Positions 1-64,000 of a stretch of 64,000 nucleotides of DNA are shown one piece after another. Each line of letters starts with the position of its first letter. Positions within the stretch are counted from its first letter, which is position 1. The position numbers were made by a program, and so were the translations under genes. Source of the stretch: Bordetella genomosp. 5 (lineage in GTDB: Bacteria; Pseudomonadota; Gammaproteobacteria; Burkholderiales; Burkholderiaceae_B); the NCBI RefSeq assembly GCF_002261475.1, contig NZ_NEVN01000005.1:124001-188000 (forward strand), given 5' to 3'. The notes beneath the pieces are model-generated. The model did no database searches and was not told the origin of the DNA. It saw nothing but the letters and a program-made list of their open reading frames with translations.

Positions 1-762
1 CGCAAGCGCTGGACGGAGCAGGTGGCGCGCATGAACGAACGTTGGCAGAAGACCGTCACGGCGCGGGCGATGGACGAAGGCAAGCGCATGAATCCGCAAC
101 GGCCTTTTCTGGAGCTCTCCCGGCAGCTGCCGGAGCGCACGATCGTCACCTGCGACTCGGGGTCCGCGGCCAATTGGTATGCGCGCGACATCTCGCTGCG
201 CGAGGGCATGATGGGCTCGGTCTCGGGTGGCCTGGCGACCATGGGCTGCGCCGTGCCTTATGCCGTGGCCGCCAAGCTCGCGCACCCCGACCGACCGGTG
301 GTCGCGCTGGTGGGCGACGGTGCGATGCAGATGCTCGGCATCAATGAACTCATCACCATTGCGCACCGCTGGCGCGATTGGGCCGACCCCCGCATGGTGA
401 TTCTGGTCCTCAATAACGGCGATCTGAATCTCGTGACCTGGGAGCAGCGCGTGATGGGCGGCGACCCGCGCTTTCACGACTCGCAGTGGCTGCCGGAGTT
501 CCAGTACGCGGAGTACGCGCGGATGCTGGGTCTGGAAGGCATCCGCATCGAAAAGGGCGACGAGTGCGCGGCCGCGTTCGAGCGTGCCTTCGCCGCCGAC
601 AAGCCCGTGCTGATCGAAGCGGTCACCGATCCCGAGATGCCGCCCATCCCGCCGCATGTGCCGTTCAAACAGATCAAGGCCTATCTGCAGGCCTTGCGCA
701 AGGAAGATGCGAGCGGCCGTGACGCGTTGCGCGCGACCCTCTCCCAATGGTGGGCGGGCTGA
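1..762 (+). CDS. Thiamine-pyrophosphate enzyme, C-terminal part (5' truncated)
   Basis: The frame is open from the first base, so the true start lies left of the window. The visible part is the C-terminal pyrimidine/diphosphate-binding half of an acetolactate synthase/pyruvate oxidase-type enzyme. It has the TPP motif GDGAMQM followed about 27 residues later by NNGDLNLV, then the usual QYAEYARMLG and VLIEAVTD segments. Such enzymes bind TPP-Mg and decarboxylate 2-oxoacids. The exact substrate (pyruvate oxidase, oxalyl-CoA or acetolactate type) cannot be told without the N-terminal and FAD-binding domains. It ends 33 nt before a small gene that may share its transcript. Confidence 0.85.
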   Translation, partial: RKRWTEQVARMNERWQKTVTARAMDEGKRMNPQRPFLELSRQLPERTIVTCDSGSAANWYARDISLREGMMGSVSGGLATMGCAVPYAVAAKLAHPDRPVVALVGDGAMQMLGINELITIAHRWRDWADPRMVILVLNNGDLNLVTWEQRVMGGDPRFHDSQWLPEFQYAEYARMLGLEGIRIEKGDECAAAFERAFAADKPVLIEAVTDPEMPPIPPHVPFKQIKAYLQALRKEDASGRDALRATLSQWWAG

Positions 763-795
763 CGCGCCGCCCCGGACAAGCACCAGGAGCCAATC

Positions 796-996
796 ATGAG
801 CAAACCGAAATCTCAGCCGGACGAGCGCGCGGACAAACCGGCCGGCGGCAAGCCGACGGAGGCCGACAAGGAAAGGGGCGAGGGCGAGGCGGATCGCAAC
901 AAGCCGCAGGACAACTATCCGCCGGACAGCCTGCGCAATCCTTTGCCAGGCCTGGATCCGCAGCAGACACCGGGATCCGACCGGAACGATTTGTAA
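796..996 (+). CDS. Small hydrophilic protein, 66 aa
   Basis: An AGGAG motif lies a few bases before the ATG. The product is almost entirely charged or polar (K, D, E, P, G, Q), with no aromatic residue except one Tyr, no cysteine and no membrane segment. It should be intrinsically disordered. No family recognised. It follows the TPP-enzyme gene with no visible promoter of its own, so it may be co-transcribed. It resembles in character the other tiny hydrophilic proteins of this island (near 4.3, 10.6, 12.8, 20.8 and 21.2 kb), which suggests a desiccation or stress role. That role is inference. Confidence 0.6.
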   Translation: MSKPKSQPDERADKPAGGKPTEADKERGEGEADRNKPQDNYPPDSLRNPLPGLDPQQTPGSDRNDL

Positions 997-1040
997 GGCG
1001 TGCCGACCGCACGTCATCACCCAGGCAGGAGCCGTCGACG

Positions 1041-1688
1041 ATGCAAGTGATGAAACTGGAGGCCGAGATGCGCGGCCGTACGCAACTCTCGGATCGTATG
1101 CCGCCGCGTAACACCGGCTGCGCGCAGGGCCCGCACGTGGCGCGGCGCGCAGCCGTGCGCGCACGCGTTGCGGCAGACCTCGGCGCGAGCGGCGCGAACG
1201 CGGTGCCCGCCCCGGCGTTTCCCGCCCGTGGCGACGTCGGTGCGGCCGCGCAGGCGGTCACGCTGGTCATGCCGATGATCGAGCGCGCGCTGCCCGACGA
1301 GACCGTGGGCGGCGGCGACGGCCTGCACATCGTCGTGCTGGATCCGCAGGCCGATCCGCGGCGCGATCCGTTCGAGCGCGCCGTGCTTTACGAACTGAGC
1401 GTGGGCGACGTGGCCGGATCGGACGGCCGCTATGCGGACGAGGCGCGGTCGCGCGCGCAGCTGAGCTATCAGACCGGACTGTCAGGCCGCGATGCCGCGA
1501 CGCTGGCGCCCTATCTGCTGCCCGAAGGGCGGGTGGATGCGTGGGGCAGCGTGGTGGTCGATGGCCTCGTGGTGGCCGTGTGCGGCGCCAATCCCTGGTA
1601 CGACGACGCGTTCGCGGGCGCCATCGCCCACGCGTTTCAGGCGGTGCGCATCACGCGCGGCGATCCGCCGGGAGCGGCGGCCATGTGA
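1041..1688 (+). CDS. Hypothetical protein, 215 aa
   Basis: I chose the ATG at 1041 because GGAG lies about 10 nt upstream; the frame stays open further upstream but without a good start. The N-terminal ~80 residues are Arg/Ala-rich and probably disordered. The C-terminal part (about 85-205) looks like a folded alpha/beta domain, with segments GLHIVVLDPQAD, LYELSVGD and VDGLVVAVCGANPWYDDAFAGAIAHAFQ. No family is recognised and there is no signal peptide or membrane helix. It is followed by a sigma-54-type promoter serving the next gene. Confidence 0.55.
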   Translation: MQVMKLEAEMRGRTQLSDRMPPRNTGCAQGPHVARRAAVRARVAADLGASGANAVPAPAFPARGDVGAAAQAVTLVMPMIERALPDETVGGGDGLHIVVLDPQADPRRDPFERAVLYELSVGDVAGSDGRYADEARSRAQLSYQTGLSGRDAATLAPYLLPEGRVDAWGSVVVDGLVVAVCGANPWYDDAFAGAIAHAFQAVRITRGDPPGAAAM

Positions 1689-1737
1689 GCCGCGGCGCGG
1701 CCCTGCGAGGCGGCGGGCTGGCGGGTGCGCCGGCCCG

Positions 1738-1752
1738 GGCACGCGACTTGCT
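1738..1752 (+). promoter_or_regulatory. Sigma-54 (-24/-12) promoter for DUF883 gene
   Basis: Core GGCACG, four bases, TTGCT: exact match to the RpoN consensus, with GG and GC ten bases apart. The predicted start is near 1763, 50 nt before the DUF883 gene at 1813. Confidence 0.72.
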
Positions 1753-1767
1753 AAATCATCCTCTCGG

Positions 1768-1787
1768 GGTGCGCCGCAGGGCGCACC
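1768..1787 (+). other. Perfect inverted repeat in the 5' leader
   Basis: An 8-bp stem (GGTGCGCC / GGCGCACC) with a 4-nt loop lies just downstream of the predicted sigma-54 start and upstream of the ribosome site. It could be an mRNA hairpin in the leader or an operator; it has no U-tract, so it is not a typical terminator. Confidence 0.4.
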
Positions 1788-1812
1788 ATGCTTCATTTTT
1801 TAAGGAGAGGTC

Positions 1813-2154
1813 ATGACGAAACGCTACGAACGCGATATCGCCGGAGCCAAGAATCAGGTCAAGCAAAGTCTCAGCGAGCTGATCTCCGGCACCGAAGCGC
1901 TGCTGCGCAGCACGGCGACTTACGGCGGTGCCGAGATCGAATCCGCGCGCGACCGTCTCAAGCATCAGCTGGAATCCGCCCGTGAGCACGCCGGGCCCTG
2001 GGAACGTGCCGCTGTCGACCGCGCTCGCCGCTGGTCGCACGCCACCGATGGCTACGTCCACGATAACGCCTGGAAGACCATCGGCGTGGCCGCCGTGATC
2101 GGCGCGGTCATCGGCGCATGCCTGATGTCGTCGTCCGACAGCTGGCGCCGCTAA
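1813..2154 (+). CDS. DUF883 family membrane-anchored protein (ElaB/YqjD-like)
   Basis: A strong AAGGAG site precedes the ATG. The 113-aa product has the ElaB/YqjD/YgaM layout: an amphipathic N-terminal helix region (KNQVKQSLSELISGTEALLRSTATYGGAEIESARDRL), a middle HDNAWKTIGVAAVIGAVIG stretch forming the C-terminal transmembrane anchor with small-residue zipper, and a short basic tail. In E. coli such proteins are RpoS-dependent, inner-membrane tail-anchored and bind ribosomes in stationary phase. Here the gene is monocistronic, with a sigma-54 promoter in front and an intrinsic terminator behind. A second DUF883 copy lies near 9.3 kb. Confidence 0.85.
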   Translation: MTKRYERDIAGAKNQVKQSLSELISGTEALLRSTATYGGAEIESARDRLKHQLESAREHAGPWERAAVDRARRWSHATDGYVHDNAWKTIGVAAVIGAVIGACLMSSSDSWRR

Positions 2155-2196
2155 ACCTCCCTGCGCGCGTCCACGGGCGCACGCGCCGGCAGGTAC

Positions 2197-2228
2197 AACC
2201 CCACCGTGTGAAGCGGTGGGGTTTTTCT
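2197..2228 (+). terminator. Intrinsic terminator after DUF883 gene
   Basis: Ten-bp perfect stem (AACCCCACCG / CGGTGGGGTT) with a 7-nt loop, followed by a T-rich run. Confidence 0.85.
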
Positions 2229-2308
2229 TTTGGGGCAGCGTAGCGAGGCGTGGCGGCCGCGCGCTCCGCACCGGCAAACGCTGCCCTCGATACGCACGCT
2301 TGTAACCC

Positions 2309-2323
2309 GGCACGCGCCTTGCG
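2309..2323 (+). promoter_or_regulatory. Sigma-54 promoter for BON/PRC-barrel genes
   Basis: Core GGCACG-CGCC-TTGCG, ten bases between GG and GC. Predicted start near 2334, 66 nt upstream of the ATG at 2400. Confidence 0.7.
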
Positions 2324-2399
2324 TGCCATGAGGGCTTCCCCGCCGCCGTGCGCGACAGCGCCATCCCTCTCGCGGCGGGTTCGTATCAGGAGGCAGATC

Positions 2400-3317
2400 A
2401 TGGGCCAACAGAAAGACCGCAACACCCCTCAGGAACGAGATCCCCGCGGCAGCGGCGACACGCCGCCCGAGAATCAGCGCGCGGGCGGTCGTGATGAACC
2501 GGGCTGGCATCCTGATCCCGGTGCCACCGGCAAGGACTCGCGCGCTCGCCACGCGCAGGAGCACGAGACGCGCAAGAGCGGACAGTTCGGCGCCGACGAG
2601 CCGGATTACGGTCGCCCGCAGGGCGATCGGCCCGCGGACAATGTCGGCGGCAAGCCGAACCGCGCCGGACCGCAGTACGAGGAGGGCGGGCGCTATCCGG
2701 GTCCGCGTCAGCCTGGCGGCGATGCCGCCGAGGACCCCGAGCCGGCCCGCTCCGCGCAGCACGATGGCTGGGCGCCCGGCACCCGCGCCGCCGCGCGCGA
2801 CGAGCCGGTACGCAGCCGCAGCGCCGATCCCGGCCAGAGCAGCTACGGCGGCTTCTCGCACGAGAATCCCTCTTACCAGCGGCAGCAGCTGACCGACACG
2901 GAAGACCTGGCGTACTACCGCGAGGCGCGCGACCCCTGGGGCCGGCAGCCCGGCCGCGACGCGCCGCACGAGCGTGCGCGTGAAGGGCGTGGCGCGCAGG
3001 GTCGCCTCGACGAACGCGACGAGCGCGACCAGTGGCGCGAGGCGCAGTCGCGCGCCTGGCGGGATCAGCCGACGTATGTCGATCCCAAGGGATATGTCCG
3101 CTCGGATGAACGCGTGCGCGAGATCGTGTGCGAGCGTCTTTCGCGCAGCGGCCTCGACGTGAGCGACGTGTCGGTGGACGTGAGCGAAGGCACCGTGAGC
3201 CTGCAGGGCACGGTCGCCGACCGGCGCGTCAAGCACGACGTCGAGGATTGCGTCGATGCCTGCGCCGGCGTGACCGACGTGGATAACCGGATCAAGGTCG
3301 CGGCGCGCGGCCGATGA
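2400..3317 (+). CDS. BON-domain protein with long disordered N-terminus
   Basis: The start at 2400 has an AGGAGG site; the frame extends upstream but lacks support. Of 305 residues, the first ~225 are Arg/Asp/Gly/Pro-rich, low-complexity and soluble. The last ~75 form one BON domain (about 232-300: VREIVCERLSRSGLDVSDVSVDVSEG, VSLQGTVADRRVKHDVEDCVDACAGVTDVDNRIKV). BON domains bind phospholipid or periplasmic partners in osmotic-stress proteins such as OsmY, but no signal peptide is visible here, so a cytoplasmic place is likely. A PRC-barrel gene follows after 62 nt with no promoter of its own. Confidence 0.82.
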   Translation: MGQQKDRNTPQERDPRGSGDTPPENQRAGGRDEPGWHPDPGATGKDSRARHAQEHETRKSGQFGADEPDYGRPQGDRPADNVGGKPNRAGPQYEEGGRYPGPRQPGGDAAEDPEPARSAQHDGWAPGTRAAARDEPVRSRSADPGQSSYGGFSHENPSYQRQQLTDTEDLAYYREARDPWGRQPGRDAPHERAREGRGAQGRLDERDERDQWREAQSRAWRDQPTYVDPKGYVRSDERVREIVCERLSRSGLDVSDVSVDVSEGTVSLQGTVADRRVKHDVEDCVDACAGVTDVDNRIKVAARGR

Positions 3318-3379
3318 AGCAGGGCGCCGGGTCATGCCCGGCGCGCCGCCCTGCCGGAGATCGCTTACTGGAGATCGAC

Positions 3380-3781
3380 ATGAGCGCAGAATCGACCAAT
3401 ATCGTGGGCGGGCCCAAGCGTCATCCCTCGGGCCCGGGGCCGGAAATCATGGCGGCCGAAACGCTCGAAGGCAATGATGTCTACAACCCGGCGGGCGAGA
3501 AGCTCGGCACCGTGGAAACCATCATGATCGACGTGCCGCGCGGGCGCATCGCCTACGCGGTGCTCGCGCGCGGCGGCGTGATGGGTGTGGGCGACAAGCT
3601 CTACGCCATTCCGTGGGCCGCGCTCACGCTCGACACGGATCGCAAGTGCTTCGTGCTCGATGTGCCCAAAGACCAGCTGAAGCAGGCCGAGGGCTTCGAC
3701 AAGCATAATTGGCCGCGCATGGCCGACGAGCGTTGGGCCAGCGACGTGCACGCCTACTACAACCAGCCGCCGTACTGGTAA
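3380..3781 (+). CDS. PRC-barrel domain protein
   Basis: The ATG at 3380 has GGAG upstream; an in-frame ATG at 3314 overlaps the previous gene and has no ribosome site. The 133-aa product carries one PRC-barrel: MAAETLEGNDVYNPAGEKLGTVETIMIDVPRGRIAYAVLARGG, LYAIPWAALTLDTDRKCFVLDVPKDQL. In many bacteria such free-standing PRC-barrel proteins belong to stress regulons, with unknown ligands. It ends at an intrinsic terminator, closing the BON-PRC unit. Confidence 0.85.
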   Translation: MSAESTNIVGGPKRHPSGPGPEIMAAETLEGNDVYNPAGEKLGTVETIMIDVPRGRIAYAVLARGGVMGVGDKLYAIPWAALTLDTDRKCFVLDVPKDQLKQAEGFDKHNWPRMADERWASDVHAYYNQPPYW

Positions 3782-3802
3782 GGAAGCAGGCGCGCAAAAA
3801 AC

Positions 3803-3834
3803 AAGGCGCCGTCCCGAGGGGCGGCGCCTTTTGC
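3803..3834. terminator. Bidirectional intrinsic terminator
   Basis: Nine-bp stem (AAGGCGCCG / CGGCGCCTT) with A-run on the left and T-run on the right. It lies between the PRC-barrel gene and the convergent DUF378 gene. Confidence 0.85.
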
Positions 3835-3892
3835 GTCGTGGCGCAGCGCGCATTTCGCTCGAACAGGCGTCGTGCGGCGTGGGTGGGCAGGG

Positions 3893-4207
3893 TCAGCGCG
3901 CGCGCTCCTGCGCGGGTTCGCGCACCCAGCCTGCCAACAGGACGACGGCGTGCAGCGCCGCCAGGCCGATCAGGGCCTGCGCGACCCGCGGGGCCCACGG
4001 CCAGGGAGACAGCAGCACTTGCATGAGATCCAGGTTGACGGCCGCGATCAGCCCGGCGTTCAGGCCGGCGCACACGAGGATGGTCAGGGCGAGCCAGTCG
4101 CGCAGGCCCAGACGGGTATCCTCCTGTCGCCGCACCCAGCGAGGCAGGTCGTCGGCGCGGCCATCGGTAAGAATTTCAGCGCTACGGTGCATGGTCGGTA
4201 CCGTCAT
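3893..4207 (-). CDS. DUF378 family membrane protein
   Basis: A 104-aa protein with two transmembrane helices. Its core LALTILVCAGLNAGLIAAVNLDLMQVLL ... VAQALIGLAALHAVVLLAG is the DUF378/YuzA pattern (GLNWGL-like glycine/asparagine turn, then a second helix). The ATG overlaps the stop of the upstream 85-aa gene (ATGA), so translation is probably coupled. Function unknown in the family. The pair shares one sigma-54 promoter at 4519-4533. Confidence 0.78.
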   Translation of the reverse strand: MTVPTMHRSAEILTDGRADDLPRWVRRQEDTRLGLRDWLALTILVCAGLNAGLIAAVNLDLMQVLLSPWPWAPRVAQALIGLAALHAVVLLAGWVREPAQERAR

Positions 4208-4461
4208 CCGGGCCGGCCGTTACGGACCGGATCGGGCTGGGCGTGAGACACACCCGCTTCGGTTTCGTCGACCACTTCGTCCGGGCCGATGTCGGTGCCG
4301 TCTTCGTCTTTCTCGAACGGACGGACGGATTCGCGCTCGCCCGTGCCCTGGGCATCGCTGTCGGTGTCGGCTTCGCTGCGCGGCAGGTCGCTGGCGGAGT
4401 CGGACGAGTCGCTCGGACCCAGGCCCGGGCGCGGGTCGGGAATATTGTCGAGGTCAGGCAT
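4204..4461 (-). CDS. Small acidic disordered protein, 85 aa
   Basis: I placed the start at 4461, where AGGAG precedes the ATG; the frame stays open upstream. The product is rich in D, E, S, P and G (SDSSDSASDLPRSEADTDSD), strongly acidic, without hydrophobic segments. No family recognised. It is the first gene of a two-gene unit and its stop overlaps the start of the DUF378 gene. Confidence 0.65.
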   Translation of the reverse strand: MPDLDNIPDPRPGLGPSDSSDSASDLPRSEADTDSDAQGTGERESVRPFEKDEDGTDIGPDEVVDETEAGVSHAQPDPVRNGRPG

Positions 4462-4518
4462 GGGCAGCTCCTGCAAGGTGAATGGGGTGCCTCCGCATCG
4501 GGAGGCCGCCGGCCTCAC

Positions 4519-4533
4519 AGCAAGTGCCGTGCC
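4519..4533 (-). promoter_or_regulatory. Sigma-54 promoter for the 85-aa/DUF378 unit
   Basis: On the minus strand the core reads GGCACG-GCAC-TTGCT. Predicted start near 4508, 47 nt before the ATG. Its -24 end is 14 bp from the -24 end of the divergent promoter at 4548. Confidence 0.72.
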
Positions 4534-4547
4534 TGACGCGTTCGCAC

Positions 4548-4562
4548 GGCACGATAATTGCG
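4548..4562 (+). promoter_or_regulatory. Sigma-54 promoter for PIG-L gene
   Basis: Core GGCACG-ATAA-TTGCG. Predicted start near 4573, 25 nt before the GTG start at 4598. Confidence 0.7.
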
Positions 4563-4597
4563 TGGTGGAGGCGTCCGGGCGAACGAAGGAGCTCAAC

Positions 4598-5293
4598 GTG
4601 CTCGAATTCCGCGGTGTGGTCGTGATTTCGCCCCACTACGATGATGCGCTGTTCAGCTGCGGCGCCGCCTTGTCCGGCTTTCCCGGAGCCACCGTGCTGA
4701 CGGTGTATAGCGCGGTCCCGCCCGCGGGCACGCCGCCCACCGACTGGGATGGCCGTTGCGGCTTTCTCGACCCGCAGCAGGCGATGGCGGTGCGGCGCGC
4801 CGAAGACGGCAGGGCGCTCGCGCTGTTGCAGGCGCAGGGCCGCGCGCTCGACATGCTGGACCCGCGCTATGGCGGCGCCGGTGCCGCGCCGCGCCTGCGG
4901 GGCGTGCTGGCCGCGGCGCTGACATTGTTGCGTCCGCAACTGGTGTTGCTGCCGCTCGGGTTGGCCCATGCCGACCAGGGCGATGTCGGCGATGCCGTGC
5001 TGGCCGTCATGCCCTTGTTCGCGGGCGTGCAGTGGCTGGCCTACGAAGAACTCATCCACCGCGACGAGCCCGGCCGCATGCAGGCCCGGCTTTCGATGCT
5101 GCAGCAGCGCCGCGTGAGCGCGACGCCCACGATCTGCGGCGGCCAGGATCACGCGCTCAAGCAGCGCGCGCTGGCGGAGTGCGCCAGTCAGTTGCGCGGG
5201 CTGGACGCCAGCGAGCTGGGCGGCACCAGCGTGCAGCCCGAACGGTTCTGGCGCCTGGAGGCCCTGCACGGCAAGGCGGCCGCGAGCCATTGA
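4598..5293 (+). CDS. PIG-L (LmbE) family deacetylase
   Basis: The start is GTG at 4598: AAGGAG lies 6 nt upstream and the predicted sigma-54 start lies just before it. The 231-aa product opens with VVVISPHYDDALFSCGAAL (His13, Asp15, Asp16), the zinc-binding HxDD motif of the PIG-L/LmbE fold; the usual HPDDE is HYDDA here. The family hydrolyses N-acetyl or other amide groups on sugars such as GlcNAc-inositol and bacillithiol precursors; the substrate here is unknown. Monocistronic, divergent from the 85-aa/DUF378 pair. Confidence 0.8.
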   Translation: MLEFRGVVVISPHYDDALFSCGAALSGFPGATVLTVYSAVPPAGTPPTDWDGRCGFLDPQQAMAVRRAEDGRALALLQAQGRALDMLDPRYGGAGAAPRLRGVLAAALTLLRPQLVLLPLGLAHADQGDVGDAVLAVMPLFAGVQWLAYEELIHRDEPGRMQARLSMLQQRRVSATPTICGGQDHALKQRALAECASQLRGLDASELGGTSVQPERFWRLEALHGKAAASH

Positions 5294-5317
5294 TACTCGG
5301 CGGGGCCGGGGCCCATG

Positions 5318-5332
5318 GGCATGTCGCTTGCT
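5318..5332 (+). promoter_or_regulatory. Sigma-54 promoter for glycine-zipper/DUF4142 unit
   Basis: Core GGCATG-TCGC-TTGCT. Predicted start near 5343, 53 nt upstream of the ATG at 5396. Confidence 0.7.
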
Positions 5333-5395
5333 GCGACGCCCGCGGTGCAGTGGCATCTTCCGGCTGGCACCGGCCGCAGAATCCAGGAGGCTGTC

Positions 5396-6037
5396 ATGTC
5401 CTTGATTGTCGCAGCACGCTTCCAGACCTTCGACCACGCCGAACTCGCCGCGCAGAAATTGTTCGCGGCCGGCTTCGGCGAGGATGACGTACATACCTTT
5501 TATGTGAATACGCCGGGCGGCCACGCGCGTCACCCCCTGGGCGGCGACCGCGCGGCCGATCCCGATTCGGCCGGGGCGCAGTATGGCGCGATCGCCGGCG
5601 CGGCCGTGCTGGGGCTGATTCTCGCGGTGGTCGGCGGCGTGCTGGGCATGCGCGTGAGCGGCTCTATCGTGGCCATCGTGGCCGGCGCCGGTGTGGGCGG
5701 CTACCTGGGCGCGCTCGGCGGCGCGATGTGGATCATCGGCCGCAAGAAGCGCCGCGGCGCGCCTGGCGCGCCGCTGGACGACGCAGGCCACCCCGAGGTC
5801 CGGCCGGCCGGCGTGCTGCTGGCCTTGCACGTCACGCCGCAGCAGGAGCCTGACGCCGTGCGCATTCTGCGAGGCGCCGGCGGCCAGGACGTCGAGCGGG
5901 CGCAAGGGCGCTGGCGCGAGGGCCGCTGGGTCGATTTCGATCCGCTGGTCGCGCCCGAGCGCGAGCCGGAGACGGTGGTTCGCCAGGATCCGCAACCGGC
6001 GGGCCCCGCCGGCGTCGCCACGAGGAGCTTTCCATGA
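5396..6037 (+). CDS. Glycine-zipper membrane protein, 213 aa
   Basis: An AGGAGG site precedes the ATG at 5396. The N-terminal ~45 residues (SLIVAARFQTFDHAELAAQKLFAAGFGEDDVHTFYVN) look like a small alpha/beta 'low-specificity' domain that often precedes glycine zippers. Residues ~65-112 form two membrane helices rich in G-x-x-x-G (GAIAGAAVLGLILAVVGGVLGMRVSGSIVAIVAGAGVGGYLGALGGAMW). The C-terminal ~100 residues include VLLALHVTPQQEPDAVRILRGAGGQDVERAQGRWREG. General-stress-like; exact family not named. It overlaps the next gene by 4 nt (ATGA). Confidence 0.68.
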   Translation: MSLIVAARFQTFDHAELAAQKLFAAGFGEDDVHTFYVNTPGGHARHPLGGDRAADPDSAGAQYGAIAGAAVLGLILAVVGGVLGMRVSGSIVAIVAGAGVGGYLGALGGAMWIIGRKKRRGAPGAPLDDAGHPEVRPAGVLLALHVTPQQEPDAVRILRGAGGQDVERAQGRWREGRWVDFDPLVAPEREPETVVRQDPQPAGPAGVATRSFP

Positions 6038-6648
6038 ACGCCCTGCGTATTCCGCTGATCGCCGCCGCGCTGCTGATCGGCGCGGCATGCCGGGCGGCCG
6101 CGCCGAATGCCGATGACGGCCAGTTCATTGCGCGGGCCGTCGCGCTGTCGCAGTTTCAGATCGAAGCCGCCGAGTTGGCCCAGTCGCGCGCCGCCGCCGG
6201 CGACGTGCAGGCTTTCGCACGTCAGATGCAGGCCCAGCATCGCGAAACCTTGCAGGCCTGGCAGCCCTATATCGGCAAGACGGCGCCCGCACCGACCGGC
6301 GCTTATGCCGGCCTGCTGGGCGATCTCAAGGATGCACGTGGCGCGGCATTCGATCAGCGCTATCTGAACGACGCCGTCGTGGGGCCCCTGGGCGAGGCAC
6401 TGCCGGCCTACGACGCCGCCATGAAGCATGGCGCGGATCCCGCGATCCGGGATGCGGCCAAACGCGCGGCCGCGCAACTGGCCGAACAGCGCACGCGTGC
6501 CCAGGCGCTCCAGACGCCGGCTCGCACGCCGGCCGCCGATACCGTGGCGCCGACGCCGCGCGGGGAAGCGCCGGCGGTGTCGCCGGCGTCACGCACCGCA
6601 CCGGCGGCCGGCACGGCCGGCCCCGGGGGCGGGGCGCCCCAGAAGTAA
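6034..6648 (+). CDS. DUF4142 family exported protein
   Basis: A 204-aa product with a signal peptide (MNALRIPLIAAALLIGAACRAAA) whose cysteine could make it a lipoprotein, though the lipobox is poor. The DUF4142 helical bundle follows (DDGQFIARAVALSQFQIEAAELAQSRAAAGDVQAFARQMQAQHRE). The C-terminal ~50 residues are Pro/Ala-rich and disordered. DUF4142 proteins are periplasmic ferritin-like-fold proteins of unknown role, often stress-induced. Translationally coupled to the glycine-zipper gene, and convergent with the SDR gene, from which it is only 8 nt apart. Confidence 0.82.
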   Translation: MNALRIPLIAAALLIGAACRAAAPNADDGQFIARAVALSQFQIEAAELAQSRAAAGDVQAFARQMQAQHRETLQAWQPYIGKTAPAPTGAYAGLLGDLKDARGAAFDQRYLNDAVVGPLGEALPAYDAAMKHGADPAIRDAAKRAAAQLAEQRTRAQALQTPARTPAADTVAPTPRGEAPAVSPASRTAPAAGTAGPGGGAPQK

Positions 6649-6656
6649 GCGAGGCA

Positions 6657-7652
6657 TCAATCGCCGGCGCTGCCCGTGATGGGCAGCACGATGCCGGTGA
6701 TATAGCTCGCGCAGCAGGGCGCCGCCAGGAACACATAGGCCGGCGCGATCTCCTCGGGCTGGGCCGGCCGGCCCAGATCCGTTTTCTTGCCGAATTCAGC
6801 CACTTCCTCGGCGGGGCGATCCGCGGGGTTGAGCGGCGTCCACACGGGACCCGGCGCCACCGCATTCACCCGGATACCCTGTTTGGCCAGGTTCGCGGCA
6901 AGCGCCCGCGTGAATGCGTGGATGGCGCCCTTGGTCGTGGAGTAGTCGATCAGTTGGCCGCTACCGCGCAGGCCCGTCACAGAGCCCGTATTGATGATGG
7001 ACGAGCCTTCCTTCAGATGGGGCAGGGCGGCGCGCGCCATCTGCATATAGCCGTAGATATTGGTCCGCAGCGTCTCGTCGATGCGGGCGTCGCTGAGCTC
7101 GAGCAGCGACTCGGCGTGCTCCTGGAACGCGGCGTTGTTCACGAGGATGTCGAGCCGGTCGAATGCCGAGATCGTATCGCCCACGGCCTTCTCCGCGAAC
7201 TTTGGATCGCGCACGTCGCCGGGAATGAGGATCGCGCGGCGGCCTTCGGCCTCGACGTGGCGCGCGGTCTCCCTGGCGTCTTCGTGCTCGTCGAGGTAAG
7301 CGATGGCGACGTCGGCCCCCTCGCGGGCAAACAGCACCGCCACGGCGCGGCCGATACCGGAGTCGGCGCCGGTGATCAGCGCGCTCATGCCGTCAAGCTT
7401 GCCGCTGCCCTTGTAGTGCGGCGCTTCGAAGCGGGGTGCCAGCGCCAGCTCGTGCTCATTGCCGGGCTTGTCCAGATGCTGTTCGGGCAAGGGGGGCTCG
7501 GGCTGCTTGCGCGAGCCGGCCTGCGCGGCGTCGTCCTCGCCGCTGTCGCCGCGGGCGGCGTCACGCTCGTCCTGCTGATCCTGCAGTGCGCGCTGGCGGC
7601 CTGCGGTCGTATCGGCCTGGTCGCGGTGCTTGCCGTCGGTAGGCTTTGCCAT
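6657..7652 (-). CDS. SDR family oxidoreductase (YghA/GSP39-like)
   Basis: The start at 7652 is set by AAGGAG; the frame continues upstream without a good start. The 331 residues begin with a ~80-aa polar, disordered N-terminus, then the Rossmann core: TGADSGIG (94-101) for NAD(P), ILVNNAAF, the active-site DYSTTKGA Tyr/Lys pair, and the PGPVWTPLNP loop. This is the subgroup of Bacillus general stress protein 39 and E. coli YghA, which reduce aldehydes or ketones. The sigma-54 promoter at 7713 lies 50 nt ahead, back-to-back with one for the DUF748 gene. Confidence 0.88.
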   Translation of the reverse strand: MAKPTDGKHRDQADTTAGRQRALQDQQDERDAARGDSGEDDAAQAGSRKQPEPPLPEQHLDKPGNEHELALAPRFEAPHYKGSGKLDGMSALITGADSGIGRAVAVLFAREGADVAIAYLDEHEDARETARHVEAEGRRAILIPGDVRDPKFAEKAVGDTISAFDRLDILVNNAAFQEHAESLLELSDARIDETLRTNIYGYMQMARAALPHLKEGSSIINTGSVTGLRGSGQLIDYSTTKGAIHAFTRALAANLAKQGIRVNAVAPGPVWTPLNPADRPAEEVAEFGKKTDLGRPAQPEEIAPAYVFLAAPCCASYITGIVLPITGSAGD

Positions 7653-7712
7653 GGTTCGGTCTCCTTGGGAGTGTCGGTGTAGAGGGGAATGCGAAGCGCA
7701 CGCTGGCCGGGC

Positions 7713-7727
7713 CGCAAGACGCATGCC
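7713..7727 (-). promoter_or_regulatory. Sigma-54 promoter for SDR gene
   Basis: Minus-strand core GGCATG-CGTC-TTGCG. Predicted start near 7702, 50 nt before the SDR ATG. Only 8 bp separate its -24 end from that of the divergent promoter at 7736. Confidence 0.68.
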
Positions 7728-7735
7728 GTCGGCCG

Positions 7736-7750
7736 GGCACGGCAGTTGCT
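7736..7750 (+). promoter_or_regulatory. Sigma-54 promoter for DUF748 gene
   Basis: Core GGCACG-GCAG-TTGCT. Predicted start near 7761, about 94 nt before the ATG at 7855. Confidence 0.72.
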
Positions 7751-7854
7751 CTTAGAGCGCCACATTCGCCGCGTGGTCAGGACGAAGTCAGGTTCATACC
7801 CACCCCGCGACTCCCACCGCTGCCCCATCCCCTCGACCCTTGAGGATGCCTGAC

Positions 7855-9006
7855 ATGGACGCCATTACTCCCGACCGCGACTTGCGCGGAACCGCAGACC
7901 GCAGTGCCGCCCGCGGTTGCGGCATCAGTCAATATCCCGTGCTGTGCCGCGTGCTGTCGGCACTAACCGCCACCACGCTGCTGTTGCTGGCCATCGCCGG
8001 CATCCTGGCGTTCCTGGTCGTTCGCGTCGTCGAACTGCGGGTGGACAGCATCGTGGGCCCGCGCGGCCAGGTCGGTGACGTCCGCGTGCGGCCCAACGAG
8101 ATCGTGCTGACCGATGTGGTCCTGCCCGGCACCGCCGGCCAGGCGCCCACCCGCGCCGAGCGGGTGGTGCTGGTGCCGCGCTGGCGCGAGTTCCTGACCC
8201 ACCAGGCCGTGTTCGAGCGCGTGCTGGTGCGCGGCTACGACATGGAAGTGCTGCGCGACAGCGAAGGCACGCTGCACGTGGCGCCTTCGCTGGCGCGCGC
8301 CCTGGCCATCGCCCGCGGCGAAGACGGCCAGCCGCGCCCGGCCTGGGCCGGCCGCGTGGTGCTGACCGACGGCACGATGCGCTATCGCGACCAGACCGTA
8401 TCCAAGAACGGCCACGAAATGGTGTTCGAGCAGGCTCGCATCGAGCTCACGCCGCTGGCGGTGCCGGCGGGCGACGAGCGCATGGACGTGCGCTTCGAAG
8501 GCGTGACGGCCAAGGGCCCGGAGGGTCAGCGCGGCATGGCGGCCCTGGTGGGCTGGGTGCGCGGCAAGGGCCAGGACGCCGATCTGCGGCTGGCGGTGCG
8601 GCACATGCCGGCGGCCCAGGTGGCGCCGTATCTGCAGCTCTCGCACAGTGCGCCCATCACCGGCGGGCTGATCGATCTGGACATGCGCACCGATGTGCGC
8701 GACCACGCGCTGCAGGCCAACGGCACCCTGGCGCTCACCAAGGTGCGCTTCGGCGACGAGGGCAGCATCTTCGCGCTGCCGCGCCAGGCGGTGTTGAGCG
8801 CGATGGCCGACCGTAACGACACGGTGCGGTTCGACTTCACCGTCAAGGGCAGCCTGGACGATCCGAAGTTCGCCTTGCAGCAGAGCCTGCCGCAGCGTGT
8901 CGCGGGCGGCTTCGCCCGTGCCGTGGGCGTGTCGGCCGAAGGGGCGTCCGAAGGCTTCACCGGCGCCGTGCGCGAGATGGGCAAGGCGTTCACCAACCTC
9001 TGGTGA
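7855..9006 (+). CDS. DUF748/AsmA-like membrane-anchored protein
   Basis: Starts at 7840 (TTG), 7846 and 7855 are in frame; I prefer 7855 because GAGG lies 9 nt upstream. The 383-aa product has one N-terminal membrane helix (about 34-57) and then a long periplasmic beta-rich domain with AsmA/DUF748 features: VGDVRVRPNEIVLTDVVLPG, VLVRGYDMEVLRDSEGTLHVAPSLARAL, and GLIDLDMRTDVRDHALQANGTLALTKVRFG. AsmA-like proteins act in envelope lipid transport. The unit is monocistronic and ends at a perfect palindromic terminator preceded by a 27-bp tandem duplication. Confidence 0.72.
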   Translation: MDAITPDRDLRGTADRSAARGCGISQYPVLCRVLSALTATTLLLLAIAGILAFLVVRVVELRVDSIVGPRGQVGDVRVRPNEIVLTDVVLPGTAGQAPTRAERVVLVPRWREFLTHQAVFERVLVRGYDMEVLRDSEGTLHVAPSLARALAIARGEDGQPRPAWAGRVVLTDGTMRYRDQTVSKNGHEMVFEQARIELTPLAVPAGDERMDVRFEGVTAKGPEGQRGMAALVGWVRGKGQDADLRLAVRHMPAAQVAPYLQLSHSAPITGGLIDLDMRTDVRDHALQANGTLALTKVRFGDEGSIFALPRQAVLSAMADRNDTVRFDFTVKGSLDDPKFALQQSLPQRVAGGFARAVGVSAEGASEGFTGAVREMGKAFTNLW

Positions 9007-9024
9007 TCTCTGCGCGGACAAGAC

Positions 9025-9078
9025 GATGCGCAGCTGACACGATGCACAGATGATGCGCAGCTGACACGATGCACAGAT
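9025..9078. repeat. Perfect 27-bp tandem duplication
   Basis: Two exact, directly adjacent copies (9025-9051 and 9052-9078) between the DUF748 stop and the terminator. Each unit begins GATGCGCAGCTGACACG and ends GATGCACAGAT. Noncoding on the + strand. Confidence 0.95.
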
Positions 9079-9081
9079 AAG

Positions 9082-9120
9082 AAAATGGCCGGAGGCGATA
9101 TCGCCTCCGGCCATTTTGTT
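9082..9120. terminator. Bidirectional terminator, 36-nt perfect palindrome
   Basis: The palindrome spans 9082-9117, beginning AAAATGGCCGGAGGCGAT and followed by its exact reverse complement. A-run left and T-run right serve both convergent genes (DUF748 and the DUF883-type gene). Confidence 0.88.
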
Positions 9121-9144
9121 GGATGCGTGATCCGGGAGCGCGGC

Positions 9145-9780
9145 TCAGCGGCGGCCGACGATCACGCCAAACAGAAAAGCGGCGCTGGCGGCCCAGCCCA
9201 CGGCTTGCCAGGGATGCGTGCGGACATATTGCTCGGTGCAATCGACCGAGGCACGCATGATCTCGTTGGCGCTGCCGCCGGCTTCGTTCAGGGCCTCGCG
9301 GGCGTCTTCGAGCTGGGCACGCAGACGGGTCTTGAGCACTTCGATGTCTTCGTGACCCGATTCGCGCAGCGTGGTGTCGAGATCCTCGAGCAACTGGCGT
9401 GCGCCGCCACGGCGCGAACGGGTGGCCTCGGCGCCCGTGGCATTCAGCGGCGTGCCGGTGGGCGGGGTCGACGTGGATTCCATGGTTTCTCTCCTGAGTT
9501 TCTGCCGGGGAAAAGTGACACCCGATCGTACCAGTCCGGCGATCCGGTCACGCAGCCACACCGAAGTGGCCGCGCGGGCGGGCATCTTGAGAAAACGGGG
9601 CCAGCCGCTGACAGCGACAAGGCCGATGACGAGGGCCCGCGCGGTGCGCCCGACCTGCAGCGTGGTGTCGGGCGTGGCGGGACCGGGCGTGCGGTCGGGT
9701 TGCTCGGCCAGTTGCCGGCGTTGTTCTTCCATGCGCGCGAGCAGCTGGGCGCGCTCGGCGGCGAGATCGATCTGGCTCAT
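9145..9780 (-). CDS. YqjK-like/DUF883 in-frame fused ORF (internal start at 9483)
   Basis: One uninterrupted 211-codon frame holds two modules. Residues 1-99 resemble YqjK-like proteins (MSQIDLAAERAQLLARMEEQRRQLAEQ, then a hydrophobic GWPRF region). Residues 100-211 are a complete DUF883 protein (QLLEDLDTTLRESGHEDIEVLKTRLRAQLEDAREALNEA ... HPWQAVGWAASAAFLFGVIVGRR, tail anchor). The ATG at 9780 overlaps the stop of the yqjE-like gene (ATGA). The internal ATG at 9483 has its own AGGAG 8 nt upstream. So either a fusion protein, a separate 112-aa DUF883 protein (9145-9483), or both are made. Confidence 0.72.
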   Translation of the reverse strand: MSQIDLAAERAQLLARMEEQRRQLAEQPDRTPGPATPDTTLQVGRTARALVIGLVAVSGWPRFLKMPARAATSVWLRDRIAGLVRSGVTFPRQKLRRETMESTSTPPTGTPLNATGAEATRSRRGGARQLLEDLDTTLRESGHEDIEVLKTRLRAQLEDAREALNEAGGSANEIMRASVDCTEQYVRTHPWQAVGWAASAAFLFGVIVGRR

Positions 9781-10250
9781 GGCTGGCTCCGGTGGGTGGG
9801 TTCCGAGGGGCGGGATGCGGGGCCGCGGACGACCACGTCCGGGGCGGCCGGACGCTGCATGGCGTCACGCAGGGTGTCGGCATCCAGGCGCATCTGCTCA
9901 CCCACGCTCTGGAACGGCAGGCCATCGGGTACACCACGGCGCACGATCAGGAAGCTGATCAGCGCGATGGCGAACCACACGCCCGCGATGATCCAGGCCG
10001 TCATGCGGCGCCACGGCGTGTCCCAAAAATGCACCAGGGCGGCAATCGAGATGAAGGCGGCGGCGCCCATGCCGGTCAGCACGAGCGCGACCAGGGCGAT
10101 CAGCGAGCGCACCAGGGATTGGCGGTACATCGCCATTTCGATATGCAGCAGCTCGGCATACTGACCGAGGCGGCCCGCCGCGAAGCGGGCCAGCACGGTG
10201 ACGCGCGCGAGGCGGGCCTGGAGCGCGGCGGTGAAGCGGGAGGGGTTCAT
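9777..10250 (-). CDS. yqjE: YqjE-like phage-holin-family membrane protein
   Basis: The start at 10250 has GAGGT 7 nt upstream. The 157-aa product has a helical N-terminus (LGQYAELLHIEMAMYRQSLVRSL) and two transmembrane helices (SLIALVALVLTGMGAAAFISIAALVHFW and AWIIAGVWFAIALISFLIVRR), the YqjE/holin superfamily III layout. In E. coli yqjD-yqjE-yqjK are neighbours; here the order is yqjE, yqjK-like, DUF883. Both junctions overlap by 4 nt (with a putative 22-aa leader ORF upstream and the fused ORF downstream). Confidence 0.78.
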   Translation of the reverse strand: MNPSRFTAALQARLARVTVLARFAAGRLGQYAELLHIEMAMYRQSLVRSLIALVALVLTGMGAAAFISIAALVHFWDTPWRRMTAWIIAGVWFAIALISFLIVRRGVPDGLPFQSVGEQMRLDADTLRDAMQRPAAPDVVVRGPASRPSEPTHRSQP

Positions 10251-10315
10251 TGCGGCACCTCGATGAGGTCGGTGCAAGCCTGGGCCCAGGCTCGAAGGGT
10301 GGGGGTCGTGATCAC
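10247..10315 (-). CDS. Putative 22-aa leader ORF coupled to yqjE-like gene
   Basis: GTG start at 10315 with AGAGGAG about 10 nt upstream; the peptide reads (V/M)ITTPTLRAWAQACTDLIEVPQ. Its stop overlaps the yqjE-like ATG (ATGA), the arrangement of a translationally coupled upstream ORF. Too short for family assignment; it could be a real leader peptide, or the yqjE start may be misplaced. Confidence 0.35.
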   Translation of the reverse strand: MITTPTLRAWAQACTDLIEVPQ

Positions 10316-10396
10316 GTCGGCGTGCTCCTCTCTGCTCGTGGTTAACCCGGAATGCCGGCCCTGGTCCGATTGGACCGCGGCTGTAAGGCTTTGTTC

Positions 10397-10411
10397 AGCA
10401 ACTGGCGCGCC
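10397..10411 (-). promoter_or_regulatory. Probable sigma-54 promoter for yqjE/K/DUF883 unit
   Basis: Minus-strand core GGCGCG-CCAG-TTGCT; one deviation (G for A at the fourth base). Predicted start near 10386. It is divergent from the promoter at 10440. Confidence 0.58.
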
Positions 10412-10439
10412 TGCCCCCGATCCTGTACAAACGAACCAG

Positions 10440-10454
10440 GGTACGGGAATTGCT
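10440..10454 (+). promoter_or_regulatory. Sigma-54 promoter for 90-aa protein gene
   Basis: Core GGTACG-GGAA-TTGCT. Predicted start near 10465, 76 nt before the ATG at 10541. Confidence 0.62.
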
Positions 10455-10540
10455 TGTGGCGGGTGAGACAGCGCCGCGCGACCTCGTACCGGCCGCCACG
10501 CATGGCCGTATTGCATGTATCTACCCCCAAGGAGAACGTC

Positions 10541-10813
10541 ATGACATCCAACGCGAAACCCACTGGCAAGTCCGTCAGCGGTGGCGCTCCGGCGCCGGCG
10601 CCCGACGACCAGAGCGTGAGCATCAACGCCAAGGTCCTGCCGCCGCGCGGGCCGGTCGATGTGCCGCGCATGCCGCCCCCGGTCGCCAAGCGCGCCGTGG
10701 ACGAGGCTGGCGAAAGCAGCAAGCCCGCCGAAGACACCCAGACCGAGTCCAACTGGGCCGACCCCGTCGATCCCCAGCCGTACGCCAAGAACGCGCGCTC
10801 GTCGATTTTCTGA
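10541..10813 (+). CDS. Small proline-rich hydrophilic protein, 90 aa
   Basis: AAGGAG precedes the ATG at 10541; the frame extends upstream but through the promoter. The product is rich in P, A, D, S and K (GGAPAPAPDDQSVSINAKVLPPRGPVDVPRMPPPVAKRAVDEAGESSKPAEDTQTESNW split over the middle), with a conserved-looking C-terminus QPYAKNARSSIF. No cysteine, no membrane segment, probably disordered. No family recognised. Convergent with the topoisomerase gene, 53 nt away. Confidence 0.65.
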   Translation: MTSNAKPTGKSVSGGAPAPAPDDQSVSINAKVLPPRGPVDVPRMPPPVAKRAVDEAGESSKPAEDTQTESNWADPVDPQPYAKNARSSIF

Positions 10814-10866
10814 CGTGATGACGCCCGGCATGGCGGCGAGCCGCCATGCCAGCCTTTCTTCCCTGA

Positions 10867-11949
10867 TCACGATTTCTTTTCGCGCGGACATGTCGCCTCC
10901 GGTTCCGGCAGCGCTTGCAGGAACGCAAGCAGGCGACGTTCTTCCGCGGCGAGGCCGCGCGGCGTATCGGGCGCGCGCATATCGGGCGCCAGCGTGCCCG
11001 CCAGATAGGCCTCCATCACGGCAGGGTGGATATAGCACGCGCGGCAGACGGCGGGCGTGTTCGCCAGCCGCTGCGCCACCCGCTTGATCACATCGGTGAG
11101 CTGCTTGCGCGTGGCCGCGGGCGCCTCGGCATCGGCTTGCGCCGGCAGGCAGCACGCGCGCAGCGAGGCATAGGCGTAGAGAGTGCCGGCCCACGTGCGA
11201 TAGTGCTTGGCCGTAAAGTCGGCGCCGCTGGCCTCGCGCAGATATTCGTTGACCAGATCCGAATCCACCGCGCGCGGCTCGCCGTCTTCATCGATGTAGT
11301 GAAACAGTTGCTGGCCGGGCAGGTCCATGCAGCGGCGCACCAGCCGCGCGATGCGCCGGTCGGCCACGGTCACGTCATGCGGCACGCCGCTCTTGCCGAC
11401 AAAGCGCAGCCGGATGCGATCGCCCGCCACCTGGGCGTGACGGCGCGTCAGCGTGGTCAGCCCGAATGATTTGTTGGTACGCGCGTATTCGCGCGATCCG
11501 ACGCGGATACGCGTGAGCTCGAGCAGGCGCACCAGCGTGGCCGCGACCTTGTCGCGCGGCAGGCCGGGCAGCGCCATGTCGCGTTCGATGCGGGCACGGA
11601 TGCGCGGCAGGCACAGGCCGAACGCCGCCAGCTGACCATACTTCTGTGCGTCGCGCACCGTCGTCCATTCGGGGTGGTAGCGATATTGCTTGCGGCCCCG
11701 CGCATCGCGGCCGGTGGCCTGGATATGACCCTGCGGGTCGGGGCAGATCCACACATCGGTGTAGGCCGGCGGAATCGCGAGCATGCGAATGCGGTCCAGC
11801 GTCGCCTTGTCGGTGATGCGCTTGCCGCGGGTATCCAGGTAATGGAAGGTCTTGGCGTTCACGCGCCGGCGGCGATAGCCGGGGCGGCTGTCGTCGGCAT
11901 AGACCAGGCCCGCGGCGGCGGGCAGGGGCAGGAGCTCGGGCGCATTCAT
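10867..11949 (-). CDS. DNA topoisomerase IB (poxvirus-like)
   Basis: A 360-aa type IB topoisomerase: it nicks one strand through a 3'-phosphotyrosine and relaxes both positive and negative supercoils. The N-terminal clamp starts LVYADDSRPGYRRRRVNAKTFHYLD. The catalytic domain shows RIRVGSREYARTNKSFGLTTL, RLRFVGKSGV, FTAKHYRTWAGT and the nucleophile region NTPAVCRACYIHP (Tyr about 306). Size and motifs match bacterial TopIB. No ribosome-binding sequence precedes the ATG, and the predicted sigma-54 start lies only ~2 nt upstream, so the mRNA may be leaderless. Confidence 0.92.
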   Translation of the reverse strand: MNAPELLPLPAAAGLVYADDSRPGYRRRRVNAKTFHYLDTRGKRITDKATLDRIRMLAIPPAYTDVWICPDPQGHIQATGRDARGRKQYRYHPEWTTVRDAQKYGQLAAFGLCLPRIRARIERDMALPGLPRDKVAATLVRLLELTRIRVGSREYARTNKSFGLTTLTRRHAQVAGDRIRLRFVGKSGVPHDVTVADRRIARLVRRCMDLPGQQLFHYIDEDGEPRAVDSDLVNEYLREASGADFTAKHYRTWAGTLYAYASLRACCLPAQADAEAPAATRKQLTDVIKRVAQRLANTPAVCRACYIHPAVMEAYLAGTLAPDMRAPDTPRGLAAEERRLLAFLQALPEPEATCPREKKS

Positions 11950-11961
11950 GGCGGGCGTTCA

Positions 11962-11976
11962 AGCAAGCGCCATGCC
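11962..11976 (-). promoter_or_regulatory. Sigma-54 promoter for topoisomerase IB
   Basis: Minus-strand core GGCATG-GCGC-TTGCT. The predicted start is near 11951, essentially at the ATG (11949). Its -24 end is 6 bp from that of the divergent promoter at 11983. Confidence 0.68.
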
Positions 11977-11982
11977 CGGGCA

Positions 11983-11997
11983 GGCATGGGGGTTGCT
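11983..11997 (+). promoter_or_regulatory. Sigma-54 promoter for DJ-1/PfpI gene
   Basis: Core GGCATG-GGGG-TTGCT. Predicted start near 12008, 44 nt before the ATG at 12052. Confidence 0.68.
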
Positions 11998-12051
11998 GCC
12001 CAGGCGGTCGGGCGCGGCCTGTCCGGCCGGGCGACATGACAAGGAGCAAGC

Positions 12052-12603
12052 ATGGCAACACTGAAAGATCTGAACGTCGCGATCCTGGCCGTCGACGGCT
12101 TCGAGCAGGTCGAACTGACCGAGCCGCGCGATGCCCTGCGTGCCGAGGGCGCGCGCACCATTCTGATCTCGGCCAAGACCGACCCCATCCAGGGCATGCA
12201 CCACGACAAACCGGGCGACCGCTTCGACGTCGATCTGACCTTCGCGCAGGCCGAGGCGGATCCGTCGGAGTTCGACGCGCTGCTGCTGCCCGGCGGCGTG
12301 GTCAATGCCGACGAGATTCGCATGCATCCGAAGGCGCAGGCCTTCGCCCGCGCCATGGTCGAGGCGAACAAGCCCGTCGCGGTGATCTGCCACGGTGCCT
12401 GGCTGCTGATTTCGGCCGGGGTGGTGCGCGGGCGCAAGCTCACCAGCTGGCCCTCGCTGGCCGATGATCTGCGCAACGCGGGCGCGGACTGGCAGGATCA
12501 GGAGGTCGTGCAGGACGGCAAGCTCGTGTCGAGCCGCAAGCCGGACGACATTCCGGCCTTCAACCGCGCCTTCATCGAGCTGCTGCGACAGTCGCGCGGC
12601 TGA
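12052..12603 (+). CDS. DJ-1/PfpI family protein (YhbO-like)
   Basis: A 183-aa single-domain protein with a good AAGGAG site. The fold's nucleophile elbow is VAVICHGAWLL (Cys about 113, His 114), and the LLLPGG loop and VELTEPRDAL glutamate region fit the PfpI/YhbO subgroup. Members act as stress-induced glyoxalase/deglycase or chaperone proteins; activity here is inferred from family. Monocistronic: sigma-54 promoter upstream, strong terminator downstream. Divergent from topoisomerase IB. Confidence 0.88.
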   Translation: MATLKDLNVAILAVDGFEQVELTEPRDALRAEGARTILISAKTDPIQGMHHDKPGDRFDVDLTFAQAEADPSEFDALLLPGGVVNADEIRMHPKAQAFARAMVEANKPVAVICHGAWLLISAGVVRGRKLTSWPSLADDLRNAGADWQDQEVVQDGKLVSSRKPDDIPAFNRAFIELLRQSRG

Positions 12604-12631
12604 CGCTGGCGCGTGCCACGCGCCCACGTAA

Positions 12632-12664
12632 AAAGATCGCCCGGCAATCGGGCGATCTTTCTTT
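12632..12664. terminator. Bidirectional intrinsic terminator
   Basis: Twelve-bp perfect stem (AAAGATCGCCCG / CGGGCGATCTTT), 5-nt loop, A-run before and T-rich tract after. It lies between the convergent PfpI and 64-aa genes. Confidence 0.9.
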
Positions 12665-12714
12665 GCGCCGGGCCGCACGGGGGCGGGCCGGCATGTCGGA
12701 CGCGATGGCCGGTA

Positions 12715-12909
12715 TCAGGGGCGGCGGGCGCCACCGCCGCGATTACGGCTGCTTTGTTGATCGCCGCCGGTGCCGATCTGAGAGGTGTGGCCATCCTTCT
12801 TGCTGCGATTCTGCTCGCTGCCGTGGCTCTGCTGCTCGGTGCGGTCCGTGTCGTCCGTCTGCGGTTTGTCGGCGTCCTTCTGGGCCTGGGTATCCGTGCG
12901 CTGATTCAT
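12715..12909 (-). CDS. Small hydrophilic protein, 64 aa
   Basis: GGAG precedes the ATG. The product (MNQRTDTQAQKDADKPQTDD ... ) is rich in Q, D, T, S, R and G, with no hydrophobic stretch and no aromatic residue; it should be disordered. No family recognised. It lies 33 nt downstream of the CinA-like gene with no promoter between, so it is probably the last gene of the DUF3182 operon. Confidence 0.6.
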   Translation of the reverse strand: MNQRTDTQAQKDADKPQTDDTDRTEQQSHGSEQNRSKKDGHTSQIGTGGDQQSSRNRGGGARRP

Positions 12910-12942
12910 GAGACGTCTCCTTCGTTGACGTGGTGGCGGCCG

Positions 12943-13482
12943 TCAAGCGCGGCCGGCCGAAGAGGCGGCACGCGCATTCGTGCCGCCGTTGAGAAAATCC
13001 TCCACATGACGCGGGATCTGCAGCAGGGCGTACGTCGCGCTGGCGCGCCGGATCGCATTGCGGCTGCCCGAGAACACGCGGGTCTCGGTATAGACGGCGG
13101 GCGTGGCGTCGGCCGCGCCGGCCTTGATCACCCAGGCATAACACTGGGTGCCGGGCGCGATGTCGGGATCGGTATCGTCGGTCACGCCCGTGTTGGAGAT
13201 CACGACGCGCGCGCTGCTGCGGCGCGCCGCGCCCAGTGCCATCGCGCGGGCCACGGCCTCGCTGGTCAGGTTGTGCCGCTGCAGCGTCGTCGCACTCACG
13301 CCGAGCTCGCGCTGCTTGGCCTGCACGGTGTAGGTGACGAAGGCGCAGTCCAGCAGCGAGCCGGCGCCCGGCACGTCGGCCAGGGTGGCGGCGATCAGAC
13401 CCGCCGTGCAGGATTCGGCCGTGGCGAGCGTCAGTTCGTGTTCGCGCATGAAGCGGGCGAGGTGTTCGATTTCAGTATCCAT
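12943..13482 (-). CDS. pncC: CinA C-terminal-domain protein (NMN amidohydrolase, PncC-like)
   Basis: A stand-alone 179-aa CinA domain with the diagnostic TAESCTAGLIAATLADVPGAGSLL near residues 21-44, FVTYTVQAKQRELGV, ISNTGVTDDTDPDIAPGTQCYAWV, and the C-terminal R..A...AL segment. PncC deamidates nicotinamide mononucleotide to NaMN in pyridine-nucleotide salvage. The C-terminus has ~12 extra Ala/Ser residues. It lies 18 nt behind the alpha/beta-hydrolase gene, third gene of a four-gene unit. Confidence 0.85.
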   Translation of the reverse strand: MDTEIEHLARFMREHELTLATAESCTAGLIAATLADVPGAGSLLDCAFVTYTVQAKQRELGVSATTLQRHNLTSEAVARAMALGAARRSSARVVISNTGVTDDTDPDIAPGTQCYAWVIKAGAADATPAVYTETRVFSGSRNAIRRASATYALLQIPRHVEDFLNGGTNARAASSAGRA

Positions 13483-13500
13483 GGCGTCGGTGGCAAGCGC

Positions 13501-14274
13501 TCAGGGGACGGGCCGGGGTTCGCTCAGGCGAGCACCGGTCACCATCTCGGTCACCCAATTGACCAGAACGGACGTGTAGGCGCGCTGCGCCGTCTTGTCG
13601 CTCAGGGCATGGTCGGCGCCGTCGATGATGCGATGAGTCATCGAGTGGGCGCGCCGAAACGACGAGCGGTAATTCATGATGGTGGAATGCGGGATGTAGG
13701 TGTCGTGCTCGGCCTCCACCAGCAGGACGTCGCCGGGGAAATCGGCGCAGGCGGCCAGCGCGCGATTGTCGGCCGGGCCGAGATCGCGCTGGCGATACTC
13801 GCGCAGGACATCCCGGTCGAGCTCGACCTTGGGGCGGTCCCATTCTTCGTCGCGGTACAGCGCCGGCACGTGCAGCGCCAGCCAGCGCACGCGGCGCAGC
13901 GTCGTCAGAATGGTCGCGAGATAGCCGCCGTAGCTGCTGCCGACCACGGCGATCTCGGTGGTGTCGAGGTAAGGATGCGCCGCAAGCTGGTCGTACGCGG
14001 CCAGCACGTCGTGCAGATTCTGTTCGCGCGAGACCTCGCGGCGCTGCGCTTCGGTGGCGGCGTGGCCGCGCAGGTCGAAGGTCAGACACACGCAGCCGAG
14101 CGCGGCGATCCCGCGGGCGCGGGTAAGGTCGAATTCCTGGCTGCCACCCCATCCGTGGATGAACAGCACGCCGGGCACCTTGGTCTGCGGCGTGAGGAAC
14201 GTGCCGGCCAGCGGCGGCGCGCCTTCCACCGCGATTTCGGTGCGATTGCCGATCGTGTTGTTATTGGGCGCCAC
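13501..14274 (-). CDS. Alpha/beta hydrolase
   Basis: GTG start at 14274 with GAGGAG 7 nt upstream; it overlaps the end of the DUF3182 gene by 14 nt. The 257 residues show the hydrolase fold: LFIHGWGGSQ oxyanion loop (~38-46), nucleophile elbow VGSSYGG (Ser ~114), acid VEAEHDTYIP (~193) and His in DGADHAL (~232). The dienelactone-hydrolase/acyl-peptidase-like architecture does not fix the substrate. No signal peptide. Co-transcribed with DUF3182 and CinA-like genes. Confidence 0.85.
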   Translation of the reverse strand: MAPNNNTIGNRTEIAVEGAPPLAGTFLTPQTKVPGVLFIHGWGGSQEFDLTRARGIAALGCVCLTFDLRGHAATEAQRREVSREQNLHDVLAAYDQLAAHPYLDTTEIAVVGSSYGGYLATILTTLRRVRWLALHVPALYRDEEWDRPKVELDRDVLREYRQRDLGPADNRALAACADFPGDVLLVEAEHDTYIPHSTIMNYRSSFRRAHSMTHRIIDGADHALSDKTAQRAYTSVLVNWVTEMVTGARLSEPRPVP

Positions 14275-15433
14275 GGCGGGTCTCCTCGGCCTCGGGTTGG
14301 TCGGGACTCAGCCCGCCCGATTTGGAAATGAAGCCCACCGTGCTGTCGTAGGCATGAAAGGTCAGGTGGCCGCGCGGCGGCTGCACCTGAGGCTGACCAT
14401 AGCGCTCCTGCGTATACGACTGCACCGTCTGCAGCGTGGGGTTTTCGGCAAAGGCCTCGAGCGCCGCGATCTCCGCGATGCTCGCGCCTCCCGCGCGCCA
14501 CGATTGCTCGAGCACGCCGGCGCGTTTGTCGCCGGCCTCGTCCTCGCCGATCGCGACGTCGTAGTTGCGCCGTGACGCGAGCAGGGCGGGGTAACAGGTC
14601 TGCACCGCGCTGTCGTAGACCCGGGCCTGCTGGATAGCCAGGCGTTCATCGGGATGCGTGGTCTGGGCCAGCAGTGCGTCCCAGCCGCCACGCACGACGC
14701 GCAGCCGCGAGCCGCCGTAGACCTGTTCGCCGCGGTTGTCCGAGGTGAGCGATTGCGTGCCGACATAGGCGGCATCCAGGGTGCCGATGCGCAGCGTGCC
14801 CACGCTGTAGGTCTCGAGCGAGGCCAGATTTTCTTCCAGCACCAGACCCAGGCTGCGCACGACGGGCTCCTGCAGGCGGCCCAGCGCGGCCTCGAGTTCT
14901 GCCGCGTTCGCCACCACTTCCTGGCCGCGGCCGGCATTCGCCTCGACCTGTTTGACCCGGATCGGGCCGCGCGCGAGCAGGGTGACGCCGGCGCGTTGCG
15001 CATCGGCCAGGCTGAACGCGGTGTAGCCGGCGAGCGTGACGCCCTCGAGCATCTCGCCCAGACGGCGCGACCAGCTCGACGGCGCGCGCGCCCGTGCGTT
15101 GATCAGCGGGTGCGTGATGGACTTGGTGGCGACATAGGCGTGCGGAACGACGCCGCCGTAGAGGTCGGTTTCGCCGTCGATGCCGAGCGTGCTGGCACGG
15201 GCGCGTCCGATGATGGTACGGGCGGGCACGTAATACACGGAGCCGTAGCGCGGCCGCAGCGCCGGCCGATAGGCGGGCTCGGGGTCGAGATCGAGCAATG
15301 CCGCAATGCGGCGCGCGAGCTGATCCTGCGAGGCGAGCTCGTGTTCGCTGGGCGCCTGGGCGCGGGGATAGGGTACGACCACGCCGCGGCGCGCCGCGGG
15401 GACGTAACTGGAAGAACGGGTGGGCGTCGTCAT
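14261..15433 (-). CDS. DUF3182 family protein (ATP-grasp-like)
   Basis: The 390-aa product matches what I recall of DUF3182: a start region VVVPYPRAQAPSEHELASQDQLARRIAALLDL, then YGSVYYVPARTIIG, LGIDGETDLYGGVVPHAYVATKSITHPLI, GYTAFSLADAQRAGVTLLARGPIRVKQVEANAGRGQEVV and a glutamate-rich LGLVLEENLASLETYSVGTLRI. The GRGQ loop and EE residues suggest an ATP-grasp relative; the reaction is unknown. The ATG has no ribosome site and lies 1-2 nt from the predicted sigma-54 start, so it may be leaderless. First gene of a four-gene unit. Confidence 0.75.
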   Translation of the reverse strand: MTTPTRSSSYVPAARRGVVVPYPRAQAPSEHELASQDQLARRIAALLDLDPEPAYRPALRPRYGSVYYVPARTIIGRARASTLGIDGETDLYGGVVPHAYVATKSITHPLINARARAPSSWSRRLGEMLEGVTLAGYTAFSLADAQRAGVTLLARGPIRVKQVEANAGRGQEVVANAAELEAALGRLQEPVVRSLGLVLEENLASLETYSVGTLRIGTLDAAYVGTQSLTSDNRGEQVYGGSRLRVVRGGWDALLAQTTHPDERLAIQQARVYDSAVQTCYPALLASRRNYDVAIGEDEAGDKRAGVLEQSWRAGGASIAEIAALEAFAENPTLQTVQSYTQERYGQPQVQPPRGHLTFHAYDSTVGFISKSGGLSPDQPEAEETRRGAQ

Positions 15434-15444
15434 GAACGCGTCAG

Positions 15445-15459
15445 AGCAAGCCTCGTACC
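15445..15459 (-). promoter_or_regulatory. Sigma-54 promoter for DUF3182 operon
   Basis: Minus-strand core GGTACG-AGGC-TTGCT; predicted start near 15434, at the ATG. Confidence 0.62.
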
Positions 15460-15529
15460 TGTAGTCTCACCACGGAGAGGAAACGGGGCCGCAACAAGCG
15501 GCCGGCGGCGGTGCTGCGCCGCAACGGCG

Positions 15530-15544
15530 GGCACACGACTTGCT
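15530..15544 (+). promoter_or_regulatory. Sigma-54 promoter for phosphoglucose isomerase gene
   Basis: Core GGCACA-CGAC-TTGCT. Predicted start near 15555, 46 nt before the ATG at 15601. Confidence 0.68.
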
Positions 15545-15600
15545 ATAGCCGCTGTATTGCCCGGTTACGGGCTCCTCCCGCGGCCCCGAGCCGTCGCATC

Positions 15601-17421
15601 ATGACTCTCACGCTGATTTCTTCCATCGACTCGCGCGGTCCCGCCCGTGTAGCGGGCGCACCGGTGTTGCGGGTGCATGAACCTGCCCGCGGCGCCGAAA
15701 CGCTGAATCGTTTTGCCTACAGCCTGCCCACGCCCTTGCGCATGGCGCTCACTCAGCGGCTCGCCATGGCCCGCCGCGCCCACTGGACCGAACGCCTGTG
15801 GCGTGCCGACGCCACCCTCTGGACGGGCGCCGACGAAGGCAACTGGCTGGGCTGGCTGACCTCGCTGCGCCGGCCGCAACGGCTTACGCGCGAGCTGGCC
15901 GCGCGCTGCGCGGCGCTCTGCGGCCAGGGCGCCACCGACGCCGTGCTGCTCGGCATGGGCGGTGCGAGCCTCGGCGCCGAAGTGCTCGTCGACATCGTGG
16001 GCAAGGCGGCCAAGGGCATGCGGGTGCATGTGCTCGACACCACCGACAGCGCCCAGATCCGGGCCGTGGCGCAGCGCATCGAACTGCGCTGCACGCTGTT
16101 CATCGTCGCCAGCAAATCCGGCACGACGATCGAGTCGCGCATGCTGGCCGATTACTTCCACGAGCGCCTGTGCGCCGAGCTCGGCGAGGCCGAGGCGGGC
16201 AAGCGCTTCATCGCCATCACCGATCCGGGCACGCCGCTCGAAACCCATGCCCGCGAGCGTGGCTACGCCGCCGTGTTCCAGGGCGAGCCGACGGTCGGCG
16301 GACGCAATTCCGTGCTCACGCCGTTCGGTCTCGTGACGCTGGGCCTGCTGGGCCACGACCCGGCCGAATTCCTCAAGGCCGCCCGCCCGATGCTGCGCGC
16401 GTGCGCGCTGCGCGATCCCGAGAGCAATCCCGGCCTCTTCCTGGGCGCGCTGGTCGGCGAAGCGGCGCTGTGCGGGCGCGACAAGGCGACGATCCTGGCC
16501 ACCCCGGGCCTGGCGCCTTTCGGTGCCTGGCTCGAACAGCTTTTGGCGGAGTCCACCGGTAAATATGGCCGGGGTGTGATCCCCGTGGACCGCGAGCCGG
16601 CCGGCGAGCGCGAAGACTATGGCGAGGACCGCCTCTTCATCGCCTTGATCGAGCCCGGCGAGGCCGGTCTGGCCGTGCGCTCGCGTGCCATCCGACTGGC
16701 CGAAGCCGGTCATCCCGTGGTGCTCTTCGAACTGGCGGATCCCGCGCGGCTCGGTCAGGAGTTTCTGCGCTGGGAAGTGGCCACGGCGATCGCCGGCGCG
16801 ATTCTCGGCGTGAACCCGTTCGACCAGCCCGACGTCGAGGCCGCGAAGCAGCGGGCCCGCGCACTGACCGAGAAGTGGCGCACGGACGGCGCGTTGCCGG
16901 TGGCCGAACCGATGCTGCGCGAAGGCCAGCTGCGTTTCTATGGCATGCCGACCGGCGCGGGTTCCGCCGCCGAGCTGCTGGCGCATCACTTCGTGGCGCT
17001 GCGTGGCCGTGGCTACGGCGCCGTGCTGGCCTACATCGCGCGCAGCCGCGCGAACGAAGCCCGTCTCGAACAGCTGCGCCGCCTGCTGCGCGACGCCAGC
17101 GGTTGCGCCACGGTGGGCGGCTTCGGTCCGCGCTATCTGCACTCGAGCGGCCAGCTGCACAAGGGCGGCCCGGCCGGCGGTGTGTTCCTGCTCATCACGG
17201 CGGATACCAAGCCCGAGGTCATCGAAGGCCAGGGTCTGGACTTCGGCGTGATCCAGGCCGCGCAGGCGCAGGGCGATTTCGAGGAGCTGCGCGCGCGCGG
17301 ACGTCCGTGCGTGCGGGTGCATATCGAGGGCGACCTGCACAGCGGTCTGGCCCAGCTCGCGCACGCCCTGCACGAAGGCCTGTCGCAGTCCTGGCATCGC
17401 GCCGCCGAAGCGCACGCCTGA
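15601..17421 (+). CDS. pgi: Free-standing phosphoglucose isomerase of the Tal-Pgi type
   Basis: A 606-aa two-SIS-domain protein that should interconvert glucose-6-P and fructose-6-P. Visible motifs: LGMGGASLGAEVL, VLDTTDSAQI, VASKSGTTIESRML, VGGRNSVLTPFGL, AESTGKYGRGVIPV (catalytic Glu region), GVNPFDQPDVEAAK and LHSSGQLHKGGPAGGVFLLIT. These are closer to the isomerase half of bifunctional transaldolase/phosphoglucose isomerases than to classical E. coli Pgi. No transaldolase half is attached. The ATG at 15601 is chosen because upstream frame lies in the promoter; its ribosome site is weak. Driven by a sigma-54 promoter, ended by a strong terminator. Confidence 0.88.
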   Translation: MTLTLISSIDSRGPARVAGAPVLRVHEPARGAETLNRFAYSLPTPLRMALTQRLAMARRAHWTERLWRADATLWTGADEGNWLGWLTSLRRPQRLTRELAARCAALCGQGATDAVLLGMGGASLGAEVLVDIVGKAAKGMRVHVLDTTDSAQIRAVAQRIELRCTLFIVASKSGTTIESRMLADYFHERLCAELGEAEAGKRFIAITDPGTPLETHARERGYAAVFQGEPTVGGRNSVLTPFGLVTLGLLGHDPAEFLKAARPMLRACALRDPESNPGLFLGALVGEAALCGRDKATILATPGLAPFGAWLEQLLAESTGKYGRGVIPVDREPAGEREDYGEDRLFIALIEPGEAGLAVRSRAIRLAEAGHPVVLFELADPARLGQEFLRWEVATAIAGAILGVNPFDQPDVEAAKQRARALTEKWRTDGALPVAEPMLREGQLRFYGMPTGAGSAAELLAHHFVALRGRGYGAVLAYIARSRANEARLEQLRRLLRDASGCATVGGFGPRYLHSSGQLHKGGPAGGVFLLITADTKPEVIEGQGLDFGVIQAAQAQGDFEELRARGRPCVRVHIEGDLHSGLAQLAHALHEGLSQSWHRAAEAHA

Positions 17422-17439
17422 TTCACGCAGTACAAAAAC

Positions 17440-17480
17440 ATCGCGGGACGACCGGTAGTACCGGCGTCCCGCGATTTTTA
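17440..17480. terminator. Bidirectional intrinsic terminator
   Basis: Eleven-bp stem (ATCGCGGGACG / CGTCCCGCGAT) with an inner CCGG/CCGG pairing, A-run before and T-run after; between convergent pgi and ybhN-like genes. Confidence 0.88.
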
Positions 17481-17544
17481 TTGGGTGGAAGGAAGCGGGG
17501 TGGCTGCGGCAGACACGGCTCCCGCGTCCGCCGCACCCGCAGGA

Positions 17545-18540
17545 TCAGGAATGCCGCACTTGCCCGCCGTGACGCGCACGCCAGGCGAGCCGGGTTTCGA
17601 TGATGCCGTAGGCCAGCACCGCGACCCCGAGCGGCACGACCGCGTATAGCGCGCGGTAGGTGAGGGCGGCGCCCAGCACCTGATAGCCGGGCAGCTGGCC
17701 CGCGAACGCGGCCATGAAGATCGCTTCGGTGGTGCCGAGACCGCCCGGGATGCGGGTCACGAGGGCGGCGAAACTGGTGCACAACAGCACGCCCAGCACC
17801 GCCGCGTAGTCGGCCTTGCCCTGCATCAGCACCCACATGATGGTGCCCATGATGGTCCAGGACAGCGCGGCCAGCAGCGTCTGCGCCACCGCCATGCGCC
17901 CGCCGGGCAGCACCAGATGCTGGCCGAACAGGCGGTAGCTGCGTTGGCGCGCCCTGGCGCAGTAGCCGATATAGACCACGCCCAGCACCAGGATCACCAC
18001 GCCGATGATGCGCAGCACGCCACGGCCGATCTCCCAATCGGCCGGGACCGGCACCGCGCCGCTGACGAACACGGCGCCGCCCACGAAGGCATAGCCGATC
18101 CAGTTGGTCGCCGCCGAAAACAGCGCAACGCGCGTCGCCACCGACTTGCGCACGCCGAGTTTGGCGTAGAGCCTGAGCCGCATGCCCAGGCCACCCACCA
18201 GCACGCCGAGGTTCAGGTTCATGGCATAGCTGACCAGGGCCACGCCGGCGACCTGCAGCGACGGGAGCTTGTGCCGCGTGTAGCGCTTGGCGAGCAGGTC
18301 GAGGCTGGCATAGGCGAGATAGCCCGCCACCACCAGCCCGCCCGCGATCGCGATGTTGCGCGAAGGGATGTCGCGCATCGCGCTCCACACCTGTGGCCAA
18401 TCGATACTGCGGGCCACGTGGAAGATCAGTCCTCCCACCACCAGCAGCACGAGCACGATCAGCACGCGTTTGATGAGGGGCCAGTGGCCTTGCCAGCGCC
18501 GCCGGAGGCGGTGCAGGGTGTGCGTACGCAGGTGTCTCAT
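17545..18540 (-). CDS. ybhN: YbhN/LPG-synthase-type integral membrane protein
   Basis: A 331-aa protein with about 7-8 transmembrane helices and the UPF0104/lysylphosphatidylglycerol-synthase-TM (flippase-like) motifs: SYAMNLNLGVLVGGLGMRLRLYAKLG, FSAATNWIGYAFVGG, and the hallmark RIPGGLGTTEAIFMAAF. It lacks the aminoacyl-transferase domain of MprF. In E. coli ybhP-clsB-ybhN form one operon; the same order is kept here, with 28 nt between clsB and this gene. A role in lipid transport or cardiolipin handling is inferred. Confidence 0.88.
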   Translation of the reverse strand: MRHLRTHTLHRLRRRWQGHWPLIKRVLIVLVLLVVGGLIFHVARSIDWPQVWSAMRDIPSRNIAIAGGLVVAGYLAYASLDLLAKRYTRHKLPSLQVAGVALVSYAMNLNLGVLVGGLGMRLRLYAKLGVRKSVATRVALFSAATNWIGYAFVGGAVFVSGAVPVPADWEIGRGVLRIIGVVILVLGVVYIGYCARARQRSYRLFGQHLVLPGGRMAVAQTLLAALSWTIMGTIMWVLMQGKADYAAVLGVLLCTSFAALVTRIPGGLGTTEAIFMAAFAGQLPGYQVLGAALTYRALYAVVPLGVAVLAYGIIETRLAWRARHGGQVRHS

Positions 18541-18568
18541 GACGGACTCCGGAAGCGGAAGCGCGGGT

Positions 18569-19810
18569 TCATGACGCCTCCGAGGGGGTGCGGGGCGTGG
18601 CGCTGTCGATGGTGTCGGCGCCCGGCAGGGCGTCGGCCTGTTGGCCCAGGGTCTTGAGTCGCGGCTTGTGCGCGGGCAGGCTGCCCGCCCAGGCCGGGAA
18701 GCGACGCAGGAAGTGATAGATCACGACGCCGAACCAGAGGCGGCGCAGACGGCGCGCGGACTGCGACGGGCGCGGCGCCAGCTTGCAGTGGTCGGCGATC
18801 AGGGTCTCCAGGCTCGTGCGCAGCGCCTGATTGAGTCCGGTGTCGTGCACCACCACATTGGCCTCGAGATTGAGCGCCAGGCTGAAGGGGTCGAGGTTGC
18901 TCGAGCCGATGGTGCTCCAGGCCCCGTCGACGCAGGCGACCTTGCCGTGCAAGGGCCGCTCGCAGTATTCGTAGATCTGCACGCCGGAGCGCGCGAGATA
19001 GTCGTACAGCATGCTGGCGGCGTACTTCGCCACCGGCATGTCGGGCTCACCCTGCAGGATCAGGCGCACGCGTACGCCGCGGCGGGCCGCTTTCACGAGA
19101 TCGCGCAGCAGGTTGAATCCGGGAAAGAAGTACGCGTTGGCGATCAGAATGTCTTCGCGGGCGGAGCGGATGCCGGCGCGGTAGTAGCGCTCGATGTCGG
19201 TGCGGTGCGTGTCGTTGTCGCGCACCACCAGGCGGCCGACGCCATCCGCGCCGGGCGCGGCCTGCGTTGCGGTGCGCCGGCGCCAGCGCCGCCGTTGCCG
19301 CGGGCCCAGGGCCGCGCGCGCGTAGTTGGCCAGGTCCACGGCCAGCGGGCCATCGATACGCACGGCGTAGTCCTGCTTGGCCTCCGGCCCGGACTCGATC
19401 AGGTGGTCTTCGGAGAAGTTGATGCCGCCGATGAAGGCCACGGTCTCGTCCACCGCCACGATCTTGCGGTGCATGCGGCGGAACACGTTGGTCCGCATGC
19501 CGAGGATGCGCGGCCGCGGATCGAACACATGCAGCCGCACGCCGGCTTCGGTCAGTCCTTTGATGAAGGGCTCGGTCAGTTCGTCGGAGCCGTAGCCGTC
19601 GACGGTGAGGTCCACCGATACACCGCGTCGGGCCGCCGCGATGAGCGCCTCGCGCAGCGCCTGTCCGACCGGGTCGTCGAACAGGATGAACGTTTCGACC
19701 AGCACCTCGGTCTGTGCCTGTCCGATGGCCTCGATCACCGCCGGGAAATACTCGCCGCCATTGATGAGCAGCTTGAACGTGTTGCCGTCGCGCCAGGGCA
19801 TGTTCATCAT
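18569..19810 (-). CDS. clsB: Cardiolipin synthase B (phospholipase D family)
   Basis: The start at 19810 overlaps the upstream stop (ATGA), and length from there (413 aa) equals the usual ClsB length; longer frame upstream belongs to another gene's shadow. Two HKD motifs are intact: MHRKIVAVDETVAFIGG (His ~114) and LHGKVACVDGAWSTIGSSN (His ~288). The enzyme condenses phosphatidyl donors to cardiolipin at the inner membrane. Residues ~170-190 are an Arg-rich insert. Middle gene of the ybhP-clsB-ybhN operon under the sigma-54 promoter at 20653. Confidence 0.9.
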   Translation of the reverse strand: MMNMPWRDGNTFKLLINGGEYFPAVIEAIGQAQTEVLVETFILFDDPVGQALREALIAAARRGVSVDLTVDGYGSDELTEPFIKGLTEAGVRLHVFDPRPRILGMRTNVFRRMHRKIVAVDETVAFIGGINFSEDHLIESGPEAKQDYAVRIDGPLAVDLANYARAALGPRQRRRWRRRTATQAAPGADGVGRLVVRDNDTHRTDIERYYRAGIRSAREDILIANAYFFPGFNLLRDLVKAARRGVRVRLILQGEPDMPVAKYAASMLYDYLARSGVQIYEYCERPLHGKVACVDGAWSTIGSSNLDPFSLALNLEANVVVHDTGLNQALRTSLETLIADHCKLAPRPSQSARRLRRLWFGVVIYHFLRRFPAWAGSLPAHKPRLKTLGQQADALPGADTIDSATPRTPSEAS

Positions 19811-20619
19811 AGCGAGATCTCCGCGGCGAGCGGCACGTGGTCCGACAGCTGCGACCACGGGCGCGAGGCCAGGGGCAGCGCGCGCCAGCTGCGCACGTTG
19901 CGAACATAAATCCGGTCTAGGCGCAGCAGCGGCCAACGCGCCGGAAAGGTCTTGGCCGGCCGGCCATAACGCGTCGCATATACCTCGGCGGCGCCACAGC
20001 GGCGCATCACGCTTTCGGCACGCAGGCGCCAGTCGTTGAAATCGCCGGCCACGAGCACCGGTTCGTTGTCCGGCAGCTCCGCCATCAGGCTGCACAGCCG
20101 CGCGATCTGCCGCTTGCGCTGCCATTCGCGCAGGCCCAGGTGGACGCACACCGTGTGCACCGGGGCGCCATCGGCGCCCGCCGCGAGCACACAGTGCAAC
20201 AGGCCGCGCGCCTCGTGGGGGCCTTCGCTTACATCGTGATTGTCGTAACGCATGATTGGATACTTGGAGAGCACCGCATTGCCGTGATGGCCGTGCGGAT
20301 AGACGGCGTTGCGGCCGTAGGCGAAGTCCTGCCACAGGCTGTCCGCCAGAAATTCGTACTGCGAAGTCGTGGGCCAGTCGGTGTGACGCGCGGCATGTCG
20401 CTGATGCTCGCCCAGCACCTCCTGCAAAAAGACGACATCGGGCGCCGCCTGCCGCAGTGCCTCCCGCAGTTCGTGCAGCATGAAGCGCCGGTTGAACTGC
20501 GTGAATCCCTTGTGCGTGTTGACGGTCAGGACCTTGATCACGCCCGCGGCGCGAGGTGCGTCAGCGGCGCCAGAGGCCGGGGTCGATGGGGCGAGTGACT
20601 CCCGTGGGGGTGCGGTCAT
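19807..20619 (-). CDS. ybhP: Endonuclease/exonuclease/phosphatase family protein YbhP-like
   Basis: The start at 20619 has GGAG 8 nt upstream and lies just behind the predicted sigma-54 start; the frame runs further up but across the promoter. The 270-aa product shows the EEP metal-phosphoesterase fold: VLTVNTHKGF, DVVFLQEVLGEH (metal Glu), VHLGLREWQRKRQ, VLVAGDFNDWR and LSDHVPLAAEI (catalytic Asp-His). Probably a Mg-dependent phosphodiesterase acting on lipid headgroups or nucleic acid; the substrate is not known in E. coli either. First gene of the operon. Confidence 0.88.
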   Translation of the reverse strand: MTAPPRESLAPSTPASGAADAPRAAGVIKVLTVNTHKGFTQFNRRFMLHELREALRQAAPDVVFLQEVLGEHQRHAARHTDWPTTSQYEFLADSLWQDFAYGRNAVYPHGHHGNAVLSKYPIMRYDNHDVSEGPHEARGLLHCVLAAGADGAPVHTVCVHLGLREWQRKRQIARLCSLMAELPDNEPVLVAGDFNDWRLRAESVMRRCGAAEVYATRYGRPAKTFPARWPLLRLDRIYVRNVRSWRALPLASRPWSQLSDHVPLAAEISL

Positions 20620-20652
20620 GCGGCGGGCTCCAGTGTGCGAGACGGCACCCAG

Positions 20653-20667
20653 AGCAAGCGTCATGCC
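20653..20667 (-). promoter_or_regulatory. Sigma-54 promoter for ybhP-clsB-ybhN
   Basis: Minus-strand core GGCATG-ACGC-TTGCT; predicted start near 20642, 22 nt before the ATG. Divergent from the promoter at 20688. Confidence 0.7.
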
Positions 20668-20687
20668 CGCGATGTTTTCACCGGGTG

Positions 20688-20702
20688 GGCATGACACTTG
20701 CG
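20688..20702 (+). promoter_or_regulatory. Sigma-54 promoter for 61-aa protein gene
   Basis: Core GGCATG-ACAC-TTGCG; predicted start near 20713, 37 nt before the ATG at 20750. Confidence 0.7.
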
Positions 20703-20749
20703 AGAGCGACGGCGCGACCGCACTGTGCGCCGCGTCCAAGGAGACCGAT

Positions 20750-20935
20750 ATGCTTCATCTGATTCTGCCCAACGATAGCCTCGCCGCGCACACGCTCCGC
20801 ATGCACGTGCCGCCGCGTCCCGATCCCATTCCGCCGGGCTCGCCCCCGGGCGATCTGCCCGTCGATCCCGATACCGACGAGCCCGAAGTCGATCTGCCGC
20901 CGGGCGAACCCGAGACGCCGCAAAAGGTGCAGTGA
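20750..20935 (+). CDS. Small proline/acid-rich protein, 61 aa
   Basis: AAGGAG six bases before the ATG. The N-terminal 20 residues are moderately hydrophobic (MLHLILPNDSLAAHTLRMHV); the rest is P/D/E-rich (PPRPDPIPPGSPPGDLPVDPDTDEPEVDLPPGEPETPQ) and acidic, certainly disordered. The start is too short and charged to be a confident signal peptide. No family recognised. Monocistronic between a sigma-54 promoter and a terminator. Confidence 0.68.
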   Translation: MLHLILPNDSLAAHTLRMHVPPRPDPIPPGSPPGDLPVDPDTDEPEVDLPPGEPETPQKVQ

Positions 20936-20978
20936 GCGAGCCTGGGGCAGCAGGGCGGCGCAGTAAGGCCGCCCGGTC

Positions 20979-21008
20979 AGGGCCGGCATGTCGCCGGCCT
21001 TTGCTTTG
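20979..21008 (+). terminator. Intrinsic terminator after 61-aa gene
   Basis: Seven-bp GC stem (GGCCGGC / GCCGGCC), 5-nt loop, followed by TTTGCTTTG. Confidence 0.7.
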
Positions 21009-21035
21009 TGGGCCTGCGACGCGCCATCCGGCCCG

Positions 21036-21050
21036 GGCACGCGACTTGCG
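21036..21050 (+). promoter_or_regulatory. Sigma-54 promoter for 55-aa/DUF3309 genes
   Basis: Core GGCACG-CGAC-TTGCG; predicted start near 21061, 43 nt before the ATG at 21104. The surrounding CCCGGGCACGCGACTTGC is identical to that at 1735. Confidence 0.72.
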
Positions 21051-21103
21051 AAAGGGGCTTCGGCGGAATCACCGCCTGTCTGTCAACACTCAGGAGACAC
21101 ACC

Positions 21104-21271
21104 ATGAGTCAGCAGCGTCAGCCCGACCAGCAGAAACCGCAGAATCCCGGCCAGCGTCAACAGGCCCAGGAAAACATGCGCGACAAGAATGCTCCGCAGC
21201 AGCCCGGCAATCCCGCCGGCGGCAATAAGAGCGGGCAACAAGACTCGGGCAAGGGCAATCAGCAACGCTGA
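21104..21271 (+). CDS. Glutamine-rich hydrophilin-like protein, 55 aa
   Basis: AGGAG upstream of the ATG. Sixteen of 55 residues are Gln, the rest mainly N, P, G, K, R and D; there is no aromatic or large aliphatic residue. It has the composition of a hydrophilin-type desiccation protectant, fully disordered. No homologous family named. The DUF3309 gene follows after 79 nt and no separate promoter is visible, so they may be co-transcribed. Confidence 0.68.
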   Translation: MSQQRQPDQQKPQNPGQRQQAQENMRDKNAPQQPGNPAGGNKSGQQDSGKGNQQR

Positions 21272-21350
21272 TCGCTAACCCGAGGGGCCGCGTCTGTCCC
21301 AGGGTCGGGGCGGCGCGGCCCGTTTCCAGATAACGGACAAGGAGATCCTA

Positions 21351-21503
21351 ATGGGCACCATACTTTTGATCGTGTTGATTCTGCTCCTCATCGGGGCGCT
21401 GCCGAGCTGGCCTTACAGCAGCGGCTGGGGCTATGGCCCGAGCGGCCTGTTGGGCGTTGTGGTGGTCGTACTGCTCATCCTGGTCCTTATGGGTCGGCTA
21501 TAG
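21351..21503 (+). CDS. DUF3309 family small membrane protein, 50 aa
   Basis: A perfect AAGGAG precedes the ATG. The product is MGTILLIVLILLLIGALPSW, then PYSSGWGYGPSGLLGVVVVV, then LLILVLMGRL: two hydrophobic helices joined by an aromatic, glycine-rich turn with the W-P-Y-S-x-G-W-G-Y-x-P-S-G signature of DUF3309. Function unknown; members are common in proteobacterial stress gene sets. Likely in the inner membrane. Confidence 0.85.
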   Translation: MGTILLIVLILLLIGALPSWPYSSGWGYGPSGLLGVVVVVLLILVLMGRL

Positions 21504-21590
21504 AGCCTGCCCGCGCAACACCGTTTATTTCGATAACGCCGCGACGGGCCCGATGGGCCCGTTCGCGCACGCACATGAGAGGGGTAGCCT

Positions 21591-21845
21591 ATGAGCAAGA
21601 GCGTTTGGCGTGATTTCGGCCCGTTTCGGGTGCATTGCAAAGTGGTGCGTACGCCCAAGGGGCGCTACGCGATCGAACTCTGCGTGGAAAAGCCGGAGTC
21701 CAAGGGCATGCCCAGCGTCTGGCCTTTGCCGCGCAACGTCGTCTTCGATTCCGAAGACGAGGCGATGAACCACGCGCGTCTGGTGCTGTCGGGTGTGCTC
21801 GACGTGCATCCGATCACCGGTGAGCCGCGCTTCGGCCTGCTCTGA
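21591..21845 (+). CDS. Hypothetical protein, 84 aa
   Basis: A GAGAGGGG sequence lies upstream of the ATG. The 84-aa product looks folded rather than disordered: VWRDFGPFRVHCKVVRTPKGRYAIELCVEKPESKG, then PLPRNVVFDSEDEAMNHARLVLSGVLDVHPITGEPRFGLL, suggesting a small alpha/beta protein in the cytoplasm. Family not recognised. No sigma-54 core was seen directly upstream. It precedes the yqjI-like operator region. Confidence 0.6.
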   Translation: MSKSVWRDFGPFRVHCKVVRTPKGRYAIELCVEKPESKGMPSVWPLPRNVVFDSEDEAMNHARLVLSGVLDVHPITGEPRFGLL

Positions 21846-21942
21846 CCGCGACCGCCGGCATATCGTGCCGGCCCGGTTACACCGAGCGCCGGTCCGTCAG
21901 AGGCCATCACGCCGCTGACACACACTGCGTGGTTTGACGAAC

Positions 21943-21980
21943 ATATATCTTAAGATATATCGTACGATCTATATCGTAAG
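21943..21980. promoter_or_regulatory. AT-rich operator/promoter of yqjI-like gene
   Basis: An 18-nt perfect palindrome (ATATATCTTAAGATATAT, 21943-21960) runs into a second palindrome ATCGTACGAT (21959-21968) and a partial repeat ATATCGTAAGA. The AT content is far above its surroundings. It fits a PadR-type autoregulatory operator overlapping the promoter of the gene at 21994. Confidence 0.7.
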
Positions 21981-21993
21981 ACATAGGTTCGTC

Positions 21994-22602
21994 ATGCCCG
22001 CTCGTTCTCATTCCCTTCATACGTCCCGGCGCGAGCCCGGCCGTGGCGGCGACGACCACGGCTGGGCCCGCGGGCGCAAATTCTCCTCCGAGGATCTGCA
22101 GCTCATGGTGCTCGCGCTGCTGCGCGACGGCGCCAGTCATGGCTATGAGCTCATCAAGGCACTCGGCGAACGCAGCCAGGGCTACTACACCCCCAGCCCC
22201 GGCATGATCTACCCCACCCTGACCTGGCTCGAAGAGGCCGGTTACGCCACGGCGCAGAGCGAGGGCAGCCGCAAGCGCTACGCACTGACCGCCGCCGGTC
22301 TCGACCACCTTGCCTCGCACGAGGCGCGCGTCGCGCTGTTGCTGGCGAAGCTGGCGCATGTGGGCCGCAAGATGGCCTGGATCCGCCGTGCGATGGAGGC
22401 CGGCGAGCCCGAGCTCGACGCCGAGGGCGCCGACCGCCAGACCGGCTGGACGCCGGAATACGTGGCCGCCCATATGGCGCTGCGCGAGGCGCTGCTGTTG
22501 CGCGGGGGCGCCGCGCCCGCCGAGCAGCGCCGCATCGCCGCCATCCTGGCGCGGGCCACGCGGGCCATCGAGGCGCCGGGCACCGACGAGGCCGCCCCAT
22601 GA
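21994..22602 (+). CDS. yqjI: PadR family regulator, YqjI-like
   Basis: The ATG at 21994 is preferred because upstream in-frame ATG 21934 lies inside the operator. The 202-aa product has a short polar N-terminal extension with some His, then the PadR winged helix: LQLMVLALLRDGASHGYELIKALGERSQGYYTPSPGMIYPTLTWLEEAGYATAQSEGSRKRYALTAAG, and a C-terminal dimerisation helix. E. coli YqjI is a nickel-responsive repressor of the ferric reductase gene yqjH, which is also the next gene here (61 nt). Confidence 0.85.
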   Translation: MPARSHSLHTSRREPGRGGDDHGWARGRKFSSEDLQLMVLALLRDGASHGYELIKALGERSQGYYTPSPGMIYPTLTWLEEAGYATAQSEGSRKRYALTAAGLDHLASHEARVALLLAKLAHVGRKMAWIRRAMEAGEPELDAEGADRQTGWTPEYVAAHMALREALLLRGGAAPAEQRRIAAILARATRAIEAPGTDEAAP

Positions 22603-22663
22603 CGCCGCGGCTTGCCTGTACCCGGCCCGCCGTGCGGGCCCCTCGCGATACGGAATCACATTC

Positions 22664-23488
22664 ATGAATCAAACGACCCTCACCACCCCGGCCGCCGATC
22701 TCACCGTCGAGCGCGTGCGTCACACCCTCAAGCTGCGCCAGCTCACGGTGCAGCGCGTGCAATCCCTCACGCCGCACATGGTGCGCGTGACGCTCACCGG
22801 CGAGGACCTCGCCGACTTCGTGTCGGCATCGTTCGACGATCACGTCAAACTGTTCCTGCCCGAGCCCGGGCAGGCCGCCGTCCTGCCCACGATGAGCGAG
22901 CAGGGCCTCGCGTTTCCCGCCGACGCGCCCAAGCCGGTGATGCGCGATTACACGCCGCGCCGCTACGATGCCGCGCGGCGCGAACTCGACATCGATTTCG
23001 TAGTGCATGCGAGCGGCCCCGCCACCAGCTGGGCCGCGCAAGCCCGCGTCGGCGACACGCTCGCCATCGGCGGCCCGCGCGGCTCGTTCGTCGTGCCGAC
23101 CGGCTTCGACTGGCATCTGCTGGTCGGCGACGACAGCGCGTTGCCGGCGATCGCGCGCCGCCTGGAAGAGCTGCCCGCCACCACGCAGGCCATCGCGGTG
23201 ATCGAGGTCATCGATGCCCGCGGCGTGCTGGCGCTCGCCAGCCGGGCGGCGACGCGCATCGTGTGGCTGCATCGTGACGGGGCCGCGCGCTCGGGCCTCG
23301 CGGATGCCGTGGCCGGCCTGACCTTGCCGCCGGGCGAAGGCTATGCGTGGGCGGCCGCCGAATCGACGGCGGCGCGCGACGTGCGCCGCGTGCTGGTCGA
23401 GCAGCACGGCATGGACAAGAAGCGGGTGCGCGCGTCGAGCTACTGGAAGCAGGGCGCCGTGGGCGTGCACGAGACCCACGAAGACTGA
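22664..23488 (+). CDS. yqjH: Siderophore-interacting FAD protein, YqjH-like
   Basis: A 274-aa NADPH-dependent ferric-siderophore reductase. The FAD domain shows MRDYTPRRYD (R-x-Y-T/S) and the phosphate-binding GGPRGSFVVP; the NADPH/SIP domain includes HLLVGDDSALPAIARRLEEL, EVIDARG and the C-terminal KKRVRASSYWKQGAVG typical of SIP proteins. It releases iron by reducing ferric chelates in the cytoplasm. It follows the yqjI-like repressor gene in the same direction, so both probably share the palindromic operator. Confidence 0.9.
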   Translation: MNQTTLTTPAADLTVERVRHTLKLRQLTVQRVQSLTPHMVRVTLTGEDLADFVSASFDDHVKLFLPEPGQAAVLPTMSEQGLAFPADAPKPVMRDYTPRRYDAARRELDIDFVVHASGPATSWAAQARVGDTLAIGGPRGSFVVPTGFDWHLLVGDDSALPAIARRLEELPATTQAIAVIEVIDARGVLALASRAATRIVWLHRDGAARSGLADAVAGLTLPPGEGYAWAAAESTAARDVRRVLVEQHGMDKKRVRASSYWKQGAVGVHETHED

Positions 23489-23608
23489 GTTCCGCCCGCG
23501 TTTGATCGGCCGCAAGCGTCGTGCGAGAGGTGTTGGCCGACGGGTCGGCGTACTGCCGTAGTATCGAGGGGAGCGGGCGGCTCGCGCCCGTTCCATCAGG
23601 AGACCGGT

Positions 23609-24046
23609 ATGTACGAACACATTCTCATCCCCACCGATGGATCCGATCTGGCCGAAAAGGCCGTGGTGCAGGGGTTCGAGCTCGCGCGCAAGCTGGGCGC
23701 GCGCGTGACCCTGATCAGCGTCATTCAGCCGCTGCGTCCGCCCGGCGGCGAGTCGGTGCAGCTGCGCGGCACGCTCGAGGAATACGAGCGCGAACAGCGG
23801 CGGCAGACCGAGAGCTGGCTGGCGCAGGCGGGCCAGCGCGCCAGCGCGTCCGGCCTGACGTGTGACGTGGTGGCGGTCAACGCCATGAGTCCCGCCGAAG
23901 CCATCATCGACACGGCGCGCGAGCGCGGCTGCGATCTGGTCGCGATCGCCTCGCATGGCCGCAGTGGGCTGAGCGCCGTGTTTCTGGGCAGCGTCACACA
24001 GAAGGTGCTGGCCGGCACGGACCTGCCGGTGCTGGTCTACCGCTAA
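23609..24046 (+). CDS. Universal stress protein (UspA family)
   Basis: 145 aa, one Usp domain: MYEHILIPTDGSDLAEKAVVQGFELARKLGARVTLI at the start and the ATP-binding loop HGRSGLSAVFLGSVTQKVL near the end (G-x2-G-x9-G-S pattern), so an ATP-binding type. AGGAG (as caggagaccggt) precedes the ATG. Cytoplasmic stress protein, specific function unknown. No confident sigma-54 core upstream, unlike its neighbours. Confidence 0.9.
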   Translation: MYEHILIPTDGSDLAEKAVVQGFELARKLGARVTLISVIQPLRPPGGESVQLRGTLEEYEREQRRQTESWLAQAGQRASASGLTCDVVAVNAMSPAEAIIDTARERGCDLVAIASHGRSGLSAVFLGSVTQKVLAGTDLPVLVYR

Positions 24047-24054
24047 GACCGCTC

Positions 24055-24076
24055 ACGGGCCGCGCCGTCGGCCCGT
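24055..24076. terminator. GC hairpin between convergent genes
   Basis: Eight-bp stem (ACGGGCCG / CGGCCCGT) with a 6-nt loop; no T-run follows, so a weak or Rho-assisted terminator at best. Confidence 0.4.
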
Positions 24077-24082
24077 TGCCCC

Positions 24083-24967
24083 TCATAGCCCGCTTGCCGC
24101 CCACTCCAGCAGCGCGTTCTGCGCATGGAGGGCGTAGCCGTGCGCCAGCGGCCCGGTGCATGCCGCATGGCGCCAGGTGTCGGGATCGCAGGTGTCGGGA
24201 TGGCTGTCGGGCGCCGCGATCACGTCGACGTCGGGGCGCAGCGTGTCGAGCAGCGCGGCATTGAGCCGGAACGGCGCCAGCAGTGTCGCCGCGGCATCGC
24301 GCGGCGCGGGCGCGGTCACGATCAGATCGGCGTCCTGGAGCTCGCCCATGTCGGTGCTGGTGACAAAACGCGGCGCCGTGCCTGCCGGCCGCAGCGCCAG
24401 CCACGGGCTGGCATAGACCTGCACCACGGTAATCGGCAACAGCGTCGCCGCCTCGATCCAGGATTGCAAGCGCGCGCAATCGGGCATCACGGCACAGACC
24501 TTGATGCCATCGAGACGACCGTTGCGGTGCAGATGCCAGGCCAGATGGCCCAGCACCGGCAGCGGCTGATTGCGCCAGGTGCCCGCATTGATGACGGGGC
24601 AGGGCGCCGCGGCCGCGAGCGCCTGCAGCGTGGGGAGTTGCTGCGCGCCCGTCACGATCACATCGAACCACGCGCCCAGTGTCGCGCCCGCGTCTTCGGC
24701 CTGTGCCGCGTCGCCCCAATCGGCCGGCACGCCGGCGCAGGTGCCGCCCATCGCCTGCACGCCGACCTCGAGCGCGGTGTTTTGCCGCCAGTTGCCGGCG
24801 GGCGGCAACGCCACGCGCCGTCCTGCCAGCACCTGCGGCACGCGCCGCGCCTGCCACCAGCGCGCCATGTCCTGCGCGCCTTCCAGGATCGCCATCAGAT
24901 CGCGGGTCTCGAGCGCATCGAGCGCGAGGAAGTCACGTGAGGCGGACGGCAGGGACGTGGGCTGCAT
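24083..24967 (-). CDS. OTCase/ATCase-fold protein with degenerate active site
   Basis: The 294-aa product follows the transcarbamylase fold along its length: RDFLALDALETRDLMAILEGAQDMARWW, ALEVGVQAMGG, PVINAGTWRNQPLPVLGHLAWHLHR, GIKVCAVMPD, DADLIVTAP and a C-terminal LLEWAAS. But the carbamoyl-phosphate motif STRTR is replaced by PAGNWRQNT, and HPCQ by WRNQPL. It is therefore probably not an ornithine carbamoyltransferase, or it has another substrate. Start at 24967 (ATG) is likely; an in-frame ATG at 24997 is possible. Divergent from the Bug gene. Confidence 0.7.
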   Translation of the reverse strand: MQPTSLPSASRDFLALDALETRDLMAILEGAQDMARWWQARRVPQVLAGRRVALPPAGNWRQNTALEVGVQAMGGTCAGVPADWGDAAQAEDAGATLGAWFDVIVTGAQQLPTLQALAAAAPCPVINAGTWRNQPLPVLGHLAWHLHRNGRLDGIKVCAVMPDCARLQSWIEAATLLPITVVQVYASPWLALRPAGTAPRFVTSTDMGELQDADLIVTAPAPRDAAATLLAPFRLNAALLDTLRPDVDVIAAPDSHPDTCDPDTWRHAACTGPLAHGYALHAQNALLEWAASGL

Positions 24968-24984
24968 ATGGATATCCGGTTTTC
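24964..24984 (+). promoter_or_regulatory. Shared motif GCATATGGATA..CGGTTTTC, copy 1
   Basis: Differs at two of 21 positions from a sequence at 63641, and shares GCATATG-N3-A-N2-CGG with 39939. All three lie in divergent intergenic regions. Candidate operator; it overlaps the start codon of the OTCase-like gene. Confidence 0.3.
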
Positions 24985-25203
24985 GAGGATGCGGCATTGT
25001 GCCGCATGAATGCTGGCTGTGCGCGGTTCGGGCGCGGTTTCGCATGAAGACATTGCGCATCGGTATTTCGCGGGGCGCGCGGCGCGATCCTATCCTGCCT
25101 GCATGACAACGCGCCATCCGGACGAGGGCACGAGCAACCGAGATCGGTCTCCCTGTCCCGACCGCGTATTCCACCCGAACGTGTTCTACGCAGGAGCAGC
25201 AGC

Positions 25204-26214
25204 ATGAACCGCAAGACGTTTTTGAAAAGTGGGCTCGGTGCCGTCCTGGCCGTGGCGGCCGGACTGGCGCTGTGGTCGGGCTCGGGCGCCGCGCCGGTCC
25301 CCGGCGAGGATGCCGCGCGCTTTCCGAACCGCCCGGTCAAGATCATCGTGCCGGTCTCGGCGGGCGGGAGTGCCGACAAACTCGCCCGTACGATCGCGCT
25401 GCGGTTGGGCGAGAGGTGGCAGCAGAGCGTGGTGGTCGAGAATCAGCCCGGCGCGAGCAGCGCCATCGGCAATGCCGCGGTCGCGCATGCGAGGCCGGAT
25501 GGCTACACGCTGTTGCTGAGCGGCGACTCGCTTTCCCTCAACGCGCTGCAGAGCAGCCGCGGCTACGATCCGCAACGCGACCTCACCGGCGTCACCAAGG
25601 CGGTCACCAATCCGCAGCTCCTGGTGGTGCGGCCGGGCCTGGGTGTGAAGACCTTCGAGGAGTTTGCCGAACTGGTACGCAAGCGCCCGGGTGAAGTCAC
25701 GCTGGCGCTGCCGGGTGGCACCGGCAGCCTGCAACACCTGGCGGTGGAGCTGCTGAACGAGCGGATCGGCGCCAGGACCAACCAGATTCCGTATCCGGGC
25801 GGCGGCCCGGCCTCGCTGGATCTGCTGGGCGGCCACGTCGACGCGATGCTGATCACACTGGCCGCCGCGACCGAAAACGTGCGCACCGGCAAGTTGATCG
25901 CGCTGGCGGTCACCACCCGCTATCGTTCCAAGGCGCTGCCCGATGTGCCCACGCTGCAGGAGGCGGGGCTGCCCGGCTACGAAGTGGAGAGCTGGCAGGG
26001 GCTGTCGGCGCCGGCCGGTACGCCGCGCCCGGTGATCGACCGCATCAATCGCGACGTGGTCGCCGTGCTGCGCGAGCCCGAGACCGCCACTTTGCTCGAG
26101 AACCTGGGCTTCACGCTCGCGGCCACGCCCGCACAGGACGTCGACCGCACCGTGGCCGAGGACATCGCGACCTATCGCCGGGTGCTGGCCGGCGCCGGCG
26201 TCGCGCTGAAATGA
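25204..26214 (+). CDS. Bug family periplasmic solute-binding receptor (TctC-like)
   Basis: 336 aa with an N-terminal signal (MNRKTFLKSGLGAVLAVAAGLALWSGSGAA), then the Bug signature order: FPNRPVKIIVPVSAGGSADKLARTIALRLGERWQQSVVVENQPGAS, DGYTLLLSG, GEVTLALPGGTGSLQHLAVELLN, IPYPGGGPASLDLLGGHVDAMLIT and LPDVPTLQEAGLPGYEVESWQGLSAPAGTP. Bug proteins bind carboxylates such as citrate and are greatly expanded in Bordetella relatives. No TctAB membrane genes are adjacent, so it is an orphan receptor. Ligand unknown. Confidence 0.92.
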   Translation: MNRKTFLKSGLGAVLAVAAGLALWSGSGAAPVPGEDAARFPNRPVKIIVPVSAGGSADKLARTIALRLGERWQQSVVVENQPGASSAIGNAAVAHARPDGYTLLLSGDSLSLNALQSSRGYDPQRDLTGVTKAVTNPQLLVVRPGLGVKTFEEFAELVRKRPGEVTLALPGGTGSLQHLAVELLNERIGARTNQIPYPGGGPASLDLLGGHVDAMLITLAAATENVRTGKLIALAVTTRYRSKALPDVPTLQEAGLPGYEVESWQGLSAPAGTPRPVIDRINRDVVAVLREPETATLLENLGFTLAATPAQDVDRTVAEDIATYRRVLAGAGVALK

Positions 26215-26233
26215 TTCCGCGATGTTGCATTGC

Positions 26234-26248
26234 GGCATGGCGCTTGCT
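26234..26248 (+). promoter_or_regulatory. Sigma-54 promoter for phasin gene
   Basis: Core GGCATG-GCGC-TTGCT; predicted start near 26259, 62 nt before the ATG at 26321. Confidence 0.68.
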
Positions 26249-26320
26249 GCGCCCGGGGGCACGCACCTCCACCGCGGCCGGCTCGGCCACGAACGGTGCG
26301 GTCCTCGAGGAGTTTCCGCC

Positions 26321-26746
26321 ATGGCATCCCGACGTCGCGGCAGTGCCGCATCGCTATCCCGCAATACCGCCGAACTGGCGCTGGCCGCGCCGCAGGTCAT
26401 CGCGCATCGAATGACCCGGCTGGCGTTGGCGGGCCACCCGTGGTCGGAACGCGACCGCAAGGAATTCACGCTCATGGGCATGGAAAAGGCCGGCGCCTTC
26501 GCGCAGGCCTGGAACGCGATGGCCTGGGCCAGCATGGTGAGCGGCCAGACGCTCGCGCTGCAGTGGTGGGCGGCCTGCTTCGCCCCGTGGCTGGGCTCGC
26601 GCAATACCGGCCAGTTCGTCCGGCAGTGGCAACAGGCGGGGCTGGGCGTGCTGGGCAAGGGGCTGGCGCCGATCCACGCCAAGGCGACGGCGAACGCGCG
26701 CCGCCTGGCAAGCACGCCGCTGTTGCCGGTGGGCCGGGGGCGGTGA
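26321..26746 (+). CDS. Polyhydroxyalkanoate granule-associated phasin-like protein
   Basis: The ATG at 26321 has GAGGAG 9 nt upstream; the frame runs back into the promoter. The 141-aa product has the pattern of PHA-granule phasins of the Burkholderia/Xanthomonas type: TAELALAAPQVIAHRMTRLALAGHPWSERDRKEFTLMGMEKAGAFAQAWNAMAWASM, a helical amphipathic segment, then a basic tail. It would coat PHA granules in the cytoplasm. No PHA synthase lies nearby. Assignment rests on memory of the conserved HRxxRxALAG..ERDRxEFxxMGxEK pattern. Confidence 0.72.
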   Translation: MASRRRGSAASLSRNTAELALAAPQVIAHRMTRLALAGHPWSERDRKEFTLMGMEKAGAFAQAWNAMAWASMVSGQTLALQWWAACFAPWLGSRNTGQFVRQWQQAGLGVLGKGLAPIHAKATANARRLASTPLLPVGRGR

Positions 26747-26956
26747 GCGGGATACCGGACGTCGTATCCGCGGCACGCTTTATGCGGTAACACGGCGGTC
26801 CATGAACGCTTACCCGCCTCGTCGCGGGTCGCCCGCGGGGCTTGGCCGGCGCTTCGCCATCACCGCGTCGCGGCGTTCCATCTAGAATCAGGGAAACGCG
26901 CATCCGACGGACCGATCGAGTCCGGGCATGCTGACCCGAGGTCGAGACGGAATCCG

Positions 26957-29900
26957 ATGGCCGCAAGTGTAGATCCCTCACACGAATTGCAGTACCAGCA
27001 GGAAGTACGCCAGCGCTTTGGCGTACTGCCCAACTTCTTTCGTGCATTGCCCGGCGCTTACGACCGCGTGCATCCGCTCTGGCGGTTCGCCCGCTCGGCT
27101 TATATCGACAACCCGCTGCCGTCCCTCTTCAAGGAGCGGCTGTTCGTCTACCTCTCCCGTTTCTGCCGCACGCGCTATTGCATCGTGCGCCATACGGGCT
27201 TTCTGGCCGGGCAGGGCCACCCCGCCGGCGATCCGCAAGCCGTGCCGCTCAGCATGGAGGCGATCCTGTGGTTGCTGCGGCGGCCCGTGCCCGATGCGTC
27301 GGCCGCCGAGCGCTCGCTGCGGGCCCTCGAGGCGTATCCCACGCCGGGGCCCTTGCCCGAACCGGGCTCGCATCTCGACACGCAGCTCTATGACGCGCTG
27401 ACGGTCATGTTCCTCGCGCCCGAGCACGCGCGACGGGCCGGCGCGGCGGTGCGCGAGTTGATCGGCGACGTTTATTACGAGCCGGTGAACGCGCTGCTGG
27501 CCTATACTCGCGCGGCCCATCACTGGAGCGATACGCATCCTGAGCTCGAAATCGAGCCGGACATGGTCGAATTCCTGGGGCGCCATCGCGAGCTGGCCCA
27601 GCTGCTGTACGACCCCGAAGAGGCGGCCGCCGCCAGCATCAGCCTGCAATTGCGCCGCGCGCAGGACGACCTGGCGCACGCCGAAGACGCGCTGCAGCAC
27701 AGCGAAGACCGCTACATCGGCCTCATCGAAGGGATCGCGCAGGCGATCTGGGAAACGGACCGCCACGGACGGATCGTGGCCGACAGCCCGAGCTGGCGGC
27801 GCTATACCGGCCAGACCGTGGAGCAGTGGCTCGATAACGGCGGGCTCATCGCGATCCATCCCGAAGATCGGGCGCTGGCCGATGGCGCCTGGCGCGAGGC
27901 GCTTGCGCATGGCACGAACGTGGACGCGGAGTTCCGGCTCTGGCATGCCGCCAGCCATGGCTACCGCTGGACCAACGTGCGCGCCGCGCCCGTGCGCGCG
28001 GCCGACGGCAAGATCGTCAAGTGGCTCGGCATGAACCTCGATATCGACGAGCGTAAACAGGCCGAGGCCCGGCTGCGCGAGCGCGAGGCCGATCTGGCGC
28101 GGGTTCAGCGCATCGGCGAAGTGGGCGGCGTGGACATCGACGTGGCCGGCGGCCTGCGCAGCTGGCGTTCGCCCGAATATCTGCGCCTGCACGGGCTGCC
28201 GCCGCATTCGATCGAAGAGTCGCACGAGCAATGGCTGGCGCGCCTGCATCCCGAAGACCGGTTGCGCTCGCAACGGATCCTGATGGATGCGCTGGCCGGT
28301 AACGCCACGTTCTACGACAACGAATATCGCATCATCCGGCCTTCCGACGGCGACACGCGCTGGATCCACGCACGCGCGGACATCGAACGCGATGCGCAGG
28401 GCCGGGCCGTGCGCCTGGTGGGCGCCCACCTCGACGTCACCGAGCAAAAGCGGCTGCAGCAGGCGCTGCACGAGCGGGAAGAACGCCAGCGCATGCAGCT
28501 CAAGCTGGCCGACGCGCTGCGTCCGCTGGCGTCGCCGCAGGCCATCCAGCGCGAGGCCGCGCGCCAGTTGGGCGAGTATCTCGGCGTGGACCGCGCCTTC
28601 TACGCCGAAATCGACCCGGCCGGGTCGGTGACGGTGAACGCCGAATATCGGAGCGACCTTGCGAGCGCGATACCCACGCAATTCCGCCTTGATGAGTTCG
28701 GCATCGGGCCGTGCACGGCGCTGGGCAACGGACGCACCCTGGCGGTACGCGATGTCGAACAGTGGGACTTGCTGTCGCCGCTGGACCTGCCCGCGTATCT
28801 GCGCGTCGGCGTGGCAGCGCTCATCAAGGTGCCGCTCGTGAAGGAGGGGCGGCTGGTGGCCTTTCTGGGCGTGCATCAGGACGCGCCGCGCGACTGGAGC
28901 GCCGGCGATGTCGCGCTGCTCGAAGAAGTGGCCGAGCGCACCTGGGCCGCCGTGGAGCGCGCGCGCGCCGAAAGCGCGCTGCGCGAGAGCGAGGATCGTC
29001 TGCGCAGCGCGGTCGAGGTGGGCCAGCTGGGCCTCTGGGACTGGAATCTCCTGACCGGCGAAATGCACTGGTCGGACCAGCTGTACCGCATGGCGGGCTA
29101 CGTGCCGGGCGACGTGGTGCCCAGCTACGAGGCCTGGATGACGCCCATTCATCCCGACGATCGCGGTGCGGCCGAAGCGGCACTGCGCAACGCCATGGGG
29201 GCGCACGGCGACTACGTGCAGGAGTTCCGCGTGGTGCATCCGGACAAGTCGGTGCACTGGCTGTACGGGCGCGGCCGGTTCTTTTACGACGTGGCCCGCC
29301 GGCCGGTGCGCATGATCGGCGCCACCGTCGAGACCACCGAGCGGCGCGACTTCGAGGACCGGCAGCGGGTGCTGGTGGCCGAGCTGCAGCATCGCACGCG
29401 CAATCTGCTCGCGGTGGTGCGCTCGATGGCCGACAAGACGGTGCGTTCCAGCGTGAATCTGCGCGATTTCCGGCGCCGCTTCGGCGACCGCCTGGATGCC
29501 CTGGGCCGCGTGCAGGGCCTGCTGTCACGCCTGAACGATCACGACCGGGTGGCGTTCGATGAGCTGATCCGCGAGGAGTTGTCCGCCATCGAAGGGCATT
29601 CGAGCCGGGTGACGCTCGAGGGCCCGAGCGGCGTGCGGCTGCGCTCGTCGACCGTGCAGATGTTGGCGATGGCCGTGCACGAACTGGCGACCAATGCCGT
29701 GAAATACGGCGCGCTGGGCCAGCCGCGCGGACGCCTGGCCGTGAGCTGGCGCCTGGAGCCGCACGGCGAGCACGGCAAGCCCTGGCTGCACATCGATTGG
29801 CGCGAAAGCGGCGTCGTGATGCCGGCACCCGACGCGGCCCCGCGAGGCTCGGGCCAGGGCCGCGAGCTGGTCGAGCGCGCGTTGCCGTATCAGCTGCATG

Positions 29901-29995
29901 CCCGCACCACGTTCACGCTGGGCGAGGACGGCGTGCATTGCCTGATTTCGCTGCCGGTATCGAACACGCAGGCACACGACGCGGAAGGGGACTGA
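26957..29995 (+). CDS. HWE sensor histidine kinase with AhpD-like, PAS and GAF domains
   Basis: 1012 aa, no membrane helix. Residues 1-~225 form an AhpD/carboxymuconolactone-decarboxylase-like domain (LFVYLSRFCRTRYCIVRHTGFL; Cys70, Cys75, His79). Then come a short coiled coil, PAS domains at ~248-368 and ~375-495 (with PAC ends KWLGMNLDIDERK and RLVGAHLDVTEQK), a GAF domain ~510-665, a third PAS ~675-800, and an HWE kinase core. The latter has LVAELQHRTRNLLAVV (phospho-His ~812), HELATNAVKYGAL (N box) and IDWRESG. HWE kinases usually signal to response regulators without a DNA-binding domain. One such gene lies convergently at 30083. The input is unknown; PAS/GAF and a thiol-like domain suggest redox or light. 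Confidence 0.9.
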   Translation: MAASVDPSHELQYQQEVRQRFGVLPNFFRALPGAYDRVHPLWRFARSAYIDNPLPSLFKERLFVYLSRFCRTRYCIVRHTGFLAGQGHPAGDPQAVPLSMEAILWLLRRPVPDASAAERSLRALEAYPTPGPLPEPGSHLDTQLYDALTVMFLAPEHARRAGAAVRELIGDVYYEPVNALLAYTRAAHHWSDTHPELEIEPDMVEFLGRHRELAQLLYDPEEAAAASISLQLRRAQDDLAHAEDALQHSEDRYIGLIEGIAQAIWETDRHGRIVADSPSWRRYTGQTVEQWLDNGGLIAIHPEDRALADGAWREALAHGTNVDAEFRLWHAASHGYRWTNVRAAPVRAADGKIVKWLGMNLDIDERKQAEARLREREADLARVQRIGEVGGVDIDVAGGLRSWRSPEYLRLHGLPPHSIEESHEQWLARLHPEDRLRSQRILMDALAGNATFYDNEYRIIRPSDGDTRWIHARADIERDAQGRAVRLVGAHLDVTEQKRLQQALHEREERQRMQLKLADALRPLASPQAIQREAARQLGEYLGVDRAFYAEIDPAGSVTVNAEYRSDLASAIPTQFRLDEFGIGPCTALGNGRTLAVRDVEQWDLLSPLDLPAYLRVGVAALIKVPLVKEGRLVAFLGVHQDAPRDWSAGDVALLEEVAERTWAAVERARAESALRESEDRLRSAVEVGQLGLWDWNLLTGEMHWSDQLYRMAGYVPGDVVPSYEAWMTPIHPDDRGAAEAALRNAMGAHGDYVQEFRVVHPDKSVHWLYGRGRFFYDVARRPVRMIGATVETTERRDFEDRQRVLVAELQHRTRNLLAVVRSMADKTVRSSVNLRDFRRRFGDRLDALGRVQGLLSRLNDHDRVAFDELIREELSAIEGHSSRVTLEGPSGVRLRSSTVQMLAMAVHELATNAVKYGALGQPRGRLAVSWRLEPHGEHGKPWLHIDWRESGVVMPAPDAAPRGSGQGRELVERALPYQLHARTTFTLGEDGVHCLISLPVSNTQAHDAEGD

Positions 29996-30082
29996 GGCGG
30001 CGGCGCCCGTGCGCGCCGCGCTGATGGCGCGTCGGGCGCAGCGGCGTCGGGTGCAGCGCGCCGCCGTTCCCGCGCGCAGGCG

Positions 30083-30460
30083 TCAGGCTGCCGTCTCGAT
30101 GATGCGGGCGATGCCGCCCAGCATCGCGGCCGTGTTGTAAGGCTTGACGTAGCGTTCCACCTGCTTGAAGCGTGGCGGAATCGACGAGGCGTCGTAGCCG
30201 GTGGTGAAGACGAAGGGGATCCCCCGCGCGGCGAGCTCGTCGGCGAGCGGGAACACGGCCTGGCCGCCCAGGTTCACATCGAGAATGGCGGCGTCCACGG
30301 CAAGGCCGTCGCGCACCTGCCGCAGCCCGTCGTCGACGTTGCCGATCATGCCGGCCACGACGGCGCCGGCATCTTCGAGTTCGTACTGCAGAAACTCGGC
30401 AATCATGTACTCATCTTCGACGATCAGAATGCGCCGATCGCGCAGACTCTCTTCTGTCAT
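30083..30460 (-). CDS. Single-domain response regulator
   Basis: The ATG at 30460 has GGAG 5 nt upstream. The 125-aa receiver domain is complete: ILIVEDEYMIAEFL (acidic Glu-Asp pair), AAILDVNLGGQ (phospho-acceptor Asp), FVFTTGYD (Thr) and YVKPY (Lys). No output domain. The FTTGYD wording is typical of receivers paired with HWE/HisKA2 kinases. It lies tail-to-tail with the HWE kinase gene (87 nt apart), so the pair is not one operon. It may act as a phosphate sink or shuttle; that is inference. Confidence 0.88.
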   Translation of the reverse strand: MTEESLRDRRILIVEDEYMIAEFLQYELEDAGAVVAGMIGNVDDGLRQVRDGLAVDAAILDVNLGGQAVFPLADELAARGIPFVFTTGYDASSIPPRFKQVERYVKPYNTAAMLGGIARIIETAA

Positions 30461-30702
30461 TTCCGCTCCGGAACCCATCTTGTTGAGAAATCTCCTCGTC
30501 TATCGCGGCGCGTACGCCTTCTCGCTGCGCTGAGCATACCCCAGAGCGCGCGATGCGCGAGGCGGCGCCGGTGTGGGGACGCGGCGCCGAGTGGCGCACG
30601 CGGCATGTTTCGTGCCTGCGCCTCGCGCCGGCAAGATCTGCCGCGCGGCGACGCGTGTGTGGTCGGCGTCGGAAGGGGTCGCCGGCGCCGCCGCGCTTGT
30701 GT

Positions 30703-30721
30703 AATAATAAATATCATTATC
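30703..30721 (+). promoter_or_regulatory. Fur box upstream of the FecI-type sigma gene
   Basis: AATAATAAATATCATTATC matches 15 of 19 positions of the Fur consensus and stands out as AT-rich in GC-rich DNA. It ends 7 nt before the GTG start of the sigma gene, indicating iron repression. Confidence 0.85.
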
Positions 30722-30728
30722 AACACGA

Positions 30729-31283
30729 GTGCCCCCCGTGCCGGACCGCGAGCACGCAGCCGGCGCGACGGTATCGGCTCTCTACAGCGCTCATTGCGGG
30801 TGGCTGCAGAGCTGGCTCCATCGGCGGCTGCACGACCACCACCAGGCTGCCGACCTCAGCCATGACACGTTTCTGACCTTGCTGGCCCGGCGCCAGCCGG
30901 TTACCGACGTGCGTGAGCCGCGCGCCTTTCTGAGCACGATCGCGCGCGGCCTGCTGGTCGACTTCTGGCGTCGGCGCGACATCGAACAGGCCTGGGCCGA
31001 GACGCTGGCCGCGCGCCCGGAAGAGACCCATCCTTCGCCCGAGGTCCAGTTGCAGGCGCTGCAGGCATTGGTGGAGATCGACCGCACCCTGCAACGTCTG
31101 GGCGCGCGCGCCCGTGCCGCTTTCCTGATGCACAAATTGCATGACATGACCCACGCCGCGATCGCGGCTGAGCTGGGCGTGTCCGAACGCACGATACGCG
31201 GCGACATCGCGCGCGCCATGCTGTGTTTCCTGCGCGACGCGCCGGCCGCCGGGCCCGCGGCCGCGGACGGAGCGCCATCCTGA
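30729..31283 (+). CDS. FecI-type ECF sigma factor
   Basis: 184 aa from GTG at 30729 (a second GTG at 30738 is possible). Region 2 appears as LYSAHCGWLQSWLHRRLHDHHQAADLSHDTFLTLL and EPRAFLSTIARGLLVDFWRRRDIE; region 4 as LQRLGARARAAFLMHKLHDMTHAAIAAELGVSERTIRGDIARAMLCF. This is the iron-starvation sigma family. The stop overlaps the fecR start (TGATG). It would transcribe the TonB-receptor gene when signalled by FecR; it is itself behind a Fur box. Confidence 0.92.
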   Translation: MPPVPDREHAAGATVSALYSAHCGWLQSWLHRRLHDHHQAADLSHDTFLTLLARRQPVTDVREPRAFLSTIARGLLVDFWRRRDIEQAWAETLAARPEETHPSPEVQLQALQALVEIDRTLQRLGARARAAFLMHKLHDMTHAAIAAELGVSERTIRGDIARAMLCFLRDAPAAGPAAADGAPS

Positions 31284-32269
31284 TGCGCGCGCAGGCTGTC
31301 GCCCAAAACCGCGTGCTCGAAGCCGCCGCGCATTGGTACGCCGTGCTCAGTTCGGGTGCGCCGAGCGAGCGCGAACGCGCCGACTGGCGTGCCTGGCTCG
31401 CCGTCGACCCGGCGCACCGCACGGCCTGGCAACGGGTCGAAGCGATCAGCGCGGGCTTCGAGGCGCTGTCGGCCCAGTCCCTGAGCCGCGAGGCCAGCCT
31501 GGCTGGCCTGGAGGCGGCCGCCAAGGGGCGCCGCGACCGGCGCCGCCTGCTTTCGCTGGCGCTCATCGCCGGCGCGACCGGCGGACTGGCCTGGGGCGTC
31601 GCGGGAACGCCGGTCGGGCGCCGCACGCTGGCCGCGTGGCGCGCCGACCTGAGCACGCCGGTGGGCGGCTCGCACGATGTCACGCTGGCCGACGGCACCC
31701 GCGTTCAACTCAATACCGACACGGCGTTGCGCGTCGATTATTCGGCCGCGCTGCGCCGCCTGGTGCTGCTGCGCGGCGAAATCATGATCTCGACGGCGAG
31801 CGATCCCGCGCGGGCCTTCGTGGTGGACACCGCCGAGGGGCGTATGCAGGCGCTCGGGACCCGCTTCAACGTGCGCAGCCTGGACGGCGAGACCACGCTG
31901 GCGGTGTTCGAGGGGGCGGTGCAGGCGCATTTTGCCGACGGCGCGCCCGCGGGCTATCGCGTCGATGCGGGCATGCGGGTGCGCGGCGGCGCGCACGGCG
32001 TCGCGGCGCCCTCGCAGGCCACGCCGCAGGACAAGAACTGGACCCGCGGCATCCTGCAGGTCGAAGACATGCCGCTGGCCGAGGTGCTGGCGGAGCTGGG
32101 GCGTTACCGGCGCGGCCACCTCGGCTGCGACGACGCGGTGGCGTCCATCCCCGTGACCGGCACCTTTCCCCTGCGGGATCCCGAGCGCGCGCTGCGCATG
32201 CTGGCGGAAGGCCTGTCGCTGCGGGTCAGCCAGCCCCTGCCGTGGTGGACGCGCCTGCAGCGCGCGTGA
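31283..32269 (+). CDS. FecR-type anti-sigma/transmembrane signal protein
   Basis: 328 aa. The N-terminal cytoplasmic DUF4880 part (AAAHWYAVLSSGAPSERERADWRAWLAVDPAHRTAWQRVEAISAGF) binds the sigma factor. One membrane helix follows (~90-110, LLSLALIAGATGGLAWGVAG), then a periplasmic FecR domain (STPVGGSHDVTLADGTRVQLNTDTALRVDY, RFNVRSLDGETTLAVFEGAV) and a C-terminal receptor-contact region (ILQVEDMPLAEVLAELGRYRRG). It overlaps the sigma gene by 1 nt and precedes the receptor gene. Confidence 0.92.
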   Translation: MRAQAVAQNRVLEAAAHWYAVLSSGAPSERERADWRAWLAVDPAHRTAWQRVEAISAGFEALSAQSLSREASLAGLEAAAKGRRDRRRLLSLALIAGATGGLAWGVAGTPVGRRTLAAWRADLSTPVGGSHDVTLADGTRVQLNTDTALRVDYSAALRRLVLLRGEIMISTASDPARAFVVDTAEGRMQALGTRFNVRSLDGETTLAVFEGAVQAHFADGAPAGYRVDAGMRVRGGAHGVAAPSQATPQDKNWTRGILQVEDMPLAEVLAELGRYRRGHLGCDDAVASIPVTGTFPLRDPERALRMLAEGLSLRVSQPLPWWTRLQRA

Positions 32270-32355
32270 ACGCCCGGCTGTTACAAAATCGTTTGCCGCT
32301 TTCGCGTCGCTCATCCGGCCTATAGGCACTCAACACCCTGTAGCGGACGCGTGGC

Positions 32356-34791
32356 ATGCTCATCTCTTCTCGTAATTCCCCGATCTCTTCCTCGCGACCG
32401 GCCTGGCGGCCAGGCCGGTACGCGGCGCTGACCCTCGCGGCCAGCCTGACCCTGTGCGCCTGGCCGGTGATGGCGCAGGCGCAGGCGGCGGGCGCCGCCG
32501 CGCAGGTGCGGCAGTTCGACATTCCGGCCGGCCCGCTGGCGCAGGTGCTGAACCGGTACTCCGCCGAGGCCGGCCTGTTCGTGAGCAGTCACGGGGATCT
32601 CACCAGCGGGCGGCGCAGCCCGGGCGTGCGCGGTAGTTACTCGCCGCAGGCGGGCCTCACGGCGCTGCTGGCGGGCACCGGCTTGCAGGCCGATCGCCTG
32701 CCTGACGGCGGATACGTGCTACGCCAGGCGCGCCAGGACATCGTCGAGCTCGCCCCGATCGGCGTGACGGGCTACCACGAACGGCCCGATGGTCCCGTGT
32801 TCGGCGTGGCGGCCACCCGCAGCGCCACGGGCACCAAGACCGACACCCCCATCATCGAGACGCCGCAATCGATCTCGGTGGTGAGCTCCGCGCAGATGCG
32901 CGATCAGAAGCCGCAGACGCTGCAGGAGGCGCTGGGGTATACGCCGGGCATCATGCCGGGCGTCGTGTCCGTGAACTCGATGTTCGAAGACACCATGAGC
33001 ATCCGGGGCTTCGAGGCCAACCCGCAGACCGGCAGCTATTACCGCGACGGCATGCGCTACATGATCAACCAGTACAACGGCAAGCAGGAGCCGTACGGGC
33101 TGGAGCGTATCGAGGTGCTGCGCGGACCTTCCTCGGTCCTGTACGGCGCCGCCGCGCCCGGCGGCATCATCAACACCGTGACCAAGCGTCCACCCTCCGA
33201 AGCGATGGGCGAGATCAATCTGGATGCCGGCAGCTTCGATCGGCGCCAGATCTCGGCCGACATCGGCGGCCCGATCGACGAGGCGGGGGAGTGGTCGTAC
33301 CGCGTGACGGGTCTGTTCCGCGAGAGCAAGCAGTTCCTCGACCACAGCAAGGACAACCGCAGCTACTTTGCGCCGGCGCTCACGTGGCGCCCCTCTGCCG
33401 CCACGTCGGTGACCTTGCTGGCGAACTACCAGCGCAGCGATACGCTCTATCCGCCGGCGGTACCGGTGACCGGTACGCTCTGGACCAACCCCAACGGCGA
33501 TATCCCGCGCCGGCGCTTTCTTGGCGAGCCGAACCACAACACGTTCGATGTGGAGTCGACTTCGGCCGCGCTGCTGATCGAGCATGCGTTCGACGACACG
33601 CTGAAGTTCCGCCAATCGCTGCGGTATTACGACGCCGATCTCAAAATGCGCTACGTGCTCTTGAGCGGTGACGTCGATGCGGCCACCCAGCGCCGGGTGG
33701 CGCGCCAGGCGCGCGGCTTCGACGATCGCACCACGGTGCAGACCTCCGACACCAACCTCGAGAAGAAATTCCAGACCGGCCCCGTGGCGCATACCGTTCT
33801 GGCCGGTTTCGACTACACACGTTCCACCTACAACAGCGACCGGCTGCGCGGCGCGCTGCCGGCCATCGATGTCTACAACCCTGTGTATCAGAACGAGGTG
33901 ATTGCGTTGCCGTGGCAACAACGGCGCAACACCGAACATCGCCTGGGGCTGTACCTGCAGGATCAGCTCAAGCTTGCCGACAAGGTCGTCGTGCTGCTGG
34001 GCGGACGCTACGATCGGGCGCGCGCCGAGAACCGCGCGCTTCACGCGCCGGGCAGCGATGCGCAGGATCGCGATTCGGCCTTCACGGGCCGTGCCGGGGT
34101 GGTCTACCTGGCGGACAACGGTCTCGCGCCGTATGCCAGCTTCAGCCAGTCGTTCGAGCCTACCAGCGGACGTGATCGCAACGAGAACACGTTCGAGCCC
34201 AGCCGCGGCACGCAGTACGAGATCGGGCTGCGCTACCAGCCGGCCGGTGAAGACATGATGCTGAGTGCGGCGCTGTTCGACCTGGAGCGCAAGAACGTGC
34301 TGACGGCGGATCCGTTCGATCCGACCTTCTCGGTGCAGACCGGCAAGGTGCGCTCGCGCGGTCTCGAACTCGAGGCTCGCGCCCGGGTCACGCCGCAGAT
34401 CGACGTGATCGCCGCGTATACCTTCACCGACGCGAAAGTGCTGAAGAGCAATGTGCCGGGCGAGGAGGGCGAGCGCTTCAACACGCCGCGTCATGTGGCT
34501 TCGCTGTGGACCGATGTGAATCTGTCGAAGTGGGTGCTGCAGGGGCTGAAGGCCGGTGCGGGTCTGCGCTACGTGTCCGCGCGCCCGGACCGGCCCTCGC
34601 GCGACTGGCTGGGTGGCGCGGGCTACACCGTGGTGGATGCGCGGGTGAGCTACGAGACCGGGCCGTGGGTCTACGCCCTGAACGTCACCAACCTCACCGA
34701 CAAGACCTACATTCCGTCGACTTGCTACACCGGCACGTGCAGCTACGGTGAACCCCGCCGCATCATCGGGACGGTGAGCTACCGCTGGTGA
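32356..34791 (+). CDS. TonB-dependent siderophore receptor with signalling (STN) domain
   Basis: 811 aa: signal peptide to about residue 43; N-terminal STN domain (~50-125, FDIPAGPLAQVLNRYSAEAGLFVSSHGDL ... GLTALLAGTGLQADRLPDGGYVLR) that talks to FecR; plug (TPQSISVVSSAQMRDQKPQTLQEALGYTPGIM, RGFEANPQTGSYYRDGMRY, IEVLRGPSSVLYGAAAPGGIINTVTKRP); and a 22-strand barrel ending in ...RRIIGTVSYRW with terminal aromatic Trp. A ferric-siderophore transducer like FpvA or FoxA; ligand not deducible. It overlaps the next gene by 4 nt. Confidence 0.93.
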   Translation: MLISSRNSPISSSRPAWRPGRYAALTLAASLTLCAWPVMAQAQAAGAAAQVRQFDIPAGPLAQVLNRYSAEAGLFVSSHGDLTSGRRSPGVRGSYSPQAGLTALLAGTGLQADRLPDGGYVLRQARQDIVELAPIGVTGYHERPDGPVFGVAATRSATGTKTDTPIIETPQSISVVSSAQMRDQKPQTLQEALGYTPGIMPGVVSVNSMFEDTMSIRGFEANPQTGSYYRDGMRYMINQYNGKQEPYGLERIEVLRGPSSVLYGAAAPGGIINTVTKRPPSEAMGEINLDAGSFDRRQISADIGGPIDEAGEWSYRVTGLFRESKQFLDHSKDNRSYFAPALTWRPSAATSVTLLANYQRSDTLYPPAVPVTGTLWTNPNGDIPRRRFLGEPNHNTFDVESTSAALLIEHAFDDTLKFRQSLRYYDADLKMRYVLLSGDVDAATQRRVARQARGFDDRTTVQTSDTNLEKKFQTGPVAHTVLAGFDYTRSTYNSDRLRGALPAIDVYNPVYQNEVIALPWQQRRNTEHRLGLYLQDQLKLADKVVVLLGGRYDRARAENRALHAPGSDAQDRDSAFTGRAGVVYLADNGLAPYASFSQSFEPTSGRDRNENTFEPSRGTQYEIGLRYQPAGEDMMLSAALFDLERKNVLTADPFDPTFSVQTGKVRSRGLELEARARVTPQIDVIAAYTFTDAKVLKSNVPGEEGERFNTPRHVASLWTDVNLSKWVLQGLKAGAGLRYVSARPDRPSRDWLGGAGYTVVDARVSYETGPWVYALNVTNLTDKTYIPSTCYTGTCSYGEPRRIIGTVSYRW

Positions 34792-36107
34792 TTCCCGTGC
34801 GAGGCGCGCTGGTACGCCTGCATCGCTGGACCGGCCTGGTCCTGGCCGGCTTCCTCGTCGTGGTCGGCCTGACCGGAATTCCCCTCGCCTGGTACGGCGA
34901 TCTCGACCGGGCCACCGCGCCCGGGCTGCATGACGCCGCGGCGCCCGCGCCGGGCGTCGCGCCGCTCGATGTCCTGGTCCTGCGCGAACGCGTGCGGCAG
35001 GCGTGGCCCGGGGCGCTGATGCCCGCCACGCCGCTGTCGGTGCCCGCCGGCGGCACGCTCGCCTTTCCGGTATGGGCGCAGACCGGCGAGGGCGCGCCCG
35101 TGCTGCACGAGGTGTTCATCGATCCCTACACCGGCGAGATCCGCGGCGACCGCCGCTGGGGCGACGCCAGCCAGGGCCTGCGCAATCTGATGCCGGTGCT
35201 GCATCGTATTCATGCGGCTCTGATGGTGGAGGGCGTGGGCGAGCTGCTGCTGGGCATCGTGGCCTTGCTCTGGACGCTGGACGGCTTCGTCGGCGCCTGG
35301 CTGACGCTGCCCGCGCGCGCGGCCGCGCGTCCGGGCGCGCCGGGCTGGTGGCAACGCTGGCGGCCGGCCTGGCAGCTGCGCCTGCGGTCCGGCGCGCACA
35401 AGCGCAATTTCGATCTGCATCGGGCCGGCGGGCTGTGGCTGTGGGGCGCGCTCACGGCCATGGCATGGAGCAGCGTGGCGCTGAGCCTGCCCCAGGTGTA
35501 CGACCCGGTGATGCGGCAGGCGCTGGCGTATCAGCCGGATCCGCGGCGGCAGGCGGCTAGTCCGCAGCGCGTCGATGGGACAGGCGCGGGGGCACCGGCC
35601 ACCGGTGCGCCGGCCGCCGGTACGCCGGCCGCCGGTGCGCCGGCCGCCGCCTCCACCGCGGCGCGCTCGGGGCCATCGGCGCCGATGGAGACGGAAGCGG
35701 CGCGGGCCGTGGGCCGTCGATTGATGGCGGGGCTCGCGGCGCACGAGGGCTTCGAGGTGCGGCGCGAGCATTGGCTCGCCCTCGACGCGCGCCGCAATCT
35801 GTACCGCTATACCGTGGTCAGCACGCGCGATCTGCGCGAACGCAGTGGCGCCACGTCGGTCTACTTCCGCGCCGATAGCGGCGACGAGGTGGGCCACTTC
35901 CTGCCGCGGGGGCGCGCGGCCGGCGACAGCGTCAAGCATTGGCTGACCAGCCTGCACATGGCCGCGATGTGGGGCTGGCCGCTGCGCGTGGCCGTGGCGC
36001 TGGTCGGCCTCGTGACCGTCTTGCTGAGCGTCACCGGCGTGTGGCTCTGGGCCAAGCGCCGCCGGGCCCAGGCCCTGGCGCGCCAACGGCAGCGTCCGCG
36101 CGCATAG
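34788..36107 (+). CDS. PepSY-domain membrane protein (ferric reductase-like)
   Basis: GTG start at 34788 overlapping the receptor stop (GTGA). 439 aa with four predicted helices in the PepSY_TM layout: LVRLHRWTGLVLAGFLVVVGLTGIPLAWYGDLD, LHRIHAALMVEGVGELLLGIVALLWTLDGFVGAWL, FDLHRAGGLWLWGALTAMAWSSVAL, and the C-terminal SLHMAAMWGWPLRVAVALVGLVTVLLSVTGVWLW. The conserved membrane histidines suggest heme binding and reduction of periplasmic ferric siderophore (FsrB/PiuB-like). Residues ~268-290 are an AGTPAAGAPAA repeat linker encoded by 15-bp repeats. Confidence 0.85.
   Translation: MIPVRGALVRLHRWTGLVLAGFLVVVGLTGIPLAWYGDLDRATAPGLHDAAAPAPGVAPLDVLVLRERVRQAWPGALMPATPLSVPAGGTLAFPVWAQTGEGAPVLHEVFIDPYTGEIRGDRRWGDASQGLRNLMPVLHRIHAALMVEGVGELLLGIVALLWTLDGFVGAWLTLPARAAARPGAPGWWQRWRPAWQLRLRSGAHKRNFDLHRAGGLWLWGALTAMAWSSVALSLPQVYDPVMRQALAYQPDPRRQAASPQRVDGTGAGAPATGAPAAGTPAAGAPAAASTAARSGPSAPMETEAARAVGRRLMAGLAAHEGFEVRREHWLALDARRNLYRYTVVSTRDLRERSGATSVYFRADSGDEVGHFLPRGRAAGDSVKHWLTSLHMAAMWGWPLRVAVALVGLVTVLLSVTGVWLWAKRRRAQALARQRQRPRA
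35598..35648 (+). repeat. 15-bp repeats in PepSY gene
   Basis: Three units of GCCGCCGGTRCGCCG (first one GCCACC...) plus a 6-nt partial, encoding A-T/A-G-A/T-P repeats in a linker between helices. The same unit occurs in the ABC gene at 36986. Confidence 0.9.
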
Positions 36108-36162
36108 GCGCTGCGCCGGGTGCGCGCGGCGGAGAGCCGCGGCGATCCCGCGCGATCCCGGG

Positions 36163-37926
<1,764 letters not shown>

Positions 37927-37951
37927 GCGAGGGAACACTCCGGGGCGGGCG

Positions 37952-38818
37952 TCAGCGCGACAGCCTGGGGTTGAAGGCGTCGTTGGCGGCGTCGCCCAGC
38001 AGATTGAGGGCGAGCACCGTCGCCACGATGGACAGGCCGGGCAGGGCGGCGAGGTACCAGGCCGTGCGCAGCATCTCGCGTGCGTCGCCGATCATGCTGC
38101 CCCACGACATCACGTTGGGGTCGCCCAGGCTCATGAAGGACAGGGCGGATTCCATCAGGATGGCATTGGCCACCAGCACGGAGGTGGTCACGATGATGGG
38201 CGGCAGCGCATTGGGCAGGATCTCGGCGAGCACGATGCGCGCATGACCATAGCCTTGCGCGCGCGCCGCCAGCACGAACTCCGCGTGCACCAGCGAACGG
38301 AACTCCGCCCGGACCAGCCGCGCCACCACCGGCCACGACGACACGCCGATCGCCAGCGCGATCACGGCCACGGAGGGCTGCGCGATGGCCACGATCACGA
38401 TGACGAGCAGGAATGCGGGAATCGTCTGGAACAGCTCGGTGATGCGCACGAGCACCCGGTCGGCCCAGCCGCCGAAATAGCCGGCCGCGGCGCCGACGGC
38501 CACGCCGATCGTGAGCGAGAGCGCGGCGGCCGCGAGGCCGACCAGCAGCGACACGCGCGCCCCGTGCGCGAGGCCCGCGGCCACGTCCCGGCCCATGGTG
38601 TCGGTGCCCAGCGGGTAGGCCGCGTCGGCGCCCGGCCAGGTCAGCGGCGTGCTCACCATGTCGAGCGGATCGGCGGGAAACAGCCAGGGCGCCGTCAACG
38701 CGGCGCCGGCGACGACGGCCAGCAGTGCCAGGCCGACGAGCGCGGCGGGGTTGACCAGGAAGCGGCCGAGCGCGGTGGCGCGCCAGGGGGCGGGTCGGGC
38801 GAGTGCGGTGAGGCTCAT
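37952..38818 (-). CDS. ABC transporter permease, DppC/OppC-like
   Basis: 288 aa, about six helices, with the N-terminal OppC segment (LVNPAALVGLALLAVVAGAALTAPWLFP), the HPLGTDTMGRD-like motif AYPLGTDTMGRDVAAGLAHGARVSLLVG, and the EAA loop EFVLAARAQGYGHARIVLAEILPNALPPIIV. Second permease of the dipeptide-type importer. 25 nt separate it from the ATPase gene and 28 nt from the first permease gene. Confidence 0.92.
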   Translation of the reverse strand: MSLTALARPAPWRATALGRFLVNPAALVGLALLAVVAGAALTAPWLFPADPLDMVSTPLTWPGADAAYPLGTDTMGRDVAAGLAHGARVSLLVGLAAAALSLTIGVAVGAAAGYFGGWADRVLVRITELFQTIPAFLLVIVIVAIAQPSVAVIALAIGVSSWPVVARLVRAEFRSLVHAEFVLAARAQGYGHARIVLAEILPNALPPIIVTTSVLVANAILMESALSFMSLGDPNVMSWGSMIGDAREMLRTAWYLAALPGLSIVATVLALNLLGDAANDAFNPRLSR

Positions 38819-38846
38819 GGGTGTCCAGTCTTGGCGTGGGGGGACG

Positions 38847-39860
38847 TCAGCGGCTGCGGACGCGCGGGTCGAGCGCGGTCTGGGCGAGGTCCACCACGAT
38901 GTTGGCGACGATCACGAGCAGCGAGGAGAGGATGAGGATGCCCATGAGCACCACGTAGTCGCGGGCCATCACCGATTCGTAGGCGAGGCGGCCCAGACCG
39001 GGCCAGCTGAACACGGTTTCGACGACCACGGCGCCGCCCAGCAGCGTGCCGAAGTTCAGGCCGGCCACCGTCAGCACCGGCATCAGCGCGTTGCGCAGGA
39101 TGTGCCGCAGCGTGACTGCCAGCGGCGCCAGGCCCTTGGCGCGCGCGGTGCGCACGAAGTCCTGGCGGCTGACCTCCAGCATCGAGGCGCGGGTCAGCCG
39201 CGCGAAGATCGCCACATAGAAGCCCGCGAGCGCCAGCGTGGGCAGGATCAGATGGCGCGCCACGTCCAGCACGTGCGCGAGCCCGTGGGCGTCGCCGCCC
39301 AGCGTGCCCACACCGCCCGGTGGCAGCCAGCCCAGTTGCACCGACAACAGAATGATTGCCATCAGGCCGAGCCAGAAGCCGGGCGTGGAATACAGCAGCA
39401 GCGCCGCGAGCGACAGGATGCGGTCGGGCCAGCGGCCCACGAAGGTGGCCATGACCGTGCCGAGCACGAGACCCGCGAGCAGGGCGGCGCCGAGCGCGGT
39501 GCTCATCAGCAACGCCGTGTTGCCGATGCGGCTCGCGATCAGGTCCACGACCGGGGTGTTGTAGCGCGGCGACAGGCCGAGGTCGAGCCGCAGCAGGTGA
39601 TGCAGATAGTTGCCCAGCTGCTGCAGCATCGGCAGGTCCAGGCCGAAGTGTTTGCGGGTGGCGGCCATGCTGTCGGCGGTGGCCGAGCCGGATTCGGCGG
39701 CGATCACGTCGGCGGCGTCGCCCGGAATGGCCTGCATCAGGAAGAAGCTCAGCAGGATCACACCCACGACCGTGGGCAGGGCGTGCAGCAGCGCACGGCC
39801 CGCCGCGCGAGTCAGCACGGGCAGGCGCGAGGGGCGGGCGGAGACGGAGAAATCAGGCAT
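38847..39860 (-). CDS. ABC transporter permease, DppB/OppB-like
   Basis: 337 aa from ATG 39860; the frame extends upstream without support. Typical DppB features: an N-terminal LLHALPTVVGVILLSFFLMQAIPGDAAD helix, RKHFGLDLPMLQQLGNYLHHLLRLDLGLSPRYNTPV, and the EAA loop QDFVRTARAKGLAPLAVTLRHILRNALMPVLTV. First gene of the permease-permease-ATPase unit, divergent from the amino-acid ABC operon with 225 nt between. Confidence 0.92.
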   Translation of the reverse strand: MPDFSVSARPSRLPVLTRAAGRALLHALPTVVGVILLSFFLMQAIPGDAADVIAAESGSATADSMAATRKHFGLDLPMLQQLGNYLHHLLRLDLGLSPRYNTPVVDLIASRIGNTALLMSTALGAALLAGLVLGTVMATFVGRWPDRILSLAALLLYSTPGFWLGLMAIILLSVQLGWLPPGGVGTLGGDAHGLAHVLDVARHLILPTLALAGFYVAIFARLTRASMLEVSRQDFVRTARAKGLAPLAVTLRHILRNALMPVLTVAGLNFGTLLGGAVVVETVFSWPGLGRLAYESVMARDYVVLMGILILSSLLVIVANIVVDLAQTALDPRVRSR

Positions 39861-39938
39861 CGGAACGGCCGGGCAGGGGGAAGGCAACGGACTGCCGATC
39901 GTAGAAGGGGCCCCGGGGGCGCGGCTACGAAGCAAAGC

Positions 39939-39954
39939 GCATATGCAAAGTCGG
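39939..39954 (+). promoter_or_regulatory. Shared motif GCATATG-N3-AGTCGG, copy 2
   Basis: GCATATGCAAAGTCGG matches GCATATGGATAGTCGG at 63641 outside the three central bases. It lies 131 nt before the amino-acid binding-protein gene, between divergent transporter operons. Confidence 0.3.
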
Positions 39955-40085
39955 AATGCGCGCCCCGTCACGCCAGCGCCCGCTCATATCCATAGTTGAA
40001 AGCGTTCTTTGTCTTGCCGGCCGGCGGACCGCACGATGGGCGCACTTTCCGACTTGCTTCAATCGACCTGCGAGGTGATGTACTC

Positions 40086-40964
40086 ATGGCACGACAAGAA
40101 TTCCAACGCCGTTCGGCCTCCCGCCGCCTGCATCGTCAGGCGCGCCGTGTCGCGTGGCGCGCGGGCGCGGCGCTGGGCCTGCTGCTCGGCATGGGGCTGG
40201 CGCATGCCGACGCCACGCAGGACAAGATCCGCGAGCGCGGCAAGGTCACGATCGGCGTGCTCGCCAACGGCGGCGTGTTCGGTTCGCTCGATCCCTCGAC
40301 CCAGCAACTGGTGGGCTGGAATCCGGAGCTGGCGCGCAAGTTGGGCGAAGGCCTGGGCGTGCCGGTGGAGCTGGTGCAGGTGCAGACGCCCACTCGGGTG
40401 CAGTTCCTGATCTCGGGCAAGGTCGATCTGCTGATCGCCTCGATGGAGCTCAATCCCGATCGTGCCGAGATCCTGGGCTATGCCCCGACGCCGTTCTATC
40501 GCGTGGGCGGCGCGGCCGCCACGCGCAAGAACAGCGGCATCAAGACCTGGGAGGACCTGCGCGGCAAGCCGGTGTGCGTGTCGCAGGGCTCGAGCTACGC
40601 CAAGCCACTGGCGGGCGAGTATGGCGCGGAGGTCAAAGGCTACAAGACCTCATCGGACTCGCTGCTCGCGCTGAAGGGCGGGCTGTGCGTGGCGGCCGTG
40701 CATGATTCCACGCTGATCCATCCGCTGCTCAAGAGCAACGCCGAATGGGCGGATTTCCATGCGCCCATCACCACGGAAATCCTGCCGGCCAACTCGGTCG
40801 TCTGGACCCGCAAGGGCGAGACGGACACCATCGCCGCGGTGGACAAGGTGATCCGCGAATGGCACCGCAGCGGCTGGCTCATCGAAACCGAGAAGCGCCT
40901 GGGCATCACGCCGCCGCAGCCCTATCTGCAGGAGCTGCACGAACAGGCCGGAAAGGGCAGCTGA
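40086..40964 (+). CDS. Amino-acid ABC transporter substrate-binding protein
   Basis: 292 aa from ATG 40086 with GAGGTGAT upstream. A long Arg-rich signal peptide (RRLHRQARRVAWRAGAALGLLLGMGLAHA, cleavage near residue 42; possibly Tat-like RR but without a full motif) is followed by the family-3 fold: DKIRERGKVTIGVLANGGVFGSLD, WNPELARKLGEGLGVPVELVQVQTPTRVQFLISGKVDLLIASM, TWEDLRGKPVCVSQGSSYAKPL and GLCVAAVHDS. Given the downstream sulfur genes, cystine or a related compound is a plausible ligand (inference). Confidence 0.9.
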   Translation: MARQEFQRRSASRRLHRQARRVAWRAGAALGLLLGMGLAHADATQDKIRERGKVTIGVLANGGVFGSLDPSTQQLVGWNPELARKLGEGLGVPVELVQVQTPTRVQFLISGKVDLLIASMELNPDRAEILGYAPTPFYRVGGAAATRKNSGIKTWEDLRGKPVCVSQGSSYAKPLAGEYGAEVKGYKTSSDSLLALKGGLCVAAVHDSTLIHPLLKSNAEWADFHAPITTEILPANSVVWTRKGETDTIAAVDKVIREWHRSGWLIETEKRLGITPPQPYLQELHEQAGKGS

Positions 40965-40974
40965 GCGTGACGGC

Positions 40975-41712
40975 ATGACGCAATCTCTTCTCGAAAGCTG
41001 GGTGTCGTTCGCCCGCCCGCTCGGCCTGAACTATACGTTCGTGCTCGACGCGGGCGAGCGCGCGGCCTTCGTGCGGGGCCTGTGGGTGACGCTGCAGCTC
41101 TGCGTGGCCGCGATACCGGCCAGCCTGTTCTTCGGCGTGCTGATCGCGGCCGGCCTCACGAGCGGGCGGGCCTGGCTGGTGCGCCCGCTCACCGCCTTCG
41201 TGGAAGTGACGCGCAACACGCCCACGCTGGTGCAGCTGTATTGCGCGTTTCTCGTGCTCAACATGCTGATTGCGCAGAAGCTGGAGGGGGGCAACCCCAT
41301 CACGCCGTTCATGTGGGTGGTGCTGGTCGTCGCGCTGCACAAGGCGGTGTTTCATGCCGAGGCGCTGCGCGCGGGCATCGAGGCCGTGCCGGCGGTCACG
41401 CTCGAGGCGGCGCGCTCGCTGGCCTTCTCGCGCGGCGAGATCCTGTGGCGGGTGCAGTTGCCGCTCGCCCTGCGCTTCGCGCTGCCGGCCCTCGTCAACA
41501 ATCTGGTGGACCTGGTGAAGATGACGGCGATCGCGTCGGCCATCGCGGTGGGCGATGTCACGTACGAATCCATCATGATCTGGTCGCAGCGCGACAACGT
41601 GCTGGAGCTGCTGCTGCTCATCCTGATCTACTTCGGCCTGCTGACCTGGCTGGTCAGCGCGGCGGGGCGGTGGCTCGAACAACGCCTGAGGATGCCCGGT
41701 TATGGCCAATGA
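40975..41712 (+). CDS. Polar amino-acid ABC permease (HisM/GltJ-like)
   Basis: 245 aa with about five helices; the HEAT-type permease signature is VEVTRNTPTLVQLYCAFLVL, and the EAA loop is AVTLEAARSLAFSRGEILWRVQLPLALRFALPALVNNLVDLVKMTAIAS. It starts 10 nt after the binding-protein gene and overlaps the next permease by 11 nt, so it is in one operon. Confidence 0.92.
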   Translation: MTQSLLESWVSFARPLGLNYTFVLDAGERAAFVRGLWVTLQLCVAAIPASLFFGVLIAAGLTSGRAWLVRPLTAFVEVTRNTPTLVQLYCAFLVLNMLIAQKLEGGNPITPFMWVVLVVALHKAVFHAEALRAGIEAVPAVTLEAARSLAFSRGEILWRVQLPLALRFALPALVNNLVDLVKMTAIASAIAVGDVTYESIMIWSQRDNVLELLLLILIYFGLLTWLVSAAGRWLEQRLRMPGYGQ

Positions 41713-42506
41713 CACGACGCTGTCGCTGCCGCGCGCGGGCGGTCTGAACACGGCGGTGCGTGGCGTGCTCGCCGACCCGTGGGTGCTGACCTTGATCGGG
41801 CTCGCGCTGCTGGCGGCCTGGTGGGCGGCGTCGGACACGACCCCGGCCGCCGTGGAGCGGCTCTGGTACTGGTGGCCCGCGCTGCTGCGGGGACTGGGCA
41901 TGAACGTGCAGATCAGCCTGCTGGCAATGGCGCTCGGCACGTTGCTCGGCCTGGTGGTCGGCGCGATATCGCTGTCGCCCGTGGCGCCGCTGCGCGGCCT
42001 GACCCGCGCCTATGTGCTGGTGTTCCGCAACGCGCCCATCCTCGTGCTCGTGTACTTCACCACCTACGTGTTTCCGTTCGAGGTGTCGGTGGCGCGCTGG
42101 GTGCTGCCGTTCCCGGACTGGATCAAAGTGGTGATCGGCCTCGCGCTGCCGGCCTCGGCCAACGTCGCGGAGATTTTTCGCGGCGCGGTGCAGTCGATCC
42201 CGGCCGCGCAGTGGGAGGCCTCGCAGTCGCTCGGGTTCGCCCGCACGCAGATCTTTCGCATGGTCATTCTGCCGCAGTGCCTGCGCCGGATGTTGCCGCC
42301 CTGGATGAATCTCTACGCCAGCATCACGATGAGCACGGCGCTGGCCTCGCTGGTGGGCGTGCACGACGTGGTCGACACCGCCACGGTGGCGAGCAACACG
42401 GTCAATCGCACCGACTTCACGATCCTCATCTATTTCACGCTGTTGGCGCTCTTCTTCGCCTACTGCTATCCCATCGCGCGTTTCACGCGCCACCTGGAGC
42501 GGCGTC

Positions 42507-42520
<14 letters not shown>
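41702..42520 (+). CDS. Polar amino-acid ABC permease (GltK-like)
   Basis: 272 aa. Features: LLRGLGMNVQISLLAMALGTLLGLVVGAI, TRAYVLVFRNAPILVLVYFTTYVFPF (the RNxPxLVQ-type motif, slightly varied) and the EAA loop QSLGFARTQIFRMVILPQCLRRMLPPWMNLYASITMSTALAS. Partner of the upstream permease in a heterodimeric channel. Overlaps both neighbours (11 and 14 nt). Confidence 0.92.
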
Positions 42521-43328
<808 letters not shown>

Positions 43329-43411
43329 GCGTTTGTCTTTCGCCATGCCCATGCCCATGAACCCCGCCTTCGCGCGACGGCGATCCGCCGCGCGCTCATG
43401 AGGAGTCTGTA

Positions 43412-44098
43412 ATGACTGTTTCCGTGCCTGCTTCCCAGGCGAACCCGGCCCATCCGGCGGCTGCCGCCGCGGCCGGGTCTCGCACACCGCGCCGCGCCAG
43501 TGTCGACGCCGCGCTGGCCGATATTCGTCTCATCCTCGCCGCGCAGGCGGTGGAGGGTGAGCCGCTCAACCGCGCCACGCTGGCGCAGGTGTCGCAGCGC
43601 CTGGAAGCGCTGGCGGCCGAGCGCCATCTCTTCCCCGCCAGCGAGTTTCCGGCGCCGGGTGCCGGTGCGAGCGAGTCCTCCACCCGCTATCGCCTCAATC
43701 CGGATGACGGCGACGACGACGTGGCGCTGTACCTGAACGCCATCAATCCGGGCAAGACCACGGTGCCGCACAACCACACGACGTGGGCCGTCATCGTGGC
43801 GCTGTCGGGCGCGGAACTCAACCGGGTGTACCGTCGCACCGACGATGGCCTGCGGCCGGATCGCGCCGACATCGAGCAGGTCCGCGAGGTCGTGGTCGAG
43901 CCGGGTCAGGCAATCGCCTTTCTGCCCGACGACATCCACAGCATTCATGTGTTCGACGGCGCGCCCACGCTGCACTTTCACCTGTATGGCCGGCCGCTCG
44001 AGACGCTCTCGGGCCGCATCGGCATCCGCCCCGGCACGGGCGAAATCATCAACTACAACGCCAGCCAGATGACGCCGAGCGTGGAGGTACGGACATGA
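43412..44098 (+). CDS. Cysteine-dioxygenase-family cupin protein
   Basis: 228 aa. The cupin iron site is visible: TVPHNHTTWAVIVALSGAELNRVYRR (His-x-His) and IAFLPDDIHSIHVFDGAPTLHFHLYG (third His). Helical N-terminus ALADIRLILAAQAVEGEPLNRATLAQVSQRLEALAAERHLFPASEF. Thiol dioxygenases of this kind oxidise cysteine or 3-mercaptopropionate to sulfinates; the substrate is not proven. The next gene overlaps its stop (ATGA). A paralogue begins at 63752. Confidence 0.85.
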   Translation: MTVSVPASQANPAHPAAAAAAGSRTPRRASVDAALADIRLILAAQAVEGEPLNRATLAQVSQRLEALAAERHLFPASEFPAPGAGASESSTRYRLNPDDGDDDVALYLNAINPGKTTVPHNHTTWAVIVALSGAELNRVYRRTDDGLRPDRADIEQVREVVVEPGQAIAFLPDDIHSIHVFDGAPTLHFHLYGRPLETLSGRIGIRPGTGEIINYNASQMTPSVEVRT

Positions 44099-45315
44099 GC
44101 CAGGCTCACGACATTCCGGCGCGCGCGGATCTGCGCACGCGTCTCATCCATGCCGGCACGCCGGACCTGAAGGACGGCGCCGGGCCGGTGAATGTGCCGG
44201 TCGTGCGGACCAGCACCGTGCGCTTTGCCGACAGTGCCGCGCAGCACCGGTTGCAGGCGCAACGCGGCGCCGGCGAGCGCGTGGCCACGTACGGCCGCCA
44301 TGGCCTGGATACGCATGCCGCGCTCGAGGAAGCGATCACCACGCTGGAGGGCGGCTACCGCACGCTGCTGGCGCCCTCGGGCCTGTCGGCCATCACGCTG
44401 GTGTTTCTCGCGCTGCTCAAGCCCGGCGACCATGCGCTGGTGAGCGACAGCGTGTATGCGCCGGTCCGCAAGGTCGACCGCGTGTTGCTGGCGGAGCGCG
44501 GCATCACGGTGGAATACTTCACGCCGGGCCGCGACGCGCTCGAATCCCTGCTGCGTCCTCGCACGCGGCTGCTGTATCTCGAGTCGCCCGGCTCGCTGCT
44601 CTACGAAGTGCTGGACCTGCCCGCGCTGGCCGCCCAGGCGCGCGAGCACGGCGTGCTGGTGGCCGTCGACAACACCTGGGGCGCGGGTCTGCATTACCAG
44701 CCGCTGGCGCTCGGCGCCCATTTCTCGATCCAGGCCGCCACGAAATACCTGGCCGGGCATTCCGACGTGATGATGGGATCCGTGACCGCCAGCAACGTGG
44801 AACATTTCGACCGCCTCGCCGCCACGCACGATGCGCTGGGACTGGCGGTCGGGCCCGACGACGCCTACCTGACGCTGCGCGGCATCCGCACGCTCGACGT
44901 GCGCCTGACGCGGCACCAGGCCAACGCCACCGAGGTCGCCGGGTATCTGGCCCAGCATCCGGATGTGGTGCAGGTCTACTATCCGCCGCTGCCGCAGGAT
45001 CCCGGGCATGCGCTCTGGCAGCGCGACTTCAGCGGCGCCAATGGCCTGTTGACGTTCGCGTTCGCGCAGATCGATCCGCGCGCGGCGGGCGTGTTCGTCG
45101 ATGCGCTGCGCACCTTTTCGATCGGGGCGTCGTGGGGTGGTTACGAGAGTCTGGCGCTCGAGGCCGCGCCCGAGCGGCTGGGCGAGCATACGGGCTGGCC
45201 GGGCGGGCGCAGCGCCGTGCGGCTGCACATCGGCCTCGAGCATCCGGACGACCTCATCGCCGACCTCGAACAGGCATTTGCGGCCGTGCGCGAGCGCCTG
45301 CGGCGCAGTGCATGA
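44095..45315 (+). CDS. metC: Cystathionine beta-lyase-like PLP enzyme
   Basis: 406 aa from the ATG overlapping the previous stop. Fold-type I Cys/Met metabolism family: TRLIHAGTPD, YGRHGLDTHAALEEAITTLEGGYRTLLAPSGLSAITLVFLALLKPGDH, VDNTWGAG (Asp holding the PLP nitrogen), the Schiff-base segment SIQAATKYLAGHSDVMMG (Lys), and the C-terminal FSIGASWGGYESL and RLHIGLEHPDDLIADLEQA. It should cleave cystathionine or cystine at the C-S bond. Coupled to the thiol dioxygenase gene, at the end of an amino-acid transporter operon. Confidence 0.9.
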   Translation: MSQAHDIPARADLRTRLIHAGTPDLKDGAGPVNVPVVRTSTVRFADSAAQHRLQAQRGAGERVATYGRHGLDTHAALEEAITTLEGGYRTLLAPSGLSAITLVFLALLKPGDHALVSDSVYAPVRKVDRVLLAERGITVEYFTPGRDALESLLRPRTRLLYLESPGSLLYEVLDLPALAAQAREHGVLVAVDNTWGAGLHYQPLALGAHFSIQAATKYLAGHSDVMMGSVTASNVEHFDRLAATHDALGLAVGPDDAYLTLRGIRTLDVRLTRHQANATEVAGYLAQHPDVVQVYYPPLPQDPGHALWQRDFSGANGLLTFAFAQIDPRAAGVFVDALRTFSIGASWGGYESLALEAAPERLGEHTGWPGGRSAVRLHIGLEHPDDLIADLEQAFAAVRERLRRSA

Positions 45316-45506
45316 GACAGGTGCATCGCGGCCCACGGCGGGGCGGGGGCGGGTGCCTGTCGGGGCCCCGCCAGCCTACCGTCGGCTATATCGTTAGACC
45401 GCCGCGTCCTTAAGTCTCGCGCTCATGTAGACCGGATTACATCCTCTTTGTTTTTCATGGGCCTGCGTGCCTATCATGTGCCTGGTTCAGCAGCAGGAAT
45501 CCAGGC

Positions 45507-45857
45507 ATGTCCACCATTTTGTCCATCGAGTCCGTCCAACTCTCTTTCGTGGCGCGCCAGGCAGGCGCCGTCCGCGAGTTCTATCGCCACATTCTCGGCT
45601 TGCACGAGGTGGCGGGCGAGGGCGACGCACGCCTGACCTTCGCGCTGGGCAACGCCACGCTGTCGCTATCGCCGGTGGCGAGCCGCAGCGCCGGCGTGAA
45701 AGCCGACTATCTGGCCTTGCGTACGGATGCCTTCGAGCAGGTACGAGATCGCCTGCAGGCCGCCGGCCATCATCCCGTCTGTTCGGTGCCGGACGCGGCC
45801 GAGCGCGTCATGTATGTCAAAGACCCCAGTGGCAATCAACTCGCGCTGCTGGGCTGA
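45507..45857 (+). CDS. VOC/glyoxalase family protein
   Basis: 116-aa single-module vicinal-oxygen-chelate protein: VQLSFVARQAGAVREFYRHILGLHEVAGEGDARLTFALGNATLSLSP, then DYLALRTDAFEQVRDRLQAAGH, and VMYVKDPSGNQLALLG ending the domain. No clear enzyme or resistance subtype. It lies 33 nt upstream of the CysB-like gene, probably in one transcript. Confidence 0.82.
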   Translation: MSTILSIESVQLSFVARQAGAVREFYRHILGLHEVAGEGDARLTFALGNATLSLSPVASRSAGVKADYLALRTDAFEQVRDRLQAAGHHPVCSVPDAAERVMYVKDPSGNQLALLG

Positions 45858-45890
45858 GGCCGGCCGCCCGCGGAACCGACGGAATCCGAT

Positions 45891-46826
45891 ATGAACTTCC
45901 AGCAACTGCGCTCCGTGCGCGAAGCGGTGCGCCGCGACTTCAACCTTACCGATGTCTCGGAGAGCCTGCACACCTCGCAGCCGGGCGTGAGCCGCCAGAT
46001 CCGCGAACTCGAGGAAGAGGTGGGGGTCGACATCTTCATCCGCTCCGGCAAGCGGCTCATCGGTCTCACGCCGCCGGGCGAGTTGATCCTGCCGCTGGTG
46101 GAGCAGATCCTGCAGGCCGCCGACAATATCCGCCATGCGGGCGCCGAGTATGCCGGCGCGACCACCGGCGTGCTGTCGATCGCGGCCACGCACTCGCAGG
46201 CGCGCTATGCGCTGCCGCCGGTCATCAAGGAGTTCCGCGCCCGCTATCCCGACGTGGTGCTGCATCTGCACCAGGGCTCGCCCAAGCAGGTCTCGGAGAT
46301 GCTGCTCGAAGGCGAGGCCGATATCGGCGTGGCGACGGAAGCGGTGGCCGACTATTCGGGGCTGGTCAACCTGCCTTGCTACCGCTGGACGCACAGCATC
46401 ATCGTGCCGCCGCATCATCCGCTGGCCGGCAGTGTCGCGCCCACGCTGTCCGAGCTGGCGGCCTTTCCCATCATCACCTACGGCCACGGCTACACCGGGC
46501 GCGCCCACATCGACGAGGCCTTCGCCCGCGCGGGCATCACGCCCGACATCGTCATGACGGCGATGGACGCCGACGTGATCAAGACCTATGTGGAGCTCGA
46601 GATGGGCGTGGGCATCGTGGCGTCTGTCGCCTGGGACGCCGAGCGCGATACCCGCCTCTCGGCCATCGACGCGCGCCATCTGTTCGAGATCAACCTGACC
46701 CGGCTGGCCGTGCGCCGCGGCGCGTGGCTGCGCGGCTACGCCTATCACTTCATCGAGCTGTTCGTGCCGACGCTCACGCAAGGCATCGTCGAGGCGGCGC
46801 TGCGCGGCGAAGCGCTGGAGGCGTAG
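45891..46826 (+). CDS. cysB: CysB-like LysR-type regulator
   Basis: 311 aa. It begins with the CysB-specific MNFQQLRSVREAVRRDFNLTDVSESLHTSQPGVSRQIRELEEEVGVDIFIRSGKRLIGLTPPGE helix-turn-helix, then TGVLSIAATHSQARYALPPVIKEFRARYPDVVLHLHQGSPKQVSEMLLEGEADIGVATE for the effector domain (TTH-like ligand loop). CysB proteins activate sulfur-assimilation genes with O-acetylserine-type inducers. Placed after transporter, dioxygenase and lyase genes of sulfur compounds, which supports that role. Confidence 0.9.
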   Translation: MNFQQLRSVREAVRRDFNLTDVSESLHTSQPGVSRQIRELEEEVGVDIFIRSGKRLIGLTPPGELILPLVEQILQAADNIRHAGAEYAGATTGVLSIAATHSQARYALPPVIKEFRARYPDVVLHLHQGSPKQVSEMLLEGEADIGVATEAVADYSGLVNLPCYRWTHSIIVPPHHPLAGSVAPTLSELAAFPIITYGHGYTGRAHIDEAFARAGITPDIVMTAMDADVIKTYVELEMGVGIVASVAWDAERDTRLSAIDARHLFEINLTRLAVRRGAWLRGYAYHFIELFVPTLTQGIVEAALRGEALEA

Positions 46827-46849
46827 CGCCGCGGCCGGCGGTGTCCGGC

Positions 46850-47932
46850 CTATTTGGGCCGGGGTTGCCGCAGGCCCGCATCCGGCGGCGTGAGCTCGCC
46901 GGAGCGCAGCCGGGGCACCGCGGCCGCCACCGCGCGGGCCACGTTGCGCACCTCTTCCTGCACGGCGTGATCCTCGTCCAGGTCGGCGTGGCTGGTCGCA
47001 TAGGGCTGGTAGTAGCCGATGTAGCGGTCCAGCTTCGCGTCCGCGCCGGCCGCGACCAGACCCATCCAGTCCAGCCAGTCCGACAGCGCGCGGCGCTGCG
47101 ATTCGATGCCCGCCACGTCGCCGTGCACCACCACGCCATAGGCGCGGCCCGCCAGATGTTTGGGATAGTCCCAGCCATCGACTTCCAGCCGCTTGGCCTT
47201 CATCACGTCTTTGCCGGCGGTCGAGGTCGGATCGGGATTGCCGCCGTCGGCGCAGACCAGGCGGTCGATCATGAGCTTGAGCGGGCTGGGCGACTGATAC
47301 CAGTAGGTGGGCGCGATCAGGATCACGCCGTGCGCCGCCACCCACTGCGCGTAGATATCGTTCATCGCATCGTTGACCTGACCGAGCGAGTGGTGGGGAT
47401 AGCAGCTGCAGGGCCAATGGCACAGCGGCATGGTGGTCGATGCGCAGCCCTTGCAGGGGTGGATCTGGTATTGGTATTCGGACACGGTACGGCTGAGGTC
47501 CAGCGTGTCGTGCCGGATGCCCGCCGCCTCGAGCTCGTGCGCCGCCAGCCGCGCCAGGCGCCAGCTCTTCGAGACCTCGCCCGGACAGGTGCCGTCGTTG
47601 CGCGCGCTGCCGATGATCACCAGCACGCGTGACGGCGTGGCGGGATCGCGCTGTGCCTCGGCGGCGTGCGCCAGGGCATCATGCGCGGCCTTCCAGTCGG
47701 CCGAGAGGTCGTAGTCGGGGTCGGCGTAGCCCGGGCCGGCTTTCACCGTGATCGGCGCCTTGCGGCTATCCATGTAGGCGTCCCAGGCGATCTGCTCCAG
47801 CCGGTCGAGCGCGGCACGCTCGACGGCATAGGCGGGATCGTGAAAGCGCTGCATGAAGCGCGCGCGGAACGCATCCCGCGTGAGTTTGCCCGGGTATTGA
47901 CCGGTGCGGACTTCGAGCCGGGAAGGCGCCAT
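46850..47932 (-). CDS. Flavodoxin-family NADPH:FMN reductase with Cys cluster
   Basis: 360 aa from ATG 47932 (GGAG 7 nt upstream). The N-terminal ~95 residues are an extra module (LTRDAFRARFMQRFHDPAYAVERAALDRLEQIAWDAYMDSRKAPITVKAG). Then comes the flavodoxin-like FMN domain (VLVIIGSARNDGTCPGEVSKSWRLARLAAHELEAAG, LIAPTYWYQSPSPLKLMIDRL). A cluster HPCKGCASTTMPLCHWPCSC (C-x2-C-x7-C-x3-C-x-C) recalls iron-sulfur flavoproteins. It has a sigma-54 promoter of its own, far from the main island. Physiological partner unknown. Confidence 0.82.
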   Translation of the reverse strand: MAPSRLEVRTGQYPGKLTRDAFRARFMQRFHDPAYAVERAALDRLEQIAWDAYMDSRKAPITVKAGPGYADPDYDLSADWKAAHDALAHAAEAQRDPATPSRVLVIIGSARNDGTCPGEVSKSWRLARLAAHELEAAGIRHDTLDLSRTVSEYQYQIHPCKGCASTTMPLCHWPCSCYPHHSLGQVNDAMNDIYAQWVAAHGVILIAPTYWYQSPSPLKLMIDRLVCADGGNPDPTSTAGKDVMKAKRLEVDGWDYPKHLAGRAYGVVVHGDVAGIESQRRALSDWLDWMGLVAAGADAKLDRYIGYYQPYATSHADLDEDHAVQEEVRNVARAVAAAVPRLRSGELTPPDAGLRQPRPK

Positions 47933-47965
47933 GAGAATCTCCGAGAGGCGTGCTGCAGCCGCCTG

Positions 47966-47980
47966 CGCAAGCGCCATGCC
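47966..47980 (-). promoter_or_regulatory. Sigma-54 promoter for Cys-rich flavoprotein gene
   Basis: Minus-strand core GGCATG-GCGC-TTGCG; predicted start near 47955, 23 nt before the ATG. Confidence 0.66.
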
Positions 47981-48054
47981 CGGGCTAGCATTACGATGGG
48001 ATCCGGCGTTCCCTCGCGGGATGGCCCGCCCCCACCTGTCAGGAGAGCGCACGC

Positions 48055-48564
48055 ATGGCTGCACACAAAGACAAGCCCGCCGGCTCGCCGGCCACATCCC
48101 CCGGCCGGGCGGCCAAGGCCAGCACGCGGCGCGGCGGCACCGACGCGGCCGGCCCGCCGGACAAAGAGGTCGTGCTGCTGGCGGGCGGCAATCCGCAGAT
48201 TGCGAAGGGCGATGGCGACGCGCCGGTGCAGGCCTACATCGCCGCCATGCCAGGCTGGAAGCGCGCGATCGGTGCGCGCATCGATGCCCTGGTCGGGCAG
48301 GCGGTGCCGGGCGTCGCCAAGGCCGTGAAATGGAATTCCCCGTTTTACGGGCTGCCGGGCGAGGGGTGGTTTCTGAGCGTGCATTGCTTCACGCGTTATG
48401 TCCGCGTCACGTTCTTTCAGGGCGCGTCGCTGGCACCCGCGCCCACCGGCACGTCGAAGTACCCGGCCGTGCGCTATCTCGATATCCACGAGGGTGAATT
48501 CGACGAAGCCCAGTTTGCGGACTGGGCCGCGCAGGCGAGCCGCCTGCCGGGCGAGCGCCTGTAG
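48055..48564 (+). CDS. DUF1801 family protein
   Basis: 169 aa; CAGGAGAG precedes the ATG. After a ~40-residue basic, disordered N-terminus the DUF1801 (YdhG-like) domain follows: VQAYIAAMPGWKRAIGARIDALVGQAVPGVAKAVKWNSPFYGLPGEGWFLSVHCFTRYVRVTFFQGASLAPAPTGTSKYPAVRYLDIHEG, with the KW..PFYG and VRYLDI landmarks. Function unknown. Divergent from the flavoprotein gene and convergent with narK (90 nt). Confidence 0.85.
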   Translation: MAAHKDKPAGSPATSPGRAAKASTRRGGTDAAGPPDKEVVLLAGGNPQIAKGDGDAPVQAYIAAMPGWKRAIGARIDALVGQAVPGVAKAVKWNSPFYGLPGEGWFLSVHCFTRYVRVTFFQGASLAPAPTGTSKYPAVRYLDIHEGEFDEAQFADWAAQASRLPGERL

Positions 48565-48654
48565 CGCGCCGCGGTCCGGTCGGGCGGCGGGACGCCGCGC
48601 GGATCGCGGCGCGCGGCGGCACGCCGGTCGCCGGCCCGCGCGTGCCCGTGACGG

Positions 48655-49899
48655 TCATCGGGGCGCTTTGGCCTCTCCGGTGATCGGTGTGCGCCGCACT
48701 TCCGACAGATACATGATGATGAGCGAGACCCACACCACGCCGTAGAGCAGCATGAAGTTGCTCGAACGGATGCCGATGAAGTCCAGGCCCATGCCGAACA
48801 GCAGCGGCAGCAGGAATCCGCCCAGGCCGCCGGCCAGGCCCACGATGCCGGACACCACGCCCATGTTCTCCGGGAAGTCGTCGGCCACGTACTTGAACGT
48901 GGATGCCATGCCGAACGCGAAGCTCATGCCCAGCACGAAGAGCAGGGCGGTGAAGAACCACAGCGGCAGGTAGAGATGCAGGTCCATAGTGCCGTCGATG
49001 GTCTTGATGCTCAGGGTGGTGTCCGGATAGGACAGCAGGAACAGGCAGATCCACGCCACCCAGAGACACCACCAGGTAGTGCTGTGCGCGCCGAACCGGT
49101 CGGCCAGCACGCCGCCCACCGCCCGCAGCACCGAGCCCGGCAGCGAGAAGCCGGCCGCCAGACCGGCGGCCGCCGCGATACCGAGGCCGTATTCGTCCTT
49201 CATGTATTGCGGGATCCACAACGACAGCGCCGTGAAGCCGCCGAACGTGATCGAGTAATACTGGCAATAGCGCCAGACGCGGCGGTCGCGCAGCACCTTG
49301 AACTGCGACGCGAGACTGCCGCCTTGTCTGCCGGCCCCGGGATCGGGCGCCGACATGAACCAGAAGATCACCGCCATCACGAGCAGCATCACGGCATAGA
49401 TCTGCGGCACCGCGCGCCAGCCATACATCTCGAGCAGCACCGGCGTGACGAACAGATTGACGGCCGCGCCGCAGGTGCCCGCGCCGAAGAAGCCCATGGC
49501 GAATCCGCGCCTGGCGGGCGGGAAGAAGCGCGCCACATAGGGCGTGCCCACGGCGAAGGACGCGCCCACCAGCCCCAGAAAGAGCCCGATGACCAGGAAG
49601 TGCCAGAGCGCCGTGGCGTAGGTCACCAGATAGACCGGCACCGCGCACAGCACCAGCAGCAGCGTCATCATCAGCCGGCCGCCGTAGCGGTCGGTCCAGA
49701 TGCCGAGCGGCAGGCGGAACACGGCGCCGGTGAGCACTGGGGTGGAACTCAACAGGCCGAACTGGAAGGCCGACAGCCCCAGCTCTTCGCGGATCGGGAT
49801 GCCGATCACGCCGAACATCATCCACACGACGAAACAGACCATGAAGGCCAGGGTGCTGGCGTAGAGCACCGGGTAGGCCTTCGGCAACGGCTGATCCAT
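48655..49899 (-). CDS. narK: Nitrate/nitrite transporter NarK
   Basis: 414 aa, 12 transmembrane helices of the major facilitator superfamily. NNP family features: FMVCFVVWMMFGVIGIPIREELGLS, FRLPLGIWTDRYGGRLMMTLLLVLCAVPVYL, GLVGASFAVGTPYVARFFPPARRGFAMGFFGAGTCGAAVNLFVTP (nitrate signature region) and the second half VLADRFGAHSTTWW ... GMASTFKYVADDFPENMGVVSGIVGLAGGLGGFLLP. AGGAG precedes the ATG. Last gene of the nar cluster, 50 nt after the parvulin gene. Confidence 0.94.
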   Translation of the reverse strand: MDQPLPKAYPVLYASTLAFMVCFVVWMMFGVIGIPIREELGLSAFQFGLLSSTPVLTGAVFRLPLGIWTDRYGGRLMMTLLLVLCAVPVYLVTYATALWHFLVIGLFLGLVGASFAVGTPYVARFFPPARRGFAMGFFGAGTCGAAVNLFVTPVLLEMYGWRAVPQIYAVMLLVMAVIFWFMSAPDPGAGRQGGSLASQFKVLRDRRVWRYCQYYSITFGGFTALSLWIPQYMKDEYGLGIAAAAGLAAGFSLPGSVLRAVGGVLADRFGAHSTTWWCLWVAWICLFLLSYPDTTLSIKTIDGTMDLHLYLPLWFFTALLFVLGMSFAFGMASTFKYVADDFPENMGVVSGIVGLAGGLGGFLLPLLFGMGLDFIGIRSSNFMLLYGVVWVSLIIMYLSEVRRTPITGEAKAPR

Positions 49900-49948
49900 G
49901 GAAGCTCCTGATCGGGCGAGGGGAAGCGTGGCGGAAGCGGGCGCCGGC

Positions 49949-50692
49949 CTACTGCACCAGCGGCGTATCGGCGCCCTGCATGGCGATACCCTGGATGCGG
50001 GCCTGGCCGACCAGCATCTGCAGATACTGCGATTCGGCGCGCCGGCGGCTGGCGGCTTCGAGCCAGCTCGCGATCATCGGACGCACGGCCTCGAACTCGC
50101 TCTGTTCGCCTTCCTGCTTGCGGCCCGTGCGCACGATGTGAAAGCCGTGGCGCGTGTCGACGAGGCGCGGCGCGAGCGTGTCGGCGGGCAAGGCGAACAC
50201 GGCGCGTTCGAACTCGTCGGCGGCATCGCCGCGGTGCAGTTCGCCCAGGCGGCCGCCCTCGGCGCCGGACGGGCAGTTGGAGTAGCGCCGCGCGTAGTCG
50301 CCGAAGTCGGCGCCGCCGGCAAGCAGCTCGTTGAGAATGCCGGTCGCATGCGCGCGCAGCTGTTGGGGATCGATGCGCGGCGTCAGCTGAAAAAGGATGT
50401 GGCTGACCTCGATGCTCTCGCCGTGCATGAAGCGCGCCAGATGTTGCTGGTAATAGCGCCGGCAGGTGGCTTCGTCGGCCTCGGGCACGCACACTTCCTC
50501 GGCCAGTACGGCCTGGATCAGCCCGTCCTCGTCGGGCGCGGCGAGGCCGAGTTCGGCGGCGCGCTGACGCAGCAGCTCGCGCAGCACCAGCTCGTGGGCG
50601 GCGCTCATCATCGGGTCTTCGGCCGAGTGGTGGCGCGGCGCCTCTTCGGCCAGGCGGTCTTCGGTAATGGTGGTGCCATTGATCGTGATCAT
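49949..50692 (-). CDS. Parvulin-type peptidyl-prolyl isomerase in the nar cluster
   Basis: 247 aa. N-terminal helical SurA-like part (LVLRELLRQRAAELGL), then a parvulin domain (SIEVSHILFQLTPRI ... GGADFGDYARRYSNCPSGAEGGRLGELHRGDAADEFERAVFALPADTLAPRLVDTRHGFHIVRTGRK). No signal peptide is visible, so it probably works in the cytoplasm, perhaps folding or holding NarG/H during cofactor insertion. Located 10 nt after narI and 50 nt before narK; a nar-linked PpiC gene is common in related genera. Confidence 0.88.
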   Translation of the reverse strand: MITINGTTITEDRLAEEAPRHHSAEDPMMSAAHELVLRELLRQRAAELGLAAPDEDGLIQAVLAEEVCVPEADEATCRRYYQQHLARFMHGESIEVSHILFQLTPRIDPQQLRAHATGILNELLAGGADFGDYARRYSNCPSGAEGGRLGELHRGDAADEFERAVFALPADTLAPRLVDTRHGFHIVRTGRKQEGEQSEFEAVRPMIASWLEAASRRRAESQYLQMLVGQARIQGIAMQGADTPLVQ

Positions 50693-50701
50693 CCGGATTC
50701 C

Positions 50702-51388
50702 TCAGCGTGAACGCACCAGTTGCCATGCCCGGCCGAGGTAGGCCACCGAGCCGAAGCCGCTCCAGACATGGACCAGGCGGGTGAACGGGAAGATGACGAA
50801 GAGCGTCATGCCCAGCACCATGTGCAACTGATAGACGAGCGGCGCGCCGGCCATGTGCTCGGCGGCGCCGCCCCGGAAGGTGACGATGTGCTGGGCCCAA
50901 TCGCCCAGCGACACCATGAGGGCGCCGTCGGTGTGCTGGCGCGAGGTCAGGATCGACAGCAGCCCCAGCGACAGCACGATCAGGATCCATACCAGCGTGA
51001 GCCAGTCGGACGGGCGCGACGTCGCGCGCAGGCGCGGCTCCGACCAGCGGCGCCACAGCAGGATCAGCAGGCCCGCCAGGCAGATCAGGCCGAGGACGGC
51101 GCCGACCACGATGGCCATCTGCTGTTTGAATGCCGTGCTCACGCCCATGGCGTGATAGACCGCCGGCGGGGTCAGCAGGCCGAAAAGATGCGTGAAGAAC
51201 AGCGAAATGATGCCGATGTGAAAGAGGTTGCTGCCGAGCCGCAGCGGGCCGCGTTTGAGCATCTGGCTCGAATCGCTCTTCCAGGTGTATTGCCCGCGAT
51301 CGTAGCGGGCCAGGCTGCCGAGCAGAAATACCGTGAGCGCGATGTAGGGATACACCGCGAAGAAGAAGTAGTGCAGGTAGTCGCCCAT
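50702..51388 (-). CDS. narI: Respiratory nitrate reductase gamma subunit
   Basis: 228 aa, five transmembrane helices, di-heme cytochrome b that passes electrons from quinol. Heme-ligand histidines lie in RLGSNLFHIGIISLFFTHLFG (two) and YQLHMVLGMTLFVIFPFTRLVHVWS (two). The N-terminus MGDYLHYFFFAVYPYIALTVFLLGSLARYDRGQYTWKS fits NarI. It lies 12 nt after narJ. Confidence 0.94.
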   Translation of the reverse strand: MGDYLHYFFFAVYPYIALTVFLLGSLARYDRGQYTWKSDSSQMLKRGPLRLGSNLFHIGIISLFFTHLFGLLTPPAVYHAMGVSTAFKQQMAIVVGAVLGLICLAGLLILLWRRWSEPRLRATSRPSDWLTLVWILIVLSLGLLSILTSRQHTDGALMVSLGDWAQHIVTFRGGAAEHMAGAPLVYQLHMVLGMTLFVIFPFTRLVHVWSGFGSVAYLGRAWQLVRSR

Positions 51389-51399
51389 GAGGGTCTCCT

Positions 51400-52092
51400 T
51401 CAGGATCTGCAGGCCGGGTTGCGCGGGTCGGTGGCATAGAAGCGCACCGGCGCGGGCTGGCCGTTCATCTGCTGCAACATGGCATCGGGACCGCCCGCCT
51501 GCGGGCCGAAGATCACCGGGCTTTCGTCGAGCTCGTCCACGGGAACCTCGGGCAGCGGCTCGGGCTGCACGTCGGTCATGCCGCGCAGCACGGCGAACAC
51601 GGCGGCGTAGGGGCTGCGGGCCTGTTCGAGCTTGTCGCCCAGGCGGGCCAGCACGTGTACCGCGTCGCCCAGCAGGCGGCGCGCGTCGGCGGCCGGGATC
51701 TGGGCCAGAAACTCCAGGAAGAGCGGGATGTAGTCGGGCAGCTCCGCTGGATCAGGCGCGAGACCGTGCGACAGATACTCCTCGCGCAGGTCCACCATCG
51801 CCTGGCCGCGGTCGCGCGACTGGCCATGGATGTGCTCGAACAGATGCAGCGAATGGGAGGGCCGGCTGTCGAAGGTCTCGACGTACTGCTCCTGCAGCGC
51901 GATCAGGTCGGCGCCGTTGGCGAGCCACGCGAGCAGCGCAGCGAGCCTGACGCGAGCCGGTTCGGGCAGCGCCGCGCGCAACGACGGCAATGCCTCGACC
52001 CAGTCCGGCTCGGGATAGCGCAGCAGCAGGGAGAGGGCGGCGTAGGTGTCCGCGTCCGCGGACGGCGGAACGGAAGAAGGTGTCGGGGACAT
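51400..52092 (-). CDS. narJ: Nitrate reductase assembly chaperone
   Basis: 230 aa from ATG 52092 with GAGGAG upstream. All-helical TorD/NarJ fold: TYAALSLLLRYPEPDWVEALPSLRAALP, EQYVETFDSRPSHSLHLFEHIHGQSRDRGQAMVDLREEYLSHGL, ELPDYIPLFLEFLAQIP. NarJ binds apo-NarG so that molybdenum cofactor is inserted before membrane attachment. 12 nt after narH. Confidence 0.93.
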   Translation of the reverse strand: MSPTPSSVPPSADADTYAALSLLLRYPEPDWVEALPSLRAALPEPARVRLAALLAWLANGADLIALQEQYVETFDSRPSHSLHLFEHIHGQSRDRGQAMVDLREEYLSHGLAPDPAELPDYIPLFLEFLAQIPAADARRLLGDAVHVLARLGDKLEQARSPYAAVFAVLRGMTDVQPEPLPEVPVDELDESPVIFGPQAGGPDAMLQQMNGQPAPVRFYATDPRNPACRS

Positions 52093-52103
52093 CGTGGGGC
52101 TCC

Positions 52104-53672
52104 TCAGCGCGTGCGCTCGACTTCCATGAACACCATCTTCTGCGCGTCGCCGCGCGGCTTGGCGCCGAACAGCGAGGTCTGCGCGACGCTCGGCGTGGCG
52201 ACGCCCGGCGCCTCGCCCGAGCTGCAACCGTTGCCGAACGAAAAGCCGCAGCTGCCTTTCAGGTCGAACGCGTTTTCGGCGTACTCCCGGTGCGTGGTCG
52301 GGATCACGAAGCGGTCTTCGTAGTTGGCGATGGCGAGGTAGCGGTACATCTCCTCGATCTCGGCGACGCCGAGGCCCACCTGCTGCAGGATCTCGGGCCG
52401 CTCCTCGCGGTCCACGGTGCGGGCGCGCATGAAGGCGCGCATGGCCAGCAGCCGTTCGAGGGCGAGGGCCACCGGCGCTTCGTCGCCCGCGGTCAGCATA
52501 TTGGCCAGATAGCGCAGCGGAATCCGCAGCGACTTCACGTCGGGAAGCTCGCCGTTGGCGCCGATGTGGCCGCTGTTGGCGGCCGACTGGATCGGCGAGA
52601 GCGGCGGAACGTACCAGACCATGGGCAGGGTGCGGTACTCGGGGTGCAGCGGAAAGGCGATCTTCCATTCCACGGCCATCTTGTAGGTCGGCGAGCGCCG
52701 TGCCGCCTCGAGCCAGGCGTGTGGCACGCCATCGGCAATGGCCTGCGCGATCACGTCGGGATCCTCGGGGTCGAGGAATACGTCGAGCTGCGCCTGATAC
52801 AGATCCGCTTCGGCCTCGACCGATGCCGCGTGTTCGATGCGGTCGGCGTCGTACAGCAGCACCCCGAGGTATCGGATGCGGCCCACACAGGTTTCGGAGC
52901 AGATGGTGGGCTGGCCTTCTTCGATGCGGGGATAGCAGAAGATGCACTTCTCGGCCTTGCCGCTGCTCCAGTTGTAATAGATCTTCTTGTACGGGCATCC
53001 CGACACGCACATGCGCCAGCCGCGGCACTTGTTCTGGTCGACCAGCACGATGCCGTCCTCGGCGCGCTTGTAGATGGACCCCGACGGGCAGCTCGCCACG
53101 CAGCTGGGGTTGAGGCAGTGCTCGCACAGCCGCGGCAGGTACATCATGAAGGTGTTCTCGAACTGCCCGTAGATGTCCTTCTGCACGGCCTCGAAGTTGT
53201 AGTCTTTCGAGCGCTTGGAAAACTCGCCGCCGAGAATTTCTTCCCAGTTGGGGCCCCATTCGATCTTCTCCATGCGCTGCCCGGTGATGAGCGAACGCGG
53301 GCGCGCCGTGGGCGCCGCCTTGAGCTCCGGTGCCGACTGGAGATGGTCGTAGTCGTAGGTGAAGGGCTCGTAGTAGTCGTCGATCTCGGGCAGATTCGGA
53401 TTGGCGAAGATGTGCGCGAGCAGCTTGAGCTTGCCGCCCTGGCGCGGCTCGATCTTGCCGTTGGGCAGGCGGCGCCAGCCGCCATTCCAGTGCGCCTGGT
53501 TTTCCCAGTCCTTCGGGTAGCCGATGCCGGGCTTGGTCTCCACGTTGTTGAACCACGCGTACTCCATGCCTTCGCGCGAGGTCCAGACGTTCTTGCAGGT
53601 GACCGAACAGGTATGGCAGCCGATGCATTTGTCCAGGTTCAGGACCATCGCGATCTGAGCGCGTACTTTCAT
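52104..53672 (-). CDS. narH: Respiratory nitrate reductase beta subunit
   Basis: 522 aa. Four cysteine clusters: CIGCHTCSVTC near the start, CEHCLNPSCVASC, CRGWRMCVSGC (Trp replaces one Cys, the [3Fe-4S] site as in E. coli NarH) and CIFCYPRIEEGQPTICSETC. They carry electrons from NarI haem to NarG. Start at 53672 with GAGGAG 7 nt upstream; 12 nt follow narG. Confidence 0.95.
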   Translation of the reverse strand: MKVRAQIAMVLNLDKCIGCHTCSVTCKNVWTSREGMEYAWFNNVETKPGIGYPKDWENQAHWNGGWRRLPNGKIEPRQGGKLKLLAHIFANPNLPEIDDYYEPFTYDYDHLQSAPELKAAPTARPRSLITGQRMEKIEWGPNWEEILGGEFSKRSKDYNFEAVQKDIYGQFENTFMMYLPRLCEHCLNPSCVASCPSGSIYKRAEDGIVLVDQNKCRGWRMCVSGCPYKKIYYNWSSGKAEKCIFCYPRIEEGQPTICSETCVGRIRYLGVLLYDADRIEHAASVEAEADLYQAQLDVFLDPEDPDVIAQAIADGVPHAWLEAARRSPTYKMAVEWKIAFPLHPEYRTLPMVWYVPPLSPIQSAANSGHIGANGELPDVKSLRIPLRYLANMLTAGDEAPVALALERLLAMRAFMRARTVDREERPEILQQVGLGVAEIEEMYRYLAIANYEDRFVIPTTHREYAENAFDLKGSCGFSFGNGCSSGEAPGVATPSVAQTSLFGAKPRGDAQKMVFMEVERTR

Positions 53673-53683
53673 GCCGGGTCTCC

Positions 53684-56600
53684 TCAGGCCGTGGCCCGGT
53701 GGGTGGGGGCGGTGGCGGAATCCGGCGTGCGTTCGCCGTCCAGCCAGTCGATCTTCGCCATCTTGCGCACGATCACGAACTCATCGCGATTCGAGCCGAC
53801 GGTGCCGTAGTAATTCAGCCCGTACGACAGCTGCGCGTAGCCGCCGATCATGTGGGTGGGCTTGAGCACCGCGCGGGTGACGGAGTTGTGGATGCCGCCG
53901 CGCGTCCCGGTGATCTCCGAGCCGGGCATGTTCACGATCTTTTCCTGCGCGTGATACATCATGGTCATGCCTTCGGGCACACGCTGGCTCACCACCGCGC
54001 GCGCCACCAGCGCGCCGTTGACGTTGAAGGCCTCGATCCAGTCGTTGTCCACGATGCCGGCGCGGGCGGCGTCCTTTTCCGAGATCCACACGATCGGCCC
54101 GCCGCGCGAGAGCGACAGCATGATGAGGTTGTCGGTGTAGGTCGAATGAATGCCCCATTTCTGGTGCGGCGTGATGAAGTTCAGCACAACCGTGCGGTTG
54201 CCGTTGTCGCGCACGCCCGCCATCGGTTGCACCGATTTAGTATCGACCGGCGGCCGATACACGCACAGGCCTTCGCCGAACGCGCGCATCCAGGGGTGAT
54301 CCTGGTAGAGCTGCTGGCGTCCCGTGAGCGTGCGCCACGGAATCAGTTCGTGCACATTGGTGTAGCCCGCGTTGTAGCTGACCTTGTCGGATTCCAGGCC
54401 GGACCAGGTGGGCGAGGACAGGATCTTGCGCGGCTGCGCCACGAGGTCGCGATAGCGGATCTTCTCGTGTTCGCGCGGGATGGCCAGATGCTCGTGATCG
54501 CGGCCGGTGTAGGCGGAGAGCGCGCGCCAGGCTTTCACCGCGACCTCGCCGTTGGTCTCGGGCGCGAGCGCGAGAATGGTCTCCGCCGCGTCCAGATCGG
54601 TGTCGATCCGGGGCAGGCCGTGGGCCGGGCCATCGCCTTCGACGGCATAGTTGAGATGGGCGAGCAGGTCGCACTCCGTCTCCGCGGCCCAGTTGATGCC
54701 TTTGCCGCCCACGCCCAGCTTGCGGGTCAGCGGGCCCAGCGATGTGAACTGATCGTACAGGTCCGCGTAGCGCCGCTCGACCAGCGTGATGGCGGGCGCG
54801 GTCTTGCCCGGCACGAACTCGGTTTCGCCGCGCTTCCAGTCGAGCACGTCCCACGGATTGCCCAGCTCGCCCGGGGTGTCGTGCTGCAGCGGCGTGAGCA
54901 CGACGTCGTGCACCACGGGCATCTCGGTCTTGGCCAGCCGCGAGAACGCCTTCGCGATGCCCTTGTATATCTCCCAGTCGCTGCGCGATTCCCACACCGG
55001 ATCCACGGCCGCCGACAGCGGGTGGATGAACGGGTGCATGTCGGAGGTGTTGAGGTCGTTTTTCTCGTACCAGGTGGCGGTCGGCAGCACCACATCGGAG
55101 TACACGCAGGTGGTCGACATGCGGAAGTCCAGCGTCACGAGCAGGTCGAGCTTGCCGCGCGGCGCCTCTTCGTGCCAGATGACTTCCTCCGGCTTGGCCG
55201 CGCCGGTCTCGCCCAGATCCTTGCCCTGCACGCCGTGCTCCGTGCCGAGCAGATGCTTGAGGAAGTATTCGTGGCCCTTGCCCGACGAGCCCAGCAGATT
55301 CGAGCGCCACACGAACATGTTGCGCGGATGATTGTTGGGATGGTCGGGGTCTTCGCAGGCGAACTTGATGCGTCCGTCGCGCAGACCCTCGGCCGTGTAC
55401 GTCACGGGATCCTGTCCGGACTCGCGCGCGATGCGGGCGACATCGAGCGGATTGTCGTGCAGTTGCGGGGCCGAGGGCAGCCAGCCCATGCGTTCGGCGC
55501 GCACGTTGTAATCGATCATGGCGCCGCTGAACTGGCGCTTGTCCGCCAGCGGCGAGAGGATTTCGTCGACCTCCAGCGTCTCGTACCGCCACTGGTCGGT
55601 GTGGGCATAGAAGAACGAGGTGCCGTTCATGTGGCGCGGCGGGCGGTTCCAGTCCAGACCGAAGGCGAGCGTGGACCAACCCGTCTGCGGCCTCAGCTTC
55701 TCCTGGCCGACATAGTGGCACCAGCCGCCACCCGATTGCCCCACGCAGCCGCACATCACCACCATGTTGATGATGCCGCGGTACGCCATATCCATGTGGT
55801 ACCAGTGGTTCAGACCCGCGCCCAGAATGATCATGGACTTGCCCTGGGTCTTGTCGGCGTTCGATGCGAACTGCCGCGCCACGGTGATCACGTCCGCTCG
55901 CTTGACGCCGGTGATGCGCTCCTGCCAGGCCGGGGTGTAGGGCACGTCGTCGTCGTACGAGGTGGCGACGTTGCCGCCGCCCAGGCCGCGGTCCAGGCCG
56001 TAGTTGGCCATCATCAGGTCGTACACCGTCACGACCAGCGCCTCGCCCTCGCGCGTGGCGACGCGGCGCGCGGCCATGTTGCGCACCTGGATCTCGTCGT
56101 GGTCGGTGCCCTGGAAGTAGTCGTGCTGACGCGCGCCGAAGTACGGGAAGGCCACCGGCACGACATCGGTGTGGGCACCCACCAGCGAGAGCCGCAGGTC
56201 CATGTCCTGGCCCTCGGCGTCCTTGCTCTCCAGATTCCATTTGCCCTGGTCGCCGCCTTCTTTCTGGCCCCAGCGAAAACCGATCGATCCGCGCGGCACC
56301 ACGAGGGCATCGCGCGGCTCGTCGAAGGCGACCGGCTTCCAGTCGGGATTGTTGTCCTGCCCCAGATTGCCGTCGAAGTCGCCCGCGCGCAGCATGCGCT
56401 CGGGCACATAGCGCCCGTCCTGCTGCACCAGCCGCACCAGGAATGGCATGTCGGAGTAGCGCTTGCAGTAGTCGCGGAAGTAGGCGCTGCGCCCCTCCAG
56501 ATGAAACTCCTTCAGGATCACGTGGCCCATCGCCAGGGCCAGCGCCGCATCGGTGCCCTGTTTGGGATGCAGCCAGATGTCGCCGAACTTCGCGCCTTCG

Positions 56601-57454
56601 GCGTAGTCCGGAAAGATCGAGACGATCTTGGCGCCGCGATAGCGGGCCTCGACCATGAAATGGGCGTCGGGCGTGCGCGTCTGCGGCACGTTGGAGCCCC
56701 ACATCATGATGAAGCTCGAATTGAACCAGTCGGCCGATTCGGCCACGTCGGTCTGTTCGCCCCAGGTCTGCGGGCTGGACGGCGGCAGATCGCAGTACCA
56801 GTCGTAGAAGCTCAGGATGCTCGCGCCTATCATGGACAGATAGCGGCTGCCCGCGGCGAACGAGACCATCGACATGGCCGGGATGGGCGAGAAGCCCACG
56901 ATGCGGTCCGGGCCATAGTGCTTCGCGGTGTACAGGTTCGCGGCCGCGATCAGCTCATTGACCTCGTCCCAGGTCGCGCGCACGAAGCCACCCATGCCGC
57001 GCACGGCCTTGTACTGCTGCGAGAGTTCGGGTTGCGTACAGATATGGCGCCACGCCTGCACGGGCTCCATGGTCTTGCGCGCTTCGCGCCACAGCCGGGC
57101 CAGCCGGCCGCGCAGCATCGGGTACTTCACGCGGTTGGCGCTGTAGAGATACCAGGAATACGACGCGCCGCGCGAACAGCCGCGCGGTTCGTGGTTGGGC
57201 ATGTCCGGGCGCGTGCGGGGATAGTCGGTCTGCTGGGTCTCCCACGTCACGATGCCGCCCTTGACGTAGATCTTCCACGAGCACGAGCCCGTGCAGTTCA
57301 CGCCGTGGGTCGAGCGCACGATCTTGTCGTGCGCCCAGCGGTCCCGATACGCCGACTCCCAGGTGCGGTCATCGCGCGAGGTGCTGCCGTGGCCGTCGGC
57401 GAAGGACTCGCGCGTGCGGGTGAAGTATTTGAGACGATCGACAAAGAAACTCAC
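53684..57454 (-). CDS. narG: Respiratory nitrate reductase alpha subunit
   Basis: 1256 aa from GTG 57454, chosen because AGGAG is 8 nt upstream and the protein then begins MSFFVDRLKYF like other NarG. Two further in-frame GTGs lie at 57460 and 57463. FS0 cluster region RSTHGVNCTGSCSWK and RGCSRGASYSW; Mo-bisMGD domain with HFMVEARYRGAKIVSIFPDY, WLHPKQGTDAALALAMGHVIL, LGAGLNHWYHMDMAYR and FSGAMIDYN. It reduces nitrate to nitrite on the cytoplasmic face. No twin-arginine motif beyond the vestigial N-terminus, as usual. First structural gene of the cluster. Confidence 0.95.
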   Translation of the reverse strand: MSFFVDRLKYFTRTRESFADGHGSTSRDDRTWESAYRDRWAHDKIVRSTHGVNCTGSCSWKIYVKGGIVTWETQQTDYPRTRPDMPNHEPRGCSRGASYSWYLYSANRVKYPMLRGRLARLWREARKTMEPVQAWRHICTQPELSQQYKAVRGMGGFVRATWDEVNELIAAANLYTAKHYGPDRIVGFSPIPAMSMVSFAAGSRYLSMIGASILSFYDWYCDLPPSSPQTWGEQTDVAESADWFNSSFIMMWGSNVPQTRTPDAHFMVEARYRGAKIVSIFPDYAEGAKFGDIWLHPKQGTDAALALAMGHVILKEFHLEGRSAYFRDYCKRYSDMPFLVRLVQQDGRYVPERMLRAGDFDGNLGQDNNPDWKPVAFDEPRDALVVPRGSIGFRWGQKEGGDQGKWNLESKDAEGQDMDLRLSLVGAHTDVVPVAFPYFGARQHDYFQGTDHDEIQVRNMAARRVATREGEALVVTVYDLMMANYGLDRGLGGGNVATSYDDDVPYTPAWQERITGVKRADVITVARQFASNADKTQGKSMIILGAGLNHWYHMDMAYRGIINMVVMCGCVGQSGGGWCHYVGQEKLRPQTGWSTLAFGLDWNRPPRHMNGTSFFYAHTDQWRYETLEVDEILSPLADKRQFSGAMIDYNVRAERMGWLPSAPQLHDNPLDVARIARESGQDPVTYTAEGLRDGRIKFACEDPDHPNNHPRNMFVWRSNLLGSSGKGHEYFLKHLLGTEHGVQGKDLGETGAAKPEEVIWHEEAPRGKLDLLVTLDFRMSTTCVYSDVVLPTATWYEKNDLNTSDMHPFIHPLSAAVDPVWESRSDWEIYKGIAKAFSRLAKTEMPVVHDVVLTPLQHDTPGELGNPWDVLDWKRGETEFVPGKTAPAITLVERRYADLYDQFTSLGPLTRKLGVGGKGINWAAETECDLLAHLNYAVEGDGPAHGLPRIDTDLDAAETILALAPETNGEVAVKAWRALSAYTGRDHEHLAIPREHEKIRYRDLVAQPRKILSSPTWSGLESDKVSYNAGYTNVHELIPWRTLTGRQQLYQDHPWMRAFGEGLCVYRPPVDTKSVQPMAGVRDNGNRTVVLNFITPHQKWGIHSTYTDNLIMLSLSRGGPIVWISEKDAARAGIVDNDWIEAFNVNGALVARAVVSQRVPEGMTMMYHAQEKIVNMPGSEITGTRGGIHNSVTRAVLKPTHMIGGYAQLSYGLNYYGTVGSNRDEFVIVRKMAKIDWLDGERTPDSATAPTHRATA

Positions 57455-57565
57455 GAGCACCACTCCTGCAGCTGTGACACGGTGTTAACCGGCCGCCGCG
57501 TGCGAGGACGCGGCCAGGGTTCGGGGAGGTCAGGCGGGCGCGCGACGGCACGCCGATGCGTGACG

Positions 57566-57694
57566 TCAGGTGATGAGATCGGGGAGCGAAGGGAGCGGGC
57601 GGAGTGCCCGGGAGACGGCGGCCAGAAAGGCCGGCACGCAGGGGGTCGCGGCGAAAGCGCTTCGCCGCACAGTACAGGATATGAGCAACGCCAT
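57566..57694 (-). CDS. Putative 42-aa ORF upstream of narG
   Basis: An ATG at 57694 follows a perfect AAGGAGG spaced 6 nt. The peptide (MALLISCTVRRSAFAATPCV ... LPDLIT) is hydrophobic/basic and matches no family I know. It ends 111 nt before the narG start. It could be a leader peptide, a remnant of a longer gene, or chance; the near-ideal ribosome site is the only support. Confidence 0.33.
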   Translation of the reverse strand: MALLISCTVRRSAFAATPCVPAFLAAVSRALRPLPSLPDLIT

Positions 57695-57866
57695 GTCTTG
57701 CCTCCTTGGGGAGAGGTTGGCTAGACGCCAGGTGCCACGCTCGCCGACACTAACCGCGATGACGAATGCTCGTCAATGTGCGAGGAATTTTAACGTTTTG
57801 TGGGATCAGGTTCGTCCCTAATTACCCTTATTGTGCCGGTCCCACTGTGTCAGGCACATGTCACCG

Positions 57867-57891
57867 GCCGCGCCGGGCAGCCCGGCGCGGC
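57867..57891 (-). terminator. GC-rich hairpin after binding-protein gene
   Basis: Eleven-bp perfect stem (GCCGCGCCGGG / CCCGGCGCGGC) with a 3-nt loop, 19 nt past the stop. No T-run on either side, so termination would need help. Confidence 0.45.
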
Positions 57892-57909
57892 GTCGTCTCG
57901 TCGCGGTTT

Positions 57910-59526
57910 TCAGCGTTTGGTCTGCGGATCCAGATAGACGTCGGCGAGGTTGGACTCCACGCCATCGGCCGTGAGCGAGTGGTCGTGCACGCGCTGGTTG
58001 GCGATGGTGATGAACTCCGGCTGATACAGGTTCAGGTCCGGCACCTCGCGCGCCACGATCTGCTGGAACTCTTTGAAGAGCGCCACGCGGCGCGCCGGAT
58101 CGTTCTCGACGGCGGCGGCCTCGAGCAGTTCGTCCACCTTCGGATTGTTGTAGTGGGTGCCGTTGGAAAAGGGCACGCCCTTGATGAAGTTCTTCGACCA
58201 GTACAGCCGCTGCACGCCAACGGTCGGGTCGAACAGATTGCTGGCGCCGTTGGTCGTGAAGGCGAAGTCGCGGTCGGTGTAGACGCGCTTGATGAAGGCC
58301 GAGGCGTCCTGCGCGCGCACGTTGACCGAGATGCCCACGCGCGCGAGTGTGGTGCGCAGGTAGTCGGCCAGGCGCGCCCCGTCCGCGCCGATCGGATTGA
58401 AGTCGAGTGGCACCGCGAAACGTACGTTGTTGGCGCCGCGCGGATAGCCGGCCTCGTCGAGCAGCGCGTTGGCGCGCTTGAGATCGTAGGGGTAGGGCGT
58501 GGGCGCCGGATCGTTGTACTGCTTCAGGCCCGGCGCGATCGGCGAGTAGGCCACCTGGCCCACGCCGTAGTTCACCACTTTGAGAATCACATTGCGGTCG
58601 ATCGCGTGGGCCACGGCCTGGCGCACTTTCTCGTTCTTGAAGTACGGGTTGTCGAGGTTGAACTCGAGCCGCGTCACGTTGAACGAGTAGCTGTTGCCCT
58701 TGGTCTCGAAGCGCAGCGTGGGCACCTTGCGCAGGCGCTCCAGGTCCGCCAGCGGCACCGGCGTGCGGTAACCCAGGTCCACCGTGCCCGTTTCGAAGGC
58801 GATGGCCGCGGCCGCCGGATCGGCCACGACGCGCACGATCAGCCGATCCACATAGGGCTTGGGCTTGTCCCAGTAGTCGGGGTTGCGTTCGTAGACGATA
58901 TGGCTGCCGCGCACCCACTCCTTGAACTTGAAGGGACCGGTGCCGATCGGCGCGGCGGTCGCGGGGTTGGTGAGCGGGTCGGTGCCGTCGTAGACGTGCT
59001 TGGGCACGATGGGCGTTTCGGTCGCGACGAAGGCGCGGATCAGGTAGGGCGCGGGCTTGGACAGGCGCAGCACCACCGTGTGATCGTCGGGCGTCTCGAT
59101 GGCGGTCACGTTAGCGAAGGTGTTGCGGCCGCGCGGGTGAATCTTCTTCAGCAGCTCGAGCGAGTATGCGACATCGGCGGCGGTGAATGGCTTGCCGTCA
59201 TGCCACTTGACGCCCTGACGCAGCGTGAAGGTGTACACCGTGCCGTCCGGGCTGATGGTCCAGGCCGTGGCGAGCTGCGGCTGCGGCGTGAGATCGTAGT
59301 CATACTTGAGCAGGCCTTCGGTGACCTTCGCGCTCACGCTCAGGATCGGCGTGGCGACGTTGCCCACGGTGACCAGCGCCGTCGGCTCCGACGGCAGCAG
59401 CAGGGTTAGCGTGCCGCCTTGCGGCTTGGCGGTGGTTTGCGCGAGCGTCTGGCCGGGCAGGGCGAGCGCAGACAGGAGGGCCGCGCCGAGAGCGGCTTGC
59501 AGCAGGTTACGTCGGGTCAAGGTCAT
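57910..59526 (-). CDS. Peptide-type ABC substrate-binding protein (orphan)
   Basis: 538 aa from ATG 59526 (59535 is also possible). N-terminus MTLTRRNLLQAALGAALLSALALPGQTLA is a likely Tat/Sec signal (RR-N-L-L). The family-5 fold is clear: LTEGLLKYDYDLTPQPQLATAWTISPDGTVYTFTLRQGVKWHDGKPFTAADVAYSLE, IGTGPFKFKEWVRGSHIVYERNPDYW, NEKVRQAVAHAIDRN. No permease genes adjoin it, while the dipeptide-type ABC genes at 36-40 kb lack a binding protein. It lies 90 nt after the hydantoinase B gene and may share that operon. Confidence 0.88.
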   Translation of the reverse strand: MTLTRRNLLQAALGAALLSALALPGQTLAQTTAKPQGGTLTLLLPSEPTALVTVGNVATPILSVSAKVTEGLLKYDYDLTPQPQLATAWTISPDGTVYTFTLRQGVKWHDGKPFTAADVAYSLELLKKIHPRGRNTFANVTAIETPDDHTVVLRLSKPAPYLIRAFVATETPIVPKHVYDGTDPLTNPATAAPIGTGPFKFKEWVRGSHIVYERNPDYWDKPKPYVDRLIVRVVADPAAAAIAFETGTVDLGYRTPVPLADLERLRKVPTLRFETKGNSYSFNVTRLEFNLDNPYFKNEKVRQAVAHAIDRNVILKVVNYGVGQVAYSPIAPGLKQYNDPAPTPYPYDLKRANALLDEAGYPRGANNVRFAVPLDFNPIGADGARLADYLRTTLARVGISVNVRAQDASAFIKRVYTDRDFAFTTNGASNLFDPTVGVQRLYWSKNFIKGVPFSNGTHYNNPKVDELLEAAAVENDPARRVALFKEFQQIVAREVPDLNLYQPEFITIANQRVHDHSLTADGVESNLADVYLDPQTKR

Positions 59527-59615
59527 GGCAGGCATTCAGCGGTGATATCAGTGGCGGTGGGTGGGCGCGGGCCCGGGGCGGACGCCGCGCGTATCGGAGG
59601 CGATTCGTTGCGGGC

Positions 59616-61343
59616 TCAACCGTTTCGTGCGGCCTGAGCTGTGGCGTCGGCCGTGACCAGGCCGAGGCGCAGGTCGGTTCGCACGGCGGCGGGATCGCGC
59701 TGCGCGGGATCGCCGAGCCCACCGCCGCCGGGCGTGTGCACGACCAGCGTGTCGCCCGCGGGAATCAACTGGCGGCCCTTGGCGCGCAAGGCGGCGCCAG
59801 AGGCCAGCGCGAGCCGGCCGGGCGCGCCATCGTGGCCGCCGAGCGCGCCCCTGGCCGGGTGGACGACGCGATCGAAGGCGGCGGCGAGAATCATGGCGGC
59901 GCCGGGATCGGCGTGCCGCAGCGCAATGGTCTGGCCCAGGCCGCCGCGCTGGGTGCCCGCGCCGCCCGAGTCGGCGCGATACTCCTTGCGTTCGAACACC
60001 AGCGGATTGGCCGCCTCGAGGATCTCGATCGACACGTTGCGCACGCCGCTGGGATACGAGGTGACCGACAGGCCGTCCTTGCCGGGCCGTGCGCCCGTGC
60101 CGCCGGTCGAAAAGCTGACGGCATTGAAGCGCCGGCCGGCGATCAGCGCCGCGTTCTGCTCGGCGCTGGCGCCGGCCAGCGGTTCGCCGCCCACCAGATG
60201 CAGGTTCCACAGCGAGGAGCTGCCTTCCGCCGGCACCTGGTCGGGCCGCGCCTGCCGCAGCGCGCCGAAGACCACGTCCGGCAGCATCTGGCCGATGATG
60301 TGGCGCGCCGTCACGGCGGCCGGAAAGCGGGCGTTCAGGATCGAGCCCTCGGGCGCGCTGACCTGCACGACCGACAGCGAGCCGGCGTTGTTCGGCACGT
60401 CGGCACCGATCAGGCAGCGGATGCCAAAGGAGGTATAGGCGTCGGTGTAGGCCTTGACCACGTTGATCCCGCGGGCCACCTGCGCCGAGGTGCCGTCGAA
60501 ATCGACCAGGATGCGGCCGGGCTCGATCGTGACGCGCGCGCTCAGTTCGATCGGGGCGTCGTAGCCGTCGATGGTCAGCAGGTTGGTCCAGCTGCCCTGC
60601 GGCCAGGCGGCGATCGCGTGCAGCATCGCCAGCCGCGATTGCTCGATGATGGTGTTGCCCAGGGCGTTGAGGTCGTCGAGGTGGAACTCGCGCAGCAGGT
60701 CCTTGAGCCGGCGTCCGCCGACCTCATTGCAGGCCACCAGCGCATACAGGTCGCCTTCGACCTGCTCTGGCTCGCGCACGTTGGCGCGGATGATGGCCAG
60801 CACGCCCGGGTCGGGCTTGTGGGCATGGAACAGCTTCAGGATCGGCAGGAACAGTCCCTCGTGATAGACCTCGAGGCCGTCCGCGCTGCTGCCGATGCCG
60901 CCGATGTCGATCACATGCAGCGTCGATGCGAACAACGCGACCAGACGTCCTTCGTGAAAGACCGGCGAGACCATCGTCATGTCGAACAGATGGCCCGTGC
61001 CTTTCCAGGGATCGTTGGTGAGCAGCACGTCGCCGTCCTGCAGCGATTCCGCCGGGAAGACATCGAGGAAGTGCTTGACCGATTCGGCCATGGCGTTGAC
61101 GTGGCCCGGCGTGCCGGTGACCGCCTGAGCGATCATGCGGCCGTCGGGCAGGAACACACCGGCCGACAGGTCGCCGGCTTCGCGCGTGGCGGTGCCGAAG
61201 GCCGAACGGATCAGCACCTGGGCCTGCTCTTCCACGACGGACAACAGGCGGTTCCAGGCCAGCTGATGGCGGATGCGCGAGAGGGCGGAGGCGGCGCGGG
61301 CCTGGTTGGCGGTGGCGCCGGAGGTCGCGGGAAGGGGGCTCAT
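59616..61343 (-). CDS. hyuB: Hydantoinase B/oxoprolinase family protein
   Basis: 575 aa; its ATG overlaps the hyuA stop (ATGA). HyuB features: WNRLLSVVEEQAQVLIRSAFGTATREAGDLSAGVFLPDGRMIAQAVTGTPGHVNAM, DVLLTNDPWKGTGHLFDMTMVSPVFHEGRLVALFASTLHVIDIGG, and the C-terminal YRADSGGAGTQRGGLGQTI and TPGGGGLGDPAQRD. With HyuA it forms an ATP-dependent amidohydrolase opening hydantoin, 5-oxoproline or similar cyclic amides; the substrate here is unknown. Confidence 0.92.
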   Translation of the reverse strand: MSPLPATSGATANQARAASALSRIRHQLAWNRLLSVVEEQAQVLIRSAFGTATREAGDLSAGVFLPDGRMIAQAVTGTPGHVNAMAESVKHFLDVFPAESLQDGDVLLTNDPWKGTGHLFDMTMVSPVFHEGRLVALFASTLHVIDIGGIGSSADGLEVYHEGLFLPILKLFHAHKPDPGVLAIIRANVREPEQVEGDLYALVACNEVGGRRLKDLLREFHLDDLNALGNTIIEQSRLAMLHAIAAWPQGSWTNLLTIDGYDAPIELSARVTIEPGRILVDFDGTSAQVARGINVVKAYTDAYTSFGIRCLIGADVPNNAGSLSVVQVSAPEGSILNARFPAAVTARHIIGQMLPDVVFGALRQARPDQVPAEGSSSLWNLHLVGGEPLAGASAEQNAALIAGRRFNAVSFSTGGTGARPGKDGLSVTSYPSGVRNVSIEILEAANPLVFERKEYRADSGGAGTQRGGLGQTIALRHADPGAAMILAAAFDRVVHPARGALGGHDGAPGRLALASGAALRAKGRQLIPAGDTLVVHTPGGGGLGDPAQRDPAAVRTDLRLGLVTADATAQAARNG

Positions 61344-63493
61344 GCCGTGGTCTCCAGAAAGGTGGCGGGCGTGGTGGGCACGCGCTGGTGGTCGTGCAGC
61401 ACCAGCGAACCCTGCGGGCTGCGGTGGCCGACGAAGCCGTCGGGCACGTGGGTGGTGGTTTCGTCTTCGACGATCAGGGCCGGGCCCGCCACGATCTGGC
61501 CGGTGGCCAGGGCCTCGCGCTCGTAGACCGGTACGTCGCGCCAGCGCGCCGCCTCGAAGTCGTACAGGGTGCGCTGGCCGCTCGGCGTGGCGGGCTGGCG
61601 GCCGGCCGCGTCGATCACGTCGGCCGCAATGGCGCGGCGGGCGCCGGCCTGCGCGGCCACCGACCAGCTCACGGTCTCGGCCGGCACATGCGGCAGGCTG
61701 CGTCCGTAGATCTGCGCGTATCGCTGGGCAAAGTGTTGGCCGAGCGTGTGCACCGCGTCGGCATCGAAGGGCCCCGGCGGCAGATCGATCGCGATTTCAT
61801 GGCCCTGGCCGGCGTAGCGCATATAGACCTGGCGCTTGAGCGAGATCGGTTCGTCCGGCGCGGCGCGGCGCACCACGCCGCGCACCTGTTCGGCCAGCGC
61901 ATCGAGCAGCGAGCCGGCCAGCGTGGTGTCGATGCGGTCGAGCCGCTGGTGCAGGCTGCGCACGGCCTGGTAGGCGATGGGGGTCCACAGAAAGCCCACG
62001 GCCGAGCCCACGCCAGCCGATTGCGGCACGATCACGGTGGCGATGCCGAGCTTGCGGGCGAGCAGGGCGGCGTGCAGCGGGGCCGCGCCGCCGAACGCGA
62101 TCAGCGTGTGATCCTCGGCGGACTTGCCCAACTCGGAGGCGTGCACGCGCGCGGCATTGGCCATGTTCTCGGTCACGACTTCCAGCACCGCGTGGGCGGC
62201 TTCGGGATCGGTGAGCTTGCCGGGCCGGGCGAGATGGGCCTGGACGGCGAGCCGCGCGAGATCGGGATCCAGGGCGACCTTGCCCACCGCGAAGCGCTCG
62301 GGCGTGATGGTGCCCAGCACCGCGTGCGCGTCCGTCACGGTCGCGTGCTGGCCGCCGAGTCCGTAGGCGGCCGGGCCGGGCGTCGAGCCCGCGCTGTCGG
62401 GGCCGACCTGGATCACGCCCAGGTTGTTGATGCGCGCGATGGAACCGCCGCCCGCGCCGATCTCGATCATCTCGATGACGGGAATCCGGATGGGCAGGCC
62501 CGAGCCTTTCAGATGCCGATGCACGCGGCCGAACTCGAAGCTGCGGCTGATCTGCGGCTGGTAGTCGTCGATATAGCAGATCTTGGCGGTGGTGCCGCCC
62601 ATGTCGAAGGAGAGGGCGCGCGCCGCGCCGACCTGCTCGGCGATGTGCTGCGCCAGGATGGCGCCGCCGGCCGGCCCCGACTCCACCAGGCGCACCGGCT
62701 CTTCCACGCCGGTCTGCAAGGTGGCGATCGCGCCGCCCGAGGTCATCAGGAAGGGTTCCGCCCGCAGGCCGCGTTCGCGCGCCGCGTCCTGGAACCGGCG
62801 CAGATAACCGGACACCTGAGGCTGCACATAGGCGTTGGCGCACACGGTGGAGAGGCGCGGATACTCGCGGATCTCGGCGCACACATCCGAGGAAAGCGAG
62901 ATCCACAGTGCCGGCGCCACGTCGCGCAACAGCTCGCGGATGCGGCGCTCGTGCGCCGGGTGGGCGTAGCTGTGCAGCAGGCACACGGCCACGCTTTCGA
63001 TACCGTCGTCAAGCAGCCGGGCCGCCAGGGCCCGGACTTCGGCTTCGTCGAGCGGCGTCAGCACCCGGCCTTGCGCATCCACGCGCTCGGCGACGCCATG
63101 GCGCCAGTCGCGCCGCACCAGCGGCTGCGGCTTGTCCAGAAAAATATCGTATTGCGCATAGCGGTCTTCCAGACCGATCTCGACCAGGTCACGAAAGCCG
63201 GCGGTCGTGATGAGCGCGGTGCGGGCGCCCTTGCGCTCGATCAGCGCGTTGGTGGCGAGCGTGGTGCCGAGCACGAGACGCTCCACGGCGGGCCAGCCCA
63301 GGCCGGCGGCCTCGAGCAGTTCGCCGATGCCGGCGAGGACGGCCTGCTCGGGCGCGGCGGGGGTGGTGAGCAGCTTGGCGGAGCGGCGCAGCTCGCCCTG
63401 CTCCAGCACGATATCGGTAAAGGTGCCGCCGACGTCGACGGCCACGCTGACGGCGGCGCGCCGCGCGGCGGGCGCGGGGGATTGAGCGGACAT
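61340..63493 (-). CDS. hyuA: Hydantoinase A/oxoprolinase family protein
   Basis: 717 aa from ATG 63493 (frame opens at 63541). ASKHA-fold ATPase subunit: VSVAVDVGGTFTDIVLEQGELRRSAKLLTTP at the start, LGTTLATNALIERKGARTALITTAGFRDLVEIG, FLMTSGGAIATLQTGVEEPVRLVESGPAGGAILAQ, LSFDMGGTTAKICYIDDY, EIGAGGGSIARINNLGVIQVGPDSAGSTPGPAAYGLGG. It phosphorylates the cyclic amide; HyuB hydrolyses it. Divergent from a second cysteine-dioxygenase-like gene. Confidence 0.92.
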   Translation of the reverse strand: MSAQSPAPAARRAAVSVAVDVGGTFTDIVLEQGELRRSAKLLTTPAAPEQAVLAGIGELLEAAGLGWPAVERLVLGTTLATNALIERKGARTALITTAGFRDLVEIGLEDRYAQYDIFLDKPQPLVRRDWRHGVAERVDAQGRVLTPLDEAEVRALAARLLDDGIESVAVCLLHSYAHPAHERRIRELLRDVAPALWISLSSDVCAEIREYPRLSTVCANAYVQPQVSGYLRRFQDAARERGLRAEPFLMTSGGAIATLQTGVEEPVRLVESGPAGGAILAQHIAEQVGAARALSFDMGGTTAKICYIDDYQPQISRSFEFGRVHRHLKGSGLPIRIPVIEMIEIGAGGGSIARINNLGVIQVGPDSAGSTPGPAAYGLGGQHATVTDAHAVLGTITPERFAVGKVALDPDLARLAVQAHLARPGKLTDPEAAHAVLEVVTENMANAARVHASELGKSAEDHTLIAFGGAAPLHAALLARKLGIATVIVPQSAGVGSAVGFLWTPIAYQAVRSLHQRLDRIDTTLAGSLLDALAEQVRGVVRRAAPDEPISLKRQVYMRYAGQGHEIAIDLPPGPFDADAVHTLGQHFAQRYAQIYGRSLPHVPAETVSWSVAAQAGARRAIAADVIDAAGRQPATPSGQRTLYDFEAARWRDVPVYEREALATGQIVAGPALIVEDETTTHVPDGFVGHRSPQGSLVLHDHQRVPTTPATFLETTA

Positions 63494-63640
63494 GGGGGCG
63501 TACCCTGTGGCGGATGAATCGGAGGACGCCGCGTCGTGCACGGCATCGAGGAACTGAAGGCCACGATGCTAGGGAGCCGCAGGGGGCCGCGGAACGACGT
63601 TTTTCGTATGTCCTTATGCGTCGCGGCGCGCCGTCCGCGC

Positions 63641-63661
63641 GCATATGGATAGTCGGTTTTC
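63641..63661 (+). promoter_or_regulatory. Shared motif GCATATGGATAGTCGGTTTTC, copy 3
   Basis: 19 of 21 bases match the element at 24964, and GCATATG-N3-AGTCGG matches 39939. It lies in the hyuA/dioxygenase-like divergent region, 91 nt before the ATG at 63752. Confidence 0.3.
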
Positions 63662-63751
63662 TGCGTTGTCGCGCTGGACCGCAGCGCCGTAGTCTTGGCT
63701 GCATCCCGGCCGGGATCGCATCCCGGACCCCGACGCCACCACGGAATCCCC

Positions 63752-64000
63752 ATGACCACGTTGCCGCCCAGCTCCGATCTCTCTCTTCAGACCACGCGTT
63801 CGCGCGCCGTCGCGGCGTTCATCGCCGACGTGCGCGCCATCCTGCCCGATCCGGCCCGGGCCACGCCCGCCCAGCTGGAGGCGGCGGCCGCGCTGCTGCG
63901 CGGGCTCGCGGCGCGCACCGAACTGTTCGCGGCCGAGGCCTTCGCCTTGCAGCCCGGCCGCCCGGCGTCGATCTACCGACTGGCCGAAGACACCGACGGG
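63752..64000 (+). CDS. Cysteine-dioxygenase-like protein, N-terminal part (3' truncated)
   Basis: The frame is open to the window end (83 codons). The sequence RSRAVAAFIADVRAILPDPARATPAQLEAAAALLRGLAARTELFAAEAFAL ... IYRLAEDTDG aligns in pattern with the N-terminus of the cupin protein at 43412 (ALADIRLILAAQ..., LAAERHLFPASEF..., YRLNPDDGDD). It is therefore a probable paralogue of the thiol dioxygenase. The iron-binding histidines would lie beyond the window. Divergent from hyuAB. Confidence 0.68.
   Translation, partial: MTTLPPSSDLSLQTTRSRAVAAFIADVRAILPDPARATPAQLEAAAALLRGLAARTELFAAEAFALQPGRPASIYRLAEDTDG

What the first reader, a model, noticed from the sequence alone, without database searches (positions are those of the whole stretch)
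1738..47980. Dense set of 18 sigma-54 (-24/-12) promoters in front of stress-type genes
Almost every transcription unit in the first 26 kb begins with the same core, which fits GGYRYR-N4-TTGCK at all 18 places (1738, 2309, 4519m, 4548, 5318, 7713m, 7736, 10397m, 10440, 11962m, 11983, 15445m, 15530, 20653m, 20688, 21036, 26234, 47966m; m = minus). All keep the ten-base GG-GC spacing of RpoN promoters, and all point at a start codon 1-105 nt downstream. The genes served (DUF883, BON/PRC-barrel, DUF378, PIG-L, DUF4142, SDR, DUF748, TopIB, PfpI, DUF3182/CinA, Pgi, clsB operon, DUF3309, tiny hydrophilic proteins, phasin) look like a general-stress regulon. In alphaproteobacteria similar gene sets depend on EcfG, and in gammaproteobacteria on RpoS. 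An RpoN-driven version in a Bordetella-like organism would be a distinct regulatory design. I cannot exclude that it has been described.
Basis: partly seen in the sequence, partly recalled or inferred. Interest (0 to 1): 0.9.

Follow-up and report, generated by a model that had tools for sequence, protein, structure and literature searches.

The report
Second sigma-54 with its stress regulon
A Bordetella-like bacterium appears to run a set of stress-protection genes with a second, specialised copy of the sigma-54 transcription factor that reads a slightly changed promoter; the usual stress factor RpoS was not found in the genomes of its family that were looked at.

Summary
The 18 cores are real: 18 found, 2.6 expected. 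Each lies between genes, 11-146 nt before a start codon. They have the sigma-54 -24/-12 form.

The main finding lies just outside the window. Within 7 kb upstream sit a second rpoN gene (rpoN2), two sigma-54 activators and two more cores. This module recurs with stress genes in Achromobacter, other Bordetella-group genomes and Burkholderia large plasmids.

The stress cores differ from canonical ones. The base before GG is almost never T (0 of 20 here; 9 of 152 in 30 named loci), whereas rpoN2's own promoter usually has T (21 of 28). The RpoN box and the activators' loop changed too. RpoS reached its cut-off in 0 of 37 genomes of this family.

Best reading: ordinary RpoN switches on rpoN2, and RpoN2 serves a stress regulon through its own promoter class. 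Specialised RpoN paralogues are known; I found no report of this regulon and promoter class in Burkholderiales. Nothing was tested at the bench.

The parts
1738..1752 (+). core, 60 nt before DUF883 gene 1813-2154. (Parts of the module that lie before the window, so not listed as rows: rpoN2 C12:118288-119787 minus; its canonical core C12:119845-119859 minus; dyad C12:119949-119965; short activator C12:120101-121090 minus; response-regulator activator C12:121397-122782 plus; two more cores C12:117403-117417 minus and 117450-117464 plus; window base 1 = C12:124001)
   Evidence: for the parts before the window
2309..2323 (+). core, 76 nt before BON-domain gene 2400-3317 (PRC-barrel gene 3380-3781 follows)
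4519..4533 (-). core, 57 nt before small gene 4204-4461 (DUF378 gene follows)
4548..4562 (+). core, 35 nt before PIG-L-like gene 4598-5293 (below Pfam cut-off)
5318..5332 (+). core, 63 nt before gene 5396-6037 (DUF4142 gene follows)
7713..7727 (-). core, 60 nt before SDR gene 6657-7652
7736..7750 (+). core, 104 nt before DUF748 gene 7855-9006
10397..10411 (-). core, 146 nt before gene 9777-10250 (DUF883_C gene follows)
10440..10454 (+). core, 86 nt before small gene 10541-10813
11962..11976 (-). core, 12 nt before topoisomerase IB gene 10867-11949
11983..11997 (+). core, 54 nt before DJ-1/PfpI gene 12052-12603
15445..15459 (-). core, 11 nt before DUF3182 / hydrolase / CinA genes 15433-12943
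15530..15544 (+). core, 128 nt before PGI-domain gene 15673-17421
20653..20667 (-). core, 111 nt before Exo_endo_phos / ClsB / LPG_synthase-TM genes 20541-17545
20688..20702 (+). core, 47 nt before small gene 20750-20935
21036..21050 (+). core, 53 nt before small hydrophilic gene 21104-21271 (DUF3309 gene follows)
47966..47980 (-). core, 33 nt before FMN-reductase-family gene 46850-47932

Best explanation
The 18 cores (with two more just upstream) are promoters of a stress regulon transcribed by RNA polymerase carrying a second, specialised sigma-54 (RpoN2), with the two neighbouring GSFTGA-type activators. Ordinary RpoN1, with an activator bound at a dyad upstream, makes rpoN2 from a canonical TGGCAYG-N4-TTGC[AT] promoter. 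RpoN2 then opens promoters of the form [G/A/C]GGCAYG-N4-TTGC[T/G] in front of glycogen/trehalose, lipid, oxidant-defence and small hydrophilic proteins, in the island and elsewhere. Shown by sequence: the cores, their clustering, the module, its conservation, the two promoter classes, and the changed RpoN box, region I and activator loop. Inferred: that RpoN2 rather than RpoN1 uses the cores, that RpoN1 drives rpoN2, that the activators beside rpoN2 serve it, and that the trigger is stress or starvation.
For: Cores. Second rpoN beside two activators. 20 of 21 genomes with the activator orthologue have a second RpoN hit, against 2 of 40 without it, both weak (37.3 bits, and a 22.9-bit piece). 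The RpoN2 sampled form one clade, 28 of 28 without G040, support 1.0. Conservation: 13 of 15 site genes keep a core in G007 against 2 of 17 others; 145 strict cores against 1 control in 30 named loci. Two classes: T before GG in 21 of 28 rpoN2-promoter cores against 9 of 152 others, Fisher p 8.5e-15; last base A 17 of 28 against 3 of 152. Own genome, strict cores: T in 0 of 16 in the island, 15 of 42 outside, p 0.006. GGGCAYG cores: mean net excess 11.2 in 20 genomes with the module, 1.7 in 41 without, p 1.8e-6. Outside the island, genes behind 10 of 14 T cores sent to Pfam are binding proteins, amidases and metabolic enzymes; 10 of 23 non-T ones sent include CsbD, DUF1328, ferritin-like, DUF4142 and two DUF3606. 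RpoN box ARRT[VI]AKYR[ED] in 31 of 31 RpoN1 examined, changed at residues 6 and 10 in 24 of 24 RpoN2. Activator loops found by the HE[KR]GxFTG pattern read GSFTGA in 58 of 58 (named loci) and 38 of 38 (own and relatives' regions). Published: Ralstonia rpoN2 expression needs rpoN1 (PMC4371752), two GSFTGA activators there are listed with RpoN2 as putative target (PMC4676750), and katE needs RpoN2 in a Burkholderia (PMC4745423).
Against: No expression data. No shared activator site was found near the regulon cores. In Achromobacter g40 (0 of 16) and two thirds of g36 (core in 6 of 18) lack a core. Seven of 28 rpoN2-promoter cores lack T and 9 of 152 others have it. In six relatives with box residue A the few cores near the module show no G bias. 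G-type excess is absent in G023 and G027, which have the module, and present in some genomes without it, such as G006 (8 against 0) and G024 (7 against 1). Genomes with the module are larger, and T-type excess also rises with it (8.2 against 5.2, p 0.028; within the genus 12.7 against 6.8, p 0.0025). Two activator relatives on plasmids without a detected RpoN box nearby read GAFTGA or GGFTGA in a loop (L233, L232). Published RpoN2 proteins complement an E. coli rpoN mutant (PMC4676750, PMC4745423), and Bradyrhizobium's two RpoNs bind most tested promoters alike (PMC13207237), which argues against strict separation.
Confidence: 0.74

Rival explanations
1. The cores are ordinary sigma-54 promoters used by RpoN1 (or both paralogues alike); RpoN2 is a linked, partly redundant copy, and the base before GG differs because of GC-rich context.
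For: Published RpoN2 proteins complement E. coli rpoN (PMC4676750, PMC4745423) and Bradyrhizobium's two RpoNs bind most tested promoters alike. T-type cores also rise with the module.
Against: Within the same loci of up to 21 kb the rpoN2 promoter usually keeps T while the stress cores avoid it. The two classes front different gene types. G-type excess follows the module more steeply than T-type. The DNA-reading box and the activator loop changed together.
Confidence: 0.18
2. The motif is a DNA-binding site of another regulator or an alternative sigma-70-family promoter that resembles -24/-12.
For: No enhancer-like site is shared by the cores, and seven close back-to-back pairs leave little room for one (coordinates).
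Against: The core is oriented toward a start codon in all 20 cases, keeps the GG-N10-GC spacing, and such cores accompany a second RpoN and sigma-54 activators in relatives.
Confidence: 0.05
3. RpoN2-driven, but a specialised regulon (osmotic or carbon storage, surface) rather than a general stress response.
For: GlgA and TreS-maltokinase, cardiolipin synthase ClsB and a PGI-domain gene are prominent.
Against: The set also holds CsbD, DUF4142, ferritin-like, PfpI, DUF883, BON and DUF3606 genes, which I recall as typical of RpoS/EcfG-type lists; no call tested that.
Confidence: 0.3

Closest known systems
Ralstonia solanacearum rpoN1/rpoN2 (PMC4371752: passages and discussion section; PMC4676750: passages)
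   Same: rpoN2 expression depends on rpoN1; the core listed 63 nt before rpoN2 has T before GG and ends TTGCA; two GSFTGA activators are listed with RpoN2 as putative target; [quoted passage not shown]
   Different: No RpoN2 phenotype found; its role is called enigmatic. Stress regulon, promoter class and box change are not described in the passages read. Whether that RpoN2 is of the same clade was not tested here.
Bradyrhizobium DOA9 RpoNc/RpoNp (PMC13207237, passages)
   Same: Second RpoN with a proposed stress role and predicted sites with TGG changed to CGG.
   Different: Megaplasmid copy in another bacterial class (recalled); the motif rests on 22 sites that may serve either RpoN; both proteins bound most tested promoters. 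No stress island or box covariation in the passages read.
Rhodobacter (Cereibacter) sphaeroides RpoN1-4 (PMC11999139, passages; Poggio 2006 seen only as a citation)
   Same: Paralogous sigma-54 factors with own activators and own promoter preference.
   Different: Discrimination is reported at -11 and by activator contacts; targets are nif, flagella and xrpA.
RpoN as stress sigma where RpoS is missing: Campylobacter jejuni (statement in a passage of PMC12322963; abstract of PMC3196706 in the listing)
   Same: RpoN serves stress resistance in a bacterium without RpoS.
   Different: From the text seen, a single RpoN; no dedicated second sigma-54, promoter class or stress island.
RpoS and EcfG general stress responses (recalled)
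   Same: Similar kinds of genes served.
   Different: Sigma-70-family factors without activators; no RpoS over the cut-off in 37 genomes of this family.
Burkholderia pseudomallei RpoN2 (PMC4745423, passages)
   Same: RpoN2 needed for katE expression at 48-72 h.
   Different: One stress target gene; its box, clade and promoter class were not examined here.

Membership tests
sigma-54 (-24/-12) promoters | GG and GC ten bases apart, oriented to a gene start | tested here: met
   18 of 18; 20 of 20 oriented, 11-146 nt
sigma-54 (-24/-12) promoters | T before GG in the consensus TGGCACG-N4-TTGC | tested here: not met
   0 of 20 island cores have T; consensus seen in PMC4676750
sigma-54 (-24/-12) promoters | Transcription needs sigma-54 and an activator | not testable with these tools
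   no expression data
sigma-54 (-24/-12) promoters | Upstream activator sites (usual, not universal) | tested here: not met
   no shared dyad or word; one candidate dyad before rpoN2 only
RpoN (sigma-54) protein family | Region I, DNA-binding domain and RpoN box | tested here: met
   TIGR02395 439.8 bits over cut-off 277.35; PF04552; box present but altered
Specialised sigma-54 paralogue systems | Two rpoN genes, one with activators beside it | tested here: met
Specialised sigma-54 paralogue systems | Distinct promoter class for each paralogue | tested here: inconclusive
   two classes seen, assignment to paralogues inferred
General stress response | Many stresses induce one regulon through one sigma factor | not testable with these tools
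   gene content only
RpoS-type general stress response | RpoS present | tested here: not met
   0 of 37 family genomes over cut-off, own included; three of the 37 are 73-77% complete

The most novel reading that the evidence does not exclude
In Burkholderiales an orthogonal sigma-54 channel acts as the general stress sigma, in part where RpoS was lost. It was separated from ordinary RpoN by changes on both contact faces: the last residue of the RpoN box reads the base before GG (E with T; G with G; Q with C in Burkholderia plasmids), and region I pairs with GSFTGA activators. Ordinary RpoN sits on top as the switch.
Probability: 0.42. Interest if true: 0.86.

Novelty: new variant of a known kind. 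Interest (0 to 1): 0.72.

Why it matters
It offers a concrete, testable function for rpoN2 genes of Burkholderiales; a Ralstonia study calls the role of its rpoN2 enigmatic (PMC4371752). It suggests how a lineage with no detected RpoS could run a general stress response through an activator-dependent sigma factor, normally thought of as signal-specific (recalled). It also gives a candidate natural specificity switch in sigma-54: a box residue that covaries with one promoter base, testable with a handful of point substitutions.

Tried and rejected
A shared upstream activator site for the regulon: gapped-dyad enrichment and word enrichment (the best 7-mer scored 10.5 against a null maximum of 8.4, but the own and G007 regions are homologous, so I gave it no weight) found none; alignment of 24 regions before g34 orthologues showed conservation mainly in the two back-to-back cores. 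The dyad before rpoN2 is not shared with the regulon cores. GC context alone as the reason for the missing T: rejected because the rpoN2 promoters in the same loci mostly keep T. A loose-pattern genome-wide claim: weak (210 against 158), so I used the stricter core. RpoN2 simply replacing RpoS: not general; G056 has RpoS and a second RpoN whose clade I did not check, and B. pseudomallei has RpoS and RpoN2 (PMC4745423). First count of g36 in Achromobacter (0 of 18) was too low because the start was extrapolated too far; recounted as 6 of 18. First listing of base before GG for 30 outside cores had minus-strand loci unoriented; redone. Some RpoN1 frames were read on the wrong strand; redone. A plasmid search with the first 60 window bases found nothing. 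Searches failed on search terms; I changed or dropped the terms. Not done: structure prediction, fold search, RNA-family searches.
Full report
WHAT WAS CHECKED. The window is C12:124001-188000 of a 5.2-Mb genome in 13 contigs; the window's GC content is 69%. A stricter form, GGCAYG-N4-TTGCK, gives 16 matches in C12:84001-228000 and none for the reversed pattern. In the whole genome it gives 58 against 12. By my own gene calls (a simple codon-score finder) every one of the 20 island cores (18 in the window, 2 upstream) is intergenic, points to a gene and lies 11-146 nt before its start. All six reversed loose-pattern matches in the same 144 kb lie inside genes. Fourteen of the 20 form seven back-to-back pairs with 6-70 bases between the two cores (from the coordinates).

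WHAT IS BESIDE IT. The genome has two rpoN genes. One is at C12:118288-119787, 4.2 kb before the window. Between it and the window lie two sigma-54 activators: a short one of 329 aa without a receiver domain (C12:120101-121090, minus) and a response-regulator type of 461 aa (C12:121397-122782, plus). Of the 11 PF00158 matches in the genome, 8 score above 180 bits and 3 score 23-28 bits, so two of eight strong ones sit here. Farther upstream lie glgA, a 1055-aa protein with only weak amylase-family matches (GlgE by recall) and TreS-maltokinase, with a back-to-back pair of cores before glgA (C12:117403-117417 minus, 117450-117464 plus).

CO-OCCURRENCE. Among 61 genomes (own and 60 relatives) the response-regulator activator has a match at E <= 1e-100 in 21. 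Twenty of these have a second RpoN DNA-binding domain; G057 does not. Of the other 40, G055 has a weak second match (37.3 bits) and G008 a short piece with an internal stop just over the cut-off. I fetched regions around the activator in 19 of the 20 relatives (not G056). By tblastn, RpoN2 lies in the fetched region in 17 of 19 (within about 3 kb in 12, 6-11 kb in 5; not in G005 and G057), and a separate short activator stands divergently beside the other in 13 of 19 (read off). For G005 and G056 I know only that a second RpoN exists, not its clade. A scan of named genomes returned 44 loci; 30 (L172-L201) are the close group: one Bordetella genomosp. 1, 28 Achromobacter records and one Pigmentiphaga. 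L172 and L181 share DNA with the unnamed G007 and G017 regions, so these two sets overlap. The 30 hold 145 strict cores and 1 reversed match in 581 kb. Of the 14 more distant RpoN loci (37-43% identity), two hold one core each and twelve none. On Burkholderia multivorans and B. pyrrocinia plasmids the annotated neighbourhood holds sigma-54, two activators, BON or DUF1328, PRC-barrel, CBS and other such genes.

TWO PROMOTER CLASSES. The canonical consensus is TGGCACG-N4-TTGC (PMC4676750). In the island the base before GG is G 12, C 4, A 4 and T 0 of 20. In contrast, the rpoN2 gene itself has TGGCATG-N4-TTGCA before it (C12:119845-119859 minus). In the 30 named loci, NGGCRYG-N4-TTGCN cores within 220 nt before rpoN2 begin with T in 21 of 28 and end in A in 17 of 28; all other cores (152) begin with T in 9 and end in A in 3 (Fisher p 8.5e-15 and 7e-14; related species, so p values are nominal). 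Two loci (L186, L191) have no match of that pattern before rpoN2; the sequence printed there shows TGGCACA variants. In the own genome strict cores begin with T in 0 of 16 in the island and 15 of 42 outside, p 0.006. Outside the island I read 37 core places as loci, 30 of the 42 strict ones and all 7 of the TTGCA form, one of which is the rpoN2 promoter: 14 begin with T, 23 do not. I sent the genes behind 10 of the 14 and 10 of the 23 to Pfam. T: phosphomannomutase, two amidases, ATP-grasp, five periplasmic binding proteins, aldehyde dehydrogenase; left out were rpoN2, L158 and two without a clear frame. Non-T: CsbD, DUF1328, ferritin-like, DUF4142, two DUF3606, alcohol dehydrogenase, PgpA, a weak polyketide-cyclase match below its cut-off, and one without a match. 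The 13 non-T places left out have no clear frame, lie inside a frame, precede very short frames, or were simply not sent (L221, L224, L226, L227; by eye L224 is a membrane protein, not a stress family). The PgpA frame is cut at its start, so its core probably lies inside the gene, and the core of one DUF3606 gene (L161) overlaps a long frame on the other strand. The split by function therefore rests on chosen genes. A C13 back-to-back pair, read by eye from the translation, fronts a protein like the DUF4142 ones and a nucleotidyltransferase like GalU.

GENOME-WIDE TEST. GGGCAYG-N4-TTGCK, net of its reversed control, averages 11.2 in the 20 genomes with the module (272 against 49) and 1.7 in the 41 without (135 against 65), p 1.8e-6. 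TGGCAYG-N4-TTGCK averages 8.2 and 5.2, p 0.028. Within the genus the figures are 16.5 (6 genomes) and 2.8 (9), p 0.005; T-type 12.7 and 6.8, p 0.0025. Genomes with the module are larger and the species are related, so the sixfold against twofold contrast matters more than the p values. G023 and G027 have the module but no G-type excess; G006 (8 against 0) and G024 (7 against 1) have some excess without it.

PROTEIN CHANGES. In 31 RpoN1 proteins (the own one and the 30 RpoN loci returned) the RpoN box reads ARRT[VI]AKYR and then E (30) or D (1). In 24 RpoN2 (the divergent G040 copy, ARRTVAKYRT, left out; G007 and L172 are probably one genome) the sixth residue is S or T and the tenth is G, A, I, T, S or D. 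All 30 named loci show such a changed box. Four Burkholderia plasmid RpoN2 read ARRTVTKYRQ, and the strict cores in five Burkholderia plasmid stretches have C before GG in 19 of 23. In box-I genomes (G004, G010, G011) the cores are C 7, G 5, A 3; in six box-A genomes G 3, T 3, C 2. The box contacts the -24 element (PMC6028918 and PMC7057263, passages), so a link between residue 10 and this base is plausible but not shown; I did not inspect a structure. Region I also carries clade-specific changes. Activator loops found by the pattern HE[KR]GxFTG read GSFTGA in 58 of 58 in the named loci and 38 of 38 in the own and relatives' regions; among the six other strong own-genome activators five read GAFTGA or GAFSGA and one (L045) gave no match. 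In the plasmid stretches L230 and L231 gave one GSFTGA each, L232 one GSFTGA and one GGFTGA, L233 one GAFTGA, and L228, L229 and L234 none. The RpoN2 sampled form one clade: 28 of 28 without G040, support 1.0; 29 of 29 with it, 0.966 (midpoint root, FastTree; some N-termini untrimmed).

CONSERVATION OF THE CORES. In G007, 13 of 15 site genes with an orthologue keep a core within 220 nt, against 2 of 17 other genes, those two being rpoN2 and g25. In the 29 named Achromobacter/Pigmentiphaga loci, counting up to the first aligned residue, site genes have it in 65 of 111 cases (g34 22 of 22, g32 10 of 10, g36 6 of 18, g40 0 of 16) and other genes in 45 of 129, of which 28 are rpoN2 itself, 12 g31 (which follows g32 in the own window) and 5 g38. 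In other relatives the figures are 29 of 48 and 19 of 98, 10 of the latter being rpoN2. Reversed-pattern hits are 0-2 per group.

ENHANCERS. Before rpoN2 a dyad TTAC-N9-GTAA is found in 23 of 30 named loci (18 of them starting TTACCG), once per locus, and in the own genome (C12:119949-119965). Such dyads occur at only six places in the own genome, fewer than the reversed control of 14, so the pattern alone is not special; its conserved place is. No such site is shared by the regulon cores. How the activators reach these promoters is unexplained: perhaps from solution, or from few shared sites.

RPOS. TIGR02394 is over its cut-off in 0 of 37 genomes of this family (three of them 73-77% complete) and in 11 of 24 others of the order. 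The activator with a second RpoN is in 18 of 37 and 2 of 24. One of the two, G056, also has RpoS, so the module is not simply a replacement.

LITERATURE. None listed a sigma-54 stress regulon in Bordetella or Achromobacter; searches for rpoN with BON domain, PRC-barrel and stress and for rpoN2 with Achromobacter returned nothing. The library lacks most subscription papers. A role of sigma-54 in stress responses as such is called well established (PMC12316311, abstract and passages). Closest are the Ralstonia cascade (PMC4371752, PMC4676750), the Bradyrhizobium pair (PMC13207237), Cereibacter RpoN3/AprX (PMC11999139), katE under RpoN2 (PMC4745423) and the statement on Campylobacter in PMC12322963. 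PMC11722255 describes a sigma-54 activator of B. pertussis, BP2158, whose regulon is called unknown; I did not compare it with the activators here. All were read as passages, PMC4371752 also its discussion.

VERDICT. A real, conserved promoter set; most likely the regulon of a specialised second sigma-54 under a canonical RpoN-type switch. Gene-family links to stress are recalled, not tested. The paralogue assignment and the box-to-base reading are inferences that a few in vitro reactions could settle.

Noticed in passing
G008:C1:516794-516925 and C1:2200318/2200349: A same-genus genome without the module holds a short rpoN-like piece with an internal stop and still has 5 G-type cores, two of them back to back: perhaps a decaying system.
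   Followed up: no
C12:117403/117450 and genes C12:109254-117334 (before the window): glgA, a 1055-aa protein (GlgE by recall) and TreS-maltokinase stand just upstream, with a back-to-back pair of the same cores before glgA.
   Followed up: yes
window 4519/4548, 7713/7736, 10397/10440, 11962/11983, 15445/15530, 20653/20688: Back-to-back cores only 6-70 bases apart; two holoenzymes may not fit at once at the closest ones and there is little room for an enhancer between them.
   Followed up: partly
G000:C9:94214-106641: Four strict cores in 12 kb; one fronts a DUF4142 gene and one a DUF3606 gene, one seems to lie inside a gene.
   Followed up: partly
L231 (Burkholderia pyrrocinia plasmid) 2332-33545: R-body proteins, encapsulin with Dyp peroxidase, and DUF1328/PRC/CBS genes lie around the same kind of activators and RpoN2.
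   Followed up: no
L233 (Paraburkholderia sabiae plasmid) 24378-37439: A BREX-1 defence system lies a few kb from an activator relative; no core of this type is in the 41-kb stretch.
   Followed up: no
L229 16102, L230 36725: A TTAC-N9-GTAA dyad in two Burkholderia plasmids; in L230 it lies at the end of a response-regulator gene, near a PRC-barrel gene.
   Followed up: no
window 15673-17421: The PGI-like protein matches the second half of a bifunctional transaldolase/phosphoglucose isomerase model, below its cut-off.
   Followed up: no
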